Shown here one piece after another: positions 1-64,000 of a stretch of DNA of 64,000 bases. The stretch is taken from positions 1,984,001-2,048,000 of the forward strand of contig NZ_CP138335.1 in the NCBI RefSeq assembly GCF_040256745.1, read 5' to 3'. The notes under the pieces were generated by a model, which was given only the letters and a program-made list of their open reading frames with translations, did no database searches and had not been told where the DNA came from. The position numbers and the translations under genes are program-made. Numbering within the stretch: position 1 is the first letter of the stretch; each line of letters begins with the position of its first letter. The stretch comes from Scrofimicrobium sp. R131. GTDB lineage: Bacteria; Actinomycetota; Actinomycetes; Actinomycetales; Actinomycetaceae.

Positions 1-147
1 GATCTGGCCCTCCGCCTCGGCCTGGGCCAGCGCGTAGGCAAACGGGGCGTTTCGGGAGCCGGGGCAGTAGGCCGCGACGGGCACGCGGGCCGCCAGCAGG
101 GTGGCGATCAGGGTTTGCGCGGTCAGGATGGACGGGTTCTCAGTCAC
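1..147 (-). CDS. menD: MenD N-terminal fragment (SEPHCHC synthase), runs off the window
   Basis: Only the first 49 codons are inside the window. Read on the minus strand from a GTG at 147-145, the protein contains the motif CPGSRNAPFAYAL, typical of the N-terminal thiamine-pyrophosphate-binding domain of MenD, which makes SEPHCHC from isochorismate and 2-oxoglutarate in menaquinone synthesis. A good ribosome binding site (GGAGGTG) lies about 7 nt upstream, inside the end of menC. The start overlaps the menC stop by 8 nt, so translation is probably coupled. The assignment rests on a short fragment but fits the menC neighbour well. Confidence 0.85.
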   Translation of the reverse strand, partial: MTENPSILTAQTLIATLLAARVPVAAYCPGSRNAPFAYALAQAEAEGQI

Positions 148-1189
148 GGGCGTTCACCTCCGTCAGCATGGCTTCAGTTCGGGCCAGCCAGCGTTCCACC
201 ACCGAGCGGTCAGCGGCGCCGGCCACGGGCTCGGCCGTGAGTACGCGGGCAGCCCGGGCCACGTCCAGGTTTCCGCCGGCCGAGCGGAGCGGCTCAGCCA
301 CGACGTCGGTGGCCAGCAGCCGGGCGGTGTCGAGGCCGCAGGCGTGAGGCAGGTCGGGCAGGGCCGCCGCCAGTTGAACCCCCGCCGCCAGCCCGTACGA
401 GGTGTCGATGGCGGAGGAGACCACCACCGGGAGCGGGAGCTGCCCGGCCAGGTCGAGGGCGGCCCGGACCCCGCCGAGCGGGGCCACTTTGATCACGGCC
501 AGGTCGACTGCCCCGACCACGCTAAACGGGTCGTCGGCCCGGCGGATCGACTCGTCGGCGGCGATGGGCGGCTCCACCCGCTCGCGCACGGCGGCCAGGT
601 CTTCAACCTCCCAGCAGGGCTGCTCCACGTATTCCAGCCCACCCACCGGGCCGGCCGCCCGCTGCAGGAACTCAATGGCGGCGCAGGCTTCGTCCCGGCT
701 CCAACTGCCGTTGACGTCGATCCGAACGCGCGCGTCGGCGCCGAACTGGTCGGCCAGCACCTCGGCCACCGCCGCCACCCGGGCCGCGTCGGCGTCCAGG
801 TCTACCCGCGGGTCGGCCACTTTGATTTTGGCGGTCCGACACCCCGCCTCCGCCGCCCGGGCGGCCGCCGCTGCGGGCGAGCTGACCGGGATGGTCACGT
901 TGACCGGCACCTCGGTTCGGACCGGCGCCGGACCCGGCCGTGTCGCCTGGGCGAGGGCGCTGCGCAACCACTGGGCCGCCTCGTCCGGCTGATAGTCCAG
1001 GAACGGCGCGCATTCGCCCCAACCGTGCGGGCCGTGCACCAGCAGGCCCTCCCGGGAGTTCACCCCGCGAAAGGTGGTGGTCAGCGGCAGGTGAAAGATG
1101 ATCGTGCGATCGATTCCGAGGTCCTCCCACCGGGTGGGGTGGCTCCACTCGGTCAGGGGCACATCCGTGAGCATAAGAGAAGTTGACAC
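140..1189 (-). CDS. menC: o-succinylbenzoate synthase MenC
   Basis: MenC dehydrates SHCHC to o-succinylbenzoate in menaquinone synthesis. The 349-residue protein has the enolase-superfamily layout: a capping domain, then a barrel with the KxK pair at residues 121-123 (AKIKV), metal ligands in RIDVNG (D158), EYVEQP (E189) and ADES (D212/E213), and the second catalytic lysine in AVIKVAPLGG (K234). The GTG start at 1189 is supported by a TAGACT hexamer at 1201-1196, exactly 6 nt upstream, suggesting a leaderless transcript; the in-frame ATG at codon 6 has no ribosome binding site. menD follows with an 8-nt overlap, so the two form an operon. Confidence 0.93.
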   Translation of the reverse strand: MSTSLMLTDVPLTEWSHPTRWEDLGIDRTIIFHLPLTTTFRGVNSREGLLVHGPHGWGECAPFLDYQPDEAAQWLRSALAQATRPGPAPVRTEVPVNVTIPVSSPAAAAARAAEAGCRTAKIKVADPRVDLDADAARVAAVAEVLADQFGADARVRIDVNGSWSRDEACAAIEFLQRAAGPVGGLEYVEQPCWEVEDLAAVRERVEPPIAADESIRRADDPFSVVGAVDLAVIKVAPLGGVRAALDLAGQLPLPVVVSSAIDTSYGLAAGVQLAAALPDLPHACGLDTARLLATDVVAEPLRSAGGNLDVARAARVLTAEPVAGAADRSVVERWLARTEAMLTEVNARD

Positions 1190-1195
1190 ATGCTG

Positions 1196-1201
1196 AGTCT
1201 A
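1196..1201 (-). promoter_or_regulatory. -10 element of menC (leaderless)
   Basis: TAGACT on the minus strand, followed by 6 nt and the GTG start of menC. In actinobacteria a TANNNT hexamer 6-7 nt before the start codon usually marks a transcript beginning at the start codon. This supports the GTG start. Confidence 0.6.
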
Positions 1202-1219
1202 CCTGCGCCGGGGAGCCGC

Positions 1220-1225
1220 TACGCT
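1220..1225 (+). promoter_or_regulatory. -10 element of the small membrane protein gene (leaderless)
   Basis: TACGCT with exactly 6 nt to the ATG at 1232. No other ribosome binding site fits. It lies beside the divergent menC promoter. Confidence 0.5.
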
Positions 1226-1231
1226 GGGGGA

Positions 1232-1531
1232 ATGATCATCCTGGCACTGGCCGCCGGCATCCTGGGGCTGGTGGTGTCGGCCGTCCTGCGCCGCTCCACC
1301 AAACCCCCGACCGGCGGCATCGTCGACGACCGCTTTATCTACCTGTCGCTCCCCGGGTTTTCACTGTTTTTGCTCGGGGTGGGGCTGCTGGGTCTGACCG
1401 TCCCCCTGGCCACCCACGCGCTGGGCCTGGTTGCCACGGTTGGGGCCGGACTGGTGGCGGCGGTCGGCGCCGTGCTGTCCGTTTGGGGGTTGTTTGCGCG
1501 GTCGGTGCCGGGTTGGGCGAAGCCCCGCTAG
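1232..1531 (+). CDS. Small membrane protein of unknown function
   Basis: This 99-residue protein is almost entirely hydrophobic, with three likely membrane segments (about residues 1-19, 40-62 and 65-87) separated by a short polar loop containing TKPPTGG and DDRF. I do not recognise a family. The ATG at 1232 is preferred over an in-frame ATG at 1190 because TACGCT lies exactly 6 nt before it. The gene is divergent from menC and its stop codon overlaps the stop of the convergent VanY-type gene by 4 nt (CTAG). No function can be inferred beyond an integral membrane location. Confidence 0.6.
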   Translation: MIILALAAGILGLVVSAVLRRSTKPPTGGIVDDRFIYLSLPGFSLFLLGVGLLGLTVPLATHALGLVATVGAGLVAAVGAVLSVWGLFARSVPGWAKPR

Positions 1532-2820
1532 CGCCCCTGCAGCGCCATCCACTCGGCATAGCCGATTGGGTTCAGCTGCGACTTGATCTTGTACACCACC
1601 GCCGGGGTCGGGCCCAGGAAGTCGGCCCGGTCATTTTCCGAGTAGGAGGTGCCAAACTCGTAGTGCCACGGCTCGGGCCGGTCGGTGTCGGGGCCCAGGG
1701 CTGAGGGCAGGCGGAAACCGTAGCTGGGGCCGTGCTCCAGCATCCAGCTCACCTCGGGCGCGTCCCAGGTGGAGAAAATGTCCCAGTTGAAGTCAATGGC
1801 CTGACCGAACCCGTGGTTGGACTGACCCGGAATCGCGGTCATGTCGGGCGCATCCCAGTGCACCTGGTACTGGGAGGCCAGATCGCGGTAACCGTTCAAA
1901 ATGGGCAGGTCCGTGCCGAACTGGAGGTGGTAGGCCTCGTTCAGGCGGATGAAGTTGTCCATTGCGGCGCACAGGAGCCGCTCGTTTGGCTGCCAGGGAA
2001 TTGGGCAGAGCAGGTCGTCGGGCAGCTCCCCGTTGGAGACGCCGGTCAGGTCCGGCAGGTTTTGGGCGAGGCGTCGGTCCAGCTCCAACTGGGCGGCGTC
2101 CCCGGCCGCGGTTTCGGCCCGGGCCAGTTCGGTCAGCTGGCCATTCGCCAGGTCGTTGACCCGCATCCTGCCGGTGGCAACGGCCAGTTCCTGCTCGGTG
2201 AGCGCGGCGAGGGCCGAGTCGAACGCGGACGTGGCGGCGGCCAGCGCCCCCTGGTCCAGGGTCGAGCGAGTGATCTTGACCGGAATTGCGCGGGAGGTGC
2301 GCGCCTGAGCGGCCGACAGGGAGGTGACCGAGGTGGCGGCGGCAAACAGGGCGGACCGGGTGAGGTTTCCCTGCTCGTAGGCGCGCATCAGGTTGGTGGG
2401 CACACCGCTGATCAGCAGCCAGGAGGACTGGCCGGGATTGGCCCCGAGTTGGTCGGCCAGGTGGCGGTAGGCGTCGACCGCGTTGGCCCCGGAGTCGGAC
2501 ATCGATTCGAGCAGCGACAGGTTGGTTTCGTCCACCCGGCCGAGGCTCTGCCGGACCGCGCTAAGCAGGGCGGCATCCCCGGCGGCGGGGGCCAGCTCAA
2601 CCAGGTAGTCGCGTTTGACCGTCTCTGCGGGAACCGGGCTCTTAGCGGAGGCGAGGCGGGGGGCGCTGAAACCGGTGGCCACGATCAGCAGCAGGGCCAG
2701 GAGCACGACGATGCCCGGGCTCAGCCGTTGACTGACCCGGGGATTGCTCGCCACCACTGCGTGTCGATTCCTCAGTTGCTCATTCACCCGAATGCGTTCT
2801 ACCCGCCTACCGTGCCGCAC
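1528..2820 (-). CDS. VanY-type D-alanyl-D-alanine carboxypeptidase (peptidase M15), membrane-anchored
   Basis: The C-terminal third carries the zinc-carboxypeptidase signature: SNHGFGQAID (H336, D343, the SxHxxGxxxD motif) and EPWH (E383, H386). Such enzymes remove the terminal D-Ala from peptidoglycan stem peptides outside the cell. An N-terminal hydrophobic segment around residues 35-55 acts as signal or anchor, followed by about 200 helical, Ala/Leu-rich residues of unknown role. The start is uncertain: the GTG at 2820 follows a possible -10 TAAACT by 14 nt, and a GTG at 2787 is an alternative. The stop overlaps the convergent upstream gene by 4 nt. Confidence 0.85.
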   Translation of the reverse strand: MRHGRRVERIRVNEQLRNRHAVVASNPRVSQRLSPGIVVLLALLLIVATGFSAPRLASAKSPVPAETVKRDYLVELAPAAGDAALLSAVRQSLGRVDETNLSLLESMSDSGANAVDAYRHLADQLGANPGQSSWLLISGVPTNLMRAYEQGNLTRSALFAAATSVTSLSAAQARTSRAIPVKITRSTLDQGALAAATSAFDSALAALTEQELAVATGRMRVNDLANGQLTELARAETAAGDAAQLELDRRLAQNLPDLTGVSNGELPDDLLCPIPWQPNERLLCAAMDNFIRLNEAYHLQFGTDLPILNGYRDLASQYQVHWDAPDMTAIPGQSNHGFGQAIDFNWDIFSTWDAPEVSWMLEHGPSYGFRLPSALGPDTDRPEPWHYEFGTSYSENDRADFLGPTPAVVYKIKSQLNPIGYAEWMALQGR

Positions 2821-2865
2821 AGTTATCCAGGAACAGTTTACCGGTCTTGCGGGGGCCTGGGAAGG

Positions 2866-3879
2866 TCAGATTCTTCCCAGTGATCGAACCATCACCGCCT
2901 TGATCGTGTGGAGGCGGTTCTCCGCCTGGTCGAAGACGATTGAGCGCGGCCCTTCGAACACCTCGTTGGTCACCTCGACCCCTTCCAGCCCGAACTGCTG
3001 GTAGACCTGGCGGCCAATGGTCGTGTTCAGGTCGTGGAACGCGGGCAGGCAGTGCATGAACTTGGCGTTCGGACCCGCGGTGGCCATCAGCGCCTCGTCG
3101 ACTCGATAGGGCCGCAACAGCTGGATCCGTTCCGCCCAAACCTCGGCCGGCTCGCCCATCGAAACCCAGATATCGGTGTGGACAAAGTCGACCCCGGCCA
3201 CCGCGGCCAGGTCCTCCGTCACGGTGATCCGGGCCCCGGTTTGGGCGGCAATTTCTTCCGCCTGGGCAATGACGTCGGCGGGGGGCCATAGGGCCTCTGG
3301 GGCGACGATCCGCACGTCGGCGCCCAGCAGCGCGCCGTTGACCAGCAGCGACCGACCCGTGTTGAACCGGGCATCGCCGACGTAGGCGTAGGCAACCTCG
3401 CTCAGGTTACGGCCCCCGGCGTGCTCTTTCATGGTCAGGGAGTCCGCCAGCATCTGGGTCGGGTGCCACTCGTCGGTGAGACCGTTCCAGACCGGGACCC
3501 CCGACAGCTCCGCCAGCGTCTCGACACTGCTCTGCCGGTCGCCCCGGTACTCGATCCCGTCGAAAAAGCGTCCCAGCACCCGCGCGGTGTCAGCCACCGA
3601 CTCCTTGTGTCCCAGCTGGGAGCCACTGGGGTCCAGGTAGGTGGTGGAGGCGCCCTGGTCGGCCGCGGCCACCTCGAACGCGCACCGGGTTCGGGTGGAG
3701 GTCTTCTCAAACACGAGGGCAATGTTGCGGCCCCGCAGGTAGGGAACCTCGGTCCCGGTTCGCTTCTGTTCTTTTAGGATTCCGGCCAGTTCAATCAGGT
3801 CGGCCCACTGCTGAGCGGTGAAATCCGTTTCGCGCAGCAGGTGGGATCCGGGGGCAAAATAGCGGGAAAGATCAGTCAT
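2866..3879 (-). CDS. argF: Ornithine carbamoyltransferase
   Basis: This enzyme transfers the carbamoyl group between carbamoyl phosphate and ornithine to form citrulline (or the reverse, in arginine fermentation). The 337-residue protein has the carbamoyl-phosphate motif STRTR (residues 61-65), the LGHKES segment and the ornithine-binding HCLPAFHD near the C-terminus. The sequence resembles the Escherichia coli ArgF / ArcB branch, so biosynthetic and catabolic roles cannot be separated here; no arcA, arcC or other arg gene is nearby. The ATG at 3879 is chosen because TACCCT lies exactly 6 nt upstream. It is divergent from menB with only 50 bp between start codons. Confidence 0.9.
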
Positions 3880-3885
3880 TACTTC

Positions 3886-3891
3886 AGGGTA
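3886..3891 (-). promoter_or_regulatory. -10 element of the ornithine carbamoyltransferase gene (leaderless)
   Basis: TACCCT on the minus strand, 6 nt before the ATG at 3879. The divergent menB -10 element lies only 26 bp away, so the two promoters must overlap in their -35 regions. Confidence 0.55.
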
Positions 3892-3917
3892 CCGGATCGA
3901 CCTGTCGGCGCACCGCA

Positions 3918-3923
3918 TACACT
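3918..3923 (+). promoter_or_regulatory. -10 element of menB (leaderless)
   Basis: TACACT, 6 nt before the ATG at 3930. No Shine-Dalgarno sequence is present. Confidence 0.6.
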
Positions 3924-3929
3924 TAACTC

Positions 3930-4874
3930 ATGAGCAGCCTTCCTTTTGTCTCCGACACGTTTGACCCCGCCCGCTGGCAGGAGGTCCCCGGTTTCACCTT
4001 CACCGACATCACCTACCATCGCGGCCGGTCCCGCGGGCCCCAGGACGGGGCTCCGACCGGCGCTCCCCTGCCCTGGGTTCGGATCGCCTTCGACCGGCCC
4101 GAGGTGCGGAACGCCTTCCGCCCCCAGACGGTGGACGAGTTGCTGGTGGCACTGGAGGATGCCCGCACCAACTCGGAGGTGGCCGCGGTGATCGTCACCG
4201 GGAACGGCCCCTCCGCCAAGGACGGGGGCTACGCCTTCAGTTCGGGCGGCGACCAGCGGGTGCGGGGGAAAGAGGGCTACCAGTACGGCCCCGCCGGCGA
4301 CGCCCAGAGTCGGGCCCGCCACGGTCGGCTGCACATTTTGGAGGTTCAGCGCCTGATTCGCGCCACCCCGAAACCGGTGATCGCCGCGGTGAACGGGTGG
4401 GCCGCCGGGGGCGGACACTCCCTGGCGGTCGTCTGCGACCTGGCGGTGGCCAGCGCGGAGCACGCGCAGTTCATGCAGACCGACGCCAACGTCGGCTCCT
4501 TCGATGCGGGTTACGGCTCTGCCCTGCTGGCCCGCCAGGTGGGGGATCGCCGGGCCCGGGAAATCTTCTTCCTCGCCCGTCCCTACACCGCGCAGCAGGC
4601 GGAGTCGTGGGGGGCGGTCAACCAGGCGGTGCCCCACGCCCAGTTGGAGGAAACGGCCCTGGAGTACTGCCGGATCATCGCCACCAAGTCCCCGCAGGCG
4701 ATCAGGATGCTGAAGTATGCGTTCAACCTGGTGGACGACGGGTTAGCCGGACAGCAGATGTTTGCCGGTGAGGCCACCCGGCTGGCCTACATGACCGAGG
4801 AGGCCCGGGAGGGACGCGACGCTTTCCTGGAGAAGCGGGACCCAGATTGGAGCCAGTTCCCCTACTACTACTAG
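3930..4874 (+). CDS. menB: 1,4-dihydroxy-2-naphthoyl-CoA synthase MenB
   Basis: MenB closes the second naphthoquinone ring by an intramolecular Claisen reaction on o-succinylbenzoyl-CoA. The 314-residue length equals that of the mycobacterial enzyme as I recall it. Crotonase-fold features are visible: FSSGGDQR (about 103-110), the oxyanion segment VNGWAAGGGHS (154-164), and TDANVG...FDAGYG with aspartates at 185 and 192. The C-terminus ends in the aromatic FPYYY tail typical of MenB. The start has a leaderless-type promoter. The stop overlaps that of the convergent L,D-transpeptidase gene by 4 nt (CTAG). Confidence 0.96.
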   Translation: MSSLPFVSDTFDPARWQEVPGFTFTDITYHRGRSRGPQDGAPTGAPLPWVRIAFDRPEVRNAFRPQTVDELLVALEDARTNSEVAAVIVTGNGPSAKDGGYAFSSGGDQRVRGKEGYQYGPAGDAQSRARHGRLHILEVQRLIRATPKPVIAAVNGWAAGGGHSLAVVCDLAVASAEHAQFMQTDANVGSFDAGYGSALLARQVGDRRAREIFFLARPYTAQQAESWGAVNQAVPHAQLEETALEYCRIIATKSPQAIRMLKYAFNLVDDGLAGQQMFAGEATRLAYMTEEAREGRDAFLEKRDPDWSQFPYYY

Positions 4875-6313
4875 TAGTGGCTGACCACCTTCGTGCCCAT
4901 GTCCGCCCAGTCGTAAATGAACTTGGCGTCCACCGGCTGCATGTTGACGCATCCGTGCGAGCCACCGGGGCCGGTCCAACCGAAGGATGAACGCCAGGGC
5001 GCCCCGTGGAAGGCGTAGCCGCCGTGGAAGTAGGTCACCCAGGGCACGTCCTCAGTCAGGTACTTCGAGCCGTCGACGTTCTCGCCGCGCATGTCCTGCA
5101 GCTCGTACTTCAGGTAGACGTTGAACTCGCCGTCCACCGTTGGGGTGCGGGGTTCGCCCGGGACCATGTACCAGGGGCCGCCGACAACATCGGTGCCCTC
5201 GTAGGCGGTGACGGTGGCGTTGGTCAGGTTCAGGTCCAGCCACTTCTCACCCTCGGCCGGGCGGTAGATCCAGTCTTCCGTCCCGGGCAGGGCCGGCCGG
5301 TCCGTCCAGGTGGCCGGCAGGTCGTCGTAGGTGAAGTCAAAGGACAGGTCGGAGCTGGATCGGAGCGCCTGCTCGAAGGCCGGCGCCACCTCGGCCACGT
5401 TGTTCACCCCGTAGCCGTCTTCGGCGGGCAGGGAGGTGGCGACGACGTTGCCGCTGGCATCCACATTTCGCAGTCCGTTGACCGGCTGGTCTGTCGTTTC
5501 GTCGGCGAAGTCCTGCGCCCACTTGGTCACCAGGTCCGCCTTCAGGGTGGGATGATACCCGTCGTCCCCCTGCTTGAACTCGATCCAGGACACCCGGGTG
5601 TCGTGATCGGGCGAGGTGGAATCGGGGTAGTTGTCGTTCAGCGTCAGCTCAGCGGTCAGGAAGTGGTTGGCTTCCTGCACGGCCGCGGTCGCTGCCTCCG
5701 TGGTGATGGCGGGGTCCTGGACCGACACGGGGGCGGTCACAGAGGCCGGTTGCAGAGACTGGGCGGCCCGCTCCAGTTCCCCGCGGAGGGCATCCCGATC
5801 GACCGTCTGGCCCGGCTGCGCCTCTTTGGCAAAGAAGGTGCCCGAATCGGGATCGTAGACGGCGGCCGCGTCGACCGCCCCCGACTGTTCCGGCCCGATC
5901 AAAGAGTCGGCGAAAGTCCCGAACGCGGCGTCGTCCACCGTCACCACCGGTTCAATCTGAACGGTCCCGAACAGGCCGCGCAGGAACCCGCCGACCGAGC
6001 GCGAGGCTGCCAGCACCTGGTCAACCGTGGCCGCCTCGTCCACCTTGACCCCGGCCTCAGCCAGGACGACCGGCTGCGGGTCGGCGTCAAGCACGGTGAG
6101 CTGCACCTGCTGGTCTGCCTGGTGCGACTTCAGGGTCTGCGCCAGCGCGGCCTGAGTTTGGCCCCCGACGGAGATTTCACCGATTTTCGCTCCCGGGAGA
6201 GCGTGGGTGCGGAAAAAGAAAAACAGTGACGTAACCGCAATCACTAAAATCAGCAAAATGATCGAGAGCACAAAGACAATTTGGCGGGGCCGGGTGGAGA
6301 GAAGATTCTTCAT
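4871..6313 (-). CDS. L,D-transpeptidase (YkuD domain) with N-terminal PG-binding repeats
   Basis: The enzyme likely forms 3-3 cross-links in peptidoglycan or attaches proteins to it. Residues 10-35 form a single membrane anchor (type II topology). The middle resembles putative peptidoglycan-binding repeats (PG_binding_4 type), and the C-terminal ~120 residues are a YkuD domain with HGAPWR and the catalytic SHGCVN motif (Cys about 455). The gene is single, facing menB, with a 4-nt stop overlap. A TAGAAT hexamer at 6328-6323 sits 9 nt before the ATG, which would give a leader of only 2-3 nt. Confidence 0.92.
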   Translation of the reverse strand: MKNLLSTRPRQIVFVLSIILLILVIAVTSLFFFFRTHALPGAKIGEISVGGQTQAALAQTLKSHQADQQVQLTVLDADPQPVVLAEAGVKVDEAATVDQVLAASRSVGGFLRGLFGTVQIEPVVTVDDAAFGTFADSLIGPEQSGAVDAAAVYDPDSGTFFAKEAQPGQTVDRDALRGELERAAQSLQPASVTAPVSVQDPAITTEAATAAVQEANHFLTAELTLNDNYPDSTSPDHDTRVSWIEFKQGDDGYHPTLKADLVTKWAQDFADETTDQPVNGLRNVDASGNVVATSLPAEDGYGVNNVAEVAPAFEQALRSSSDLSFDFTYDDLPATWTDRPALPGTEDWIYRPAEGEKWLDLNLTNATVTAYEGTDVVGGPWYMVPGEPRTPTVDGEFNVYLKYELQDMRGENVDGSKYLTEDVPWVTYFHGGYAFHGAPWRSSFGWTGPGGSHGCVNMQPVDAKFIYDWADMGTKVVSHY

Positions 6314-6383
6314 GATGCAGCCATTCTATCGGCCCGCAGAGCCGCTGACGATGTTGGGTGGCCAACACGGAAAGACTGTGTCC

Positions 6384-6389
6384 TAAAGT
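6384..6389 (+). promoter_or_regulatory. -10 element of menE (leaderless)
   Basis: TAAAGT, exactly 6 nt before the ATG at 6396. Confidence 0.55.
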
Positions 6390-6395
6390 AGATTC

Positions 6396-7553
6396 ATGCC
6401 CGCAAGTACCACCCCGGAATTCCCGGCAGAGATCATTCGCGTCCGGTTGGAGCAAAGCTCCGTTGACCTGCTCGTAGAGGCCATCAAACAGCGGCTATTT
6501 GGGACGGTACGACGCCCGCTGATCGTGCTGGGAACAGAGGACAAACAGGTCGAAAAGGCACTGCAAAACCTGCCTCCAGCGACCCTGACTTCAGATGTGA
6601 TTTTGGCCACTTCCGGTTCCACGCGGGGCCGACCGCACCTAGTGGGACTGTCCTGGGAGGCGCTGAGAGCTTCGGCCGGTCGCACCATCGACTTTCTCGG
6701 CCCGGCTCGGTGGCTGCTGCCGCTGCCCCCGCACCACATCGCCGGGTTCCAGGTGCTGGTGCGCAGCGTCCTGCTCGGGGTCTCCCCCCTGGTGGTCGGC
6801 CGAACCGAGGACATTCCCGCCGCCGTGGCCGCCGCCCGGGAGCCACTCATCACCTCGCTGGTGCCCACCCAGTTGCGCCGACTCCAGGGCGAAGACCTGT
6901 CCGGCCTGAGCCGGATCCTGGTGGGCGGGGCTCGACTCGACCCGGCACTCGCCCGCCAGTGCGCCCACCTGCCGCTGGTAACCACCTACGGAATGACCGA
7001 AACCTGCGGCGGGTGCGTCTACAACTCCCGCCCCCTGCCGGGCATCGGGGTGCGGATCGAGTCCGGCCTGGTGCACCTGTCCGGGCCGGTGCTAATGGAC
7101 GGGTACCTGGGCGAGCCCAGCCCGCTGGTCACCCTGGATGGCACCCGCTACCTGGTCACCAGTGACCTTGGCCGGATGGACGAGGGGCGGCTCACCATCG
7201 AGGGGCGGGCCGACCACGTCATCATCTCCGGTGGGGAAAACCTCTCGCCCGGAACCATCGAGGAGGCGATCGGCAGTTGGCGCCCGGACCTGAACGCGGT
7301 CGTGATCGGGGTGGACGATCCCGACTGGGGTCAGGTCGCCGTCGCGGCGCTGGAGGGGGCGGGGTCGCCGGCCCTGGTTGGTCCCGAGCTTCGCGCCGCC
7401 GTGTCCGCCCAGCTCGGGGCGCACCACGCCCCCCGTGCGGTCGTGTTCGTCGGGGACCTGCCCCTGCTCAGTTCCGGTAAAGTGGATCGTCGCCGACTGG
7501 TTGTCACGGTGACCGAAATGATTAGCAAGCAAGACTGCTGGAGCGTCGATTAA
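6396..7553 (+). CDS. menE: o-succinylbenzoate-CoA ligase MenE
   Basis: MenE activates o-succinylbenzoate with ATP and CoA to make the MenB substrate. The 385-residue protein is short for an ANL-superfamily enzyme but has the core motifs: the P-loop-like ATSGSTRGRP, TTYGMTETCGG in the adenylate site, TSDLG, GGENLSP and the C-terminal catalytic-lysine region SSGKVDRRRL. The short N-terminal domain is usual for actinobacterial MenE. It starts an operon with menA (3 nt gap) and then a small membrane protein gene that has its own -10 element. Confidence 0.92.
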   Translation: MPASTTPEFPAEIIRVRLEQSSVDLLVEAIKQRLFGTVRRPLIVLGTEDKQVEKALQNLPPATLTSDVILATSGSTRGRPHLVGLSWEALRASAGRTIDFLGPARWLLPLPPHHIAGFQVLVRSVLLGVSPLVVGRTEDIPAAVAAAREPLITSLVPTQLRRLQGEDLSGLSRILVGGARLDPALARQCAHLPLVTTYGMTETCGGCVYNSRPLPGIGVRIESGLVHLSGPVLMDGYLGEPSPLVTLDGTRYLVTSDLGRMDEGRLTIEGRADHVIISGGENLSPGTIEEAIGSWRPDLNAVVIGVDDPDWGQVAVAALEGAGSPALVGPELRAAVSAQLGAHHAPRAVVFVGDLPLLSSGKVDRRRLVVTVTEMISKQDCWSVD

Positions 7554-7556
7554 CCC

Positions 7557-8474
7557 ATGAGTTCACACCTACCTGAGCTGCCCGCTCGTCCTACCTGGCG
7601 CGACTGGTTGGAGGGGGCCCGGCTGAGGACCCTGCCGGCCGCGGCCGCTCCGGTCCTGGTTGGGGCCGGGGCCGCAGCTCAACTGGGGGCTTTCTCGTGG
7701 GGGAAATCGGTGCTGGCCCTGCTGGTGGCGCTGCTGCTGCAGGTGGGGGTGAACTTCGCCAACGACTACTCCGACGGCATTCGCGGCACCGACCAGGTGC
7801 GGGTGGGGCCGGTCCGGCTGACCGCCTCGGGCCTGGTGCCGCAGCGGCAGGTGCTGGCGCTGGCCCTGGGCTGTTTTGCCCTGGCGGGGCTGGCGGGCCT
7901 CGCGCTGGTGGCCTGGGCCGGAACCTGGTGGTTCCTGCTGGTGGGGGCCCTGGCGATCGCGGTGGCCTGGTTCTACACCGGGGGGAAGAACCCGTACGGC
8001 TACCTGGGGGTGGGCCTGTCCGAGCTTTTCGTCTTCGTCTTCTTTGGCCTGGTGGCCACGGTGGGCACCAACTGGGTTCAGGCCTATGCGGCTCCAGCCT
8101 GGCTTTGGCTGGCCGCTTCCGGGATGGGCTTGGCCTCCGTCTCCCTGCTGCTGGTGAACAACCTCCGCGACATTCCCACCGACCGGGAGGTGGGGAAGAC
8201 CACCGTCGCCGTGCGGATGGGGGATCGCGCCTCGCGCCTGGTGTTCCTGGCGCTGCTGGTGGCCGCCTCCCTCCTGGGTGCGGGCGGCTTGGCCCTCGGG
8301 GCCAGCTGGGTGTGGGCGCTCTGGCTGGCCGTCGTCCTGCTGGTGGTCAGCATTCCCGCGGCGCTACCCGTGCTGGCCGGCGCCACCGGGCCGGGCCTGA
8401 TCGTGGCCCTGCGCAACACCGGACTGTACACGCTAATCTACGGTGTCCTGGTCGGGGCGCTGCTGGCGCTGTAG
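7557..8474 (+). CDS. menA: 1,4-dihydroxy-2-naphthoate polyprenyltransferase MenA
   Basis: MenA is the membrane prenyltransferase that attaches the polyprenyl tail to dihydroxynaphthoate, giving demethylmenaquinone. The 305-residue protein is a UbiA-family polytopic membrane protein with about eight hydrophobic segments. The first aspartate-rich motif is NDYSDGIRGTD (about residue 65) and the second is NLRDIPTDREVGK (about residue 200), both needed for Mg-diphosphate binding. It begins 3 nt after menE without a clear ribosome binding site, so it is probably translated by coupling. Confidence 0.94.
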   Translation: MSSHLPELPARPTWRDWLEGARLRTLPAAAAPVLVGAGAAAQLGAFSWGKSVLALLVALLLQVGVNFANDYSDGIRGTDQVRVGPVRLTASGLVPQRQVLALALGCFALAGLAGLALVAWAGTWWFLLVGALAIAVAWFYTGGKNPYGYLGVGLSELFVFVFFGLVATVGTNWVQAYAAPAWLWLAASGMGLASVSLLLVNNLRDIPTDREVGKTTVAVRMGDRASRLVFLALLVAASLLGAGGLALGASWVWALWLAVVLLVVSIPAALPVLAGATGPGLIVALRNTGLYTLIYGVLVGALLAL

Positions 8475-8496
8475 CCCGGTCGCGCGCAAACTCAAC

Positions 8497-8502
8497 TATC
8501 CT
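8497..8502 (+). promoter_or_regulatory. -10 element of the PLDc_N-like gene (leaderless)
   Basis: TATCCT, exactly 6 nt before the ATG at 8509, giving this gene its own promoter just after menA. Confidence 0.5.
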
Positions 8503-8508
8503 AGAAAC

Positions 8509-8850
8509 ATGCCAAGAGTCATGCTGTTTGCTTTCGCCATTGGGGTGACGCTGTACGCCCTGCTTGACTGGGGCATGAATTCGAAGTCACAGACGCCCGG
8601 TGGGCTGTCCCGCTGGCTGTGGCTGGCAGTGATCATCATCTTCCCGATCATCGGCCCGGCCGCCTGGGTGATCTTGCGGCTGGTGGGCCAGGCAGAACGC
8701 AAGCGCGGCCCAACCGCGGCGCCCCCGCCTCAACGCGGAGCTCCCGACGACGACTCCGAGTACCTGCGGGAGTGGTCGGACCGGATTGCCCGGCGCCAGC
8801 GGAAGTCCCCTCCCCCGGAAAAGCCGAAGGATGAGGACGAGGAGGATTAG
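8509..8850 (+). CDS. Small PLDc_N-type membrane protein
   Basis: This 113-residue protein has two membrane helices (about residues 3-19 and 35-60) separated by a short loop, resembling the phospholipase D nuclease N-terminal (PLDc_N) family of small membrane proteins; the segment WLAVIIIFPIIGPAAWVI fits that family. The C-terminal half is charged and proline-rich, ending in a run of Glu and Asp, and is probably cytoplasmic and disordered. The role is unknown. The stop overlaps that of the convergent phosphatase gene by 4 nt (TTAG). Confidence 0.65.
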   Translation: MPRVMLFAFAIGVTLYALLDWGMNSKSQTPGGLSRWLWLAVIIIFPIIGPAAWVILRLVGQAERKRGPTAAPPPQRGAPDDDSEYLREWSDRIARRQRKSPPPEKPKDEDEED

Positions 8851-9518
8851 CCCTCGTTGACCCGGGCCACCGAGGCGCCGGGGGTGACGTCGGCCGCCTC
8901 GTGCAGCAGGTGCCCGGCCGGCTCCGTGTAGCTCCACCCGACCAGCGTGTGGTCGTCAAACAGCAGCGACGTGAGCGAGGCGAGCGAACATTCGCGCCAA
9001 AGAGGATTGTGGGCCAGCGGCTTGCCCTGAATGAAACGCTGCACCATCACGATCGGAAGCTGATGCGAGACCAGCAGTGCCTCGTGCCCCCAGGCTTCGT
9101 CAATGGCCGAGGAGATGGCGCTGCACATCCGCTCACGGATCAGTCGGTAGGGCTCCCCCCAGGACGGCTCCAGCGGGCGCACGTAGCGGGACCAGTTCCG
9201 CGGGTGGGCCAGCGCCCACCGGTTCCCGTTGACGTTCTCACCCTGAAAAGTCGATCCCGCCTCGACCAGGCGCGGGTCCGCCTCGATCGGCAGGTGGTAG
9301 GCGAGGGCGGTCGGCAGCGCGGTTTCCTGGGCCCGCAGTAGCGGCGAGGCGATCACCCGGGTGATGTCGCGCTCCTCCAGGCTCAGGTACTGCGCCACCT
9401 CGGACGCCATCTCCCGGCCGAGCGGGGTGAGGGAAAATTGGGGAAGGCGGCCGTAGAGGACGCCGTCGGGGTTATCCACTTCACCGTGGCGGAGCAGGTG
9501 CACTGTCGTAAAGGCCAT
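8847..9518 (-). CDS. Histidine phosphatase family protein (phosphoglycerate mutase-like)
   Basis: The catalytic motif LLRHGEVDNP near the N-terminus (His about 11) and the second histidine in LLVSHQLPIV place this 223-residue protein in the histidine phosphatase superfamily. The substrate cannot be told from sequence. A related protein sits near menaquinone and cytochrome-assembly genes in mycobacteria as I recall, so a link with respiration is possible but unproven. The ATG at 9518 has no ribosome binding site; a GAAACT hexamer 6 nt upstream is a weak leaderless signal. It is divergent from the HAD gene. Confidence 0.85.
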   Translation of the reverse strand: MAFTTVHLLRHGEVDNPDGVLYGRLPQFSLTPLGREMASEVAQYLSLEERDITRVIASPLLRAQETALPTALAYHLPIEADPRLVEAGSTFQGENVNGNRWALAHPRNWSRYVRPLEPSWGEPYRLIRERMCSAISSAIDEAWGHEALLVSHQLPIVMVQRFIQGKPLAHNPLWRECSLASLTSLLFDDHTLVGWSYTEPAGHLLHEAADVTPGASVARVNEG

Positions 9519-9589
9519 GGCTCTAGTTTCGCACGGAACCCGCCCGCCCCCGCAACCGGAGTCACCTCCTCGACCCGGCCAAAAAGTCC

Positions 9590-9595
9590 TAGGCT
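9590..9595 (+). promoter_or_regulatory. -10 element of the HAD phosphatase gene (leaderless)
   Basis: TAGGCT, exactly 6 nt before the ATG at 9602. Confidence 0.55.
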
Positions 9596-9601
9596 AGCGC
9601 T

Positions 9602-10402
9602 ATGGAGAAAACCAACCCGGAGGCCCGCTCGATCGGGGCCTTCTTTGACGTCGACGAAACCCTGGTGCGCGGAGCCACCGCCTTTTGGGCGGCTCGAGAA
9701 ATGTTCTCCCAGGGGTTCTTCAGCCTGCGCGACCTGCAGTACGCAGCCCGGCAGACCCTTCGCTTTGTCCTGCTGGGGGAAAACGCGGGCAAGATCGGCG
9801 AGTTTGGTGACCGGGCCGCGAAGGTGCTGGAGGGAAACTCGGTGGAGCATCTGCTGCACCTGAGCGAAAAGGTCTACGACCAGTACTTCGTCCCCCACGT
9901 CTACCAGGCGACCTACGAGCGCCTGAAGGAACACAGTGCGGCCGGTCACCAGGTGTGGCTTATTTCGGCCACCCCCTGGCTGTTGGCCGAGGTGATTGCC
10001 CGCCGGCTGGGAGCCTCGGGCGGGGTGGGAACGCGGATGCAGGTTTCCGGCGACCGCCTGATCGGGAAGCTGGAAGGTCACCTGGTCCACGGCCCCGGGA
10101 AGGTGAAGGTGCTGAAGGAGATTGCCGAGGAGCACCAGATTGATCTGTCCCGGTCGTGGGCCTACTCCGACTCGGCCAACGACATTCCGATGCTCAGCGC
10201 CGTTGGGCATCCGGTGGCGGTTAACCCGGATCGGGAACTGACCGAATATGCGCGCCAGCAAAACTGGGAGATCCTCAATGCCCGCGAGCGGCGCGACGTG
10301 ATCCGACGCGGGGCGATCATGGCGGCCCTGGTGGTCGGCGGGGGGACTGCCGTCGTCTGGTCGGCCTGGAAGCTGGCGAGGCTCGCCCCCCGGACCCGCT
10401 GA
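9602..10402 (+). CDS. HAD-IB family hydrolase (SerB1-like phosphatase)
   Basis: The HAD motifs are all present: FFDVDETLV (nucleophile Asp, about residues 15-23), SATP (motif II), a conserved Lys in GPGKVKVLKE (motif III) and SDSANDIPML (motif IV). The subclass IB helical cap suggests a phosphoserine-phosphatase-like or lipid-linked phosphatase; the substrate is unknown. A hydrophobic C-terminal stretch (about residues 240-258) may tether the enzyme to the membrane. The gene ends at a perfect inverted repeat that it shares with the convergent bS22 gene. Confidence 0.85.
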   Translation: MEKTNPEARSIGAFFDVDETLVRGATAFWAAREMFSQGFFSLRDLQYAARQTLRFVLLGENAGKIGEFGDRAAKVLEGNSVEHLLHLSEKVYDQYFVPHVYQATYERLKEHSAAGHQVWLISATPWLLAEVIARRLGASGGVGTRMQVSGDRLIGKLEGHLVHGPGKVKVLKEIAEEHQIDLSRSWAYSDSANDIPMLSAVGHPVAVNPDRELTEYARQQNWEILNARERRDVIRRGAIMAALVVGGGTAVVWSAWKLARLAPRTR

Positions 10403-10407
10403 CATGC

Positions 10408-10441
10408 TTGAAGCCCAGATCCCGCGGGATCTGGGCTTCAA
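10408..10441. terminator. Perfect 34-bp palindrome, probable bidirectional terminator
   Basis: The two 17-nt halves (starting TTGAAGCCCAGATCCCG) are exact reverse complements with no spacer. It lies between the convergent HAD and bS22 genes and is flanked by short A or T tracts on both sides, so it could stop transcription from either direction. Confidence 0.75.
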
Positions 10442-10456
10442 AACCAAAGCTTAGAA

Positions 10457-10555
10457 CTACTTCTTGTTCCGGCGCTGGTGACGAGTCTTGCGCAGTTGCT
10501 TACGGTGCTTCTTCTTCGACATGCGCTTGCGGCGCTTCTTTACTACGGATCCCAT
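10457..10555 (-). CDS. Small ribosomal subunit protein bS22 (32-residue AURKAIP1/COX24-type)
   Basis: The 32-codon gene starts MGSVVKKRRKRMSKKKHRK and ends HQRRNKK. It is extremely basic and matches the tiny actinobacterial 30S protein bS22 described in mycobacterial ribosome structures. A strong ribosome binding site (GGGGAGG) lies 5 nt before the ATG at 10555. The next gene upstream on the same strand is the small excisionase-type HTH gene, the same pairing as in mycobacteria. A palindromic terminator follows. Confidence 0.93.
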   Translation of the reverse strand: MGSVVKKRRKRMSKKKHRKQLRKTRHQRRNKK

Positions 10556-10655
10556 AGAGTCCTCCCCTCGTCACATCGACACGCCCCTGCCGGCCCGATC
10601 AGCGATCTACGTTTGGCTCAGGCAGTGGCCCACAACAGTTACAACGCGGAATATC

Positions 10656-10868
10656 TTACCCGCCCAAACTCGATTGTTGTTCATCGGCCCATGTGATATC
10701 GAGTAATTCTTTCACCGCCACCGAGGGGATCCGAAAGCTCTTTCCCGCCCGAACGGCCGGAAGCTCACCGGAATGGATGAGCCGATAGACGGTCATCCTC
10801 GATACCCGCATCAGCTCAGCAACCTCGTTAACCGTCAGCAGTTTCGGTACGGGCTGTGGCTCCACCAT
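10656..10868 (-). CDS. Excisionase-family / BldC-like HTH DNA-binding protein
   Basis: This 70-residue protein is a single winged-helix MerR/excisionase-like domain: LLTVNEVAELMRVSRMTVYR forms the helix-turn-helix, followed by RAGKSFRIP (wing). It resembles the conserved small actinobacterial regulator found next to bS22 and the developmental regulator BldC. The ATG at 10868 has a GAGGGG ribosome binding site 6 nt upstream; an earlier in-frame start at 10892 is less likely. It may regulate genes by head-to-tail binding on direct repeats as BldC does, but no target can be read here. Confidence 0.85.
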   Translation of the reverse strand: MVEPQPVPKLLTVNEVAELMRVSRMTVYRLIHSGELPAVRAGKSFRIPSVAVKELLDITWADEQQSSLGG

Positions 10869-11029
10869 TGCTACCCCTCTTACTTCCAGCACCAGGCTGT
10901 GAACAGCGCTTTTCGGGCGCGACTGAGTCCAATGAAGGTCAGTCTAGCGCACTTTCGCCCACGTCAGGGGAATATCAAAACCAAAACCAGACCAGATCCT
11001 GGAGACTTCCCCATTAAACGCTCATAAAC

Positions 11030-11057
11030 TTCACAGGGAAGAGCGGCAGCGTACTAT
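11030..11057 (+). promoter_or_regulatory. Promoter of ktrB-ktrA
   Basis: TTCACA (11030-11035) and TACTAT (11052-11057) are separated by 16 bp. This gives a leader of about 28 nt before the ATG at 11092, which has an AGGAG ribosome binding site. I found no ydaO-type riboswitch core in this leader. Confidence 0.45.
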
Positions 11058-11091
11058 GGAGCCATTCAGGGCGCCCGGCAGCAGGAGAAAC

Positions 11092-12594
11092 ATGGGGATC
11101 AGACGGCACCGAGGGTCGCTGCCAGACGGCAGCCGGAAAGAGTGGCGCACCCATCGCTGGCTCGTCCCCGGTCGCAACTCCAACCCGGTTCGCGTCCTCC
11201 CGCCACCCCATTCCCGGTCCCGGGTCAAGTGGTGGCAGGTGCACCGCCGGGTGGCCCGCTGGTTTGAGCACCTGGCCCAGCGCTCCCCCGCCCGCGCCAC
11301 CCTGCTGGTGTTCCTGGCAATCATCACCGCCATCACCGGCCTCCTCTCCCTGCCGATCGCCACCACCTCGGGCGAGCGGGCCCCGTTCATCGACGCCCTG
11401 TTCACCGCGGTCTCGGCCGTCTGCGTCACCGGGCTGACGACGGTGGACACCGCGACCTACTGGTCTCACTTCGGCCAGGGGGTCATGGTTCTCGGCGTCT
11501 TCATCGGCGGCCTGGGCGTGATGACGCTGGCCTCGCTGCTGGCGCTGGTGGTGTCCAGCCACCTGGGGCTGACCCAGAGGATGCTGGCCTCCTCGGCCAC
11601 CGGTTCGCGCGGGATGAGCGACGTCGGCCAAATTCTGACCAACGTCATGATGGTCTCCCTGGTGGTGGAGGGCGGCGTCTTCGTGGCGCTCAGCCTGCGG
11701 TTCCTCACCTTGGGTTTCACCGTGCCGGACGCGCTTTGGAGCGGCCTGTTCATGGCTATCTCCTCGTTCAACAACGCGGGCTTCGTCAACCTGGAGGGTG
11801 GGGCCGCCTCGTTCGTGGGCGACTGGGGGTTCCTGCTGCCCATCATCCTGGCGGCCACGGTGGGGGCGCTCGGGTTCCCGGTGCTGAACGACTTTATCCG
11901 GAACCCGCGGAAGCCCCGCCGCTGGACGCTGCACTCGAAAATGACCCTGTCGGTCTTCGGGGGCCTGTTCTTCCTCTCCGTCATTTCGACCGCCGTGCTG
12001 GAGTGGAACAACCCGGGCACGTTCGGCCACCTGGCCGGCTCGGAGAAAGTGCTGAACTCGCTGCTGTCGGGGATCAACTCCCGTTCCCTCGGCATTTCCG
12101 CGATTGACACCTCCGCGCAGGAGTCCACCACCGTCTTCCTGACCGGGATCTTCATGTTTATCGGGGGCGGGTCGGCGTCAACCGCGGGCGGGATCAAGGT
12201 GACGACGTTCGCCGTCCTGTTCCTGGCGGTGCTGGCCGAAGCGAAAGGCTCCCACGACGTGGAGGTCTACGGCCGGCGCCTGCGTTTTGGCACGGTGCGC
12301 CTGGCGGTTTCGGTCCTGTTCATCTCCACCGCCATGGTGCTGCTGGCGGCATTCCTGCTGCTGGCGATGACGAACCTGCCGCTGGAGGCGGTTATCTTCG
12401 AGACGATTTCGGCCTTCGGCACGGTCGGATTGTCGCTGGGAATCACGCCGCATCTGCCCGCTGCAGCCAAGGCGGTGCTGGTCTTTCTGATGTTTGCCGG
12501 TCGGCTGGGACCGATGACTTTCGCCACCGCTTTGGCCCTGCGGGAAAAGAGTAGACTGGTGCGGATGCCTGAGTCGCGTCCCATCGTTGGTTGA
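11092..12594 (+). CDS. ktrB: TrkH/KtrB-type potassium uptake membrane subunit
   Basis: The 500-residue protein is a TrkH/KtrB family potassium channel subunit with four repeated membrane-pore-membrane units. Selectivity-loop segments are visible: SAVCVTGLTTV, SSFNNAGF, GINSRSLGI and ISAFGTVGLSLG. A glycine-rich loop GGGSASTAGGIK lies in the third unit, as in KtrB gating loops. The ATG at 11092 is chosen over one at 11056 because AGGAG precedes it by 4-5 nt. The first 50 residues are basic and cytoplasmic. It forms an operon with the RCK gene 18 nt downstream. Confidence 0.93.
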   Translation: MGIRRHRGSLPDGSRKEWRTHRWLVPGRNSNPVRVLPPPHSRSRVKWWQVHRRVARWFEHLAQRSPARATLLVFLAIITAITGLLSLPIATTSGERAPFIDALFTAVSAVCVTGLTTVDTATYWSHFGQGVMVLGVFIGGLGVMTLASLLALVVSSHLGLTQRMLASSATGSRGMSDVGQILTNVMMVSLVVEGGVFVALSLRFLTLGFTVPDALWSGLFMAISSFNNAGFVNLEGGAASFVGDWGFLLPIILAATVGALGFPVLNDFIRNPRKPRRWTLHSKMTLSVFGGLFFLSVISTAVLEWNNPGTFGHLAGSEKVLNSLLSGINSRSLGISAIDTSAQESTTVFLTGIFMFIGGGSASTAGGIKVTTFAVLFLAVLAEAKGSHDVEVYGRRLRFGTVRLAVSVLFISTAMVLLAAFLLLAMTNLPLEAVIFETISAFGTVGLSLGITPHLPAAAKAVLVFLMFAGRLGPMTFATALALREKSRLVRMPESRPIVG

Positions 12595-12612
12595 TTTCTG
12601 GAGGAATCTAAC

Positions 12613-13281
12613 ATGTCACCTCGTCGGCGTACCAGCGGTACCCTGGTGATCGGTTTGGGTCGTTTTGGCGAGGCGGTGGCCGCCTCCCTGGACCGCCTCG
12701 ACAAGGAAATCCTGGCCATCGAAAAGGACATGAGCCTGGTCCAGCACTTTACCGGTTTGATTCCGATCGTCCAGGCCGACGCCTCTGACATGGAAGCCCT
12801 GGAGCAGGCGGGGGCAGCGGAATTTTCTGCCGCCGTCGTCGGGGTCGGCTCCGCCCTGGAAGCTTCGGTGCTGATCACCGCGAACCTGGTGGACCTGGGG
12901 GTGCCCTCCATTTGGGCCAAGGCCACCTCGCGGGAGCACGGGCGGATCCTGAAGCGGATCGGCGCCCACCACGTGATCTACCCGGAGTTCGACGCGGGTC
13001 GACGAGCCGCCCACCTGGTCGGTGGGGACCTGCTGGACTACATCGAGATGGATCAGGAAGAGCTGGCCATCGCCAAAATGCGGCCCCCGCGCGAGCTCGA
13101 AGGGTTCACCCTGGCCGAGTCGCAGGTGGAGACCCGCTACCACGTGCGCGTGCTCGGCGTGATTAGCCAGGGGGAGTCCTTCCGCTACGCCGATTCCCAG
13201 ACGCTGGTGGAGGACTCGGACATTCTGATCGTCTCGGGTTCAACCGCCGCCATCGGCAACTTCTCCGAACGTCCCCGCTAG
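12613..13281 (+). CDS. ktrA: TrkA/KtrA-type RCK regulatory subunit
   Basis: This 222-residue cytosolic protein has an N-terminal nucleotide-binding RCK fold with the dinucleotide motif GLGRFGEAVA (about residues 14-23) and the acidic residue AIEKD at the end of strand 2, then a C-terminal RCK_C (TrkA_C) domain from about residue 140. It gates the KtrB pore in response to ADP/ATP or NAD(H). In several bacteria c-di-AMP binds the RCK_C domain, which matters because disA lies 1.4 kb downstream. A GGAGG ribosome binding site precedes the ATG. Confidence 0.93.
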   Translation: MSPRRRTSGTLVIGLGRFGEAVAASLDRLDKEILAIEKDMSLVQHFTGLIPIVQADASDMEALEQAGAAEFSAAVVGVGSALEASVLITANLVDLGVPSIWAKATSREHGRILKRIGAHHVIYPEFDAGRRAAHLVGGDLLDYIEMDQEELAIAKMRPPRELEGFTLAESQVETRYHVRVLGVISQGESFRYADSQTLVEDSDILIVSGSTAAIGNFSERPR

Positions 13282-13303
13282 CGCACCTGTCGGAGCGGAA
13301 GAG

Positions 13304-13309
13304 TACGGT
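13304..13309 (+). promoter_or_regulatory. -10 element of radA-disA (leaderless)
   Basis: TACGGT, exactly 6 nt before the ATG of radA at 13316. It separates the radA-disA operon from ktrBA. Confidence 0.5.
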
Positions 13310-13315
13310 CGGGGC

Positions 13316-14695
13316 ATGGCAAAAACCAAAGTAGTTCACGTCTGTGAGGAATGCGGTTGGGAGTCCCCCAAGTGGCTCGGCCAGTGCCGCTCCTGCGGGG
13401 CGTGGGGCACGCTGACCGAGGCCAGAATTGGCCCGCCCGCGCCCGGGTCCTCGCTCCCGGCGCTGGCGACTGCCGCGGTGCCGGTGACCGAGGTGGACAT
13501 TCGGGAGGCGGCCGCCTTCCCCTCGGGTATTTCTGAGTTTGACCGGGTCCTCGGCCGGGGGATCACCCCGGGTGGGATTATTTTGCTGGCCGGCGACCCG
13601 GGGGTGGGTAAGTCCACCCTGCTGCTCGACATTGCCGCCCGGTTTGCCCGGATGGCCGAGGCGGATGGGCGCGGACCGGTCCTGTACGCCACCGGGGAGG
13701 AAACCGCGTCGCAGGTTCGGCTGCGGGCAGAGCGGATCGGCGCGCTCACCCCGCACCTGCTGCTGGTGGCAGAGAACAACTTCCAGGCCGTGGCCGCCCA
13801 CGCGGCTGAGCACCGCCCTTCCCTGCTGATCGTGGACTCGGTCCAGACCCTGACCGTGCCGGAGGCGGATGGCGTCCCCGGGGGTGTCACCCAGATCCGG
13901 GAGGTGACGACCGCCGTCATCCGGGTGGCGAAAGAGCAGAACCTGCCGGCGATCCTGGTCGGCCACGTGACAAAGGAGGGGGGCCTGGCCGGTCCCCGCT
14001 CGCTCGAGCACCTGGTCGACGTGGTCTGCCACTTTGAAGGGGACCGGCACACCGGTCTGCGCCTGCTCCGCTCGTTGAAGAACCGGTACGGCTCCACCGA
14101 TGAGGTGGGCTGCTTCCAGCTGACGGACCGCGGGGTGGAAGAGGTGCCGGACCCCTCGTCCCTGTTTGTCTCCAATCACGAGCGCCAGGTGGAGGGTAGT
14201 GCCATCGCCATTACCTTGGACGGTCAGCGGGCGCTGCCAACAGAAGTGCAGGCCCTCGCGCAGGAGGGGCCCGGTGGCAACGGACGAAGGACCGTCTCGG
14301 GGCTGAACCACTCGCGGGTGGCCATGATCCTCGCGGTGCTGCAAGCCAAGGTGGGGATCGGCTCGCGGGAGGAAGACGTATACGTCTCGACCGTGGGTGG
14401 GGCCGTCGCCACCGAACCCGCGACGGACCTGGCCATCGCTTTGGCGTTTGCTTCCGCCAAACGCGGTGAGGCTGTTCGGCCGCGCCTGGTGGCAATTGGC
14501 GAGGTGGGCCTGACCGGGGATATCCGCGGCTGCCACGGGCTGGAGCGGCGACTGGCCGAAGCGCAACGTCTCGGTTATCGAGAAGCGCTGGTGCCGTCCT
14601 CCCAGGTCCAGGACTTGCGGGCGCCCCGGAACCTGCAACTTATCCCCGTGGGAGAGCTTTCCGAAGCCATCAACTTCGCATTGAAGATAGACTGA
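13316..14695 (+). CDS. radA: DNA repair protein RadA
   Basis: RadA is a hexameric ATPase that drives branch migration of recombination intermediates. The order of domains is standard: a four-cysteine zinc finger (C10, C13, C24, C27), a RecA-like ATPase with Walker A GDPGVGKST (K99), the RadA-specific KNRYGSTDEVG motif, and a C-terminal Lon-protease-like domain. The length (459) is normal. The stop codon shares one base with the disA start (TGATG), so the two are translationally coupled, matching the known regulatory link in which RadA modulates DisA activity. Confidence 0.97.
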   Translation: MAKTKVVHVCEECGWESPKWLGQCRSCGAWGTLTEARIGPPAPGSSLPALATAAVPVTEVDIREAAAFPSGISEFDRVLGRGITPGGIILLAGDPGVGKSTLLLDIAARFARMAEADGRGPVLYATGEETASQVRLRAERIGALTPHLLLVAENNFQAVAAHAAEHRPSLLIVDSVQTLTVPEADGVPGGVTQIREVTTAVIRVAKEQNLPAILVGHVTKEGGLAGPRSLEHLVDVVCHFEGDRHTGLRLLRSLKNRYGSTDEVGCFQLTDRGVEEVPDPSSLFVSNHERQVEGSAIAITLDGQRALPTEVQALAQEGPGGNGRRTVSGLNHSRVAMILAVLQAKVGIGSREEDVYVSTVGGAVATEPATDLAIALAFASAKRGEAVRPRLVAIGEVGLTGDIRGCHGLERRLAEAQRLGYREALVPSSQVQDLRAPRNLQLIPVGELSEAINFALKID

Positions 14696-15789
14696 TGACA
14701 CTGGAAGACGGGAAGGGGTTGCCCACAGTGGGAACAGATCAGCAGATGTTGCGTCACGCATTGCGGCTGATTGCACCCGGGACTGAACTCCGCGAAGGAA
14801 TTGGTCGGATCCAGAAGTCACACACCGGGGCGGTCATCGTGCTGGGCTACAACGCTGAGGTAGAGAAAATTGCCTCCGGTGGCTTCACCGTCAATGTCGA
14901 GTTCTCCCCCGCCCGCCTGCGTGAGCTGTGCAAGATGGACGGCGCGGTGGTGGTGGACGTGGACCAGTGGATCATCCGCCGGGCCAACGTGCAGCTGATG
15001 CCGGATCCGTCGATCCCGACCGACGAGTCGGGCACCCGGCACCGCACCGCCCAGCGAACCGCGCGCCAGGCCAGCCTGCCGGTCCTCTCGGTCTCCTCGT
15101 CGATGAAGATGATCTCGATCTACGTCGGGGACCTGCACCACACCGTGGTTGAGCCGGAGGCACTGCTGGTCCGCGCCAACCAGGCGGTGGACACGCTGGA
15201 TCGGTACACCCAGCGACTGGACGAAGTCATGTCCACCCTGAGCATTTTCGAGATGCGCGACTCGGTGACAATCCGGGACGTGGCCACCGTGGTCCAGCGG
15301 ATGGAAATGATCCGGCGCATCACCAGTGAGATCAACGAGTACATTGAGGAACTCGGCGTGGACGGGCGCCTGCTGGCCCTGCAGGTGGACGACCTGCAAC
15401 GCGGGGCTGCGGCCGAACGCACCCTGGTCCTGCGGGACTACATCCGCAACCCCGATCGACTGGCCGAAGCCGAGGAGCGCCTCGCCCAGCTGTCGGCGGA
15501 CTCGCTGGTGGACCTGGCCCAGATCGCCAACATTTTGGGGCTGGCCGTTTACGACTCGACCGACCTGGACTCGGCGGTGTCCCCCCGCGGGATCCAAGCC
15601 CTGTCCACCGTTCCGCGCCTGCCATGGCAAACCATTCAGGCCATCATCAACCGCTGGCCCACCCTGACCGAACTAAAGTCGGTCACCACCGAGGAACTGC
15701 AGGAAATTGAGGGGATCGGCCCCTACCGGGCCCAGATGATTGTGGAGCAACTTCACGAGCGTCACCGCCTGGCCTACAACCTCGGCTAG
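14695..15789 (+). CDS. disA: DNA integrity scanning diadenylate cyclase DisA
   Basis: DisA makes c-di-AMP from two ATP and slows when it meets branched DNA. The DAC domain (residues 1-140) carries DGA (82-84) and RHR (115-117), the nucleotide-binding and catalytic motifs. A helical linker follows (about 150-290) and then the helix-hairpin-helix DNA-binding domain, seen in IEGIGPYRAQMI near the C-terminus. The start overlaps the radA stop by 1 nt. The stop overlaps the convergent unknown gene by 4 nt (CTAG). All catalytic motifs are intact, so c-di-AMP signalling is expected in this organism. Confidence 0.97.
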   Translation: MTLEDGKGLPTVGTDQQMLRHALRLIAPGTELREGIGRIQKSHTGAVIVLGYNAEVEKIASGGFTVNVEFSPARLRELCKMDGAVVVDVDQWIIRRANVQLMPDPSIPTDESGTRHRTAQRTARQASLPVLSVSSSMKMISIYVGDLHHTVVEPEALLVRANQAVDTLDRYTQRLDEVMSTLSIFEMRDSVTIRDVATVVQRMEMIRRITSEINEYIEELGVDGRLLALQVDDLQRGAAAERTLVLRDYIRNPDRLAEAEERLAQLSADSLVDLAQIANILGLAVYDSTDLDSAVSPRGIQALSTVPRLPWQTIQAIINRWPTLTELKSVTTEELQEIEGIGPYRAQMIVEQLHERHRLAYNLG

Positions 15790-16361
15790 CTCAGCTCCAC
15801 CCGCGTCTCACCGGGCAGCGCCTCCTCGCCGATGAACCCCAGCAGCCGGTAGGTTCCGGCCCCCGCCACCAGCGGCTCCTCACTGTCGTTAGTCACGGCC
15901 GCACACTCGGAGTAGATGTGTCCGTCCCATTTCAGGGTTCCCGTCCAATTCTGGTCGGGGCTGAGCAGCAGCGGCCGGGCCCAGTTACTGGAGCAGGCCG
16001 TCGGGGTCCAGACCACGTCTTCCCCGGTTACCAGGCGGACCGCCAGTTGCCCGGTATCGAACGAACAGTCACCGGTCCCGCGATTCTCAATCGTGACGGC
16101 GACGCTGAAACCTTCCCCCACCGGCGGGTTGTACACGTCGGGCTGGAAGTCGACCCGCAGGTCCTTGGCGGCGCAGGCCGCGATCTGCACCGGCAGGTTC
16201 TGCTCCGGCGTCAGCACCGTCTCCTTATGCTCCGTCAGCTTGGCGTAGACGCTGCGCCCCACCTGGAAGACACCGTAGCCGACGCCCGCCACCAGCAGCG
16301 CCAACACCAGCAAAGAAATGATTCGGCGCACCCACATGCTGGGGGTTACTGTTCCAGCCAT
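15786..16361 (-). CDS. Membrane-anchored exported protein of unknown function
   Basis: The 191-residue protein has one membrane segment (about residues 11-32) and an outside part of about 150 residues rich in beta-strand-like sequence, with cysteines in AACAAKD, GDCSFD, PTACSSN and SECAAV that may form two disulphides. The pattern resembles an immunoglobulin-like extracellular domain, but I do not recognise a family. The ATG at 16361 has a GGGAGGG ribosome binding site 6 nt upstream and overlaps the end of the DUF3180 gene by 16 nt, so it is the last gene of the folate operon. The stop overlaps disA by 4 nt. Confidence 0.65.
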   Translation of the reverse strand: MAGTVTPSMWVRRIISLLVLALLVAGVGYGVFQVGRSVYAKLTEHKETVLTPEQNLPVQIAACAAKDLRVDFQPDVYNPPVGEGFSVAVTIENRGTGDCSFDTGQLAVRLVTGEDVVWTPTACSSNWARPLLLSPDQNWTGTLKWDGHIYSECAAVTNDSEEPLVAGAGTYRLLGFIGEEALPGETRVELS

Positions 16362-16885
16362 CCGCGTCCCTCCCGCTCGGCCATTCGGGCAGTGCCGGTT
16401 GGCTTGCCACTGCCCCCGGGGCCACCGCCCTGCTCCTGATCCCAATCGTCCGCACTGTCATCCACGCACCAGTGCTCAACCAGCCACGAGATCCCGGCCA
16501 GCAGCAGCGAGCCGGCCAGGGCAATCCCGGCCCCAATCGCGGCCTGAACGGTGGTGGGGGCCCAGAGGCGAAACAGGCTGACCGCGCCGATCCCCAGAAA
16601 GAACCCGCTGAACGCAGCCCCGTTGATGGCTGCGGAGCGGGCAAACATGGCGATTCGGGCTGCGTCAACCGCCCCCACCCGAGTCTTCTCGCCGCGTTTG
16701 AACCGTCGGACCCCGCGTCCGCCCTGAAAAATGGCAATCGACAGCAGCACGAACAGCAGCGCCAACCACGGGGTGATCAGCGGCGGTGACATGGCGAGCT
16801 GCAAGAGCAGCGCGGATAGCAACGCTCCGATCAACAGGCCGATCAGAGCGGACAGCGACATTCCCCTCCAGGAGAGGGGTTTCAC
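16346..16885 (-). CDS. DUF3180 family membrane protein
   Basis: This 179-residue protein has four likely membrane helices (about residues 8-30, 37-55, 85-107 and 112-132) and a polar glycine-rich C-terminal tail. Size, topology and position directly after folK match the DUF3180 family, which is conserved in this place in actinobacteria. Its role is not known. The start is a GTG at 16885 that overlaps the folB-folK stop as GTGA. Confidence 0.82.
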   Translation of the reverse strand: MKPLSWRGMSLSALIGLLIGALLSALLLQLAMSPPLITPWLALLFVLLSIAIFQGGRGVRRFKRGEKTRVGAVDAARIAMFARSAAINGAAFSGFFLGIGAVSLFRLWAPTTVQAAIGAGIALAGSLLLAGISWLVEHWCVDDSADDWDQEQGGGPGGSGKPTGTARMAEREGRGWLEQ

Positions 16886-18324
16886 TCGGTCCCCTCTTCG
16901 TCGTCAAAAATCCGCACCCCGTGGTCGGGGAGGGGAATCATCCCGGTCGGGCTCGGGCGAATCACCCGGCGCCGGGTCGGCGGCGGAGCGGGCCGCTCCT
17001 CGCTGGTGACCGAATCGACGATCCGGACCCCCTCGGAATCCTGCGAGAACCGCCAGTTCGGCAACTCCGGCAGGTCGGCAGCGCGCTGCGGGGGAAACTC
17101 GGGGGCCGGCGGGGTCTCGACCGGCAACGCCACCGGCGGCGGGGTCTCGACCGGCTGACGGCGGCGCCGGGGAGGAGTCGAGGAGAACCGCTTGGTGGTC
17201 CGCAGTTCATCCACCCGGGTGCGAACTTCCTCCCGATGGAGCAGCCGCTGGAAGATGGAGTCCCCCTCCACCTCGGCCAGTCGCACCCGGTTGCCCCGGA
17301 TGGTGACGGGCGGGGCCGCGCGGTGGGCGGCGGCTCGCGACGGAACCGGCGGAGCGGGCTTCGGCTCATCGGTCGGCAGCCACCGCTCGACCACGTTCAG
17401 GATGCCGCCAATGTCGGGGGCCTGAGCTGCCAGGTCGGTGAGCCGGTGGCCGGCAAACCGGCCGTTGGGCCGCAGCAGCGACCACGGGTACAGCACGAAG
17501 GCGCGCTGGGCGGCGCGCGGGTGCGGCACGGTCAGGGTCGGGGTCTGGATCCGCTGACCCTGGTAGTCGATCAGGTCGATGTCGAGGGTGCGCGGGCCCC
17601 AGCGTTCCACCCGCCGGCGGCCAAACTGGCGTTCAATGCTCTGGGTTAGGGCCAGCACCTCTTCGGGGGCCATGGTTGTCTGTGCCAGGACCACCGCGTT
17701 CAAGTAGTTGGCCTGCGACTGCTGTCCCGGGGCCAGCACCGGCCGGGTTAGGACCAGGGGCGAGACCGCCACCACCGTCAGACCGGGGGCTTCCCCGAGG
17801 GCCGCCACCGCCCGCGCCAGAATCTGTTGCGAGTCGCCGAGGTTTGAGCCCAGTGCCAGGACCACCTCGTGGGAAGCCGGGGCCGGGGCGGGCGACTCGA
17901 CCAGCAGGTTGGCCAACTGCGGGGGCAGCTGGGGGGCCGGCGGTGGCGGAGTCGATTCCCGGCGCCGATGGAGGGTGACGGAGACGTCGTTGAACAGGTG
18001 GGCAACGGGAGCCATCGGCTTGTGGACCGTGACGTCCACTTCCTGGACCAGCGGGTTTTGCAGCGCCATCTGCGCGAGGTGGTGAGCCAGCGTCTCCAGC
18101 AGGTAGACGGGCTTGCCTGTCAGGATCGCCACCGCGGCGTCCGCCATTTTCGAATAGTCGACCGTGTGCTGGACGTCGTCAGTTTCCGCGGCCCGACGCG
18201 CATCCACGTAGAGGGTCAGGTCGGCGGTGAACACCTGGGAACCGGAACGTTCAAAGTCGTAGACGCCGTGATGCCCGACGGCGCTCAGACCACGCAACTT
18301 GATGACATCGAGGTCCTTGCCCAC
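16882..18324 (-). CDS. folK: FolB-FolK fusion with a long disordered C-terminal tail
   Basis: Two folate enzymes are joined. Residues 1-120 are dihydroneopterin aldolase (FolB; VIKLRGLSAVGHHGVYDFER and HKPMAPV are typical), and about 153-310 are the pyrophosphokinase FolK (LALGSNLGDS, FGRRRVERWGPRTLDIDL, PHPRAAQRAFVL). A proline-rich linker joins them. After residue 315 comes an unusual tail of about 165 residues rich in Pro, Arg and Glu with no recognisable fold. In mycobacteria these are separate genes. It starts with GTG 2 nt after folP and overlaps DUF3180 by 4 nt. Confidence 0.93.
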   Translation of the reverse strand: MGKDLDVIKLRGLSAVGHHGVYDFERSGSQVFTADLTLYVDARRAAETDDVQHTVDYSKMADAAVAILTGKPVYLLETLAHHLAQMALQNPLVQEVDVTVHKPMAPVAHLFNDVSVTLHRRRESTPPPPAPQLPPQLANLLVESPAPAPASHEVVLALGSNLGDSQQILARAVAALGEAPGLTVVAVSPLVLTRPVLAPGQQSQANYLNAVVLAQTTMAPEEVLALTQSIERQFGRRRVERWGPRTLDIDLIDYQGQRIQTPTLTVPHPRAAQRAFVLYPWSLLRPNGRFAGHRLTDLAAQAPDIGGILNVVERWLPTDEPKPAPPVPSRAAAHRAAPPVTIRGNRVRLAEVEGDSIFQRLLHREEVRTRVDELRTTKRFSSTPPRRRRQPVETPPPVALPVETPPAPEFPPQRAADLPELPNWRFSQDSEGVRIVDSVTSEERPAPPPTRRRVIRPSPTGMIPLPDHGVRIFDDEEGTE

Positions 18325-18326
18325 AG

Positions 18327-19094
18327 TTACGCCCCATTCATTTGTGCCACCAACCTGCGGTTGGCTGCCACGTCATGCACTCTTACGCCCCACACCCCAG
18401 CCTGCCAGCAGAGGCGAGTGACGGCCAGCGTCCCCTCGTCCACGTTCTCCGGGTAACGTTCCCGGACGAACCGCTTCCGCGAGGCCCCCACCAGCACCGG
18501 GTATGGTTCCGCTACCCAGGTTCCCAGGTTCTCGACGATTTTCCAACACTGCGGCCCGGTGAGTGCAAAACCGAGGCCCGGATCGATGACGATGCGCTCG
18601 GCCTTGACCCCAGCCTCCCGCGCGCGCTCCACCTGGGCCAGCGTCTCGTCGAGGACGTCCTGGAGGACGTCCCGATAGCTCTCATCCAGGTCCGGATCCC
18701 CGGGAAAACCGCGCCAATGCTGGACGATGTAACCAACATCTCCCTCGGCCACCACCCGGTTCATTTCCGGATCGAAGCAGCCCCCCGAAATGTCATTCAC
18801 GTAGTGCACGCCCGCGTCGATGGCTCGGCGAGCAGTGTCCGCGTGAATCGTATCCACAGACACGCGCAGGCCCTCACTCAACAGCACCGGCAGCACCGGA
18901 GCCAGGCGGTGCCACTCCTCTTCCACGCTGATTCGGGTCGAACCGGGTCGGGTCGACTCGGCCCCCACGTCAATCAGGTCGGCGCCCTCGGCCCACAGGT
19001 CCAGCCCGTGCGCAATCGCGTCGGCCGGGCTGAGCCAGCGGCCCCCGTCAGAGAACGAGTCGGGCGTCACGTTCAAGACACCCATCAGTTTCAC
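18327..19094 (-). CDS. folP: Dihydropteroate synthase FolP
   Basis: FolP condenses p-aminobenzoate with dihydropterin diphosphate and is the target of sulphonamides. The GTG at 19094 gives a 255-residue protein beginning just before the family signature MGVLNVTPDSFSDGG; an open frame that continues upstream lies inside folE and does not look like protein. Other motifs are VGAESTRPGS, VNDISGG, DPGLGFA and GASRKRF. The start overlaps the folE stop as GTGA. It lies between folE and folB-folK in one operon. Confidence 0.95.
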   Translation of the reverse strand: MKLMGVLNVTPDSFSDGGRWLSPADAIAHGLDLWAEGADLIDVGAESTRPGSTRISVEEEWHRLAPVLPVLLSEGLRVSVDTIHADTARRAIDAGVHYVNDISGGCFDPEMNRVVAEGDVGYIVQHWRGFPGDPDLDESYRDVLQDVLDETLAQVERAREAGVKAERIVIDPGLGFALTGPQCWKIVENLGTWVAEPYPVLVGASRKRFVRERYPENVDEGTLAVTRLCWQAGVWGVRVHDVAANRRLVAQMNGA

Positions 19095-19663
19095 CGGTGC
19101 AGCCCACTCATTCCGATCAGGCCAAACAGTTCCGAGCGGCCCTGGGCTGAGTCCAGTTCCCCGCGGAACACGCTGGTCAAGGTGGTGGCGCCGGGCTTGG
19201 CTACCCCCCGCATCGACATGCACAGGTGCTCGGCCTGCATGATGACCGCCAGCCCGCGCGGGGCCAGCATCTCTTCCACCGCGTCGGCCACCTGAGTGGT
19301 CAACCGTTCCTGCACCTGCAGGCGGCGGGCGTAGCCTTCGACCAGGCGGCCAATCTTGGACAGCCCGGTCACGCGGCCACCGCTCGGGAGGTAGGCCACG
19401 TGGGCGTGACCTGAGAACGGCAGCAGGTGGTGTTCGCACAGGGTGCGAAACTCAATGTCGCGCACCAGAACCAGTTCTTTACTGTCGACCGCGAAGGTGG
19501 TTCGCAGGTGATCGCGCGGATCCTCGTCGTAGCCGCGGACCAGCTCCGCCCAGGATCGGGCGACGCGGTCCGGGGTGCGGCGCAGGCCATCCCGATCCGG
19601 GTCTTCCCCAATGGCAGCCAGCAGGGCGCGAGTCGCCTCGCGGATGGCGTCCTGATCAACCAT
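19091..19663 (-). CDS. folE: GTP cyclohydrolase I FolE
   Basis: FolE opens GTP to dihydroneopterin triphosphate, the first step of folate synthesis. The 190-residue protein has the zinc-binding CEHHLLPFSGHAHVAYLP motif, the LSKIGRLVEGYARRLQVQE helix region and the C-terminal segment QAEHLCMSMRGV. The start overlaps the ftsH stop by 1 nt (TGATG), so the folate genes are translated from the ftsH transcript. Confidence 0.97.
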   Translation of the reverse strand: MVDQDAIREATRALLAAIGEDPDRDGLRRTPDRVARSWAELVRGYDEDPRDHLRTTFAVDSKELVLVRDIEFRTLCEHHLLPFSGHAHVAYLPSGGRVTGLSKIGRLVEGYARRLQVQERLTTQVADAVEEMLAPRGLAVIMQAEHLCMSMRGVAKPGATTLTSVFRGELDSAQGRSELFGLIGMSGLHR

Positions 19664-21699
19664 CAGTTCTCCTCGTTCTTCTCCCCCGGGTCCATCCGGG
19701 TCGGATCTAGCTCAGCGGGACCGGTGGCAGGCCCGGGTTCCACCCCGAGCGGCTCGCCAAGTCGGGCCCCGGGAATGGCCGCGTCGGCCCCGTAGTTCCA
19801 GACGGGCCGTTCGGGCTGCTTCACCACATCGCGGAAAATCTCGGCCAGCTGCTGCTCGTCCAGCGTTTCCTCTTCGAGGAGGCGGACGGCCAGTCGGTCC
19901 AGCACGTCCCGGTTCCGGGTCAGAATCTCCCACGCTTCGCGGGTCGCCTCGTCCAGCAGCCGGCGGGTTTCGCGGTCAACCTGAGCGGCCACGTAGTCGG
20001 AGTATCCCTGGCCGCCACCTCGGCCCATTTCGCGGCCGAGGAACGGGTCCGTGTCCTCACTGCCCAGCTTGACCGAACCGACCTCGCTGCTCATGCCGTA
20101 GTCGGTGACCATGGCCCGAGCCGTCTTCGTGGCCTTCTGAATGTCGTTGGCGGCCCCGGTGGAGGGGTCGCGGAACACGATCTCTTCGGCCACCCGGCCG
20201 CCCATGGCGTAGACCAGGTCGTCCAGCAGCATGTTGCGGGTCTTGGAGTAGCGGTCCTCCGCGGGCATCACCATCGTGTAGCCGAGGGCACCGCCGCGGG
20301 GCAGGATCGTCACCTTGGTGACCGGATCGGTGTAGTGCAGGGCAGCGGCGCAGAGGGCGTGACCGCCCTCGTGGTAGGCGGTGACCGCCTTGTCGTGCTC
20401 GTTCATCACCCGGGTCCGCTTCTGGGGCCCGGCAATCACCCGGTCAATCGCCTCGTCAATGGCGCGGGAGTCGATCAGGTCCGCGTTCGAGCGGGCGGTC
20501 AGCAGGGCCGCCTCGTTCAGCACGTTTGCCAGGTCGGCGCCGGTAAAGCCCGGGGTGCGCTTGGCAATCGCGGCCAGGTCCACGTCCTGGGTCAGCGGTT
20601 TGCCCCGCGAGTGTACCCGAAGAATCTCGGCCCGCCCCTTCAGGTTCGGCGCTTCCACGGCGATTTGACGGTCGAAACGACCGGGACGCAGCAGGGCCGG
20701 GTCCAGGATGTCGGGCCGGTTGGTGGCCGCAATCATGATCACGTTGGTGCGGGCGTCAAAGCCGTCCAGCTCAACCAGCATCTGGTTCAGGGTCTGCTCG
20801 CGCTCGTCGTTGCCGCCGCCAATCCCCGAGCCGCGGTGACGGCCGATGGCGTCGATCTCATCGACGAAGATGATCGCCGGGGCGGCCTTCTTCGCCTTGT
20901 CGAACAGGTCGCGCACCCGCGATGCACCCACCCCGACGTACAGTTCCATGAACTCGGAGCCGGAAATTGAGAAGAACGGGACGCCCGCCTCGCCGGCCAC
21001 GGCCTTTGCCAGCAGGGTTTTACCGGTGCCGGGAGGTCCGTACAGCAGCACGCCGCGGGGAATCTTCGCCCCCACGTTGATGAACTTGGTCGGGTTGTCC
21101 AGGAACTCTTTGATTTCTTCCAGCTCTTCGACCGCTTCGTCTTCCCCGGCCACGTCCGCAAACGTCACCTCCGGGTCGGACCGGTTGAACTCGCGAGCCT
21201 TAGCGTTGCCGAAGCCGCCCATCATCTTGCCACCAGCGGCCTTGGACATCAGCCACCAGAAGCCCAACAGCAGCAGCATCATCGGCAGGATCAGCTGCAG
21301 CATCGACCCCAGGAAGGACTGGGAGGGGTAGAGAGCGTTGTAGCCCTGCGGCGGCTCGGCATCGTCAATTAGGTCCAGGACCTCCTGCGACTGCACCCGC
21401 GCGTAGGGGAAGGAAATGTTCTTGCCCAGGTTCCGCTCCGGGTCGGTGACCGCGGTCGACTTGTGGACGTAATCTTCCTTCAGGGTCAGGTTCACCTGCT
21501 GGGTGCCGTCATTGACTACGGCCCGCTCAATCGGTTGGGATTTGAGGATCTCAATTCCCTCGGAGGTGACCACCGTGGCGGGCTGAACCATTCGCCAGAC
21601 AAACCAGGACATGGCCATCAGCATCAGCAGGGGCACCACGATGTATGGCCATACTCTGGCACCGGACTTCTTGGGTGCTTGCTTCTTGTCTTCAGCCAT
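19663..21699 (-). CDS. ftsH: Membrane AAA+ zinc protease FtsH
   Basis: FtsH degrades misfolded and regulatory membrane proteins. Two membrane helices (about residues 15-35 and 110-130) flank an extracellular domain. The AAA module has Walker A GPPGTGKT, Walker B IIFVDEID and the second region of homology [18 protein letters not shown]; the protease domain has HEGGH. The tail is acidic and proline-rich. The ATG at 21699 has a GGAGAG ribosome binding site, and a TTG one codon earlier is unlikely. It heads the folate gene string. Confidence 0.97.
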
Positions 21700-21728
21700 C
21701 AAATGCTCTCCACGTTTCCTGAGGGCGC

Positions 21729-22283
21729 CTAGCCGCCGTATACGTGCGGGGCCAGCGTCCCGACACAGTTGAGGTTGCGGTACTTCTGGTCGTAGTCCAG
21801 ACCGTAACCGACCACAAACTCGTTTGGAATGTCGAAGCCGACGTACTTGACGTCCACCTCAACGCGCTGAACGCCGGGCTTGCGCAGCGCCGCCGCGATC
21901 TGGACGGAGGCCGCCCCGCGAGTTTCCAAGTTGTCTTTCAGCCAGGCCAAGGTCAGGCCCGAATCGATGATGTCTTCCACGATCAGCACGTGGCGTCCGT
22001 GCACATCTGTGTCCAGGTCCTTCAGAATCCGGACCACCCCGGAGGACTTGGTCCCCGAGCCGTAGGAAGAAATTGCCATCCAGTCGATTTCCACCGCTGA
22101 CTTCAGTTTCCGGGTCAGGTCGGCCACCACCATCAGGGCCCCGTGCAGCACCCCGACCACCAGGAAATCTCGGCCCGCGTAGTCCGAGTCAATCTGCTCA
22201 GCCAACTCCTGGAGCCGCTGTTGAATCTGCTCCTCAGTGATGAGGACTTTCTCAAGATCGTTGCCCAGCTGTGCTGCTTCCAT
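21729..22283 (-). CDS. hpt: Hypoxanthine phosphoribosyltransferase
   Basis: The enzyme salvages hypoxanthine and guanine using PRPP. The 184-residue protein has the PRPP loop VLIVEDIIDSGLTL and the downstream KYVGFDIPNEFVVGYGLDYDQKYRNL segment typical of bacterial HPRT. The ATG at 22283 (MEAAQLG) has AAGGA 5 nt upstream; the in-frame ATG two codons earlier has the same sequence too close to work. It sits between tilS and ftsH as in other actinobacteria and ends 30 nt before the ftsH start. Confidence 0.94.
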   Translation of the reverse strand: MEAAQLGNDLEKVLITEEQIQQRLQELAEQIDSDYAGRDFLVVGVLHGALMVVADLTRKLKSAVEIDWMAISSYGSGTKSSGVVRILKDLDTDVHGRHVLIVEDIIDSGLTLAWLKDNLETRGAASVQIAAALRKPGVQRVEVDVKYVGFDIPNEFVVGYGLDYDQKYRNLNCVGTLAPHVYGG

Positions 22284-22343
22284 AGCCATCCTTTGATTAC
22301 CCGGGTGAGACTAGCGTCCACTCAAGATTGCCACAGTTCCCAC

Positions 22344-23450
22344 CTACTGGGCATCTTCATTCGCCCACAGCGTGGAGGGCGCGAACTCCAGGCCGGACCC
22401 GCGCCGGCGCACCCGCACCGCCCCGGGCAGCCAGGTGGGCCCCTGCCCGTGCCAGTTTGTGACCAACCTGTCCACGTTTTCGAGGTGAACGCTGGCCAGC
22501 TCGCCCGCCACCGCCCCGCATTCGAGGGCCAGTTGCCGGTAGAGCCGGCGCCGGATTGCCGCCGGGAGGGCCCGGGTGGGGGCCACCGGGATTAGCCGGT
22601 GTCCGTCCGCGCTGCGGGTTTGCAGCCGGGCCACCTGGGCATCGGCCAACTCGGTCAGCGCCTGCTCGTCATCTTGCAGTTGGCGCGCGGTGCGGGCGAG
22701 CGCGGGGGCGACGTCCTGGCCGAGGGCCCGCTCCAGCGCCGGCAGCGCCCAGGCTCGGACCGCGGCTCGTCGAAGCGGCTCATCGGCGGCGGTCCGCCAG
22801 TGAGAGTCGACCCGGTTGGTCGGGTCCTCCACCGGCTCCAGCCCCAGGCTTTGGCAGCAGGCCACCGTGTCGGCCCGGCGCAGGTCAAGCAGGGGTCGGC
22901 CCAGGAACAGCCCCGGGGCCAGTTGGGTGCGTCGAGCCATGGCACCGAGCGAGCGCGCCCCCGAACCGCGGGCCAGGCGCAGCAGCACCGTTTCGGCCTG
23001 GTCGTCGAGGGTGTGGCCCAGCAAAATGTCGACCGTGTCGGCGCCGGTTTCGGCCTGCAGTTCCAGGGCCGCCTGGCGCAGGGAGCGGTGGCGCCGGTCG
23101 CGGGCCTCCCCTTCGGGTCCGGTCCACTCGCCTGAGGGCTCCGGCCGAACCACCCGGGCCCGCTCGGCCCCCAGGTCACGCAGCAGTTGAACCACCCCGG
23201 CTGCTTCGCCTGCTGACTCGGCCCTGATCCCGTGGTCGACGGTGATGGGACTGACCGGCACCCCCTGGCGGGCGGCCAGGTCGAGCGCGGTCACGGCCAA
23301 CGCCAGCGAGTCAGCGCCTCCGGAGACGCCCACCACCAGCGCGTCGGGGGTGTGCTCGCGCAGGTAGGCGCGGACCGCCAGCGAGACGGCCCGGACCGGG
23401 GCGGGAGGCTTGGGACCAACCAGGTCGGTGGCCGAGCTAGACAACCCCAA
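22344..23450 (-). CDS. tilS: tRNA(Ile)-lysidine synthetase TilS
   Basis: TilS converts the wobble C of the CAU-anticodon tRNA(Ile) into lysidine. The N-terminal PP-loop ATPase motif SGGADS is at residues 43-48, followed by VDHGIRAES and the HTLDDQAETVLLRLARGSG region. The C-terminal portion is the helical substrate-binding domain of the short actinobacterial type. The start is uncertain: the TTG at 23450 overlaps the end of the upstream gene by 14 nt, and the TTG at 23444 is also possible. Confidence 0.92.
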   Translation of the reverse strand: MGLSSSATDLVGPKPPAPVRAVSLAVRAYLREHTPDALVVGVSGGADSLALAVTALDLAARQGVPVSPITVDHGIRAESAGEAAGVVQLLRDLGAERARVVRPEPSGEWTGPEGEARDRRHRSLRQAALELQAETGADTVDILLGHTLDDQAETVLLRLARGSGARSLGAMARRTQLAPGLFLGRPLLDLRRADTVACCQSLGLEPVEDPTNRVDSHWRTAADEPLRRAAVRAWALPALERALGQDVAPALARTARQLQDDEQALTELADAQVARLQTRSADGHRLIPVAPTRALPAAIRRRLYRQLALECGAVAGELASVHLENVDRLVTNWHGQGPTWLPGAVRVRRRGSGLEFAPSTLWANEDAQ

Positions 23451-24303
23451 CCCGCTTCTGCCACCGCGCCGGGTCGGTCAGTTCGGGGCCGCTGGGCAGG
23501 GCTGTCGGGCCCGCCAGCAGCGCGGCCAGGCGGCGCGGATGGGAGCGGACGTCGAGGACGGTCAGGAACTGGCGGGCGTCAAAGCGAAGCCGGTCCAGTT
23601 CGGCCCTGGATCGGTCCACCCCGGGCAGACGCAGACAGGAATGCAGGAAGGAGGGGCTGCCCTGGTGCTGGCGAATCCAGTTGATCGAGGGCATTTCCCG
23701 CGGGGTTAGGTCCTCGAGGGACAGGTCGATCAGTTCCTCCAGCAGCGCTACCGCCTCGGTGAAACTGTCAGAGCCGCGGGGAAGCTGCCCCAGACCTTGA
23801 CCCAGGTGCACGCCCACCCACGGCACCTGCCGCAGGAGGCGTTCCCAAAGCGCGGCGCGCAGGGCCACCAGGCGGGAGAAGTCGGTCCGGTCGAACCGGT
23901 TGTCGGTTGCCACCTGCCAAACGTTCGGGGCCACCAGGACCGTCCGGAGGGCGTCGCCCCGGTCCCACCAGGAGGTCAGCAGTTCACCGGACGCGCGGCT
24001 GAGTCCCACCGCCGCCTCGGCCAACCCCCAGCTGGAGTCGCGCCCAACCAGGGTGGGCCCGGAACTACTTTGACCGAGGGTGCGGGTGAGCGCGTGGATC
24101 AGGCCGTGGCGATCGACCACCAGGGGTTCACTCAGTTGGACGGGACCCGGCAGGAGGGCGTACCGGTCGGCCCGTCGCTCAGCCCAGCGCGCGCCTTCGC
24201 GCAATCTCTGGACGGCGGCCCGGCTCCCAGCCGAGGAAATCCGCGGCCCGGCCGGGGTGAGCAGACACGTCCAGCGGTCCACCCGGTTCCAAGGCACATT
24301 CAT
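23437..24303 (-). CDS. Zincin_2 / DUF2342-like protein lacking the HExxH zinc motif
   Basis: In actinobacteria a zinc metalloprotease-like gene of the Zincin_2 (DUF2342) family lies between dacB and tilS; this gene occupies that place. Family landmarks survive: VDW/VDR N-terminus, DFSRLVALR followed by VPWVGVHL (the family has VALHEVTH...VPWVRAHL as I recall). The zinc-binding HExxH is replaced by RAALW at residues 149-153, so metal-dependent catalysis looks impossible. The protein is also short (288 residues). The frame is fully open and the gene has its own leaderless-type promoter, so it is not an obvious pseudogene. Confidence 0.65.
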   Translation of the reverse strand: MNVPWNRVDRWTCLLTPAGPRISSAGSRAAVQRLREGARWAERRADRYALLPGPVQLSEPLVVDRHGLIHALTRTLGQSSSGPTLVGRDSSWGLAEAAVGLSRASGELLTSWWDRGDALRTVLVAPNVWQVATDNRFDRTDFSRLVALRAALWERLLRQVPWVGVHLGQGLGQLPRGSDSFTEAVALLEELIDLSLEDLTPREMPSINWIRQHQGSPSFLHSCLRLPGVDRSRAELDRLRFDARQFLTVLDVRSHPRRLAALLAGPTALPSGPELTDPARWQKRVGVV

Positions 24304-24309
24304 GCCATT

Positions 24310-24315
24310 ATTCTA
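24310..24315 (-). promoter_or_regulatory. -10 element of the Zincin_2-like gene (leaderless)
   Basis: TAGAAT on the minus strand, exactly 6 nt before the ATG at 24303, in the 26-nt gap after dacB. Confidence 0.6.
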
Positions 24316-24329
24316 ACTGCGCCCGCCCG

Positions 24330-25724
24330 CTAGTTGGCTTCGACCAGCGAGGTGACGAAGTCGTCGATCGGGTCGCGGGCCAGGTATCCGGTCCAGCCGG
24401 GGGCGTTATCCACCCCGACCGCGAAGAGGAGCTGCTGCCCGCCGGCGGTGGTGACCACCCCGGTCAGGCTGGAGACCGATCCGAGCGATCCCGTTTTGGC
24501 CTGCAGGTTTCCGGCGGTGGAGGGCGAGCCAAACCGCTCGTCCAGGGTGCCGACCGTGCCGCCGCGGGGCAGCAACCGGAGCAGTTCCGCTGAGGACGAC
24601 CCGGGCCGCAAGCTGGCCTCCAGCGCGTCCACCAGCACGTGCGGGGGCACCTTTGAGTTTGAGCTCAACCCGGAGCAGTCCTCCAGGGTCAACCCGGTGG
24701 TGTCGACCCCGAGCTGCTGCAGCTGATCGATCAGGTGAGCGGTGGCCCCGGCGAAGGTGGTCGGCGCGCCCTGCTTGAGCGCGCTCAGATGGCAGTACTG
24801 TTCGGCCATCGTGTTGTCCGAGGTGCGCAGCAGGAACGCAATCTGTTCGTACTGGGGGGCCGAGTCGACGTGGGCCACCGGTTCGGCCTCCGCCGGGGCG
24901 GTGCCGACCGCGACCGAGTCGACGGCGATCCCCTGGCCGCGCAGCGCCTCCGCGAACGTATTCGCCACCTCGGCCGCCGAGTTGTCGACAAATTCCCACG
25001 CACCGGGGGAGGTTCGCCCGGTGTCAATCGCATAAGGGCCGACGTCGCCCGCGAAGTCGGTCACCTCCTGCGCGGTCCAGGCCGGCAGGCGGGAGTCCCC
25101 CTCGAACAGCCGATCCTGGTAGGCCAATTTCACCTGCTTGACGCCCTGGGAGGTGAGCGCGCTGGCCGTCTGCTGGGCCAGGTCGGCGAGTCCGGCCTGA
25201 CCGTTGACCGTGCCGGTGCTGGTCCCGGCGGTCAGCAGCAGATCGCCCTGCCCCCACAGGTACAGGGTCGAGCCAACCCGCGACACCCCGGTCTGCAGCG
25301 GCTCCGTCGCATCGAGGTCCTCCAGTGCCACCAGGGTGGTCAGCACCTTCAGGATGGAGGCCGGCGTGTGCCCGTCGCGCCCGCCCTGGTCCAGCAGCAC
25401 CTCACCCGTGTCGGCATCTTTGATGTACGCCCAGGCAGTCCAGCCGCTCTGCTGAGCCAACTCGGCCAGGGGTTGCCACAGGGTCTGGACCTGAGTCGGG
25501 GTGAGGGCCCGGGCCGGATCGGGGGTCCGAACCGGCAGCGCCGCCAGGTCCAGGCCGGACTGCGGCTCGGGCGGGGCCGCGTAGGTTTGGCCTCGGAAAA
25601 GGGTGACGGAGGAGGGAAGGTGCTCGCCGGGGCCGAGCAGGCCTCCGGCCCAAATCCCCCACGCGCCCACGCCCAGGACCACGGCCCCGGCCCCCACCAG
25701 GGCGGCAATCTTGCGTGGTTTCAC
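24330..25724 (-). CDS. dacB: D-alanyl-D-alanine carboxypeptidase/endopeptidase DacB (PBP4, peptidase S13)
   Basis: A low-molecular-mass class C penicillin-binding protein that trims or cleaves peptidoglycan stem peptides outside the membrane. An N-terminal hydrophobic segment (residues 7-30) is a signal anchor. The three active-site motifs are SILK (Ser123, Lys126), SDN in RTSDNTMAEQ, and KTG in LQAKTGSLGSV. The long insert between the first two motifs is typical of S13. The GTG start at 25724 has a GGAGG ribosome binding site. It is divergent from ppa, as in mycobacteria. Confidence 0.94.
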   Translation of the reverse strand: MKPRKIAALVGAGAVVLGVGAWGIWAGGLLGPGEHLPSSVTLFRGQTYAAPPEPQSGLDLAALPVRTPDPARALTPTQVQTLWQPLAELAQQSGWTAWAYIKDADTGEVLLDQGGRDGHTPASILKVLTTLVALEDLDATEPLQTGVSRVGSTLYLWGQGDLLLTAGTSTGTVNGQAGLADLAQQTASALTSQGVKQVKLAYQDRLFEGDSRLPAWTAQEVTDFAGDVGPYAIDTGRTSPGAWEFVDNSAAEVANTFAEALRGQGIAVDSVAVGTAPAEAEPVAHVDSAPQYEQIAFLLRTSDNTMAEQYCHLSALKQGAPTTFAGATAHLIDQLQQLGVDTTGLTLEDCSGLSSNSKVPPHVLVDALEASLRPGSSSAELLRLLPRGGTVGTLDERFGSPSTAGNLQAKTGSLGSVSSLTGVVTTAGGQQLLFAVGVDNAPGWTGYLARDPIDDFVTSLVEAN

Positions 25725-25827
25725 GGTTTCCTCCGTTAGAGTGGATAATCAGGTAATACTCTAGTTCAAGGCGAGCCGGAAAAGTTCCCGGATAGAGTTG
25801 GCGGCGGCTAGCTAGGAGGCAGTCACA

Positions 25828-26322
25828 ATGGAATTTGACGTCACGATCGAGATTCCCAAGGGGAACCGGAACAAGTACGAAATCGACCACGAGACCGGTC
25901 GGATCCGCCTGGACCGGATGCTGTTCACCTCTACTCGCTACCCGGATGACTACGGCTTCATTGACGACACCCTGGGTGAAGACGGCGACCCGCTGGACGC
26001 ACTGGTCCTGCTGGAAGAGCCGACTTTCCCCGGGTGCCTGATTCGCTGCCGGGCTCTCGGCATGTTCCGGATGAAGGACGAGATGGGCGGGGACGACAAG
26101 GTCCTGTGCGTCCCGGCCGCCGATCACCGGGCCGCCTGGCGCACCGAGATTGACGACGTCTCCGAGTACCACCGGCTGGAGATCCAGCACTTCTTCGAGG
26201 TGTATAAGGACCTCGAACCCGGGAAGTCAGTTGAGGGCGCCCACTGGGTGGGCCGCGAGGAAGCGGAAGAGGAGATTCTCCGCTCGTTTGCCCGGGCCAA
26301 GGAGCACGAGGCGAAGCACTAG
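25828..26322 (+). CDS. ppa: Inorganic pyrophosphatase (family I)
   Basis: The enzyme hydrolyses pyrophosphate in the cytoplasm and drives biosynthesis. The 164-residue length is standard. Metal-binding motifs are visible: [22 protein letters not shown] (the DxDPxD signature) and the KDLEPGKSV segment near the C-terminus. AGGAGG precedes the ATG by about 7 nt. The stop overlaps that of the convergent PucR gene by 4 nt (CTAG). Confidence 0.97.
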
Positions 26323-27818
26323 TTGGCCCCGGCTCGGTCCTCGGCCAGTATTTCCAACGCCACCCACAGGTGTGCCCGTACCCCCGGGTCGGTCAGGTCC
26401 CGCGCCAACAGCGTTTGCAGTCGGGCGAGCCGCTGCCCCACCGAGTTGCGGTGAATCCCCAGTCGGCGGGCCATCTCTCCCGCCCCGCCGCCCGCCTGCA
26501 GGTAGGCAAGCAGCGTCTCCAGTTGGCGCGGGTCACCCAGGATCGGCCCGAGTTGACGCTCGGCGAAAGCCAGGGCGGTGTCCTCGGCCAGTAGGTGAGA
26601 GAGCGAGTTGTCTGCCACCTGCTCCCAACTGAGCACCGGGTGGGTCGGATCGGTGCCCCGCAGTGCCAGGCCTGCCCGCCGATCCCCCTCGGGCACCTGA
26701 GCCGGGGGCCCCGCGGGCCCAAACCCAACCCGGCAGCGGCCCCAGAATCCCGGGGGCAGCGTAGCGAAAAACTGGGGATCGGCCACCAGCGTGACCCGGT
26801 CCCTCTCCGGTTTCCATCCGAGGAAAACCGAGGTGAGCAGGTGCGGTTCGAGCCGGCGCTCCAACTCCACCAGGTGTCCCCCGCCGCCAACCCAAATCTG
26901 GGCCACCTGCAGTTCGGCTGGCAACTCCACCCCCACCTCGTCGGCGGCCACCTCGGCTCCGTCGGTGTCCCCCGCCAGCAGCAGTCGGACCAGGATCGCG
27001 CGGGCCTGGGATTCGCTCAGGAGCCGCTGGTGTTTGGCTTCGGCGGAAACCCCGAGCAGGGAGACGGCCAGGCTGAGGGCGGATCGCTGCCAGAGGGTGG
27101 GCGAGTCGGAATAGGTGATGGCCAGGTAGCCCTCCGTGTTGCGGCCAAGGCCCAGCGGCTGCAGGCTCAGGTAGCGCCCCCCCTCCGCCACGGTGACGGC
27201 CCCGCGACGCTGGAGGCGGGCCAGCTCAAGGGCAATTTGGTCGGCGGGAAACGAGTCGGCCTCGGAGCCAATGGGGCGGTGGCGCAGGCGCCCGGTTTGG
27301 TCCAGCAGGGCAGCGGTCCCGCGAAAGACCCCGGCCAGCGTCCGTAGAATCGCGGTCTCGCTGCCCTTGGCCGCCGCGCGGGAGAACTCCTGCTGGATCA
27401 TCAGCCCGGTCTGGTCGGTGGGACTGGAGGGCTCGCCGGGGGCGGTCAGCAACTGCGCCACCTGGCGGGAAATGCTAACGAAAGTTACTTCCTCGGCAAA
27501 GACCAGGAGGTTCATCCCCTCGCGCGCACAGGCCTCCGCCAGCGGGGCGGGAGCGTCGTCGAACGCCACCCCGGTGCCCAGGCCCAGGGCGCTCACCCCG
27601 GCTCGGCGGAGCCGGCGCACGTAATGGGTCCAGTCGGTTTGGGTCCAGCCGTGGCCGAACAGGCCGGTGGTGAGGACCAGTTCGCCGCCCTCCAGAAACT
27701 CACCCGGATCGAACAGTTCCGTGCTGGCCACCCAGGTGACCTCCAGGTCGGGGCGGGGCAGGTCCACCCGCAAAAACGGGCCGGGCAATGCGGGGATCAT
27801 TTCCTCAACGGTGAGCAT
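26319..27818 (-). CDS. PucR-family transcriptional regulator
   Basis: The 499-residue protein starts with the PucR N-terminal domain (about residues 1-120; LVLTTGLFG is characteristic), has a long middle domain, and ends with the PucR-type helix-turn-helix ([20 protein letters not shown], residues about 450-470). Members regulate purine, GABA or amino-acid catabolism. It faces away from gabT-gdhA-gabD across a 125-bp promoter region that holds two palindromes, so it is the probable regulator of that operon and of itself. The stop overlaps ppa by 4 nt. Confidence 0.9.
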
Positions 27819-27820
27819 AT

Positions 27821-27833
27821 GGTCAGTATGACC
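27821..27833. promoter_or_regulatory. Palindrome at the pucR start (possible autoregulatory operator)
   Basis: GGTCA-GTA-TGACC is a perfect 5/3/5 inverted repeat 2 bp before the pucR start codon. It covers a CATACT hexamer lying 6 nt before that ATG, so binding here would block pucR transcription. The regulator is inferred from position only. Confidence 0.35.
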
Positions 27834-27842
27834 TACCTCGGC

Positions 27843-27862
27843 GCAAAAATTGTGCTTTTTGC
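27843..27862. promoter_or_regulatory. Inverted repeat in the pucR-gabT intergenic region
   Basis: GCAAAAA-TTGTGC-TTTTTGC is a perfect 7/6/7 inverted repeat about 80 bp before the gabT start. It is a plausible operator for the PucR regulator. No T-run or gene end makes it a terminator. Confidence 0.4.
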
Positions 27863-27943
27863 CTAGGTCGTTCGGATCAAACCCCAGCTAACCTCGGTGT
27901 TGTCAGCAAATATTCTGCCTGAGAGACACACAATGGAGTTGGT

Positions 27944-29275
27944 ATGGCAACTATTCCCCAAGATCGGCAACTGAAGACGGCTTTGCCGGGCCCCGCCTCG
28001 TCCGCCCTGTCGGCGCGCGCCCAGGCGGCCATTCCCCGCGCCAACAGCGCGACCATTCCCGCCTACGCGGCTGCGGCCGACCGCGGCATCATTGAAGATG
28101 TTGATGGCAACCGCCTGATCGACTTTGCCTCCGGCATTGCCGTCACCTCGGTGGGCGCCTCGGCCCCCGCGGTCGTCGCGGCCATCCAGGCTCAGGCCCA
28201 GCAGTTCACCCACACTTCCGCAATGATCACCCCGTACGAGGGTTACATCGCGGTGGCAGAAAAGCTGAACTCGCTCACCCCCGGCGACTTCCCGAAGAAG
28301 ACCTCGCTGTTCAACTCGGGCGCCGAGGCGGTTGAGAACGCGATCAAGGTAGCCCGGACCTACACCGGGCGCCAGGCGGTGGTCGCTTTCGATCACGCCT
28401 TCCACGGGCGGACCTCACTGACGATGGCGCTGACCGCCAAAGCGGTGCCCTACAAGCTCGGGTTTGGCCCCTTCTCTCCCGAGGTGTACCGGATGCCGGC
28501 GTCCTACCCGTACCGCGACGGGCTCTCGGGGGCCGAGGCGGCCGCCCGCTCGATCCAGGCGATGGAGAAGCAGATTGGGGCCAGCCAGATTGCCGCGGTC
28601 ATCATCGAGCCGGTTCAGGGTGAGGGTGGTTTCATCGTTCCCGCGCCCGGCTTCCTGCCGGCCCTGCAGCAGTGGTGCAACGACAACGGCGTGGTCTTCA
28701 TTGCCGACGAAATTCAGTCCGGCATTGCCCGCACCGGCACCTGGTTTGCCTGTGAGGACGAGGGCGTGGTCCCCGACCTGGTCACCATCGCCAAGGGAGT
28801 GGCCGGGGGGATGCCGCTGTCGGCCGTCACCGGTCGGGCCGAAATGATGGACGCCCCCGGACCGGGCGCCCTCGGCGGAACCTACGGGGGGAACCCGATC
28901 GCCTGCGCGGCGGCGCTCGCCACCCTGGAAATGATTGAGCAGGAACACCTGCTGGAGCGGGCCCGCCAGATCGAGACTCTGGTCGTCGATCAGCTGTCCG
29001 GCATGCAGGCCCAGGACAACCGGATCGGGCAGATCCGGGGACGCGGAGCGATGATCGCCCTGGAGCTGGTCCAACCCGGCACCACCGAACCCAATCCCGA
29101 ACTCACCGCCCAGGTCGCCTCGCGCTGTCGCGAGCAGGGGCTGATCCTGCTGACCTGCGGCACCTACGGCAACGTCATCCGGCTGCTGCCGGCACTCACC
29201 ATCAGCGACCAACTGCTGACCGAAGGCATTTCGATCATCGAAGCGGCCCTGAACGAGACGAAGGAAACCAACTGA
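27944..29275 (+). CDS. gabT: 4-aminobutyrate aminotransferase GabT
   Basis: GabT moves the amino group of GABA to 2-oxoglutarate, giving succinate semialdehyde and glutamate. The 443-residue class III (fold type I) aminotransferase has LFNSGAEAVENAIK, the FHGRT segment, IIEPVQGEGGF, ADEIQSG with the PLP-binding Asp, and the Schiff-base lysine K284 in TIAKGVAGGMPLS. A GGAG ribosome binding site precedes the ATG. It leads an operon with glutamate dehydrogenase (2-nt gap) and gabD, which fits GABA degradation. Confidence 0.93.
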   Translation: MATIPQDRQLKTALPGPASSALSARAQAAIPRANSATIPAYAAAADRGIIEDVDGNRLIDFASGIAVTSVGASAPAVVAAIQAQAQQFTHTSAMITPYEGYIAVAEKLNSLTPGDFPKKTSLFNSGAEAVENAIKVARTYTGRQAVVAFDHAFHGRTSLTMALTAKAVPYKLGFGPFSPEVYRMPASYPYRDGLSGAEAAARSIQAMEKQIGASQIAAVIIEPVQGEGGFIVPAPGFLPALQQWCNDNGVVFIADEIQSGIARTGTWFACEDEGVVPDLVTIAKGVAGGMPLSAVTGRAEMMDAPGPGALGGTYGGNPIACAAALATLEMIEQEHLLERARQIETLVVDQLSGMQAQDNRIGQIRGRGAMIALELVQPGTTEPNPELTAQVASRCREQGLILLTCGTYGNVIRLLPALTISDQLLTEGISIIEAALNETKETN

Positions 29276-29277
29276 AA

Positions 29278-30537
29278 ATGTCACCCAAACCTGAACACCA
29301 CAATCCGTTGGAGGATGCCCGGGCCCAGCTGGCCGAGGCTGTGTCCTTCCTCGGACTGGATGAGGGCATGTACCAGATGCTGGCCATTCCGCGGCGCGAA
29401 GCCACTGTGGCCATTCCGCTACGCCGCGATGACGGCTCCAAAGAGGTGCTGATCGGGCACCGCGTGCAGCACAACATTTCCCGCGGCCCGGCCAAAGGCG
29501 GCCTGCGCTTCAGCCCGAACGTCGACATCGACGAGGTGCGCGCGCTGGCCATGTGGATGACCTGGAAGTGTGCGCTGCTGGACCTGCCGTTCGGCGGCGC
29601 CAAGGGCGGCGTCCAGGTGGATCCGCGCAACTACTCCGAGGGCGAGCTGGAGCGGATTACTCGCCGCTACACCTCCGAGCTGATGTCGTTCATCGGCCCG
29701 GAAAAGGACATTCCCGCCCCCGACATGGGCACCGGCGAGAAGAACATGGCCTGGATCATGGACACCTACTCGGTCGCCAAGGGTTACACCGAGCTCGGCG
29801 TCGTCACCGGCAAGCCGATTGAGGCCGGCGGGTCGCGCGGCCGGGCGGCGGCCACCTCCCGCGGGGTCGTCTTCTGCGCCCTGTCCGCGATGGAATCCCT
29901 CAAGATGGAGCCCAGCAAGACGACGGCCGTCGTCCAGGGCTTCGGCAAGGTCGGCCGCGGGGCGGCGCGCTTCCTGTGGGAGGCCGGGGTCAAAGTGGTG
30001 GCGGTCGCCGACATCTACGGCGCGGTCTACCACCCGAAGGGCTTGGACGTGCCGGCCCTGGAAGAGCACGTGGACCAGACCGGCCGCGTGACCAGCTTTG
30101 CCGGGGCGGAGGAAATCCCCGCCGACTCCATCTGGGGGCTCGACGTGGACCTGCTGGTTCCCGCTGCCGTCGAAGGGGTGCTGACCGAAGAGAACGCCTC
30201 CCAGGTCCAGGCCCGCCTGATCGTGGAGGGTGCCAACGGCCCCACCACCCCGCAGGCAGACGCCATCTTCAACGACAAGGGAATCCTGGTTGTGCCCGAC
30301 ATTCTGGCCAACGCCGGCGGCGTGGTCGTCTCCTACTTCGAGTGGGTCCAGGGCAACCAGAGCTACTGGTGGAGCGAGGAAGAAGTCAACAATCGCCTCG
30401 AACAGCGGATGAAGCTAGCCTGGCGGGAAGTGGGCAAGTTTGCCCGCGACAAGCAGCTGCCGCTGCGGACCGCGGCCACCACCATGGCGGTCGAGCGGGT
30501 GGCGCAAGCCCACCTGCTGCGCGGCCTCTACCCGTAA
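29278..30537 (+). CDS. gdhA: Glutamate dehydrogenase
   Basis: The enzyme interconverts glutamate and 2-oxoglutarate plus ammonia. At 419 residues it is the NAD-type hexameric GDH. Visible motifs: RGPAKGGLRF with the substrate lysine, LPFGGAKGG with the catalytic lysine K109, DIPAPDMGTGEKNMAW, and the Rossmann motif VQGFGKVGRGAA. Placed between gabT and gabD with a 2-nt gap, it can recycle the glutamate made by GabT back to 2-oxoglutarate and release ammonia. Confidence 0.94.
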   Translation: MSPKPEHHNPLEDARAQLAEAVSFLGLDEGMYQMLAIPRREATVAIPLRRDDGSKEVLIGHRVQHNISRGPAKGGLRFSPNVDIDEVRALAMWMTWKCALLDLPFGGAKGGVQVDPRNYSEGELERITRRYTSELMSFIGPEKDIPAPDMGTGEKNMAWIMDTYSVAKGYTELGVVTGKPIEAGGSRGRAAATSRGVVFCALSAMESLKMEPSKTTAVVQGFGKVGRGAARFLWEAGVKVVAVADIYGAVYHPKGLDVPALEEHVDQTGRVTSFAGAEEIPADSIWGLDVDLLVPAAVEGVLTEENASQVQARLIVEGANGPTTPQADAIFNDKGILVVPDILANAGGVVVSYFEWVQGNQSYWWSEEEVNNRLEQRMKLAWREVGKFARDKQLPLRTAATTMAVERVAQAHLLRGLYP

Positions 30538-30564
30538 ATCGACTGGGCCAGAGTGAAAGAAGAG

Positions 30565-32046
30565 ATGATGACCGAAACAAGAATCGTCAACTCGCCGATC
30601 CTGCAGGAGTACCTGCGCCAGATCGCACCCGACCGAGGGGTCTTTATTGGCGGCGAGTTCCGCGCCGCCGAGAAGACCTTCGCGGTCACCGATCCGGCCA
30701 CCGGGGATGTGGTCGGGCAGATCGCGGACGGCTCCAGCGCCGACGCGCAGGCGGCGGTCGAGGCAGCCGAACAGGCCCTGGTGGCCTGGCGCCAAACCTC
30801 ACCCCGCGAGCGCTCAGTAATCTTGCGTCGAGCCTTCGACCTGATGCTGGAAGAGGAAGAGCAGCTCACCCTGCTGATTAGCGCCGAGCACGGGAAGGCG
30901 CTGACCGATGCCCGCGCCGAAGTGCGCTACGCGGCCGAATTCTTCCGCTGGTTCTCCGAGGAGGCCGTCCGGATCGAGGGGACGTACGTGCCCGCGCCCG
31001 GCGGCGGGGCCCGGACGATCGTGACTCACCGTCCGATCGGCGTCGTTGCCCTGATCACGCCGTGGAACTTCCCGGCTGCGATGGCGACGCGGAAACTGGC
31101 CCCGGCCCTGGCTGCCGGGTGCACCGCGCTGCTGCGTCCCGCCTCGTTCACCCCGCTGACGTCGCTGGCGGTGATGCACATCCTGGTGCGCGCCGGAGTG
31201 CCGGCCGGGGTGGTCAACATGGTGCCGTCCTCCCACGCCAGCGAGATCTCTGACATCTGGCTGGCGGCCGAGCCGGTGCGGGCCGTGTCCTTCACCGGTT
31301 CAACCCGGGTCGGGCAGATCCTGATGGCCGAGGCGGCCAAGCGGATCCTGGTGTCCTCCATGGAGCTGGGTGGGAACGCCCCGTTTGTGGTGGCCCCGGA
31401 CGCCGACCTGGACGCCGCGGTGGAGGGAGCCCTGGTGGCGAAGCTGCGCGGCGGCGGGCAGGCCTGCACGGCCGCCAACCGGCTCTACGTCCACGCGGAC
31501 GTAGCCGAGGAGTTCACCCGCCGCTACGTGGCCCGGATCAGCGCGATGCCGGTGGGACCGGCCATTGACCCGCACACGCAGATCGGCCCGGTGATTTCGG
31601 AGGCGGCTGCCGCCGAAATGCACGGCTACGTGGACGGAGCCCTGGCGGAGGGGGCGCGGATGGCACTGCAGCTGGAGGTTCCCTGCGGCGGCTCGTTCTT
31701 CCCGCCGACGGTGCTGACCGACGTGCCGCTGGACGCGACCATCTTGCAGACCGAGGTGTTTGGGCCGATCTCGCCCATCGCCACCTGGACGGACGAGGAG
31801 GAGCTGCTGGCCGCGGTCAACGGCACCGAGTTCGGCTTGGCCTCCTACGTGTTTAGCCAGGATCTGCAGTGGGCGATGAAGTTTGCCGAGTCGATGGAGG
31901 TGGGCATGGTTGGGATCAACCGGGGCCTGATCTCCGACCCGGCCGCCCCCTTTGGGGGAGTCAAGCAGTCAGGGATTGGACGCGAGGGTGGGCACGAAGG
32001 GGTCCACGAGTTCCTTGAAACCCAGTACCTGTCCGTGAACTGGTAA
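30565..32046 (+). CDS. gabD: NAD(P)-dependent succinate-semialdehyde dehydrogenase GabD
   Basis: It oxidises succinate semialdehyde to succinate, completing GABA catabolism. The aldehyde dehydrogenase motifs are LITPWNFP, MELGGNAP (general base Glu) and the catalytic cysteine in GGGQACTAANR. One oddity: the usual cofactor-contacting KPxxxTP motif reads RPASFTP here, so lysine is replaced by arginine. Start choice is ambiguous: ATG at 30565 or 30568 directly after GAAGAG, or GTG at 30553. It is third in the gabT operon and is followed by two hairpins. Confidence 0.88.
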   Translation: MMTETRIVNSPILQEYLRQIAPDRGVFIGGEFRAAEKTFAVTDPATGDVVGQIADGSSADAQAAVEAAEQALVAWRQTSPRERSVILRRAFDLMLEEEEQLTLLISAEHGKALTDARAEVRYAAEFFRWFSEEAVRIEGTYVPAPGGGARTIVTHRPIGVVALITPWNFPAAMATRKLAPALAAGCTALLRPASFTPLTSLAVMHILVRAGVPAGVVNMVPSSHASEISDIWLAAEPVRAVSFTGSTRVGQILMAEAAKRILVSSMELGGNAPFVVAPDADLDAAVEGALVAKLRGGGQACTAANRLYVHADVAEEFTRRYVARISAMPVGPAIDPHTQIGPVISEAAAAEMHGYVDGALAEGARMALQLEVPCGGSFFPPTVLTDVPLDATILQTEVFGPISPIATWTDEEELLAAVNGTEFGLASYVFSQDLQWAMKFAESMEVGMVGINRGLISDPAAPFGGVKQSGIGREGGHEGVHEFLETQYLSVNW

Positions 32047-32063
32047 GTGCACCAGAAATAGAG

Positions 32064-32096
32064 TGGCCCGGGGCCCCCGATCGGGGCTCCGGGCCA
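32064..32096. terminator. Hairpin after gabD
   Basis: A GC-rich inverted repeat (TGGCCCGGGGCCCC paired with GGGGCTCCGGGCCA, one mismatch) lies 17 nt after the gabD stop. It is the first of two hairpins between the convergent gabD and aminotransferase genes. There is no clear T-run. Confidence 0.55.
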
Positions 32097-32112
32097 TTCG
32101 CTTGGGACGGGT

Positions 32113-32140
32113 AATGCCCGGGTGTTTCCACCCGGGCATT
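32113..32140. terminator. Hairpin between gabD and the convergent aminotransferase gene
   Basis: AATGCCCGGGTG-TTTC-CACCCGGGCATT is a perfect 12-bp stem with a 4-nt loop, 12 nt after the aminotransferase stop on the minus strand. It probably serves that gene, while the preceding hairpin serves gabD. Confidence 0.6.
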
Positions 32141-32151
32141 CCGTCTAGCTA

Positions 32152-33525
32152 CTACTTGCGGGTGATGGCCTCGGCCAGCTCCTCGAAGCAGTCGACGTAG
32201 GCGTCAATTGCCTCGTCGGTGTGGGTGACCGAGAGAGTCCACTCTTCTTCGCGACCCGGGGTCATGAAGATCCCGCGGTTCATGTTGAAGAGCCAGGCCA
32301 GGGTGGCCAGTTCGGCCGACTGGTTGGCCTTGAAGGATTCGTAGTCCGTGACCTTGACCGGCGAGAACGTGACGCAGCCCTTGGCACCCACGCCGACGGC
32401 GTAGCCGGGCAGGTCGTACTTGTCGATCACGGCCTGGCAGCCGTTGACGATCCGGTCGTTCAGGTGGTTGATGTGCTGGTAGGCCTCGGGGGTGAGGACA
32501 TCCTGCAGGTTGGCTCGGGCCGCAGCCATCACCAGCGGGTTCCCGTTGTAGGTCCCCACCTGGTAGACGGTGCCGTCCTCGACCACGCTCATGACCTCTT
32601 CGGTGCCGCCGATGGCTCCGGTCGGGAAGCCCCCGCCCAGCGCCTTGGCCAACGTGACCAGGTCGGGCTGGACGCCGTACAGGTCGGTCGCTCCGCCCGG
32701 GGCGATGCACAGGCCGGTCTTCACCTCGTCAAAGATGAGGACAATGCCGTGCTTCTTGGTGATCGCGCGCACCGCCTCAAGGTAACCCGGCTCCGGCAGA
32801 ACCACGCCCAGGTTCATCATGGCGGGTTCCATGATCACGCAGGCGGGCTTGCGCCCCTCCGCGGTCAGACGCTCGATCCGACGTTCCATCGCACCGGCGT
32901 CGTTGAACGGAACCGGGATGGTCATGTCCACTGTGGCCTGGGGGATGCCGCCGCCGTAGGCGAGCGAAGCCAGGTTCTCCCGGTCGCCAATCTTGTCGTA
33001 CTCCACCCCGATCGAGACCATCACCGTGTCGTGGTGACCGTGATAGGAACCGAAGATCTTCATCACGGTGTCCCGGCCGGTGTAGGCACGGGCAATGCGG
33101 ATCGCATCCATGGTCGACTCGGACCCGGAGTTGGTGTAGCGCCACTTGGGAAGTCCCCAGCGGGCCGCCAACTCATTGCCAACCACCACAGCATCTTCGG
33201 TGGGGGCGGCAAAGTGGGTGCCCAGGACGTAGCGGTCAGAGACGGCCTTGCCGATGATCGGGTTCGCATGGCCCTGCAGCATGGAGCCAAATCCGTTGTG
33301 GAAATCCCACATTTCGTTCCCGTCGACATCCCAGACCTTGGGGCCTTCGCCGCGGGAGAGGTAGATCGGCCAGGGATCGCGCAGCTGGTAGGACGAGGCA
33401 ACCCCGCCGGCCAGGTGAATGCTGGCCTCCTTGTACATCTCTTTCGAGCCGCGAGTATGTTCGTTCAGCCGTGCGCCTTCAATCTCGGTTAGCTCGGCAA
33501 CTAGATCCATATCGATGTTCTTCAT
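32152..33525 (-). CDS. Class III aminotransferase, glutamate-1-semialdehyde aminomutase-like
   Basis: A 457-residue PLP enzyme of fold type I with RYTNSGSESTMDAIR, YHGHHD, FDEVKTG and the PLP lysine K294 in TLAKALGGGFPTGAIGG. These features are closest to the HemL/GSAM branch, but the context is catabolic and no haem gene is nearby. It lies downstream of an APC permease, a universal stress protein and an aminobutyraldehyde-type dehydrogenase, so it may transaminate the imported amine, for example putrescine to 4-aminobutanal. That substrate is inference. Confidence 0.75.
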   Translation of the reverse strand: MKNIDMDLVAELTEIEGARLNEHTRGSKEMYKEASIHLAGGVASSYQLRDPWPIYLSRGEGPKVWDVDGNEMWDFHNGFGSMLQGHANPIIGKAVSDRYVLGTHFAAPTEDAVVVGNELAARWGLPKWRYTNSGSESTMDAIRIARAYTGRDTVMKIFGSYHGHHDTVMVSIGVEYDKIGDRENLASLAYGGGIPQATVDMTIPVPFNDAGAMERRIERLTAEGRKPACVIMEPAMMNLGVVLPEPGYLEAVRAITKKHGIVLIFDEVKTGLCIAPGGATDLYGVQPDLVTLAKALGGGFPTGAIGGTEEVMSVVEDGTVYQVGTYNGNPLVMAAARANLQDVLTPEAYQHINHLNDRIVNGCQAVIDKYDLPGYAVGVGAKGCVTFSPVKVTDYESFKANQSAELATLAWLFNMNRGIFMTPGREEEWTLSVTHTDEAIDAYVDCFEELAEAITRK

Positions 33526-33625
33526 CGTTACTCATTTCCTTGAATGGGCCGGCCTGGCGTCCGTTATTGATTTTTTCGAGTAGGTCGTCTCCGTCGGCCT
33601 GGCACGAAGACGTTGCTGGATTTAG

Positions 33626-35179
33626 CTAGGCATCAAGGTTCAAGACTGGGACCGCTTCCTCATCGAGATTGGCCTCAGACTTGCTGATGGTGGCACCGCG
33701 GAAGAAATCCGGGTTCCGGAAGTAACTGATAATCATGATTACCACACCGGACAGGATGAGAACCAGTGTCAAGACAAAGACCAGTCCCAGCCCGAACAGT
33801 TGCGATCCCGACCCGTAGTCGGGGTCGATCGACTCGCGCAGGGTCATCACCAGCAGAATCAGCAGGGTCAGGCCCCCAATCCCGGGTGCGGCAAGTTTGA
33901 AGAAGAAGTCGCGCACCGAGTTGAACCACTGGCGCCGGAAGTACCACACGGCCGCAAACGCGGTCAGACCGTAGTAGAAACAGATCATGGCACCAAGCGT
34001 TTCGACGGTATCCCACAGCACCTTCTCGGACACGACCCGCATGAACGCGTAGAAGATGGATGCGCCCAAAGCCGACACCAAGGTGGCGTAGCTGGGGGTG
34101 TAGAACCGCGGCGAAATGGTGGCGAACTTCTTCGGTAGCGCCCCATAGTGTCCCATGGCCAGCAGGGTGCGGGCCGGAGAGACGAAGGTCGACTGCAGCG
34201 AGGCGGCCGAGGAGCTGAGGATGGCCAGCGACATCAGCATCGCGAGCGGACCGAGCACCGGACCGGACAGGGCGAAGAAGACATTCTCTTGAATGTCCGG
34301 GTTCCCTAACCCGATCCCCGTATCACCCAGGCCGGCAAACGCCATCGAGCCGACGGTGACGAACAGGTAGATGGACACGATGACCACCACGGTGGTGATC
34401 GCGGCCCGTCCCGGGGTGCGTCCCGAGTCGGTGGTCTCTTCGTTCATTGTCAGCGTCACGTCCCAGCCCCAGTAGACAAAGAGGGAGAGCGAGACCCCGG
34501 CGGTAAACGCCGCGAACGAGGAGGTGGCCAGCGGGTTGAACCAGTCGAGCTGAACCGGAGTGGCGTGAACGGCCGTCCCGTTGTAGGCCCGAACCAGCGC
34601 CGTCGCACCGAAGCCAAGGAAGACGATCAACTGGAATCCAACCAGCCAGTACTGGATCCGCTGAGTGGTCTGCATGTCGCGGTAGGACACGGTGGTGGCA
34701 ATCGCCATGAAGATCAGGCAGGTCACCACGTTGACCAGGGTGTTGCGGGACAGGTCGGCAATCGCCGGGTTGTTGAACAGCTGCGAGAGCAGCAGGTAGA
34801 AGAACTCCACCGCGATCCCAGCCAGGTTGGACAGCACCACGACGGTGGCCACCACCAGCCCCCAGCCGCTCATCCACCCGATCCACGGGCCGAAGGCGCG
34901 CGTCCCCCAGGTGAACGAGGTGCCCGAGTCGGGCATAGCCTTGTTCAGCTCCCGGTAGCCAAAAGCCACCAGCAGCATGGGAATGAAACCTACCAGGAAG
35001 ATGGCGGGAACCTGTGCCCCCACCTGCGAGACCGTCGGGCCAAGGGCCCCGGTCAGGGTGTAGGCGGGCGCGATGCAGGAGATGCCGATGACGACGGCTC
35101 CGAGCAACCCAACAGACCCGGCGGACAAGCCCTTCTTTGACAGCTTGCCCCCGGTTTTACCTTTCGTGTTGACGCTCAT
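33626..35179 (-). CDS. APC-family amino acid/amine permease
   Basis: This 517-residue polytopic protein has about twelve to fourteen hydrophobic segments and the APC-superfamily first-helix pattern GISCIAPAYTLTG plus PDSGTSFTWGTRAFGPWIG. Such permeases take up amino acids, GABA or polyamines. The ATG at 35179 overlaps the stop of the universal stress protein gene as ATGA, so the two are translated together. The neighbouring dehydrogenase and aminotransferase point to GABA or putrescine as the substrate. Confidence 0.88.
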   Translation of the reverse strand: MSVNTKGKTGGKLSKKGLSAGSVGLLGAVVIGISCIAPAYTLTGALGPTVSQVGAQVPAIFLVGFIPMLLVAFGYRELNKAMPDSGTSFTWGTRAFGPWIGWMSGWGLVVATVVVLSNLAGIAVEFFYLLLSQLFNNPAIADLSRNTLVNVVTCLIFMAIATTVSYRDMQTTQRIQYWLVGFQLIVFLGFGATALVRAYNGTAVHATPVQLDWFNPLATSSFAAFTAGVSLSLFVYWGWDVTLTMNEETTDSGRTPGRAAITTVVVIVSIYLFVTVGSMAFAGLGDTGIGLGNPDIQENVFFALSGPVLGPLAMLMSLAILSSSAASLQSTFVSPARTLLAMGHYGALPKKFATISPRFYTPSYATLVSALGASIFYAFMRVVSEKVLWDTVETLGAMICFYYGLTAFAAVWYFRRQWFNSVRDFFFKLAAPGIGGLTLLILLVMTLRESIDPDYGSGSQLFGLGLVFVLTLVLILSGVVIMIISYFRNPDFFRGATISKSEANLDEEAVPVLNLDA

Positions 35180-36042
35180 GACGCCTCCCCTTCCCATCCG
35201 GCTGGGACGACGACCAGCGGCACCGGCAGGACCCGCAGGATGCGGTTAGCGGTTGAGCCCAAGAACAGTCGTCCCTTTTGCGCGAGGCGACCTGAGCCCA
35301 TCAGCGCGATCTCCTGCTTCTTCCATTTGATGGTGGCCACGGCCTCCTCGATGTTGTCGCCCTGTGCCACCTCGGACAGTGGGATGGCTCCGCTGTTGAG
35401 GGAGACCGACTTCGCCGCTTCGGCGATCCGTTCGCCGCGCTGCTCAGCTTCCTCACCGGTGCGACGCACCCGCGAGGCCGTTGAGATGGAGACCAGTCGC
35501 AGTCCGGCCGAGGAGGCGTTGGCATACTCTGCCGCCGCCTTCAGCACAACCTGCCCCCGCTCGCCGGTGTCGCCGACGATGGCGCTCACCCGGCCCAGCT
35601 TGGTGTAGGGGTGGTTGCGGAACCCGCGCGGGGCCAACGCCACCGGAACCGGCGACGAGTGCAGCATGGTGTTGCCAACTGCCCCGAGGGAAACCTGCCC
35701 GAACGCGCCGTGGCGTCCACCCCCGATTACCAGCAGCGTGGAGCCAAACTCCTCAACCGCAGCCAGTAGACCCTCGGGATAGGACATGGCGTAACGCAGG
35801 TTCTTGGTCGGGACAACCGAGCCATCTGTTTCACCGATCACCTCGTCCATCCAGCGATCAATCTGCGCGGCCACTTCCCGATCGAAGGCTGTCTTCGTCG
35901 TTGTGAGCGCCACGCTTTCTTCTCCGCCCCGCACGATGGTGACGAGGTCAAGTGGACAGTTCAGTGCTTTTGCTAGCGAATAACCTAATGCGAAGGCATC
36001 TCGCCCTCCTAGTGAGTATGAAAATGCAGCCAATACGCGCAT
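35176..36042 (-). CDS. Tandem universal stress protein (UspA x2)
   Basis: The 288-residue protein has two UspA domains (about residues 1-140 and 150-285). The first keeps the ATP-binding signature GGGRHGAFGQVSLGAVGN with HSSPVPV; the second has GSGRLAQKGRLFLGSTANR with LPVPLVVVP. AGGTGA precedes the ATG by 4 nt. It is coupled by a 4-nt overlap to the permease gene, which suggests it may gate or tune the transporter in response to nucleotide levels, though no direct evidence exists. Confidence 0.88.
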   Translation of the reverse strand: MRVLAAFSYSLGGRDAFALGYSLAKALNCPLDLVTIVRGGEESVALTTTKTAFDREVAAQIDRWMDEVIGETDGSVVPTKNLRYAMSYPEGLLAAVEEFGSTLLVIGGGRHGAFGQVSLGAVGNTMLHSSPVPVALAPRGFRNHPYTKLGRVSAIVGDTGERGQVVLKAAAEYANASSAGLRLVSISTASRVRRTGEEAEQRGERIAEAAKSVSLNSGAIPLSEVAQGDNIEEAVATIKWKKQEIALMGSGRLAQKGRLFLGSTANRILRVLPVPLVVVPAGWEGEAS

Positions 36043-36128
36043 TCAATCACCTAATTTCCTGTTTGGAAGCTTCAGGGCATGGCAAACCCAACCCTGGGTA
36101 TGCTCCAGACCTGCAATGGGATTTACTG

Positions 36129-37559
36129 CTAGTAGTTCAAGCTCATGACGTGCTTGATCCGGGTGTAGTCCTCCACGCCGTAGACCGATAGGTCCTTGCC
36201 GTAACCGGACTTCTTGAAACCGCCGTGCGGCATCTCTGCCACCAGCGGAATATGAGTGTTGATCCAGACGCACCCGAAGTCCAGGTCTTGGCTAAAACGC
36301 AGGGCGCGGCCGTGATCTTTGGTCCACACCGACGACGACAGGGCGTAGGGCACCCCGTTGGCCATTTCGACCGCCTGGTCGTCAGTGGAGAACTCCTGCA
36401 CCGTGATGACGGGTCCAAAGATCTCGGTTTGAATCAGTTCGTCGTCTTGACGAAGACCACTGATCACAGTGGGAGCATAGTAGTAGCCACGGTCGCCCAC
36501 GCGGTGTCCACCGGTCAGCACCTGCGCCCATTCGGGGCGGTTCTCAACCAGGGTGGAGACCTTGTCGAAGTGCGCGGCATTGTTGAGCGGGCCGAAGAAG
36601 GTCGACTCATCCTCGCAGTCACCTGTCTTGAGGGACTCCGCCTGCTCAACCAGCAGTTTGGTGAACTCCGCGGCCACCGACTCGTGCACCAGGACGCGGG
36701 TGGCGGCCGTGCAGTCCTGGCCGGAGTTGAACAGCCCGGCCTGCGCGATCCCTTCGGCCGCCAGGGCCAGGTCCGCGTCGTCGTGGACGATGCAGGGCGC
36801 CTTTCCTCCCAGTTCGAGGTGGACCCGGGTCAGTCGGTTGGAGGCGGCATTGGCCACCGCCTCGCCGGCCCGGACCGAGCCGGTCAGGGCAATCAGGCCC
36901 GGAACCGGGTGGGTGGAGATCAGGCTGCCGGTGGAGCGATCCCCGAGCACCAGGTTGAACACCCCGGGGGGAATGATGTCCTTCACCACCTGGGCAAAGG
37001 CCAGCGCCGACTGCGGCGTCGTGTCACTGGGCTTGAGCACCACGGTGTTGCCGGCAGCCAGGGCCGGGCCCAGCTTCCAAACCAGCATCATGAACGGGTA
37101 GTTCCAGGGAACGATCTGGCCCACCACCCCAATCGGTTCGCGCCGCACGTAGGAGGTCAATCCCTCCATGTACTCGCCCGCCGAGAGCCCCGAGGAGATT
37201 CGCGCCGCCCCGGCAAAGAAACGCAGCTGGGAGGCACCGGCCAGCACCTCTTCGCTCTTGACCATCTCCACCAACTGGCCGGTGTCTTCATGCTGCTTGG
37301 CAGCAATCAGATCCGCAGCAGCTTCCACCGCGTCGGCCACGTCCAGCAGCACCTGCTGGCGCTCGGCAGGCGTGGTGCGATTCCACGTCTTGGCCGCCGC
37401 CGCAGCCGCCGCAAACGCCGCGTCGACATCCGCCGCCTCCGAAACCGGGGTGATCGCCACCACCTCCTCGGTGGCTGGCGAAATAATCTGCTGGGTTTTC
37501 GCCCCTTGCGCCGGGACAAACTCACCATTGATGAAATTTTTTAATACGCGGTCAGTCAT
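36129..37559 (-). CDS. Aldehyde dehydrogenase, gamma-aminobutyraldehyde dehydrogenase-like
   Basis: This 476-residue enzyme has the NAD-aldehyde dehydrogenase motifs VPWNYPFMM, LKPSDTTP, LELGGKAP (general base) and FNSGQDCTAATR (catalytic Cys), and ends with KKSGYGKDLSVYGVEDYTRIKHV-type sequence typical of aminobutyraldehyde dehydrogenases. It would oxidise 4-aminobutanal to GABA, feeding gabT. The ATG at 37559 has GGGAGAG about 9 nt upstream. The frame stays open for 106 more codons upstream, but that extension is not protein-like. It heads the string usp, permease, aminotransferase. Confidence 0.85.
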   Translation of the reverse strand: MTDRVLKNFINGEFVPAQGAKTQQIISPATEEVVAITPVSEAADVDAAFAAAAAAAKTWNRTTPAERQQVLLDVADAVEAAADLIAAKQHEDTGQLVEMVKSEEVLAGASQLRFFAGAARISSGLSAGEYMEGLTSYVRREPIGVVGQIVPWNYPFMMLVWKLGPALAAGNTVVLKPSDTTPQSALAFAQVVKDIIPPGVFNLVLGDRSTGSLISTHPVPGLIALTGSVRAGEAVANAASNRLTRVHLELGGKAPCIVHDDADLALAAEGIAQAGLFNSGQDCTAATRVLVHESVAAEFTKLLVEQAESLKTGDCEDESTFFGPLNNAAHFDKVSTLVENRPEWAQVLTGGHRVGDRGYYYAPTVISGLRQDDELIQTEIFGPVITVQEFSTDDQAVEMANGVPYALSSSVWTKDHGRALRFSQDLDFGCVWINTHIPLVAEMPHGGFKKSGYGKDLSVYGVEDYTRIKHVMSLNY

Positions 37560-37928
37560 ACGTTGACACTCTCCCAAACTGAATACAAACAGCCTTGTTT
37601 GCCTGCTCAGGGACTTTTGTCCCCGGACGTAAAGCCCAGAGTATCCAACCACCCCTACCTTGTCGATGGGGTTCACACTTACCGACTTTGTATGGTGATG
37701 CGTATCACAACGGCTGGTCCGTAAATCGATTACTAACCTGTCAGGAAATAATCGAAGCGGCCAGATAAACCAATTATTCAGCCGATAACTTGCCCGCAAA
37801 AAATGCCGTCTTTTTCGGCGACGCTTCCCCTCCAGCCCGCCCACGACTCGGCCAAAGAGCGGGGCTAAGCACCCCAAAAAGCGACCCTCACCTGCGCATT
37901 GTCACCTCAACCGGAGGCAGAAGCAAAA
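37560..37928. other. Gene-free region upstream of the aldehyde dehydrogenase gene
   Basis: About 370 bp without a credible gene. It is more AT-rich than its surroundings and holds the aldehyde dehydrogenase promoter. A perfect palindrome GTGAT-GCGT-ATCAC lies at 37695-37708 and is a possible operator. Nothing else is recognisable. Confidence 0.5.
37695..37708. promoter_or_regulatory. Palindrome upstream of the aldehyde dehydrogenase gene
   Basis: GTGAT-GCGT-ATCAC, a perfect 5/4/5 inverted repeat about 136 bp before the start codon. It may be an operator; the binding protein is unknown. Confidence 0.3.
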
Positions 37929-37963
37929 ACCCGTCCGACCCGGAGGGGGTCGGACGGGTTTGA
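37929..37963 (-). terminator. Intrinsic terminator of the NlpC/P60 gene
   Basis: A perfect 15-bp stem (AAACCCGTCCGACCC) with a 5-nt loop begins 11 nt after the stop codon and is followed on the minus strand by TTTTTG. This is a textbook Rho-independent terminator. Confidence 0.85.
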
Positions 37964-37974
37964 AAGAGGGAAGC

Positions 37975-39291
37975 CTAGATGACGCGACCTGCGCCCAGGA
38001 CGTTGCCCCAGTTATAGATGGAGGTGATCCGCAACGGGATCCCATAGTCGGCAGCTTCGATGATTTGGCCGCCGCCCAGGTAGATGGCCACGTGGTAGAT
38101 GCCGGATTGGCTGCCGTTGGAGGACCAGAAGATCAGGTCGCCCGGGATCGCATTGCCGACCGACACCCGCGAGGTTGCACCCCACTGCTGGGAGGATACC
38201 CGGGGCAGGTAGACCCCAATGGCGGCGTAGGCGGTCACAACCAGGCCCGAGCAGTCATAGCCCGGCCCGGTTCCACCCCAGACGTAGGGTGCACCCAGCA
38301 GGGACTTGGCCACGGCGATCACCGTATCAATGCCACCGCCACCGGTGGAGGGGGGCGGAGTCGGGATCGGATCCGGCTTCGAGGGCGGTGGAGTGACCGG
38401 CGGAGTGGGCGGAGGAGTCGTCGTCCCACCGCCGCCGCCACCGTTGCCGGGCTGGCTCGGGGCCGGGGCGGACCCGCCCCCGCCACCCGTCTGCTGCTCG
38501 GAACGTTCGATAGCGGCTTGACGCTCGGCGGCTTCACGCTCGGCCTGCTGGGCCGCGTCCCGCTCGCGAATCAGTTCAACGGTGGTGTTCTGCTTGGCGG
38601 CCAGCTCGGCCAGCAGGGCTTCGCTCTGCAGCTCGGTGTCGGATTCCAGGGCCTGCGCGGCGGACAGCTTCTCTTCCGCTGCCTTGGTCTTGGCCTCCAC
38701 GTTGCTGTAGGCCTTCTCTTCCGCCGCCTTCGCCTTCTTTGCACTCTCGGCCATCACGTTGGCCACCTGCTCAAGCGCAGCCACGTTCTGCAGCTTGCTG
38801 TCGGCAGCCGAGCCGAAGCTGTCGATGATGTTGCGGCGGGACTCAACGCTCTGCAGACCGTCGGAGGTTAAATAGGGAGCCAGCGGATCAAGCGCGCCCG
38901 AGCCGCCACGGAAGGCGGACTGGGCCACGGTCGCCAACTCGGAGCGGGCGTCTTCGAACTTGGCCATCGCCTCGTCCGCTTCCGCCTGGGCCTTTTCGGC
39001 CGCCTCGGTAGCTTCGTCCAGATTCTCTTTGGCCGCTACGAGCGCCTCACCCGCCAGCGCGGACTCAATTCGGGCCTGCTGCAAATCGGCGCGAACAGCC
39101 GCGAGCCGAACCTCGATCTGCGCCACCGATAGTTCGGCCAGGCGTTCGTCTTCGCGCGCTGCGTCAATATCGTCTTGGGTGGGAGCTGCCAGCGCCATCT
39201 GGGGGGTAAACACCAGGGCCAGGGCGGCGATCACCCCCAGCACAGGCGTTATGAACTTCTCTCGAAGTATGTTTTTGACGTGCCAGCGCAC
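37975..39291 (-). CDS. Secreted NlpC/P60 peptidoglycan hydrolase, RipA-like
   Basis: A D,L-endopeptidase that cuts peptidoglycan stem peptides, likely for daughter-cell separation. The 438-residue protein has a signal peptide (about residues 10-36, ending MALAAP), a long Ala/Glu-rich coiled coil (40-265), a Gly/Pro-rich linker (270-320) and a C-terminal NlpC/P60 domain with the catalytic YDCSGLV (Cys) and YHVAIYLG (His). This is the layout of RipA, where the coiled coil blocks the active site. The start is a GTG at 39291. It has an unusual upstream region of GTCAC repeats. Confidence 0.92.
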   Translation of the reverse strand: MRWHVKNILREKFITPVLGVIAALALVFTPQMALAAPTQDDIDAAREDERLAELSVAQIEVRLAAVRADLQQARIESALAGEALVAAKENLDEATEAAEKAQAEADEAMAKFEDARSELATVAQSAFRGGSGALDPLAPYLTSDGLQSVESRRNIIDSFGSAADSKLQNVAALEQVANVMAESAKKAKAAEEKAYSNVEAKTKAAEEKLSAAQALESDTELQSEALLAELAAKQNTTVELIRERDAAQQAEREAAERQAAIERSEQQTGGGGGSAPAPSQPGNGGGGGGTTTPPPTPPVTPPPSKPDPIPTPPPSTGGGGIDTVIAVAKSLLGAPYVWGGTGPGYDCSGLVVTAYAAIGVYLPRVSSQQWGATSRVSVGNAIPGDLIFWSSNGSQSGIYHVAIYLGGGQIIEAADYGIPLRITSIYNWGNVLGAGRVI

Positions 39292-39328
39292 AGAATCACC
39301 CCGCAGGTTGGTCGGTCAGCTTTCATAG

Positions 39329-39478
39329 GTCACGGCACCTACTTTGATACCGAAATCTACAGTAGTCACAGGCGTACACTTTGGCAACATCGTGAACATC
39401 TGTCACAACTTGCTCAATCTTCACATTTGTCACAACAGGTCGGGGTAGAGTACTCCCCCACCCCACTTGTCGGTCACT
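39329..39478. promoter_or_regulatory. Array of five GTCAC direct repeats upstream of the RipA-like gene (MtrA-box candidate)
   Basis: Same-strand copies of GTCAC start at 39329 (GTCACG), 39365 (GTCACAGGC), 39402 (GTCACAACT), 39429 (GTCACAACA) and 39473 (GTCACT). The two central copies share TGTCACAAC. The response regulator MtrA of mycobacteria is reported to bind direct repeats close to GTCACAgcg upstream of ripA and at oriC. The fit of motif and target gene is good, but MtrA is not encoded in the window. Confidence 0.45.
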
Positions 39479-39483
39479 CTCCC

Positions 39484-39489
39484 TACACT
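39484..39489 (+). promoter_or_regulatory. -10 element of the alpha/beta hydrolase gene (leaderless)
   Basis: TACACT, exactly 6 nt before the ATG at 39496. Confidence 0.6.
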
Positions 39490-39495
39490 AGGACT

Positions 39496-40596
39496 ATGAA
39501 CCACCCTGTTGCCGCCGAACCGGAAGTAGAACTCGACGTCCTGGCACCCTGGGGGCCCGCGGGTCCGCCGGCGCCCAGCCTGTGGTCGCCCGACGTGCTG
39601 GGACCCGGCTTCCTGGCCCGCACCATTGAACTGATCCCCGACGAAGAGGGCGAGGCGGTCGCCACCCTGGTTCGCTACCGCCCCCCGGAGCCGTCCCCAT
39701 CGCCTCGTGCCCAGTGCCTCTACCTCCACGGGCGCAATGACTATTTCTTTCAGACGGAGCTGGCCCGGGAGCTGGCCCGGGCCGGGGTCGAGTTTTTTGC
39801 CCTGGACCTGCGCAAATACGGCCGCTCGCTGCGCCCCTGGCAGACAATCGGGTACGCCTCTGACTTCTCTGTTTATGAGGAGGAAATCGGCCTGGCGATC
39901 GAAATCATGCAGCAGCACACCCCCGGTTTGCCGCTCCTGCTGATGGGGCACTCCACCGGCGGGCTGCTGGCCACCCTTTGGGCCTACCGGCGCCCGGGGG
40001 CCGTCGCCGGCCTGATTCTGAACTCCGCCTGGCTGGAGTTGCAGGCAATGGCCGCCTGGCGACCGGCCCTGCAGCAGATCTTGGGGCGGATTGCCTCGCG
40101 TCGCCCCCGGGCCATCGTCATCTCGAACTCTAAGCCCGACTACTACGGCCCGTCACTGACGAAAGGATGGGCCGGCTCGGGCCTGGAGCCGCCGGCCTAC
40201 TTTCAGGCAGAGCCGGACGATCCCGCCCTCGTCGGGTGGAAGATTTTTCCCGAGTGGAAGCGAAACCCGTCCTACCCGGTGCCCGCGACCTGGCTGGAGG
40301 CGATTATGGCCGCGCAGGACCGGGTGGAAAAAGAGGTACACCTCGACTGTCCGGTGCTCAGCCTGTGCTCAACCAAGGCGGCCTCGGCCGAAACGTGGTC
40401 ACCGGACGTGTTCGACAGCGACACCGTGCTGGACCCTGAAGTGATTGTCGAGCGGTCCGCCAAGTTGGCCGACCTGGTCACCATTGCCCGCCTGCCCGGC
40501 AAGCACGACCTGCTGCTGTCGGATCCACCGGTGCGGCGCCACCTGTACCGGCTGATGCACAACTGGATAGAGGCGATGGTCCCCGCGAACAGCTAG
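39496..40596 (+). CDS. Alpha/beta hydrolase (serine aminopeptidase S33 / monoacylglycerol lipase-like)
   Basis: The 366-residue protein has an alpha/beta-hydrolase fold: the oxyanion segment YLHGRNDYFFQ, the nucleophile elbow MGHSTGG, and a C-terminal catalytic histidine in LPGKHDLLLS. No signal peptide is seen, so it acts in the cytoplasm. The substrate is probably a lipid ester but cannot be named. The start at 39496 is fixed by a leaderless -10 element; a longer open frame from 39175 reads through the divergent gene and is rejected. The stop overlaps the next, convergent gene by 4 nt. Confidence 0.85.
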   Translation: MNHPVAAEPEVELDVLAPWGPAGPPAPSLWSPDVLGPGFLARTIELIPDEEGEAVATLVRYRPPEPSPSPRAQCLYLHGRNDYFFQTELARELARAGVEFFALDLRKYGRSLRPWQTIGYASDFSVYEEEIGLAIEIMQQHTPGLPLLLMGHSTGGLLATLWAYRRPGAVAGLILNSAWLELQAMAAWRPALQQILGRIASRRPRAIVISNSKPDYYGPSLTKGWAGSGLEPPAYFQAEPDDPALVGWKIFPEWKRNPSYPVPATWLEAIMAAQDRVEKEVHLDCPVLSLCSTKAASAETWSPDVFDSDTVLDPEVIVERSAKLADLVTIARLPGKHDLLLSDPPVRRHLYRLMHNWIEAMVPANS

Positions 40597-41723
40597 CGCG
40601 CCGCCGCGTTGATCTCGGCGATGGCTTCCGCCAGGGTGGGGCCGTAGACATCCCCCAGATGCCAGGAGGCCCAGCCGTCCTCACCACCGTAACCGACGGC
40701 CTGCAGGGCCAGGGTCGGATCGTTGAACTGCCCGGCTGCGGTTCGGATCAGGCCGGTCGTGCCCAGTTCCGCCCGCACGGTCAGCCCAAACCGGGGGTCC
40801 AGCACGAGCGGGGTCGGGCGCCCAACCATTTTCGAGACCATGGCCAGCGCTTCCGGCCCCTCGTCGACGCGGGCCGGGATCCGGATGGAACCGGTGTCGG
40901 TACGCCGCTCCAACCGGGAGGGGAACGGCGACTTGGAACGACTGCGATGAGCGGGGGCGTGGGGCACGCGGCGCTCCAACACGTCGGGAGCACTGCCCTC
41001 GGGAACGACGTCTGAGCGGGCCGGAAGTGGCTCGTGAGCGACACGGGTCGAGGTGTCGGTGACCACCCGGGGGCGGGGGGCGGGCACCTCGCGCTTTTGA
41101 GCCAAGCCGGAAATCTCCGGCACCGGATTCGAGTCACCCACCAGCAGGTTGGCGCGATGTCCGTAGGTGCGCGGGCCCACCGCCGAGACGTCGAGGAACG
41201 AGCGTCCGTTCGACATTTGCCGCAGGGCCATCTCGTGCACCTCCACCCCGGAACTGGCCAGCACATCCAGCGCCGGACGAACCTCAGGTTCGATCGCGGC
41301 CGCCACGATGATCAGCCGGGGGCCGTTGGGCGTAGTGGGGGGCATCGACTCTCGAAACTGGGCCCAGTCCACCTTAAAGCCCTCAATGTCTCCCGGGTAT
41401 TCGCGGGCCAGGTCCACCCAGGAGCGAGCGGCCGTGTCGGCCAGGCGCGACAGGGAATCGATCAGCAGGTCGGCATCCAGCTCTTCCACCACCTCGACCG
41501 CCACCACCTGACCGGAGGCATCCAGAGCCGTCAGGCGCGGCAGGTCACTGGGCGCGCTGCCGCCGTGGATGTTGCGCCAGGTGATCGGGAACAGGGGACG
41601 AGCGACAATTTCGAGGACTTGACTGCGAACCGCCCGCAGCACATCGGGAGTGAATCCACCGGGGACCTCGCGGCCGAATTGAGCCGGGACCAGTCGACCG
41701 TTGTCTAACTCGAATAATGCCAT
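40593..41723 (-). CDS. Unknown protein, possible degenerate nuclease-like N-terminus and RAMA-like C-terminus
   Basis: I do not recognise this 376-residue protein with certainty. The N-terminal ~170 residues have an alternating strand-helix pattern in which LTALDASGQVVAVEVVEE resembles the D-x(n)-ExK core of DUF91/NucS-like nucleases but has VV instead of the catalytic xK. A charged, low-complexity middle (about 210-285) follows. The C-terminal part (DGWASWHLGDVYGPTL) recalls RAMA-type domains. There is no signal peptide. GGAGAG precedes the ATG. The stop overlaps the hydrolase gene by 4 nt. Both domain suggestions are tentative. Confidence 0.5.
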   Translation of the reverse strand: MALFELDNGRLVPAQFGREVPGGFTPDVLRAVRSQVLEIVARPLFPITWRNIHGGSAPSDLPRLTALDASGQVVAVEVVEELDADLLIDSLSRLADTAARSWVDLAREYPGDIEGFKVDWAQFRESMPPTTPNGPRLIIVAAAIEPEVRPALDVLASSGVEVHEMALRQMSNGRSFLDVSAVGPRTYGHRANLLVGDSNPVPEISGLAQKREVPAPRPRVVTDTSTRVAHEPLPARSDVVPEGSAPDVLERRVPHAPAHRSRSKSPFPSRLERRTDTGSIRIPARVDEGPEALAMVSKMVGRPTPLVLDPRFGLTVRAELGTTGLIRTAAGQFNDPTLALQAVGYGGEDGWASWHLGDVYGPTLAEAIAEINAAAR

Positions 41724-42136
41724 TGGCTCTCCTCAATCACTACCTTCCCCAATATTGTCGCACGGGGACCGCCAATTGTCCCTCTCCTTCCCTCGGCCGG
41801 CAGCAAACGACAGCCCGTTTCCACCGGGAGCTCCGCGCTGGGGGCGCACCTGCACGGATGGGGGACGAGGGGGAGCTCCGGTCACCGGGAACGAAGGCTC
41901 GGCCGCTGGGTGAGTCGAACACACGGGCCCGGTTTCGAGCAGCGCGTGTACGCTTCATATTTGCTAGCCTCGGACGCTGCCCCGAACGGCCTTGAGGCGA
42001 TGTTCGGCCAGTTTGGTCCAGTCGAACCGCCGGGAAAAGCGCCCCCACCTGCGCGGATAAGAATGTAACCAAAAGTTTATCGACCCATTTGCCGGGGGGG
42101 GTAGACTGGCGGCAAGTCGAGCCAAGGAGGACTCCG
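41724..42136. other. Gene-free region of about 410 bp
   Basis: No open frame here looks like a protein and I found no tRNA-like cloverleaf. Near its right end TTATCG...TAGACT (about 42077-42110) could be the promoter of the secreted-protein gene. A low-complexity G-run precedes it. Confidence 0.4.
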
Positions 42137-42778
42137 ATGTTTGCTCCCCTACGATTCGCCCTGGTCGCAGCGCTGGCCGCAGCGGGCGGCCTCACCTCCG
42201 CCTCATCGACCCAAAACGGGTCCGCGCTGGACGTCCTTCCGGCCTGCATTCAGTCGGACCCCACCACCCAGCAGCCCTACTGGGTGGGTGAGCCCGAGGC
42301 CCAGGTCTCGCGTTTGGGCCTGGAGTTACAGGATCTCGCCGACCAGCACCCGGATGAGATTCGCGGCGTCAGCTACTGCACCCACTACGAGGGGGTCGTG
42401 GTGTTCGTGACTGACCGTGCCAGCGATGAAACCAAGGCAGCGCTGGCTGAGGCGGCAGGCCGGTACCCGGGCGTTCCCGCCTCCATTGAGCAGGGCGGCC
42501 TTTCCCTAACCGAACTGACCTCGGCGCTGGCAACGCTAAGCTCCAATGGACTGCAGCTGCCCGGGATCGGATGGTACGGTCCGAACCTGGTCACCGGCGG
42601 GATCGACATCGGGGCTGATCCGAACCTGGTGAATCTGGACCAACTGCGCCAGACGTTGACCGCCAGCCTCTCCCAGATCGGGGTGGAAGTGCCGCTCAAC
42701 CTGATCCCGGAAGCAGGCGTTGCCACCAACTCGGTCAGCACCGGGGTCGAACAGGGGGCGGGGACCAATGCGGACTAG
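42137..42778 (+). CDS. Small secreted protein of unknown function
   Basis: The 213-residue protein starts with a signal peptide (MFAPLRFALVAALAAAGG) and has no other membrane segment. The mature part is acidic with two cysteines (PACIQ and SYCTHY), and a repeat-free alpha/beta composition. No family is recognised. A strong AAGGAGG ribosome binding site supports the ATG at 42137. It overlaps the following lipoprotein gene by 11 nt, so the two are coupled and probably work together at the cell surface. Confidence 0.7.
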   Translation: MFAPLRFALVAALAAAGGLTSASSTQNGSALDVLPACIQSDPTTQQPYWVGEPEAQVSRLGLELQDLADQHPDEIRGVSYCTHYEGVVVFVTDRASDETKAALAEAAGRYPGVPASIEQGGLSLTELTSALATLSSNGLQLPGIGWYGPNLVTGGIDIGADPNLVNLDQLRQTLTASLSQIGVEVPLNLIPEAGVATNSVSTGVEQGAGTNAD

Positions 42779-43172
42779 CAAAGCCTGGCTCTTGGCCCCG
42801 CTCGTCGCCGCGGGCCTCACCCTGGCTGCCTGTAGCTCCGGTCAAACGCCGACAGAAGAGGCGAAAGCCGGTCCCTGCAGCGTTACCGATCCGGATTCCC
42901 TGCCGGAACTGACGCAGGCAGACCTGGAGCAGGCCGGCGAGCTGAACTTCCGCGCCTGCGAGGGCGGGCAGGATACCGACGTGACTATCACCGAAGAATG
43001 GTTCCCCCTGATTGCTACCGACGGGGTCGACCTACCAACCCAAGTGACGCTGTCCAGCGACGTGCAAACGCCGGCGGACTGTGCGCTCACCGCCGAACAG
43101 GTGCTGGTGCTGGAACTGAACGGGACGCTGTACCGGGCCCGGTCGGTGGCTTGTAACCAGAACAGCAGCTAG
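42768..43172 (+). CDS. Small lipoprotein of unknown function
   Basis: This 134-residue protein has a clear lipobox, LTLAAC with the lipidated cysteine at 22, followed by an acidic linker. The mature domain contains four more cysteines (PCSVTD, RACEGG, DCALT, VACNQ) that could form two disulphides. No family is recognised. The start lies inside the end of the preceding gene, with a G-rich ribosome binding region. The stop overlaps the convergent oxidoreductase gene by 4 nt. Confidence 0.75.
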   Translation: MRTSKAWLLAPLVAAGLTLAACSSGQTPTEEAKAGPCSVTDPDSLPELTQADLEQAGELNFRACEGGQDTDVTITEEWFPLIATDGVDLPTQVTLSSDVQTPADCALTAEQVLVLELNGTLYRARSVACNQNSS

Positions 43173-44203
43173 CGGGACGATTGGTCCGGCCCGGCCAGCA
43201 GGGCTACCTTCCCCAGGTGGGCACCGGAGTCAAAATATTCGTGCGCTTCCCGGGCCTGCGACAGCGGGAACGTCCGCTCGACCGGGACGGTTAGCTGGCC
43301 GCTGGCGAGCAGGGGCCAGACCTCCCGGTGCACCTGCTGGACGATCCGCTCCTTGTCCGCGGCGCTTCGACTGCGAAGGCCGGTTCCAATCACCCCGGCC
43401 CGCTTGGCGAGCAGTCGGCCCAAGTCCAGTTCTGCCCGGGTTCCCCCGCTCAGACCAATGTTGACCAGGCGGCCGTCCGCGGCCAAGGCGGTGACGTTGC
43501 GCGTCAGATACTTGGCGCCCACCACATCCAGGATCACGTCGGCGCCGTGGCCCCCGGTCAACTCCCCCACTCGCTCAACAAAGTCCTCTTCCCGGTAGTT
43601 GATGGCCGCCTCGGCCCCAAACCGCAGCGCCCACTCTGCCTTAGCCGGGCTGCTGACGGTGGCGAGTGGCCGGGCCCCCCGGGCCCGCAGATACTGCAGC
43701 GCAAAAGTGCCGATCCCGCCCGACCCACCGTGGACCAGGACCCACTGACCCGGCTGCACCGGGACCGTGAGCGACAGGTTGGACACCACGGTGGATGCGA
43801 CTTCCATCAGCGCGCCGGCGGCCACCAGGTCCAAACCCTTCGGGGCGGGCAGCACCTGCCCGGCCGGGACGCAGACATACTGGGCGTAGCCGCCCGAACC
43901 CAGCAGGGCCACCACCGGCTCGCCTCCGGGAAACAGGTCCGGATCCACCCCTGGTCCCCAGTCGACCACCCGCCCGGAGACCTCCAGACCGGGAATGTCG
44001 CTCTCACCCACCGGCGGCGGATAGTGACCCTCCCGCTGCAGGACGTCGGCGCGGTTCAGCCCGGCCGCCACCACCTCGATCAGCACCTCACCGGGGGCCG
44101 GTTGCGGGACTTGCCGCCGCTGCTCAATCACAACTTCGGGGCCGCCGGGACCCGCGTAACAGGCGATCGACATCTGCGTAGGAATCAGCCTCATGGTCCT
44201 CAT
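43169..44203 (-). CDS. NAD(P)H quinone oxidoreductase, PIG3/QOR type (MDR superfamily)
   Basis: A zinc-free medium-chain dehydrogenase of the quinone oxidoreductase group, 344 residues. It has the GroES-like N-terminal domain (NRADVLQREGHYPPP is characteristic of the PIG3 group) and a Rossmann domain with VHGGSGGIGTFALQ. The NGLSGG and SRSAADKERIV segments match the family. It probably reduces quinones with NADPH. ATG at 44203 or 44194 are both possible. It stands alone, facing the lipoprotein gene. Confidence 0.85.
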   Translation of the reverse strand: MRTMRLIPTQMSIACYAGPGGPEVVIEQRRQVPQPAPGEVLIEVVAAGLNRADVLQREGHYPPPVGESDIPGLEVSGRVVDWGPGVDPDLFPGGEPVVALLGSGGYAQYVCVPAGQVLPAPKGLDLVAAGALMEVASTVVSNLSLTVPVQPGQWVLVHGGSGGIGTFALQYLRARGARPLATVSSPAKAEWALRFGAEAAINYREEDFVERVGELTGGHGADVILDVVGAKYLTRNVTALAADGRLVNIGLSGGTRAELDLGRLLAKRAGVIGTGLRSRSAADKERIVQQVHREVWPLLASGQLTVPVERTFPLSQAREAHEYFDSGAHLGKVALLAGPDQSSR

Positions 44204-44236
44204 TGTGCCAGGTCTGCCCGAGTGGGGACAGACAAA

Positions 44237-44269
44237 GATCCGGGCCCGCCCACAGGCGGACCCGGATCC
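44237..44269 (-). terminator. Hairpin after ppdK
   Basis: GATCCGGGCCCGCC pairs with GGCGGACCCGGATC (one G-T mismatch) around a 5-nt loop, 14 nt after the ppdK stop. On the minus strand TTTGT follows, consistent with an intrinsic terminator. Confidence 0.7.
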
Positions 44270-44282
44270 TAGTTGCGACTAA

Positions 44283-46985
44283 TTAGCCTTCCAGCACCGC
44301 GGCGCGGCCGGCCTCCAGGCGCGCCACCGGGACGCGGAACGGAGAGCAGGACACGTAGTCGAGACCAACCTCGGCGAAGAAGTGGATCGACTCCGGGTCA
44401 CCGCCGTGCTCGCCACAGACGCCGAGCTTAATGTTCGGCTTGGACTCGCGCGCCCGGCGCACACCTTCGGCCACCACGCGGCCGACGCCGTGCACGTCGA
44501 TGGTTTCGAACGGGGAGACGCGGAAGATCGAGTTCTCGATGTAGGTCGGGAAGAACACGCCTTCGACGTCGTCGCGGGAGAAGCCCCACACCGTCTGGGT
44601 CAGGTCGTTGGTGCCGAACGAGAAGAAGTCCGACGCCTTGGCCAGGTCCTCAGCGGTCATGGCGGCCCGCGGCAGCTCGATCATGGAGCCGATCGGAATG
44701 TCCAGCTCCACCTGGTAGCGGCTGGCCACCTCGGCGATGGTCGCTTCGGCCTCGTCGCGGATGATCTCCAGCTCGCGAACCGAGCCAACCAGGGGCACCA
44801 TGATCTCCGGACGGGGATCCAGACCCTTGGACTTCAGCTCGGCGGCCGCCTCAGACAGGGCACGGATCTGCAGCAGGAACAGGCCGGGCAGATAGATGCC
44901 CAGACGCACCCCGCGCAGACCCAGCATCGGGTTCTGCTCGTGGAGGCGGCGGACCTCGGTCAGCATCAGCTCGTCCTGCGGGTCGACCGGCTGACCGGTC
45001 GCCTTCGCCACGGCCACCTTGACCTCCAGCGAGGTCAGGTCCGGGAGGAACTCGTGCAGGGGCGGGTCGATCAGGCGGACGGTCATCGGCAGACCGTTCA
45101 TCACCTCGAGCATCTCCAGGAAGTCGCCCTTCTGGAGGACTTCCAGTTCGCCCAGCGCAGTGGTCCGCTCGGTCGATTCCGGGGCCGAGAGGATGACGCG
45201 TTCCACCAGCGGGCGACGCTCGCCCAGGAACATGTGCTCGGTCCGGCACAGGCCGATCCCTTCGGCGCCAAAGTCGACGGCGCGCTCAGAGTCAACCGGG
45301 GTGTCGGCATTCGCGCGCACCTGGAGCTTGCGCACCTTGTCCGCGTGAGAAAGGATCCGGTCCACCGACTTGATCAGGTCGATCGTGGCCTCGTCCCCAT
45401 CGGCAGCGGCAATGCCAGCTTCCAGGCCGTCGGCCAGGTAGGTGGTCACCGGCGAATCCTGGACCGCCACCTCACCGAGGAACACCTCGCCGGTGGAGCC
45501 GTCAATCGCGATGATGTCATCGGAGGTGAGGACGTAGTCGCCCACCTTCACGGTGCCCTCTTCGGCGTTGATGTTCAGGGTTTCCGCCCCGACAATGCAG
45601 GTCTTGCCCATGCCGCGAGCCACGACCGCCGCGTGCGAGGTCTTGCCCCCGCGAGCGGTCAGCACCCCTTCGGCTGCCACCATGCCGGGCAGGTCCTCCG
45701 GGTTGGTTTCGCGGCGAACCAGCACGCAGCGCACGCCTTCGGCCGCAAACTGCTCGGCCTGCGCGTTGTTGAACGCGATGTGGCCAACGGCGGCGCCCGG
45801 AGAGGCGGCCATGCCCTTGGTGATCAGGACCTTCTCAGCTTCGGGGTCAATCTGGGGGAACATCAGCTGGGTCAGCTGCTCACCGGTGACCCGCTCCAGC
45901 GCCTCGTCGTTGGTGACCAGCTTCTCGTCCACCAGCTGGGTGGCGACGCGGAACGCAGCCGCGGCGGTCCGCTTGCCGACGCGGGTCTGCAGCATCCACA
46001 GCTTGCCGCGCTCAATGGTGAACTCGATGTCGCACAGATCCTGGTAGTGGGTCTCAAGCTTGCGCATGATGGCCCGCAGTTCCTTGTAGGCGGCCTCATC
46101 GGTCGTCTCCAGGGTGGCCAGCGGCAGGGTGTTGCGGATACCCGCCACGACGTCCTCACCCTGCGCGTTCATCAGGTAGTCGCCGTAGACACCGGAGTGA
46201 CCGGTGGAGGGGTCGCGGGTGAAGCAGACGCCGGTGCCCGAGGTGTCACCCATGTTGCCAAAGACCATGGTCTGAACGTTGACCGCAGTGCCCAGGTCGT
46301 CTGGGATCCGCTCACGGCGACGGTAAATCTTGGCCCGCTCGGTGTTCCAGGAGCGGAAGACGGCTTCGATGGCCAGGTCCATCTGCTCACGCGGGTTCTG
46401 CGGGAAGTCTTTCCCGGTGGCGTCCTTGACGATCTGCTTGAAGGTCCCAACCAGTTCCTGCAGGTCGGCGGCGACCAGGTCGGTGTCGGCCGCAGCGTTG
46501 CGATCAGCCTTCATTTCTTCGAGCGCGTCAGAGAACAGATCCCCGTCGATGTCCAGCACGGTCTTGCCGAACATCTGGATCAGGCGCCGGTAGGAGTCCC
46601 AGGCGAACCGCTCATTCTGCGACATCGCGGCCAGCCCCAACACCGATTCGTCATTGAGACCAATGTTGAGCACGGTCTCCATCATGCCCGGCATCGAGAA
46701 CTTGGCACCGGACCGAACCGAAACCAGCAGCGGGTCCGCCGGGTCGCCGAGGCGGCGGCCCATCTGGTCCTCCACCTTGCGCAGTTCCACGGTGACTTCG
46801 GTCTGAAGTTCTTCCGGAACCGCACCGTCCTTCAGGTAGGCGCGGCACGCCTCCGTGGTGATGGTGAATCCGGGGGGAACCGGCAGACCCAACCGGGTCA
46901 TTTCCGCCAGGTTGGCGCCCTTACCGCCCAGCAGGTCCTTCTGATCTTTGTCGCCCTGCGTGAAATCATAAACGTATTTGACCAT
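44283..46985 (-). CDS. ppdK: Pyruvate, phosphate dikinase
   Basis: PPDK interconverts pyruvate, ATP and phosphate with phosphoenolpyruvate, AMP and pyrophosphate. The 900-residue length fits. Order of domains: N-terminal ATP-grasp (GGKGANLAEMTRLGLPVPPGF), the swivelling phosphohistidine domain (GGKTSHAAVVARGMGKTC, His about 450) and the C-terminal PEP/pyruvate barrel (VCGEHGGDP with the catalytic Cys). It is monocistronic between a 156-bp leader region and a terminator. The D-lactate dehydrogenase gene upstream would produce its substrate pyruvate, so the pairing could favour gluconeogenesis from lactate. Confidence 0.95.
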   Translation of the reverse strand: MVKYVYDFTQGDKDQKDLLGGKGANLAEMTRLGLPVPPGFTITTEACRAYLKDGAVPEELQTEVTVELRKVEDQMGRRLGDPADPLLVSVRSGAKFSMPGMMETVLNIGLNDESVLGLAAMSQNERFAWDSYRRLIQMFGKTVLDIDGDLFSDALEEMKADRNAAADTDLVAADLQELVGTFKQIVKDATGKDFPQNPREQMDLAIEAVFRSWNTERAKIYRRRERIPDDLGTAVNVQTMVFGNMGDTSGTGVCFTRDPSTGHSGVYGDYLMNAQGEDVVAGIRNTLPLATLETTDEAAYKELRAIMRKLETHYQDLCDIEFTIERGKLWMLQTRVGKRTAAAAFRVATQLVDEKLVTNDEALERVTGEQLTQLMFPQIDPEAEKVLITKGMAASPGAAVGHIAFNNAQAEQFAAEGVRCVLVRRETNPEDLPGMVAAEGVLTARGGKTSHAAVVARGMGKTCIVGAETLNINAEEGTVKVGDYVLTSDDIIAIDGSTGEVFLGEVAVQDSPVTTYLADGLEAGIAAADGDEATIDLIKSVDRILSHADKVRKLQVRANADTPVDSERAVDFGAEGIGLCRTEHMFLGERRPLVERVILSAPESTERTTALGELEVLQKGDFLEMLEVMNGLPMTVRLIDPPLHEFLPDLTSLEVKVAVAKATGQPVDPQDELMLTEVRRLHEQNPMLGLRGVRLGIYLPGLFLLQIRALSEAAAELKSKGLDPRPEIMVPLVGSVRELEIIRDEAEATIAEVASRYQVELDIPIGSMIELPRAAMTAEDLAKASDFFSFGTNDLTQTVWGFSRDDVEGVFFPTYIENSIFRVSPFETIDVHGVGRVVAEGVRRARESKPNIKLGVCGEHGGDPESIHFFAEVGLDYVSCSPFRVPVARLEAGRAAVLEG

Positions 46986-47141
46986 TGGTAGCCTTGGCCT
47001 CCATTTAGTAAATCGTGCCCCGTCGACACGTCGTCAATCAGTTTACCAAGAGTCGTTGGTCCCAGGAGGATCGACCTCGGTTTTTAGCCCACGTCACCGA
47101 TAAAAGACCAGGTCAGACGGGGTTTGACCGTGGAGGATTCG

Positions 47142-49940
47142 TCAGTGTTCGGTCCCGCCCGCGGCCCGGTCCGGATCGGTGGCACCACTGGCCACCGCCA
47201 CCGCACTGATGAGGGAAACGTATTCCTGCCCAGTGGCCCTCGTCATCCCAATCTCGCAGGTGCGGTTGGTGGAGATCCACAGGTCCACGCCCTGGACGTC
47301 GGCCGCCTCCGGCTCGGTGGCAGCTGCGGTCAGCTCGGGGTGTAGCATTCCGCGGTCACCCGCGAACCCACAGCAACCCCAATCGTCTGGGACCCGTGCC
47401 TGACCGACCACCTGCTGCGCCACCTGTCGGACGGCTTCAGTTGAACCCAAGTGCGTGGTGGAACAGGTGGGGTGGAGGGCCGCCTGGTGCCAGGTAACCC
47501 GTAGTTGCCCGGCCGGCAGTCGGGGCAGGATCACGTCTCGAAGAAACACCGGGGCATCCAAAACCCGGTAGCCGTCAGCGAACTTCACCAGCCCCTCGGT
47601 GCACGAGGAGTTGTCGCACACCACCGGGAGCCGGCCACCCTCGGTTGCCACTTCCAAGGCCGCCCGAACTTGGCTCCGGATCCGGTCCGCAGACTGTCCC
47701 TTGGAGGTCCACGGGGTGGCGCAGCAGAGACGATCCAGGCCCGGTGGGAACCGCAGAGTCACCCCGGCCTGCTCGCACAGCAGCTGGAAATCCAGCTGGG
47801 TATTGCCGGAGGAGCCGTCCAGCGGAGCCGGGGCAAACATGGCATTCAGACACGAAGGCAGGTAGACCGCCTCCACCGGTCCGGTACTCCGGTGGTACCG
47901 CGCCACTTTGCTCCGCCGCCGCCCTCCGCCCGGCAAATCCGCAGTCCAAAGCGGAACCCGGTCAGGCCCAACTATTGCTCGCAGCATCCGGGTGATGCCG
48001 GTGACCATCGAGGCGGGCAGGCGCTGGGCCACGCTCAGGGCCAGGGCGGCGCCCACGGTAACCGCTGACCAGTGTCGAGCCGCCAGCGCCCACATCACCC
48101 GGAACCAGCGCGGACTGCGCTGCCGGCGCTGTTCCCGCACCAGGTCCCCGGTGTTGATGTCGAGCGGACAGGCCACTTCACACAGCCCATCCACCGCACA
48201 GGTATCCACCGCCGCGTACTCGAATGCCTGCTCAAGTTGCTTGGCCCCCACCCGGTCCCCTCGCTGACGGGCCAACGCAATTTCCCGCTCGGCCACAATT
48301 CTGGTTCGCGGGGTCAACGTCAGCTGATGGCTGGGGCAGGACGGCTCGCAGTAGCCGCACTCCACGCATCGGTCCACCAGCGGATTGACCGCGGGAGTCT
48401 CCTTCAGCGACCGCAAGTGCAGGTGGGGATCATCGGTGAGGATCACCCCCGGGTTACAGAGCTGGTCCGGGTCGAAAGCGGATTTCAGGTCGCGCATGAT
48501 CCGGTAGAGCTCGGGGCCGTACTGTCGCTCGACAAACGGGGCCATGGCTCTACCGGTCCCGTGTTCAGCCTTGAGCGCCCCACCCCGTGACAGCACCAAC
48601 TCCACCAGTTCCTCCGTAAAAGCTTCCAGGCGCTGACGGCCCCGGTCCGAGCCGAAATCGTCGGACAACATGAAGTGCAGATTGCCATCTTTGGCGTGGC
48701 CGAAGATCACCGCGTCGCGGTAGTCGAACCGCTCCAGCAGGTTGGAGAGGTCGCGAGTGGTGTCAGCCAGGGCCGGCACGGGCACCGCGATGTCCTCCAG
48801 CAGGGTTCGTTCGCTGCTGGCCCCGGCCACGGAAGCATACAGTCCTTTCCGGACCGCCCACAGGTGAGCCCGAACAGCCGAGTCGGTGGTAAAGCTGGGG
48901 GCTGCGGGCACGGTTTGAGCCCGGACCAGAGCTTCGGCCAGATCCGCCTCGGACTCCTCCTGGTACTCAACTAGCAGCGCGGCCTGTTCTTTCAAGTCCA
49001 GGCCCACCAGTTCCGCCGGCGGGTGCGGCAGATTTTGGGCCACCGCCAGTGCCCGCGCATCCATCAGTTCGAGGGCAGCCACCCCGGTCCCAACCAGGGG
49101 GGCAATCGCCTCGGCCGCCCGATGGACGTCGGGAAAAAGCCACAGGGCGGTGGCGGCATGGGGGCGGACCGGCACGGTCCGGTAGACCGCCTCGGAAACG
49201 AACCCGAGGGTGCCCTCGCTGCCCACCAGCAGATGGACCAGCAGGTCCAGGGGCTCGGAGTAATCCAGGAACGCATTGAGGCTGTAGCCCATCGTGTTTT
49301 TTTGGCTGAATTGCCGCCGCACCTCAGCCACCAGGTCGGGCCGTGCCCACAGTTGATCGCGGAGCCGTGTGAGCGTGTCAACCAGGTTGGGCTCCAACTC
49401 GGCCAGCTTGTCGGCAGCTCCGGGGTCGGCGGTATTCAAAATGGTGCCGGAAGGCAGCACGACCTCGAGCGACTCGATCAGCCGGTAGCTGTTCTGGTCG
49501 GTACCGCACAGCATCCCCGACGCATTGTTGGCCAGCACCCCACCCACGGTCGCGGCAATCTCGCTGGCCGGATCCGGCCCCATTTTCCGGCCGTGGCGGG
49601 CCAGAGCCCGGTTCACCTGCCGGATAGTCACCCCCGGCTGGACCCACACCCGATGTCCCCGGTCCAACGGCACCACCGCTTTGAACGCGGCCCTGGTATC
49701 CACCAGGATCCCTTCGGACTGGGCCTGCCCATTCAAACTGGTGCCTCCCGAGCGGAAAGTTACCGGCAAGTGACGCCGACGCGCCTCCCGAAACAGCTCT
49801 GCCATCTGCGCCGCAGAGTCGACCTGGCGCACCTCCCTGGGAGTCACCAGAAAGTGGGAGGCGTCGTGAGCCCAGACTCGCCGGTACAGTTCCTGGGCGG
49901 CTCCACCCGAACGCAAAGCTTCAGCACGCGAGAGGCTCAT
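47142..49940 (-). CDS. FAD- and Fe-S-binding oxidoreductase, D-lactate dehydrogenase type (GlcD-GlpC fusion)
   Basis: This 932-residue protein joins a GlcD-like FAD domain (FRSGGTSLNGQ and GPDPASEIAATVGGVLANNASG in the PP-loop/FAD region; GALKAEHGTGR near the active site) to a GlpC-like part with two 4Fe-4S motifs (CVECGYCEPSCP; CAVDGLCEVACPLD) and C-terminal CCG domains (DDWGCCGFAGDRG). Such fusions oxidise D-lactate or related 2-hydroxy acids and pass electrons to quinone. ATG at 49940 overlaps anmK as ATGA, making it the last gene of the amino-sugar operon. D-lactate is the second product of MurQ, so D-lactate is the likely substrate; 2-hydroxyglutarate is the main alternative. Confidence 0.85.
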   Translation of the reverse strand: MSLSRAEALRSGGAAQELYRRVWAHDASHFLVTPREVRQVDSAAQMAELFREARRRHLPVTFRSGGTSLNGQAQSEGILVDTRAAFKAVVPLDRGHRVWVQPGVTIRQVNRALARHGRKMGPDPASEIAATVGGVLANNASGMLCGTDQNSYRLIESLEVVLPSGTILNTADPGAADKLAELEPNLVDTLTRLRDQLWARPDLVAEVRRQFSQKNTMGYSLNAFLDYSEPLDLLVHLLVGSEGTLGFVSEAVYRTVPVRPHAATALWLFPDVHRAAEAIAPLVGTGVAALELMDARALAVAQNLPHPPAELVGLDLKEQAALLVEYQEESEADLAEALVRAQTVPAAPSFTTDSAVRAHLWAVRKGLYASVAGASSERTLLEDIAVPVPALADTTRDLSNLLERFDYRDAVIFGHAKDGNLHFMLSDDFGSDRGRQRLEAFTEELVELVLSRGGALKAEHGTGRAMAPFVERQYGPELYRIMRDLKSAFDPDQLCNPGVILTDDPHLHLRSLKETPAVNPLVDRCVECGYCEPSCPSHQLTLTPRTRIVAEREIALARQRGDRVGAKQLEQAFEYAAVDTCAVDGLCEVACPLDINTGDLVREQRRQRSPRWFRVMWALAARHWSAVTVGAALALSVAQRLPASMVTGITRMLRAIVGPDRVPLWTADLPGGGRRRSKVARYHRSTGPVEAVYLPSCLNAMFAPAPLDGSSGNTQLDFQLLCEQAGVTLRFPPGLDRLCCATPWTSKGQSADRIRSQVRAALEVATEGGRLPVVCDNSSCTEGLVKFADGYRVLDAPVFLRDVILPRLPAGQLRVTWHQAALHPTCSTTHLGSTEAVRQVAQQVVGQARVPDDWGCCGFAGDRGMLHPELTAAATEPEAADVQGVDLWISTNRTCEIGMTRATGQEYVSLISAVAVASGATDPDRAAGGTEH

Positions 49941-51109
49941 GGGGCGACAGTTCCTTCCAGGTTCAGGGACAGCAGCGGGGGCAGGGGTGTGGGCAGCTCG
50001 AGCGGGCCGGCACCCGGGGTGATGGTCCCCAGCACGCGCGGCCCACGAGCGCCGGTCACCCCCGGGAGAGTGGCCGGAACTCCGTGCAGGGTGCACCACC
50101 CAATCAGGGCGCACAGGATCGCTTCTTTCGCCCCCGCGTCCACCCCCAATTGGTCGGTCAGCTCCACCGTCGCCTCGGGGAGGCGGCGTCGAAGGGCTGC
50201 CAGCAGCACCGGGTTTTGGGCACCCCCGCCGGAGACGAACACCGATCCCACCGCGGACAGGTCCCGAGCCACCGTCAACGCGGTCAGTTCGGTCAAGGTG
50301 GCCACCACGTCGACGGGGGCGAGGCGGGGCCAGCGAGCCAGCGGCCCCTGCAAATACTCCCAGTTGAAGTGCTCTTTTCCGGTCGACTTGGGGGCTGGCA
50401 ACCGGTAGTAGGGGTCATCGGCCAGCAGGTCCAGCAGGGGAACGAAAGGACTGCCTGCCGCCGCCAAACGCCCATCCACGTCAAACCCGACTGAGTTCAG
50501 CTTCAGGTGGGTGACGTAGGTGTCGATCAACGCGTTGGCCGGTCCCGTATCCCAAGCCTCGACCCGGGTGCCCACCCGGACGGTGACGTTGGCGATTCCA
50601 CCCAGATTCAAGGTAGCCGCCCCTCGCCCCGACCCGGTAGCCGGTGCCAGCAGGGCCGCGTCCAGGAAGGAGACGAGTGGGGCTCCCTGACCTCCGGCCG
50701 CAAGATCGCGGACCCGCAGATCCGCCACCACCGGCAGACCGGTACGCTCCGCAATCTCCGCCGGCTGGCCCAACTGCATGGTGCCACGGGCGGAACCATC
50801 CGGGACCCAGTGGCAGACAGTCTGCCCGTGGGAGCAGATCGCGTCGGCGCCTCCGCTCGCTGCCAGCGCCGCCTCGGCCACTTCGGCAAACAGTTCACCG
50901 AGGTAAACGTCAGCCCGAACAACGTCCTCCAATGAGACCCGGGCCGGTGGAAACAGACTCTGGATTAGGGCCCGACCCTCCGGAGAAATCGGGGTCTCAT
51001 TTGCCCACTGCAACCGTCCGGTCAGGTGTCCGTCACGGTAGGTAAAGTCAACTACTGCCGCGTCCACCCCGTCGCAAGAGGTGCCCGACATCAGGCCGAG
51101 GATTCGCAT
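49937..51109 (-). CDS. anmK: Anhydro-N-acetylmuramic acid kinase AnmK
   Basis: AnmK cleaves the 1,6-anhydro ring of anhydroMurNAc (made by lytic transglycosylases) and phosphorylates it to MurNAc-6-phosphate, the MurQ substrate. The 390-residue protein begins with GLMSGTSCDGVDAAVVDF, the ATPase signature of the family; further motifs are SHGQTVCHW, LNLGGIANVT, DTGPANALID and VSGGGAQNPVL. It overlaps the kinase gene upstream by 1 nt (TAATG) and the dehydrogenase gene downstream by 4 nt. Confidence 0.95.
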   Translation of the reverse strand: MRILGLMSGTSCDGVDAAVVDFTYRDGHLTGRLQWANETPISPEGRALIQSLFPPARVSLEDVVRADVYLGELFAEVAEAALAASGGADAICSHGQTVCHWVPDGSARGTMQLGQPAEIAERTGLPVVADLRVRDLAAGGQGAPLVSFLDAALLAPATGSGRGAATLNLGGIANVTVRVGTRVEAWDTGPANALIDTYVTHLKLNSVGFDVDGRLAAAGSPFVPLLDLLADDPYYRLPAPKSTGKEHFNWEYLQGPLARWPRLAPVDVVATLTELTALTVARDLSAVGSVFVSGGGAQNPVLLAALRRRLPEATVELTDQLGVDAGAKEAILCALIGWCTLHGVPATLPGVTGARGPRVLGTITPGAGPLELPTPLPPLLSLNLEGTVAP

Positions 51110-51993
51110 TAGTCGACGGCCAGGACCTGGTGACGGGCCAAGCGCAGGGCCCCGGTCAAGCCCGAGTTTCCTTCGGAGACAGTCCAGCCCAACTCCTGCA
51201 ACCGCGAGCGCAATCCGGCGGCAACGGGATGATCCCCCGTGGCAACGGAGCCAACCAAAACCAGGGGCCCGCCGTCGGCCCCCGGGAGCGACTCGACTGT
51301 CCTCACCAACTCGGACACCGCCTCGTCGACGATCTCGGCCGCCACCGGGTCCCCCAGGTGGTAGGCCTGGTCGACAAAGCGGGCATACTTTCCCAACTCT
51401 TTGGGCGAGGCCGCGTAAACGGAGGCAATCAGCTCACAGGCGGTCTCGTCGCGCAGGACCAACTTGGTCAGCAGAGTGGCTGGTCCGCGCCCGGAGTGCC
51501 CGTCCAAAGCGGCGCGCACTGCCGCCCGGCCCAGCCAGACCCCGCCGCCGCGGTCACCCAGCAGGTAACCGTAGCCGTCGCTGGTGGCCCCGAGTTCGGC
51601 CCCGCTCACCAACCCGGCAATTGCGCCGGTGCCGGCAATCAGCACGGTACCGGCCGGACGTGCCTCTCCCGACCAGAACGCCACCACCAGGTCGGATACC
51701 GCCCGCACCGGACTGGTCAGGCCGTGCCGGCGCCAAGCCGACTCCAGTGCCCGGGTCAGTGCCGGACCGTTGGTAATGAACCCGGCCAATCCGGCCACGC
51801 CGCCGACGATCCGACCGGTGGGAGCCGCCGCTAGCGCCCACCCGAGGGTTTCGTCGAATGATCGACCCGGGTCACCGCCTGAGTTCGGGTTGATTCCGGG
51901 TCCGGTGGCTTCGGCTAACTGGTTCCCCTCCAGGTCGGCAATTGCCACCCGCAGGGTGGTGCCGCCCCCGTCCATTCCGACCACGAGGTCCAT
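51109..51993 (-). CDS. BadF/BcrA-type N-acetylglucosamine / N-acetylmuramic acid kinase (MurK-like)
   Basis: The 294-residue protein is an ASKHA-fold kinase of the BadF/BadG/BcrA group with the phosphate-1 loop GMDGGGTTLR (residues 6-15), LIAGTGAIAGLV (phosphate-2) and LLGDRGGGVWLGR. Relatives include eukaryote-like GlcNAc kinases and clostridial MurK, which phosphorylates both MurNAc and GlcNAc. With no PTS transporter in the locus, a cytosolic kinase is needed to make MurNAc-6-phosphate, and this is the candidate. It overlaps the regulator gene by 1 nt (TGATG). Confidence 0.85.
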   Translation of the reverse strand: MDLVVGMDGGGTTLRVAIADLEGNQLAEATGPGINPNSGGDPGRSFDETLGWALAAAPTGRIVGGVAGLAGFITNGPALTRALESAWRRHGLTSPVRAVSDLVVAFWSGEARPAGTVLIAGTGAIAGLVSGAELGATSDGYGYLLGDRGGGVWLGRAAVRAALDGHSGRGPATLLTKLVLRDETACELIASVYAASPKELGKYARFVDQAYHLGDPVAAEIVDEAVSELVRTVESLPGADGGPLVLVGSVATGDHPVAAGLRSRLQELGWTVSEGNSGLTGALRLARHQVLAVD

Positions 51994-52868
51994 CAGCTTT
52001 CCCCTTGACTTCGGAGTCGTCCCACGGCCGCCAGGGTGGCTTCAAGCGCATCAATGCTGCGGTCAAAAGTCTGCTGGGCAATGGCAACAAAGAGACAGTC
52101 CACCACCGTCAGTTGGGCGAGGCGGCTGCTGGTGGCCCCGGCCCGGAAGGTCGTTTCGCGAGCAGCGGTCAGCAGCGTCAGGTCAGCCAGCTCGGCCAGC
52201 GGAGACAGGGGCGAATTGGTGATGGCTACCGCGGTGGCACCGCGTTCCTGGGCCAGTTGCAGCAGCGTGCAGGTTTCGCTGGTCCGACCCGAATGCGAAA
52301 ACCCGAACGCCACCGTCTGCTCGTTGGCCAGAGCCGCCGAGACCGCGGCACCGTGAGGGTCGGCATAGCTAAAAGCGGTTAGTCCGATCCGGTGGAGTTT
52401 ACCCTGGAAGTCCGCCGCCACCAGAGCGGAGGCCCCCACCCCGTAGATTTCGATCCGGTTGGCCCGGACCACCCGGGCCACCACCTCGGACAGCGTTTCC
52501 AGGGACAGGGAGTTGGCCGTGTCTGAGACCGAGGTGACGTCCGCATAGGCAATCTTCTTGACCACCGAGTCGATGTCGTCCTCGGGCAGGATACCCCCCT
52601 GGTAGGCCACCGAATTTTCGTCGGAGTCGGGCCTACCTTCGGCCGCCAACGCCAGACGCAACTGCGGATAACCGGGGTAGCCGAACGCACGGCAGAACCG
52701 GATCACGGTGGTCTCAGACGTCTGCGCGGCGCGAGCTAGCTCCGTGATCGGCATAGCTGCAGCCCGGTTGGGGTCGGCGACGATTATCTCCCCCACCCGG
52801 CGAATGGCCGGTTGCAGGTCGGGAAGTCCCCGGCGGATACGAACACTCAGCGCTGCCTCTTCGGTCAT
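51993..52868 (-). CDS. murR: RpiR/MurR-type transcriptional regulator
   Basis: This 291-residue protein has the N-terminal RpiR helix-turn-helix (ITELARAAQTSETTVIRFCRAFGYPGYPQLR, about residues 40-70) and a C-terminal SIS sugar-phosphate-binding domain (about 125-260; FSHSGRTSETCTLLQ). MurR of E. coli is of this family and senses MurNAc-6-phosphate to control murQ. It is coupled to the transporter genes upstream (ATGA) and to the kinase downstream, so it is co-expressed with its presumed targets. The symbol reflects context and family rather than proof. Confidence 0.82.
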   Translation of the reverse strand: MTEEAALSVRIRRGLPDLQPAIRRVGEIIVADPNRAAAMPITELARAAQTSETTVIRFCRAFGYPGYPQLRLALAAEGRPDSDENSVAYQGGILPEDDIDSVVKKIAYADVTSVSDTANSLSLETLSEVVARVVRANRIEIYGVGASALVAADFQGKLHRIGLTAFSYADPHGAAVSAALANEQTVAFGFSHSGRTSETCTLLQLAQERGATAVAITNSPLSPLAELADLTLLTAARETTFRAGATSSRLAQLTVVDCLFVAIAQQTFDRSIDALEATLAAVGRLRSQGES

Positions 52869-53725
52869 TTCGTTTCCCCCAACACCTGTTTGCCAAACCG
52901 GTCGAAATCTTCTCCCGATGCTAGTTCGGCGCGGACCGAGTCGCGGAGTCGTCCGTGATTTGCCGGAATCGGCGCGGCGCTCAATAGCAGTTTCGTGTAT
53001 TTGTGTTGTGGATCAAGAATAACCTGATCTGAGGGCCCCCTTTCGACCACCTCGCCGCGGTAGAGCACCATAATCTCGTCGGAGAAGTGCCGGGCGGTGG
53101 CCAGGTCATGCGTAATGTAGAGCACCCCCAGATTGTCCTCCCGCTGGAGGCGGGCCAGCAGGTTTAGCACGGAGAGCCGAATCGACACGTCGAGCATTGA
53201 GACCGGCTCGTCGGCGACTAGGTACTGAGCTCCAGGAGCCAAAGCCCGGGCAATCGCCACGCGTTGCCGCTGCCCCCCGGAAAGTTCGTGGGGGTGGCGG
53301 GCCGCGTAGGACTCCGCTGGCTCCAGGTTTACGCGGGTCAGCAGTTCCTGCACGGCCCGGTCGGCCTCGGCTCGCGTCTTCACTTTCCCGTGGATTCTCA
53401 GAGGCCGTTCCAGGTGATGCTGAATCGAGTGGAACGGGTTGAGGGACGCAAACGGGTCCTGGTAAACCATCTGAACCTTGTGCAGGTATTCCTGGCGCGA
53501 CTTGGCGGTCAGCCCATCTACAGTGATGCTCCCGCTGCTCGGTTTCTCCAGGCGCATGATCATTTTGGCGATCGTGGATTTGCCCGAGCCGGACTCTCCT
53601 ACCAGGGCGATGGTTTTGCCGGGCTTCAACTCGAAGGAGACATCTCGCACCGCCGTCAGGGTGGAGCTGCGCAGGCCCTGGCGGAGGCGGAACTGCTTGG
53701 TTACCCGGTCAACTATCAGGCTCAT
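52865..53725 (-). CDS. Oligopeptide/dipeptide-type ABC transporter ATPase (DppF/OppF)
   Basis: An ABC ATPase of 286 residues with Walker A GESGSGKST, Q-loop VYQDPFASLNP, signature LSGGQRQRVAIARAL and Walker B YLVADEPVS. The last point differs from most ABC proteins only in using the usual Opp-type VSMLDVS sequence. It is the second of two ATPases in the importer, coupled by 4-nt overlaps on both sides. The locus suggests muropeptides or amino-sugar peptides as cargo. Confidence 0.92.
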   Translation of the reverse strand: MSLIVDRVTKQFRLRQGLRSSTLTAVRDVSFELKPGKTIALVGESGSGKSTIAKMIMRLEKPSSGSITVDGLTAKSRQEYLHKVQMVYQDPFASLNPFHSIQHHLERPLRIHGKVKTRAEADRAVQELLTRVNLEPAESYAARHPHELSGGQRQRVAIARALAPGAQYLVADEPVSMLDVSIRLSVLNLLARLQREDNLGVLYITHDLATARHFSDEIMVLYRGEVVERGPSDQVILDPQHKYTKLLLSAAPIPANHGRLRDSVRAELASGEDFDRFGKQVLGETK

Positions 53726-54621
53726 CGGTTGTCACCTTCCCCGGTGCGAACAAACCCGCCTTCCTCTCCCAGCAAGCTGGGGAATGAGCTCAGCAGTTTC
53801 TTCGTGTACTCGTGTTGGGGGTCCTCGTAAATGCTCTGAGCCGTATTCAGCTCGACAATCCGGCCGGTGCGCATGATTGCGATCCGGTCGGAGATCTCCA
53901 GCAGCAGCGGCAGGTCGTGGGTGATGAAGATGACCGCAAAGTTCAGCTGCTCGCGCAGGCGCATGATTTCGCGCAGAATCCCCCGCTGCACGACCACGTC
54001 TAGGGCTGTGGTCGGCTCGTCCATGATCATCACCTGCGGGCGCAGGGCCAGTGCCATCGCGATCATCACCCGCTGACGCATTCCGCCCGACAATTCGTGG
54101 GCAAAGGCACCCAGCCGGCTGGGATCCACCCCAACTAACTCCAGCAACTCCTCGGATTCTCGCTGCTTCTCTGCTTTCGACATGCCCGGTCGATGGGTGT
54201 CAAAGACGTCGAAGAGCTGGGCCCGAACCGAAATCACCGGGTTGAGCGCGTTCATCGCTCCCTGGAACACCATCGAGATCTTTGACCAGCGGAAACGGCG
54301 CAGGTCATCCCCGTACAGTCCGGTGACGTTGATATCCGTCCCCGAAAGGTCGTGCAGCGTCACCTGGCCGTCTACCAGCAGTGCCGGCGGCTTCAGCAGC
54401 CGGTTAATGCCGTAGGCCAGGGTGGTTTTTCCACACCCGGATTCCCCAGCCAGCCCCAAGATTTCCCCTCGGTTGAGGGTGAGGGAGACATCTTGGACTG
54501 CCCGGACCGGTTCAGCGGTCTCGTAGGTGATGGTCATGTTCCGGGCAGTGAGCACCGGGGTTTGGTCAGCCAGATAGGCATCGTGGGCGGGGGTGGTCAG
54601 GGGACCGGCCTCGTTTGTCAT
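53722..54621 (-). CDS. Oligopeptide/dipeptide-type ABC transporter ATPase (DppD/OppD)
   Basis: The first ATPase of the importer, 299 residues: Walker A GESGCGKTT, Q-loop MVFQGAMNALNP, signature LSGGMRQRVMIAMALALRP and Walker B MIMDEPTTALD. The C-terminus lacks the long four-cysteine extension seen in some OppD proteins. It overlaps the permease gene upstream and the second ATPase gene downstream by ATGA. Confidence 0.92.
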   Translation of the reverse strand: MTNEAGPLTTPAHDAYLADQTPVLTARNMTITYETAEPVRAVQDVSLTLNRGEILGLAGESGCGKTTLAYGINRLLKPPALLVDGQVTLHDLSGTDINVTGLYGDDLRRFRWSKISMVFQGAMNALNPVISVRAQLFDVFDTHRPGMSKAEKQRESEELLELVGVDPSRLGAFAHELSGGMRQRVMIAMALALRPQVMIMDEPTTALDVVVQRGILREIMRLREQLNFAVIFITHDLPLLLEISDRIAIMRTGRIVELNTAQSIYEDPQHEYTKKLLSSFPSLLGEEGGFVRTGEGDNR

Positions 54622-55559
54622 TTCGCGTCCTTCCCCGCTTGGGCGAGCCGCGCCTGGCGGCGCAGTTCCCGCTCGGCCCGGCGAACCGACCGGACCGCGT
54701 CCGGGGCCGCTTTCAGCTTCGGATTGATGGTCTCATCGATGGAGAAGTTGATCAGGGACAAGCCCGTTCCCAGCAGAGCGATCAGCAGCCCCGGCGGAAC
54801 AAACCACCACCAGGCCCCCACGTGGAACGCGTTTTGCTGGGCGGCTTGGTTCAACATGGTTCCCCAGGTGATAGCTCCCGATGGACCCAATCCCAGGTAG
54901 GAGAGTCCCGCCTCGGAGAGGACGGCCAAGACCACGGCCGAGAGGAACATGGCCGCCAACAGGGGCAGCAGGTTGGGCAGGATTTCCACCAGGATGATCC
55001 GGGGGGCGCGCTCGCCGGCAGTCCGAGCTGCCGACACGTAGTCGCGGTTCCGCAAGGATTTGGCCTGAAGGCGCAAGACCACCGCTGATCCCGCCCAAGA
55101 GGTGATCCCCAAAACGAATGCGATCATCCACATGGACCGGGTCTCCAGGTAGGTGGCGATGACAATCACCAGTGGTAGGCCCGGAATCACCAGCATGATG
55201 TTCGTGATTAGGGAGAGCACCTCGTCAGTGATCCCACCTCGGTACCCGGCCACGATGCCAAAGAACAGCGAGAAAACGACGGCAATAAACCCGGCGGTCG
55301 CCCCCACCAGGAGCGAGCCGCTGGCCCCCTCGGCCAACTGTGCCAGGACATCGGCCCCCAGGTTATTGGTCCCCAGCAGATGCTGTGGACTGGGCGGCTG
55401 CATCGGGGTGTTGCCGTAAGCCCGCGGATCCTGGGTGAATCTGGGCCCCAGGAGGGCAAACAGGATGATTCCGACGGTCAGGAACAGCCCCAAACCGAGC
55501 TTTAGATCAAGCCGACGCCGGCGACGGCCGGACGGTTTCACTTCTTTTGCGCTAGACAT
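54618..55559 (-). CDS. ABC transporter permease (DppC/OppC)
   Basis: A 313-residue inner-membrane permease with an N-terminal basic segment (GRRRRR), a first helix at about 20-40 and five further helices. The EAA loop is RAPRIILVEILPNLLPLL. HLLGTNNLGADVLAQLAEG in the N-terminal OppC-like domain is family-typical. The ATG at 55559 overlaps the DppB-like gene by 8 nt; a longer open frame upstream lies inside that gene and is rejected. Confidence 0.92.
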   Translation of the reverse strand: MSSAKEVKPSGRRRRRLDLKLGLGLFLTVGIILFALLGPRFTQDPRAYGNTPMQPPSPQHLLGTNNLGADVLAQLAEGASGSLLVGATAGFIAVVFSLFFGIVAGYRGGITDEVLSLITNIMLVIPGLPLVIVIATYLETRSMWMIAFVLGITSWAGSAVVLRLQAKSLRNRDYVSAARTAGERAPRIILVEILPNLLPLLAAMFLSAVVLAVLSEAGLSYLGLGPSGAITWGTMLNQAAQQNAFHVGAWWWFVPPGLLIALLGTGLSLINFSIDETINPKLKAAPDAVRSVRRAERELRRQARLAQAGKDAK

Positions 55560-56547
55560 TGCTTCTGGCCCTTGGATCGATAAAGCCGTACACCATGTCC
55601 ATGACGAAGTTTGCGAGCAGCACGGTGACGGTGATGACGAGGAAGACTCCCTGCATGAGGGCAAAGTCCTTTTCGGAAACGGCGGTCATGAGCAGTTTGC
55701 CCACCCCCGGATAGCTGAAGACCTGCTCCATCACGATGGAGCCCGCCACCACGAAGCCCAGGGTAATCCCGAACGCCGCTAGGGACGGCAGCGCAGCATT
55801 TCGTCCCGCGTACCAGACGAAGATTCGGCTCTTCTTCAGGCCCTTGGCCTCCGCGGTGACCACGTAATCCTCAGACAGGGTAGAGACCATCATGTTGCGC
55901 ATGCCGAGCACCCAACCCCCAACGGAGGCAATCACGATCGTGAGGGCCGGCAGCAGCCCGTGATAGATGGCGCTGCCCACGAAGGCCCACGACAGTTCGG
56001 GTCCGGCAGGAAAGTCACGCATCGAGTAGCCGCCGATGATGGGGAACAGACCGAGGGAGACCGAGAAGAGAGAGACAAAAATCAGGGCCAACCAGAAGTA
56101 TGGGACCGACTGGAGCAGGGTCATCCCGGGAATAATCGCGTCGGCCGCGGTCCCCCGCTTCCACCCGGCGTAGGCTCCGATACTGACCCCCAGAATGAAG
56201 GAGATGACGGTGGCGGTGCCAACCAGAGCCAGTGTCCACGGCAGGGCCGAGGCAATCAGCGAGGAGACCGAGGCCGGAAACATCGAACTGGAGGTGCCGA
56301 GGTCTCCGTGCAAAATATTGCCCCAGTAGCTGAGGTACTGGTCCCAGATTGGCGAGTTGGAGGTGCCAAAGATCATGTCGATCGATCTCTCCATGGCCGG
56401 GGTGATTTCCCCGCCGCGCCGCATGATCTTCTCCATGAAGATTGTGCGCGGGTCGCCTGGCATCAGGCGAGGAAGCATAAAGTTGAGCGAAACCGCGGCC
56501 CACAGAGTGAACAGATAGAACGCGATTCGTCGTAGGTAGTACCTCAC
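55552..56547 (-). CDS. ABC transporter permease (DppB/OppB)
   Basis: A 331-residue permease with the OppB N-terminal pattern (first helix residues 9-30, then MPGDP) and five more helices. The EAA motif is LKKSRIFVWYAGRNAALPSL. It pairs with the DppC-like protein to form the pore. It follows the binding-protein gene across a 73-nt gap that holds a hairpin, which likely lowers its expression relative to the binding protein. Confidence 0.92.
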   Translation of the reverse strand: MRYYLRRIAFYLFTLWAAVSLNFMLPRLMPGDPRTIFMEKIMRRGGEITPAMERSIDMIFGTSNSPIWDQYLSYWGNILHGDLGTSSSMFPASVSSLIASALPWTLALVGTATVISFILGVSIGAYAGWKRGTAADAIIPGMTLLQSVPYFWLALIFVSLFSVSLGLFPIIGGYSMRDFPAGPELSWAFVGSAIYHGLLPALTIVIASVGGWVLGMRNMMVSTLSEDYVVTAEAKGLKKSRIFVWYAGRNAALPSLAAFGITLGFVVAGSIVMEQVFSYPGVGKLLMTAVSEKDFALMQGVFLVITVTVLLANFVMDMVYGFIDPRARSNV

Positions 56548-56578
56548 GCCGTCGACACTCCTTTGCGTCGATAGTGCG

Positions 56579-56614
56579 GTGGTCTGGCCGCCCGGCCTCG
56601 GACGGCCAGACCAC
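56579..56614 (-). terminator. Hairpin between the binding-protein and permease genes
   Basis: GTGGTCTGGCCG and CGGCCAGACCAC form a perfect 12-bp stem with a 12-nt loop, 7 nt after the binding-protein stop. No T-run follows, so it may act as a partial terminator or as an mRNA-stabilising 3' hairpin, as in many ABC operons. Confidence 0.65.
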
Positions 56615-56620
56615 TGCGGC

Positions 56621-58318
56621 TTACTTGTAGGTCAGTTTCGACAGGATGTAGGCCGCCGACACCCCATCCCAGGAAGCGGGGAACGCGTACAGGTTGTCTT
56701 CGGTGGGCCAACCGGTGAAGTCGGTCTGGTTGAAGAACGTCTGCGAGCCACCGTGGAAGAGGGAAATGTAAGGCACGTCCTCGACAATGTTGCGCTGGAC
56801 AATCCCGTAGGCTTCCTTCAACTGCTCAACATCGTTGGTGACCGCTGCCGCCGCGATCGCCTGATCTACTTCCGGGTTGGAGTAGCGCGAGTAGTTGGTC
56901 TGACCCGGCTCCAGGGAGCTGCCCACCGGCTGGGTGTAGTCGGTGGTGAACGAGTCGCGGTAGATGGTGAACGGATCAGAAATCGGGGTTCCAAAGAGTG
57001 CCCCGAGGAACAGTTCGTAGTCCCCGGTCATCCGCCGGTCAGAGTACTGATCAGCGGTGATCGTGCCGTTGTTGAGCTCCAGCCCGGCCGCCTTGGCCTG
57101 GGCAACCATCAGCTCGGCAGCCGCGTTCTGGTCGGACCAACCCTCCACCGACTCCAGCTTGATCGAGGCCCGTTCCCCGTCCTTGGCGTAGATGCCGTCG
57201 GCGCCCAGCGTCCAGCCGGCCGCCTCCATCACCTGCTTGGCTGCTTCCACATCCGCGTTCTCCGGGTTCAGTACCTCCAGGCCGGGCGCCACCCACTGCT
57301 CGTCCCGATTCGGCTTGACGAAGGTGGGCGAGGCGGGCTGAGCGAGATTGTAGTAGGCCTTCTCGTTGATTTCGGCCCGGTCGATCGCAAGGTTCAGAGC
57401 TTGGCGGATTTCCTTGTGGGTCTGTGCCCCGGTGCAACCCAGATCCGCGTTGGAGCAGATCATCACGACGGTCGGGTTGGGTGAAGCCACGTTCAGGTAG
57501 CCCAAGTTTCCGGCCTGGATCAGCTGCTCAGGCTGGGGAACAAAGAAGGTGGAGTAGTCGAGCTGGCCGGCCTTGAACAGCGATTCAGCCGATGAATTGC
57601 CATCGATCCCCAGGTACTGGACCCGGTTGATTCCGGGCCGGTCCGGATCCCAGTAGTTGGGGTTAGCCACCACGGTGTAGGCAGCGTCGGTGACGTTCTC
57701 GACCATGAAGGGACCGGAGCCAACCGGGTTGCTCGAGTTGTCGAAGGTGACCAGGTCGTCGACGGCGCCAAACACGTGCTCGGGAACGATGTAGGTGGCA
57801 CCGAGCAGCGAGTATTCGCGAGTGAAGGAGGGCTCGGCGAACTGGATGGTGATCGTCTGCTCGTCCACCACTTCGACCCCGGTGACGTAGTCCATCTGCA
57901 CGGCGTCGTTAGTGAACGAGTACTTCACGTCGTCAGCGGTGAGGGGTTCACCGTCATTCCACTTGACGTCGGGACGCAGACCGATGGTCAGCTCAAGGCC
58001 GTCTTCGGACCACTCTGCGCTCTCGCCCAGCAGCGGAACCGGGTCGGTGTCCTGCGCCTTGTTGTAGAAGAAGAGCGGTTCGTAGATCCCACCCATGGCC
58101 GCATGCAGCACGGTGGGAGTGTAGGGGTTGAAGTTCGGCACGATCGGGGTTTGCGACCCGGCGAAAACCACCAGTGTGGGGCCTTCCTGCGCGCCGGCCG
58201 CATCTCCGGACTGACCGGACTGACCGGCCTGGCCTCCCCCGCACGCGGCCAGGAGACCCAGGGAGGCGGTGGCGCCCACAGCTAGGGCCACCCGCTTCCA
58301 GTTCTTAGCTGAGGACAT
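56621..58318 (-). CDS. Lipoprotein solute-binding protein, SBP_bac_5 family (DppA/OppA-like)
   Basis: The substrate receptor of the importer. Residues 1-26 are a lipoprotein signal with the lipobox LLAAC (Cys26), followed by a Gly/Ser/Gln-rich linker and a large type II-C periplasmic-binding fold (LRPDVKWNDGEPLTADDVKYSF is typical). Length 565. Family members bind peptides, murein tripeptide or other oligomers. The ATG at 58318 has AAAGGAA upstream; a longer frame to 58372 is less likely. Its promoter has an operator-like palindrome between -35 and -10. Confidence 0.92.
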   Translation of the reverse strand: MSSAKNWKRVALAVGATASLGLLAACGGGQAGQSGQSGDAAGAQEGPTLVVFAGSQTPIVPNFNPYTPTVLHAAMGGIYEPLFFYNKAQDTDPVPLLGESAEWSEDGLELTIGLRPDVKWNDGEPLTADDVKYSFTNDAVQMDYVTGVEVVDEQTITIQFAEPSFTREYSLLGATYIVPEHVFGAVDDLVTFDNSSNPVGSGPFMVENVTDAAYTVVANPNYWDPDRPGINRVQYLGIDGNSSAESLFKAGQLDYSTFFVPQPEQLIQAGNLGYLNVASPNPTVVMICSNADLGCTGAQTHKEIRQALNLAIDRAEINEKAYYNLAQPASPTFVKPNRDEQWVAPGLEVLNPENADVEAAKQVMEAAGWTLGADGIYAKDGERASIKLESVEGWSDQNAAAELMVAQAKAAGLELNNGTITADQYSDRRMTGDYELFLGALFGTPISDPFTIYRDSFTTDYTQPVGSSLEPGQTNYSRYSNPEVDQAIAAAAVTNDVEQLKEAYGIVQRNIVEDVPYISLFHGGSQTFFNQTDFTGWPTEDNLYAFPASWDGVSAAYILSKLTYK

Positions 58319-58340
58319 CTTCGTTCCTTTCCACTGTCCT

Positions 58341-58359
58341 CCCGACCAACGTGGTCGGG
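58341..58359 (-). other. Hairpin in the leader of the binding-protein mRNA
   Basis: CCCGACCA-ACG-TGGTCGGG forms a perfect 8-bp stem directly upstream of the ribosome binding region. It could stabilise the mRNA 5' end or modulate ribosome access. Confidence 0.4.
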
Positions 58360-58372
58360 CAGGATGACTCAC

Positions 58373-58402
58373 ATCATATGTAAATTTCTTTCAGAAAAGC
58401 AA
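58373..58402 (-). promoter_or_regulatory. Promoter of the transporter / amino-sugar operon
   Basis: On the minus strand TTGCTT (58402-58397) and TATGAT (58378-58373) are 18 bp apart, giving a leader of about 48 nt before the ATG at 58318. The operator-like palindrome 58379-58393 fills most of the spacer. Confidence 0.6.
58379..58393. promoter_or_regulatory. Candidate MurR operator 1
   Basis: TGTAA-ATTTC-TTTCA fits the palindrome TGNAA-N5-TTNCA. It lies between the -35 and -10 elements of the transporter operon, where a bound repressor would block RNA polymerase. A near copy occurs upstream of nagZ. Confidence 0.55.
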
Positions 58403-58458
58403 CCGCTTGCGTGAGTTACTAACTAAAGAGCAGTGCAATTGGCTTGGTCGCGCCGTTC

Positions 58459-59586
58459 TCACCGATAGAGCGGCGCGGTGACAGGTCGGATTGGCGCGGG
58501 CGAAGCCTCCACCAAATCCACTCCGGTCCCGAGTTGCTCCCGCAGGACCGGGCTCCCCCACAGCAGATCGACGAAGGGGCGGGACGCGCCCTCCCAGTCC
58601 GGCTCACGCCAGGCGAAGTGCTCCGGCGCCTGCTCTTTGGCTGTCTCCAGCAGCGCCAATCCGGCCTGGATCGGATCGAAACGGTCCGGATCCAACACGT
58701 GCAGTTGCACGCCGGTCAGAACCTGGCCGGCGTACTTATGGCCGGTAGGCTGGAATCTGGCCAATCGAAACTGAACACCGGGCAGGTCTCGCTGCCGCAG
58801 CGCCCACGCCCACTCCTCGGTCAACCACGGTGCCCCCACCAACTCGAAGGGCAGCGTCGTTCCCCGCCCCTCAGACAGATTGCTTCCCTCCAGCAGTACC
58901 GTCCCCGGGTAGACCAGGGCCGAGGCGGGGGTGGGTAGGTTCGGGGAGGGGGGCACCCACGGCAGCCCCGTCTCGGCCCAGAATTTGTCTCGGCGCCAAC
59001 CCTTCATGGCAATCACGCTCGGCTCTGGCAGATCTAACCAGGCCGCCGCCTCCCGTAGCAGTTCTCCCAGCGTCAGACCGTGCCGAAGTGGCACTCCCAA
59101 CTCGCCGACCAGGCTGACACAGTCGGCCTGCAAGCCGGGACCGGCCACCACCCCCGCGAGCGGGTTTGGCCGATCCAGCACGTAGACAGGGACCCCCCGC
59201 CGGGAGGCAGCTCGCAGGAAGCGAAGCGCGCTCCAGGCGTAGGTGTAGCAGCGCGAGCCCACGTCCTGGAGATCAATCACAACCCCGTCAAGCCCTGCCA
59301 TTTCGGCCGCCCAGCGCGATTCCTCCTGCCCGTAGGTGTCGACCACCGGCAAACCGGTGACCGGCTCAACTTGATCCGACTCGGCTTCGCCCGCCTGGGC
59401 ACTACCCCAAAGGCCATGTTCGGGGCCAAACAGTACCTGCAACCGGGGGTCAACCCGGTGCCAGCCAATCCACAGTGGGACCAGATCCGGGGTAACAGCG
59501 GTGTAGTTCGTTAGCAGCCCTAGTCGTGCCCCGGGGATCAGTTCCGGGCGAGCCAGCAGTTGCTCGGCTCCGGTTTGCACCTTCAT
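58459..59586 (-). CDS. namZ: NamZ-like exo-beta-N-acetylmuramidase (DUF1343, GH171)
   Basis: The DUF1343 family was identified in Bacillus subtilis as NamZ, which removes terminal MurNAc from peptidoglycan fragments. Motifs in this 375-residue protein: GLLTNYTAV, FGPEHGLWG, VIDLQDVGSRCYTY, DRPNPL, WVPPSPNLPT, YPGTVLLEGSNLSEGRGTT. There is no signal peptide, unlike the secreted Bacillus enzyme, so it should act in the cytoplasm on imported fragments. It overlaps nagZ as ATGA; NagZ removes GlcNAc and NamZ removes MurNAc, so together they can shorten a glycan alternately. Confidence 0.9.
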   Translation of the reverse strand: MKVQTGAEQLLARPELIPGARLGLLTNYTAVTPDLVPLWIGWHRVDPRLQVLFGPEHGLWGSAQAGEAESDQVEPVTGLPVVDTYGQEESRWAAEMAGLDGVVIDLQDVGSRCYTYAWSALRFLRAASRRGVPVYVLDRPNPLAGVVAGPGLQADCVSLVGELGVPLRHGLTLGELLREAAAWLDLPEPSVIAMKGWRRDKFWAETGLPWVPPSPNLPTPASALVYPGTVLLEGSNLSEGRGTTLPFELVGAPWLTEEWAWALRQRDLPGVQFRLARFQPTGHKYAGQVLTGVQLHVLDPDRFDPIQAGLALLETAKEQAPEHFAWREPDWEGASRPFVDLLWGSPVLREQLGTGVDLVEASPAPIRPVTAPLYR

Positions 59587-61229
59587 TGGTCGGCCGGGGT
59601 GGGCACACCCATTGGCAGTCCTCCACGGGCCGGCTCCTCGCCCAGGAGCACCCGTCCGGCCGCCTCCACTGCAAACTGGTTGTCGCCGTAGGTGAGGAGC
59701 ACCGAATACTTGCCGGCCACCGAAGCCGCCTCATAGGGGGATCGGAGGGCCACCACGTGCACCACCAACCCGGCCCGGCTCAGTTCAGCCAACACTTCGG
59801 CCACGGGGGCGTGTTCCTTCCAGGCGTCACGCAATACCAGGACCGCTTCCCGAGCGGAAGTGTCGGGCCGGCCCGGCCACGGGGTGCCTTCGGTCCAGAC
59901 CAATTCGGTCACACCGTGACCCGCGGCCCTCAGCTGCCGACCAAGGACTTCCCCCGGGTTGACGCCGCGCTTCTGGGGATCCACACCCGGATGAATCAGC
60001 AGCAGTTCGGCTCCCGGGGTGAGCACGGCCGGCACCTCCGCGTTCCGCTGAGCGACGGCTGCGGTGGCCACCCGCCGGGCCAACTCTGCCTGCTCCTGGT
60101 GGGGAAGCGTCTCGGGGCCCGGGCCAATCGGCTCGTCCAGTTGGAGCTTGGCCTTCAGGGTCAGGATCCGGCGCGCCGAGGCGACCAGCTGATCCCGGTC
60201 CAGGCGCCCTTCCCGCAGTGCTCGCAGCACCGCCTCGTAGGCGGTGGGCAGATCAACCGGCATCAGCAGCTGATCGACCCCGGCTTGCAGGGCGCTAACG
60301 CAGGCTTCGGCCGGTCCTTCGGGACGTTCCGCTCCACCCATGTCGAGCGCATCGGTGATGATCACGCCGGTGAAACCCAGTTCGTGGCGCAGGAGGTCGG
60401 TGACAATTGGCCGGGAGAAAGTGGCCGCATCGACCGGGTCCAAAGCGGGAAAAGCGACGTGGCCCAGCATGACCGTGTCGGCCCCGGCCTCGATGGCAGC
60501 CTGAAATGGCAGGCGTTCGGTTCGGTCCCACTGGTCGCGGCTGAGTCCTACCGACGGCAGGCCCAGGTGCGGATCGACCGCCGCCGAACCGTAGCCGGGG
60601 AAATGCTTCAAAGTTGAGGCCAGACCGGCTTCAGACCAAGCCCGAATCGTGACCGCCAACTGTCGGGCCGCCCGGTGCGGATCCGACCCGGCAGAGCGAA
60701 TGTTGACCCCGGGGTTCTCCGCCACCACGTTGACATCGGCCACTGGAGCCAGCGTCTGGGCAATCCCCACCGATCGAAGCTGGGCGGCGGTGGCCCGCGC
60801 GGTTTCGCGCCACAGCTCCTCATCCCCGGTGGCCCCCAGCGCCATCGCGCCCGGCAGATGAGTGACGCCCACCCGCACCCGAGCCACCGTTCCGTTCTCC
60901 TGATCGGTGGAAATCAACAGTGGCACTTCGGCAGCGGCCTGCAGTTCCAGCACTCGACGCCGAATGTCGGCTACCGGCTCGTGGTCACCGCCGGGAGGGA
61001 AGTAAATGATGGCCCCCAGGTGATAGTCGCGGATCAGCTGGAGCAGCGCCTCGTGTGCGCGTTCAACCTGGTCGGGCGAGGCGCTGTCACCGAACCCAAG
61101 GATGTTCTTCGCGGCATGCCCGCCGCTGGCCACGGAGAACAACTGCCCCACCAGGTGCTCGTCGTCCCAAGTTTCAAGTTGAGCTAGCGCTTCCTTCACC
61201 GTCTGTTTGTGCACCGATTGCTCCTTCAT
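59583..61229 (-). CDS. nagZ: Beta-N-acetylglucosaminidase NagZ (GH3), two-domain form
   Basis: NagZ removes non-reducing GlcNAc from peptidoglycan fragments. The N-terminal GH3 barrel (about 1-340) has ISTDQENG, the NagZ signature KHFPGYG (208-214) with the Asp219/His221 pair, and the nucleophile in ITDALDMGG (Asp293). About 200 more residues form a second domain, as in Gram-positive NagZ. No signal peptide is present, so it is cytosolic. The ATG at 61229 has GGAG 5-6 nt upstream; the frame extending to 61391 crosses the promoter and is rejected. Confidence 0.93.
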   Translation of the reverse strand: MKEQSVHKQTVKEALAQLETWDDEHLVGQLFSVASGGHAAKNILGFGDSASPDQVERAHEALLQLIRDYHLGAIIYFPPGGDHEPVADIRRRVLELQAAAEVPLLISTDQENGTVARVRVGVTHLPGAMALGATGDEELWRETARATAAQLRSVGIAQTLAPVADVNVVAENPGVNIRSAGSDPHRAARQLAVTIRAWSEAGLASTLKHFPGYGSAAVDPHLGLPSVGLSRDQWDRTERLPFQAAIEAGADTVMLGHVAFPALDPVDAATFSRPIVTDLLRHELGFTGVIITDALDMGGAERPEGPAEACVSALQAGVDQLLMPVDLPTAYEAVLRALREGRLDRDQLVASARRILTLKAKLQLDEPIGPGPETLPHQEQAELARRVATAAVAQRNAEVPAVLTPGAELLLIHPGVDPQKRGVNPGEVLGRQLRAAGHGVTELVWTEGTPWPGRPDTSAREAVLVLRDAWKEHAPVAEVLAELSRAGLVVHVVALRSPYEAASVAGKYSVLLTYGDNQFAVEAAGRVLLGEEPARGGLPMGVPTPADQ

Positions 61230-61269
61230 TGCAGCTCCACTAGGGTTCAGGTGACTTCCCGCCCCCACT

Positions 61270-61284
61270 TGTAATATAGTTACC
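61270..61284. promoter_or_regulatory. Candidate MurR operator 2
   Basis: TGTAA-TATAG-TTACC matches TGNAA-N5-TTNCA except for the last base. It covers the nagZ -10 element and is about 90 bp before murQ, so one bound repressor could affect both divergent transcripts. Confidence 0.5.
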
Positions 61285-61300
61285 TCAACTTCTCTGTTAA
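61270..61300 (-). promoter_or_regulatory. Promoter of nagZ-namZ
   Basis: TTAACA (61300-61295) and TATATT (61278-61273) are 16 bp apart on the minus strand, each a 5/6 match to consensus, giving a leader of about 37 nt. The -10 element lies inside operator 2. Confidence 0.6.
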
Positions 61301-61370
61301 CGAAAATAATATACATTCCCGGCGGGTCCCGCAACGGATGCGACCGCTGGGACGAGGAATAGAGGCCCCG

Positions 61371-62288
61371 ATGGAGCTCACTCAGGAGCACTCCGATCAG
61401 ATCACCGCGTCGGTGACTGAGTCCACCGACCCGCGATACCAGGAACTCGACCTAATGAGTACCGAAGGAATCCTGCAGGCGATGAACCAGGCAGACCGGT
61501 TGGTGCCCGAAGCGATCAGCCAGGTGATCTCCCAGATTGCCCGGGCAGTCGAAGCGGCCGCGGCCGGCATGGCCCAAGGCGGCCGTCTGCTCTACGTTGG
61601 TGCCGGCACCTCCGGACGCCTGGGAGTACTGGATGCCTCCGAGATTCCGCCGACCTTCTCGGTAGACCCAGCCCGAGTGGTCGGCATCATCGCCGGGGGA
61701 GACCACGCGCTGCGACACGCAATTGAGGGAGCCGAAGACGACTATGCCGCCGGCAGGGCCGACCTCCTGGGCTACCGGTTGAGCGAGAACGACACGGTGG
61801 TCGGGATTACCGCCTCCGGGCGGACGCCCTACGTCTTAGGGGCAATTGCCGCCGCCCAGGAGGCCGGGGCCACCACCGTGGGAATTAGTAACAACTCCCC
61901 GTCCGACCTGGGAACTCTGGCCGACATTCCAATCGAGGTGGTGGTGGGACCGGAAATTGTCTCCGGCTCCACGCGCCTGAAGGCAGGAACAGCCCAGAAA
62001 CTAGTCCTCAACATGATCTCGACCGGGACCATGATTCGACTGGGGAAAACTTACGGGAACCTGATGGTGGACGTGTCAGCCACCAACAAGAAGCTGCAGG
62101 TTCGGGCGCAAAACCTGGTCATGAGAATCACCGGCTGCGAGCTAGAACAGGCTAAGGCGGCGCTGGCAGAGGCCGACGGGAACGTCAAGGTCGCATCGGT
62201 ATCCCTGCTACGGTCGCTGAGCGCCGCTGAAGCGAAAGATCTTTTGGCCGGGAGCGGCGGATTCCTGCGGGCAGCCCTCGATGCCTAG
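61371..62288 (+). CDS. murQ: N-acetylmuramic acid 6-phosphate etherase MurQ
   Basis: MurQ cleaves the lactyl ether of MurNAc-6-phosphate to GlcNAc-6-phosphate and D-lactate. The 305-residue SIS-fold protein has YVGAGTSGRLGVLDASEIPPTF with the catalytic Glu91, AGGDHALRHAIEGAEDD, ITASGRTPYV and the C-terminal MVDVSATNKKL segment, all typical. The ATG at 61371 has AGAGG 5 nt upstream. It is divergent from nagZ-namZ across a 141-bp shared promoter region and ends at a hairpin facing clpC. Confidence 0.95.
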   Translation: MELTQEHSDQITASVTESTDPRYQELDLMSTEGILQAMNQADRLVPEAISQVISQIARAVEAAAAGMAQGGRLLYVGAGTSGRLGVLDASEIPPTFSVDPARVVGIIAGGDHALRHAIEGAEDDYAAGRADLLGYRLSENDTVVGITASGRTPYVLGAIAAAQEAGATTVGISNNSPSDLGTLADIPIEVVVGPEIVSGSTRLKAGTAQKLVLNMISTGTMIRLGKTYGNLMVDVSATNKKLQVRAQNLVMRITGCELEQAKAALAEADGNVKVASVSLLRSLSAAEAKDLLAGSGGFLRAALDA

Positions 62289-62317
62289 GTAGGCAAGCTC
62301 CCCCACCGGTCCCAACA

Positions 62318-62360
62318 AATTGGCGCCCAGCCCTCCCACCGGAGGAACTGGGCGCCAATT
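62318..62360. terminator. Hairpin between murQ and clpC
   Basis: AATTGGCGCCCAG and CTGGGCGCCAATT form a perfect 13-bp stem; the loop contains a further CCTCC-CACC-GGAGG stem. It sits between convergent genes and probably ends both transcripts. Confidence 0.75.
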
Positions 62361-62372
62361 GAGCACTGGACG

Positions 62373-64000
62373 CTAGGAGCCGTTGAAGCTGAACTCCTTC
62401 TGGCCGTCAACTTCCTTGACCCCGACGGTAACCACGTCGCCGGGTTTGACGTCGCCAAAGAGGATCCGCTCCGAAATGGCGTCCTCGATGTCGCGCTGGA
62501 TGGTTCGGCGCAGCGGCCGCGCCCCCAGCACCGGGTCAAACCCGCGATCGGCCAGCAGTTCCCGCGCCGGCTCGGTCAGCTGCAGGCCCATATCCTGGTC
62601 AGCCATCCGCTTGGACAGGCGGGCAATCATCAGGTCCACGATCTGAACGATGTCGTCCTTGGTCAGCGGCGGGAAGACGATGACGTCGTCGACGCGGTTC
62701 AGGAACTCAGGCCGGAAGTGCTGCTTGAGCTCCTCGTTGACCTTTGCCTTCATCCGCGAGTAGTCGTGGGTCAGGTTCTCCGACGACTGGAACCCGGTCA
62801 GGACACCCTTGTTGATGTCGCGTGTCCCCAGGTTGGTGGTCATCAGGATCACGGTGTTCTTGAAGTCAACCATCCGACCCTGAGCGTCGGTCAGGCGTCC
62901 CTCTTCCAGAATCTGCAACAGCGAGTTGAAGATGTCCGGGTGGGCCTTCTCTACCTCGTCGAACAGGACGACGGAGAACGGGCGACGGCGAACCTTTTCG
63001 GTCAGCTGCCCACCTTCGTCGTAACCAACGTATCCGGGGGGAGCCCCGAACAGACGGGAAGCCGTGTGCTTCTCAGAGAACTCGGACATGTCGAGCTGAA
63101 TGAGGGCATCCTCGTCGCCGAAGAGGAACTCGGCCAAGGACTTGGCCAGCTCCGTCTTTCCGACCCCGGTCGGGCCGGCGAAGATGAAGGAGCCGCCGGG
63201 GCGCTTGGGGTCCTTCAACCCGGAGCGGGTCCGGCGAATCGACTGGGACAGGGCCTTGACGGCTTCCTCCTGCCCAATGACGCGCTTGTGCAGCTCGTTC
63301 TCCATGTTCAGCAGCTTCGACGTTTCCGTCTCGGTCAGCTTGAACACGGGGATGCCGGTCGACATGGCCAGCACCTGAGCAATTTCTTCCTCGGTGACTT
63401 CGGCAATCTCGTCGGTTTCGCCCCCGCGCCAGGAAGATTCCTTTTCTTGGCGCTGGTTGATCAGATGCTGCTCGTCGTCACGCAGGTTCGCCGCCTTCTC
63501 GAAGTCCTGCTCGTCAATGGCCTGCTCTTTCTGGCGGCGAACGACGGAAATCTTCTCATCCAGTTCGCGCAGTTCCGGCGGGGCCGTCATCCGACGGATC
63601 CGCAGGCGCGCCCCCGCCTCGTCCATCAGGTCGATGGCCTTGTCGGGCAGGAACCGGTCTGAAATGTAGCGGTCAGCCAGGGTGGCGGCCGCGTCGATCG
63701 CCTCGTCGGTGATGATCACCCGGTGGTGGGCTTCGTACCGGTCGCGCAGGCCCTTCAGGATGCCCACCGTCTCGTCGACACTGGGCTCATCCACCTTGAC
63801 CGGCTGGAACCGGCGCTCCAGCGCCGCATCCTTTTCGATGTGTTTGCGGTACTCATCCAGGGTGGTGGCGCCAATGGTTTGCAGTTCACCGCGGGCCAGC
63901 ATCGGCTTCAGCATCTGGGCGGCATCGATCGAACCTTCGGCCGCGCCCGCCCCCACCAGCGTGTGAATCTCGTCGATGAAGACTATAATGTCGCCGCGGG
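62373..64000 (-). CDS. clpC: ClpC ATPase, C-terminal part (start lies beyond the window)
   Basis: ClpC is the Hsp100 unfoldase that feeds substrates to ClpP. About 542 codons are inside the window, beginning in the first AAA domain ([14 protein letters not shown]). Next come the middle coiled coil with a UVR-type motif ([14 protein letters not shown]), the second AAA domain with Walker [12 protein letters not shown], the GYVGYDEGG loop, Walker [10 protein letters not shown], and the C-terminal D2 small domain ([17 protein letters not shown]). The tail ends FNGS soon after. The N-terminal domain is not in the window, so ClpC and not ClpB is concluded from the short UVR-type middle domain. Confidence 0.93.

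Follow-up and report, generated by a model that had tools for sequence, protein, structure and literature searches.

We identified a 12-gene MurNAc recovery locus at positions 47142-62288 of the 64,000-nucleotide window (the whole stretch of Scrofimicrobium sp. R131 DNA that was analysed). Judged from its gene families, the locus appears to vary the known MurNAc recovery loci and offers a candidate importer of a kind not previously described for actinobacteria. We favor, with reasonable but not high confidence, a reading in which it recovers peptidoglycan sugars through import of a disaccharide by an ABC importer, cytoplasmic digestion by NagZ and NamZ, and subsequent action of a kinase and MurQ.

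Eleven of the genes lie on the minus strand, and murQ is divergent (Table 1). Eight of the ten junctions among the minus-strand genes overlap, by 1-8 bases, which bears out an earlier, sequence-only reading of overlapping stop and start codons through most of the locus. Gaps separate namZ from the solute-binding protein gene (140 bp) and the latter from the first permease gene (73 bp), and these leave little space for a thirteenth gene; the thirteen adjacent genes counted in that reading are therefore reduced to 12, although every function it had named was recovered by family matches where it had been placed. The neighboring ppdK was rejected as a member, as the matches to it near the clusters of relatives are just distant ones (25-27%).

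Table 1. Features of the MurNAc recovery locus and its candidate operator, in window coordinates.
Feature	Position	Strand	Length, start or family match
murQ, MurNAc-6-phosphate etherase	61371..62288	+	305 aa from ATG 61371; ORF opens 61338; TIGR00274
palindrome TGTAATATAGTTAC, candidate MurR operator	61270..61283	+	overlaps -10 hexamers of both predicted divergent promoters
nagZ, GH3 beta-N-acetylglucosaminidase	59583..61229	-	548 aa from ATG 61229; ORF opens GTG 61391; PF00933
namZ, exo-beta-N-acetylmuramidase	58459..59586	-	PF07075, PF20732
lipoprotein solute-binding protein, family 5, chitooligosaccharide-binding type	56621..58318	-	PF00496 (SBP_bac_5)
ABC importer permease B	55552..56547	-	PF00528
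ABC importer permease C	54618..55559	-	PF00528
ABC importer ATPase 1	53722..54621	-	PF00005
ABC importer ATPase 2	52865..53725	-	PF00005
MurR/RpiR-family regulator	51993..52868	-	HTH_6 + SIS
BadF-fold amino-sugar kinase, MurK-like	51109..51993	-	PF01869 (BadF/BcrA ATPase family)
anmK, anhydro-MurNAc kinase	49937..51109	-	PF03702 340 bits
FAD/4Fe-4S/CCG fusion, D-lactate (D-2-hydroxyacid) dehydrogenase type	47142..49940	-	932 aa, ATG 49940; PF01565, PF02913, Fer4_8, CCG

MurQ and AnmK both score above curated cut-offs (TIGR00274, 377.7 bits against 302; NF007146, 476 against 440). NamZ carries both its N- and C-terminal domains (PF07075, 201 bits; PF20732, 143 bits) and matches structures 4k05 and 4jja. 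NagZ has a clear GH3 domain (PF00933, 237 bits) and falls under the equivalog cut-off of NF003740 (147 against 207 bits); its gene adjoins both namZ and murQ. The structure matches of the fusion protein are glycolate oxidase and D-lactate dehydrogenases, and its domain architecture and relatives make D-lactate a candidate substrate.

The kinase is closest to MurK of Clostridium acetobutylicum both by sequence, among solved structures (8zo3, 4.5e-17), and by predicted fold (2.8e-18), with 26% identity in the structural alignment. At the MurNAc-specificity pocket positions 133-135 and 94 of Tannerella forsythia MurK (8oqw) it carries D139-G140-Y141 and S100, as read by eye from ranges of equal length. 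Residues 133-135 are S-P-L in T. forsythia MurK and G-G-W in the MurNAc-accepting C. acetobutylicum enzyme. The clostridial murK gene presumably also lies close to an Opp-type transporter. A kinase for MurNAc and GlcNAc is known in C. acetobutylicum (PMC5790795).

The importer is of the peptide type, as it had been called from the sequence, by gene family only; its binding protein most resembles those for chitooligosaccharides, and on this comparison peptide was rejected as the first-choice cargo. The best structure matches are the Vibrio chitooligosaccharide-binding proteins (CBP; 1e-52), of which VhCBP/VcCBP is the closest structural relative, with Thermotoga entries next; the first match outside these groups is at 3e-25. 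The Thermotoga-type entries 1vr5 (7.6e-48) and 2o7i (8.3e-33) rank high and are titled 'oligopeptide-binding', despite which we take them to be sugar binders. This is partly because PMC8449061 counts binders of cello- and manno-oligosaccharides from T. maritima among the relatives. Most VhCBP entries are likewise titled 'peptide-binding' in the structure database, and 5YQW, 6LZQ, and 7EBI are identified as VhCBP by name in PMC8449061.

Three of the four major sugar-binding residues of VhCBP are retained, as equivalents of Trp363, Asp365, and Trp513: W394 and D396 are present in all seven aligned rows and W550 in six of six, one row stopping earlier. The Trp363/Asp365 positions are Asp/Leu in Escherichia coli NikA and Pro/Asn in DppA; OppA is unaligned there, and all three are unaligned at Trp513. 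The fourth residue, Phe437, is apparently lost together with Arg436, both of them N-acetyl readers with which, along with Asn409, VhCBP holds (GlcNAc)2; Pro/Gly stand opposite the pair in a gapped stretch that was read by eye. Asn409 is replaced by Ala in all seven rows and Ser221 by Phe or Met, and Asn204 is retained in five of the seven. These changes mean that the binding-site match does not fix the second sugar. The predicted structure of the protein is poor (mean pLDDT 47.7) and was left out of all comparisons. Because the binding protein is closest to chitooligosaccharide binders, we consider an oligosaccharide more probable as the cargo than a peptide or free MurNAc, and the importer probably carries a sugar disaccharide. 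A glycosidase gene lies downstream of the ATPase genes in four of seven relatives' loci examined; in the other three none was found among the scanned flanking proteins.

The gene set did not come together by chance: other genera have it as well, in two different arrangements. NamZ is found in 19 of 213 genomes of the family and MurQ in 31 (at E ≤ 1e-50; 22 exceed the curated TIGR00274 cut-off), whereas the ten genomes with the closest binding protein (at least 1031 bits) all have both; a Fisher test of this linkage across the 213 genomes ignores relatedness. The fetched stretches of all ten also hold a NagZ-type GH3 gene, although in two draft genomes the pieces of the locus lie on separate short contigs. 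Binding-protein matches occur in 17 genomes of the family. Of these we treated the ten strongest as the close form, because MurQ and NamZ are mostly missing from the other seven (505-728 bits), with both present in G144 and MurQ alone in G017. The search of relatives for the same gene set that the sequence-only reading had proposed therefore finds it recurring. Gene order, which that reading expected to be conserved, is retained in the same genus and in G101, but in Bowdeniella, Arcanobacterium, G109, and Tessaracoccus the importer genes come first and nagZ-namZ-murR follow. Neither AnmK nor the D-lactate enzyme is a constant member, and we regard both as accessories. AnmK was rejected as a core member as it occurs in just five of the ten transporter genomes. 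The D-lactate enzyme was likewise rejected: five of the ten fetched stretches contain it, none was detected next to the cluster in G002, G097, or G109, and the short contigs of G005 and G178 allow no judgement.

A genome-wide search found no MurP-type PTS: the three PTS_EIIC proteins give a best PTS-MurNAc score of 30.7 against a cut-off of 516. The absence of a MurNAc PTS noted for the locus thus extends to the genome. One of the three is GlcNAc-specific (594 against 553). NagB and a NagA-like protein are encoded elsewhere.

Digestion by NamZ and NagZ is probably cytoplasmic, as the proteins lack export signals: neither the window NamZ nor the NagZ of three genomes begins with a hydrophobic stretch, as judged simply from mean hydropathy. 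NamZ of Bacillus subtilis, by comparison, is exported. NamZ requires MurNAc ends that are free of peptide, which counts against the favored reading in that a genome search for the Amidase_2 family found no cytoplasmic member.

The importer might instead carry muropeptides, the stem peptide being removed inside the cell. Its permeases and ATPases belong to the Opp/Dpp gene family, and YejBEF-YepA of Agrobacterium, a system based on a peptide ABC transporter of broad specificity, is described as importing muropeptides (PMC9790009). However, the binding protein is far nearer to oligosaccharide than to peptide binders, and the 12 locus genes include no amidase, among them no amiE, as had been noted from the sequence; the sole protein found by a genome search for the Amidase_2 family has a secretion-like N-terminus. 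We regard muropeptide cargo as unlikely. We give still less credence to import of free MurNAc only, with NamZ and NagZ reaching the outside by an unrecognized export route as in Bacillus. Although AmiE and NagZ of B. subtilis break down muropeptides extracellularly (PMC5061867), the N-termini of NamZ and NagZ noted above argue against export here, and related binding proteins are described as taking di- and oligosaccharides (PMC8449061).

It is similarly very doubtful that the importer is a transporter of chitobiose or another glycan with no role in MurNAc recovery, the kinase a GlcNAc kinase, and the mur genes unrelated neighbors. The nearest binding proteins do bind (GlcNAc)2, a Timonella relative adjoins a GH20 gene without mur genes, and the single NCBIfam match of the kinase is a GlcNAc kinase (NagK_SO3507), albeit far below the cut-off (75 against 370). 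Yet the close-form binding protein is accompanied by NamZ and MurQ in all ten genomes, and in a wider scan NamZ, NagZ, MurR, or MurQ genes occur in 7/7 loci of at least 58% identity, four of them in genomes already among the ten, versus 1/73 below. Moreover, the genome is already equipped with a GlcNAc PTS.

The regulator combines HTH_6 and SIS domains, yet scores below the MurR-type equivalog cut-offs (NF008458, 181/378 bits; NF012026, 109/408 bits). The candidate operator pattern is exact in G002, G003, G005, and G178 (G002 and G005 being nearly identical at the site) and has two mismatches in G101; these hits are not independent, since the pattern was derived from five of the sequences later scored. 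No copy of the palindrome turned up in the versions from Arcanobacterium, Bowdeniella, Tessaracoccus, or G109. In the first three the best match has three mismatches, equalled by 29-63 of 200 shuffles, and the G109 loci have four. A family-wide operator was therefore rejected. With two mismatches allowed, 0.03 matches are expected in the window. With one allowed, the genome has a single match; the reversed control pattern likewise matches once, and uniqueness in the genome is thus a weak argument. In E. coli, MurNAc-6P is described as the MurR effector (PMC5061867).

Family-level gene identities, the conserved gene set, and the palindrome are observations; what we infer beyond them for disaccharide recovery, from the cargo and the activities of the enzymes to the specificity of the kinase, the location in the cell, and the regulation, would combine as follows. 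Extracellular wall turnover would yield short glycan pieces, from which a secreted amidase would probably have removed the peptide. The binding protein would catch GlcNAc-MurNAc or GlcNAc-anhydroMurNAc (and/or MurNAc-GlcNAc), and the importer would take the disaccharide in unphosphorylated. Cytoplasmic NagZ and NamZ would remove GlcNAc and MurNAc, respectively, from non-reducing ends. The BadF-fold kinase would phosphorylate MurNAc at C6, and perhaps GlcNAc also, AnmK would phosphorylate the anhydro form, and MurQ would convert MurNAc-6P to GlcNAc-6P and D-lactate. NagA and NagB would pass the amino sugar into central metabolism, and the FAD/Fe-S enzyme would turn D-lactate into pyruvate. MurR would hold both divergent units off from one palindrome until MurNAc-6P builds up.

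We take ybbC of the B. subtilis mur locus to be namZ. The B. subtilis locus murQ-murR-murP-amiE-nagZ-ybbC likewise has MurQ, MurR, NagZ, and NamZ in one place, but is described with a MurP PTS and extracellular breakdown (PMC5061867), whereas the present locus pairs a soluble kinase with an ABC importer, lacks amiE, and encodes NagZ and NamZ without export signals. The suggestion that importer and kinase replace the MurP PTS is supported, and the gene set is conserved in relatives. The combination had also been thought new as a single locus. This holds in part, but murTKQ/ampG of T. forsythia is described as a single transcriptional unit that brings together non-PTS import of peptide-free disaccharides, a MurK of the same fold, and MurQ (PMC7670621). 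That system differs in using AmpG (an MFS permease) and MurT with no ABC importer, in a Gram-negative host unable to make MurNAc (PMC7670621). Agrobacterium tumefaciens YejBEF-YepA is likewise a peptide-family ABC importer serving peptidoglycan recycling; as described, it has a different binding protein and imports muropeptides for a Pseudomonas-type route of AnmK, MupP, AmgK, and MurU (PMC9790009).

Among actinobacteria, Streptomyces coelicolor is described as recycling MurNAc yet having no MurP. Its SCO4305-4308 likewise include MurQ and a MurR-like regulator, but the other two genes of the putative operon are given as of unknown function and the importer is unassigned (PMC5061867). Mycobacteria are likewise reported to assimilate MurNAc (PMC13041923). 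The locus supplies a concrete candidate importer, kinase, and operator for actinobacterial MurNAc uptake, and it suggests that a cell-wall sugar may be the cargo of an Opp-family importer that carries a 'peptide' annotation. Tentatively, we propose as a real possibility a dedicated Gram-positive ABC importer of peptidoglycan disaccharides, drawn from a chitooligosaccharide-type transporter and joined to wholly cytoplasmic digestion by NagZ and NamZ and to a built-in D-lactate dehydrogenase that oxidizes the lactyl side chain. If true, this would bring a Gram-negative-style recycling logic to actinobacteria and provide a candidate importer of a type unknown in Streptomyces and its relatives.

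The genome of Scrofimicrobium sp. R131 is one contig of 2.22 Mb, with the window at 1984001-2048000. The locus comprises 12 genes flanked by ppdK and a clpC-type gene, one fewer than the thirteen counted by the sequence-only reading, and overlaps of 1-8 bases occur at eight of its ten minus-strand junctions. Pyruvate would be common to the reactions of pyruvate phosphate dikinase and the D-lactate enzyme, whose genes adjoin here; this adjacency was not seen in the relatives examined.

Features of the window and of fetched stretches of relatives' DNA (L handles; G handles are family genomes)
Feature	Position	Strand or orientation	Remark
nagZ, namZ, binding protein, two permeases, two ATPases, MurR/RpiR regulator, BadF-fold kinase, anmK, D-lactate-dehydrogenase-type fusion		minus	
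murQ		divergent from other 11 locus genes	
TGTAATATAGTTAC palindrome, candidate operator	61270-61283		between nagZ and murQ; overlaps -10 hexamers of both predicted divergent promoters
Pyruvate phosphate dikinase gene	44283-46985		directly 3' of D-lactate enzyme gene
Second type of mur cluster, genus g15	L021:9497-17268		
Second type of mur cluster, genus g15	L025:9344-18006		
MurQ split across two reading frames, G101	L049:11894-12810		
Binding-protein gene, one in-frame TAG, G097	L059:10747-12435		TAG close to C-terminal end
Binding-protein gene, one in-frame TAG, G090	L152		
GH20 hexosaminidase and amidohydrolase beside transporter, Timonella senegalensis	L070:9845-19443		

The locus does not belong to the MurP type, and the three PTS permeases in the whole genome include one that is GlcNAc-specific and none that is MurNAc-specific. 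The operon of T. forsythia works alike, through disaccharide import, MurK and MurQ, although an ABC importer would be used instead in the window locus; NamZ, NagZ, MurQ and MurR are common to this locus and that of Bacillus. Among the matches listed, no description of the arrangement in actinobacteria was found in the open-licence papers searched.

The nearest structure to the kinase by sequence is the C. acetobutylicum MurK 8zo3 (4.5e-17), which also heads the fold-based ranking for the structure prediction of the kinase (mean pLDDT 88). This enzyme is reported to phosphorylate both MurNAc and GlcNAc (PMC5790795). In a comparison by eye with the specificity pocket of T. forsythia MurK (PMC10465942), the window kinase has D-G-Y aligned with S-P-L of that enzyme and with G-G-W of C. 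acetobutylicum MurK. The products of MurQ are given as GlcNAc-6P and D-lactate (PMC5061867). NagB is encoded in the genome above its cut-off, and a NagA-like protein falls slightly below (216 vs 225.65). By its domains and related structures the FAD/Fe-S fusion is of a type oxidising D-lactate or similar D-2-hydroxyacids, and its place in the operon is sensible because MurQ yields D-lactate.

A simple 15-residue hydropathy mean, as distinct from a signal-peptide predictor, detected no hydrophobic N-terminus on the window NamZ or on NagZ of three genomes (best means 0.87-1.14). AnmK and MurQ, both expected to be cytosolic, gave 0.95 and 0.14, while the lipoprotein reached 2.02 and the single Amidase_2 protein of the genome, which has a secretion-like N-terminus, 2.6.

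Two promoter-like sites are predicted around TGTAATATAGTTAC, versus 0.2 expected, and a repressor bound to the palindrome would shut down both divergent units. The sequence recurs between nagZ and murQ without mismatch in four family genomes (G002, G003, G005 and G178) and with two mismatches in G101. By chance, 0.03 hits in the window would be expected with two mismatches allowed; when no more than one is tolerated, the pattern matches the whole genome once, as does a backward control pattern. Because the pattern was derived from five of the sequences on which it was scored, the operator evidence lies in position and recurrence, not in the scan itself.

We compared 213 family genomes, including Actinomyces minihominis, Bowdeniella nasicola and Arcanobacterium haemolyticum. 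The kinase (E<=1e-20) was found in 12, NamZ in 19, and MurQ (E<=1e-50, weak SIS-domain matches in the remaining listed genomes left out) in 31, 22 of them above the curated cut-off. AnmK exceeded its cut-off in 13, one being a 24.7-bit fragment. The binding protein (E<=1e-100) occurs in 17, ten of which score at least 1031 bits, and each of the ten encodes both NamZ and MurQ (Fisher 2e-12 and 1e-9, uncorrected for relatedness). Of the stretches around these ten loci, the window included, all 10 carry NagZ, nine MurR, eight a BadF-family kinase (three only 30-35% identical) and five the D-lactate enzyme; AnmK is encoded anywhere in the genome in five. Contact of mur genes with the importer is shown in eight of the ten, since G005 and G178 have the genes scattered over separate short contigs, and their importer contigs were covered at the match only. 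The MurQ of G101 lies in two frames and is therefore a broken gene or a sequencing error.

The gene set recurs in relatives. The order nagZ-namZ-importer-murR-kinase with divergent murQ is found in the organism's own genus and in G101. However, in four genomes of Bowdeniella, Arcanobacterium and Tessaracoccus the importer is at the front and nagZ-namZ-murR behind, with murQ divergent and adjoining the importer in three; G109 also has the order importer-nagZ-namZ-murR, with murQ divergent. The g15 clusters lack a locus-type importer; they carry NagZ, AnmK and MurQ, joined by MurR in L025, and a BadF kinase is encoded on the opposite strand.

A wider scan retained 80 of 130 confirmed binding-protein loci. 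At 58% identity or more, all seven loci have at least one of NamZ, NagZ, MurR and MurQ; two are short contigs with MurR alone or MurR plus partial NamZ, four belong to genomes already among the ten, and one, Tessaracoccus oleiagri, is outside the family judging by name. Below 58%, one of 73 loci (Mycetocola) has MurQ plus a distant kinase, two more have a partial BadF kinase, and one has a 28% D-lactate enzyme match. This division marks a distinct transporter clade that travels with mur genes. Seven relatives' loci were scanned over one to two flanking proteins each, and in four a glycosidase gene lies 3' of the ATPases: Timonella has a GH20 gene there, and Actinomyces succiniciruminis, a Brachybacterium and a Streptomyces have GH2-type genes. 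None was found in Cellulosimicrobium, Microbacterium and Oerskovia. A GH20 gene is also present within one Bowdeniella cluster. The T. senegalensis transporter, the nearest outside the mur-linked clade, perhaps belongs to a GlcNAc-oligosaccharide locus.

The permeases and ATPases are of the Opp family. Among solved structures, Vibrio chitooligosaccharide-binding proteins match the binding protein best (1e-52 to 5e-50), followed by Thermotoga-type entries, some titled oligopeptide-binding (7.6e-48 to 1e-32), and then by other structures from 3e-25, with nickel binders at 2e-24; an alignment profile as query ranked them similarly. In the Vibrio protein VhCBP, mutating Trp363, Asp365 or Trp513 is reported to reduce (GlcNAc)2 binding drastically, these residues are described as completely conserved within its sugar-binding cluster, and Phe437 is named as the fourth major contributor (PMC8449061). 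Their equivalents W394, D396 and W550 are present in 7/7, 7/7 and 6/6 aligned rows. As controls, the first two positions are Asp and Leu in E. coli NikA, Pro and Asn in DppA, and unaligned in OppA; all three proteins are unaligned at Trp513. Asn409 is not kept in the alignment, and Phe437 and Arg436 appear not to be. We read the binding protein as having a retained oligosaccharide clamp and an altered second-sugar site which, without proving the cargo, would suit a MurNAc-containing disaccharide.
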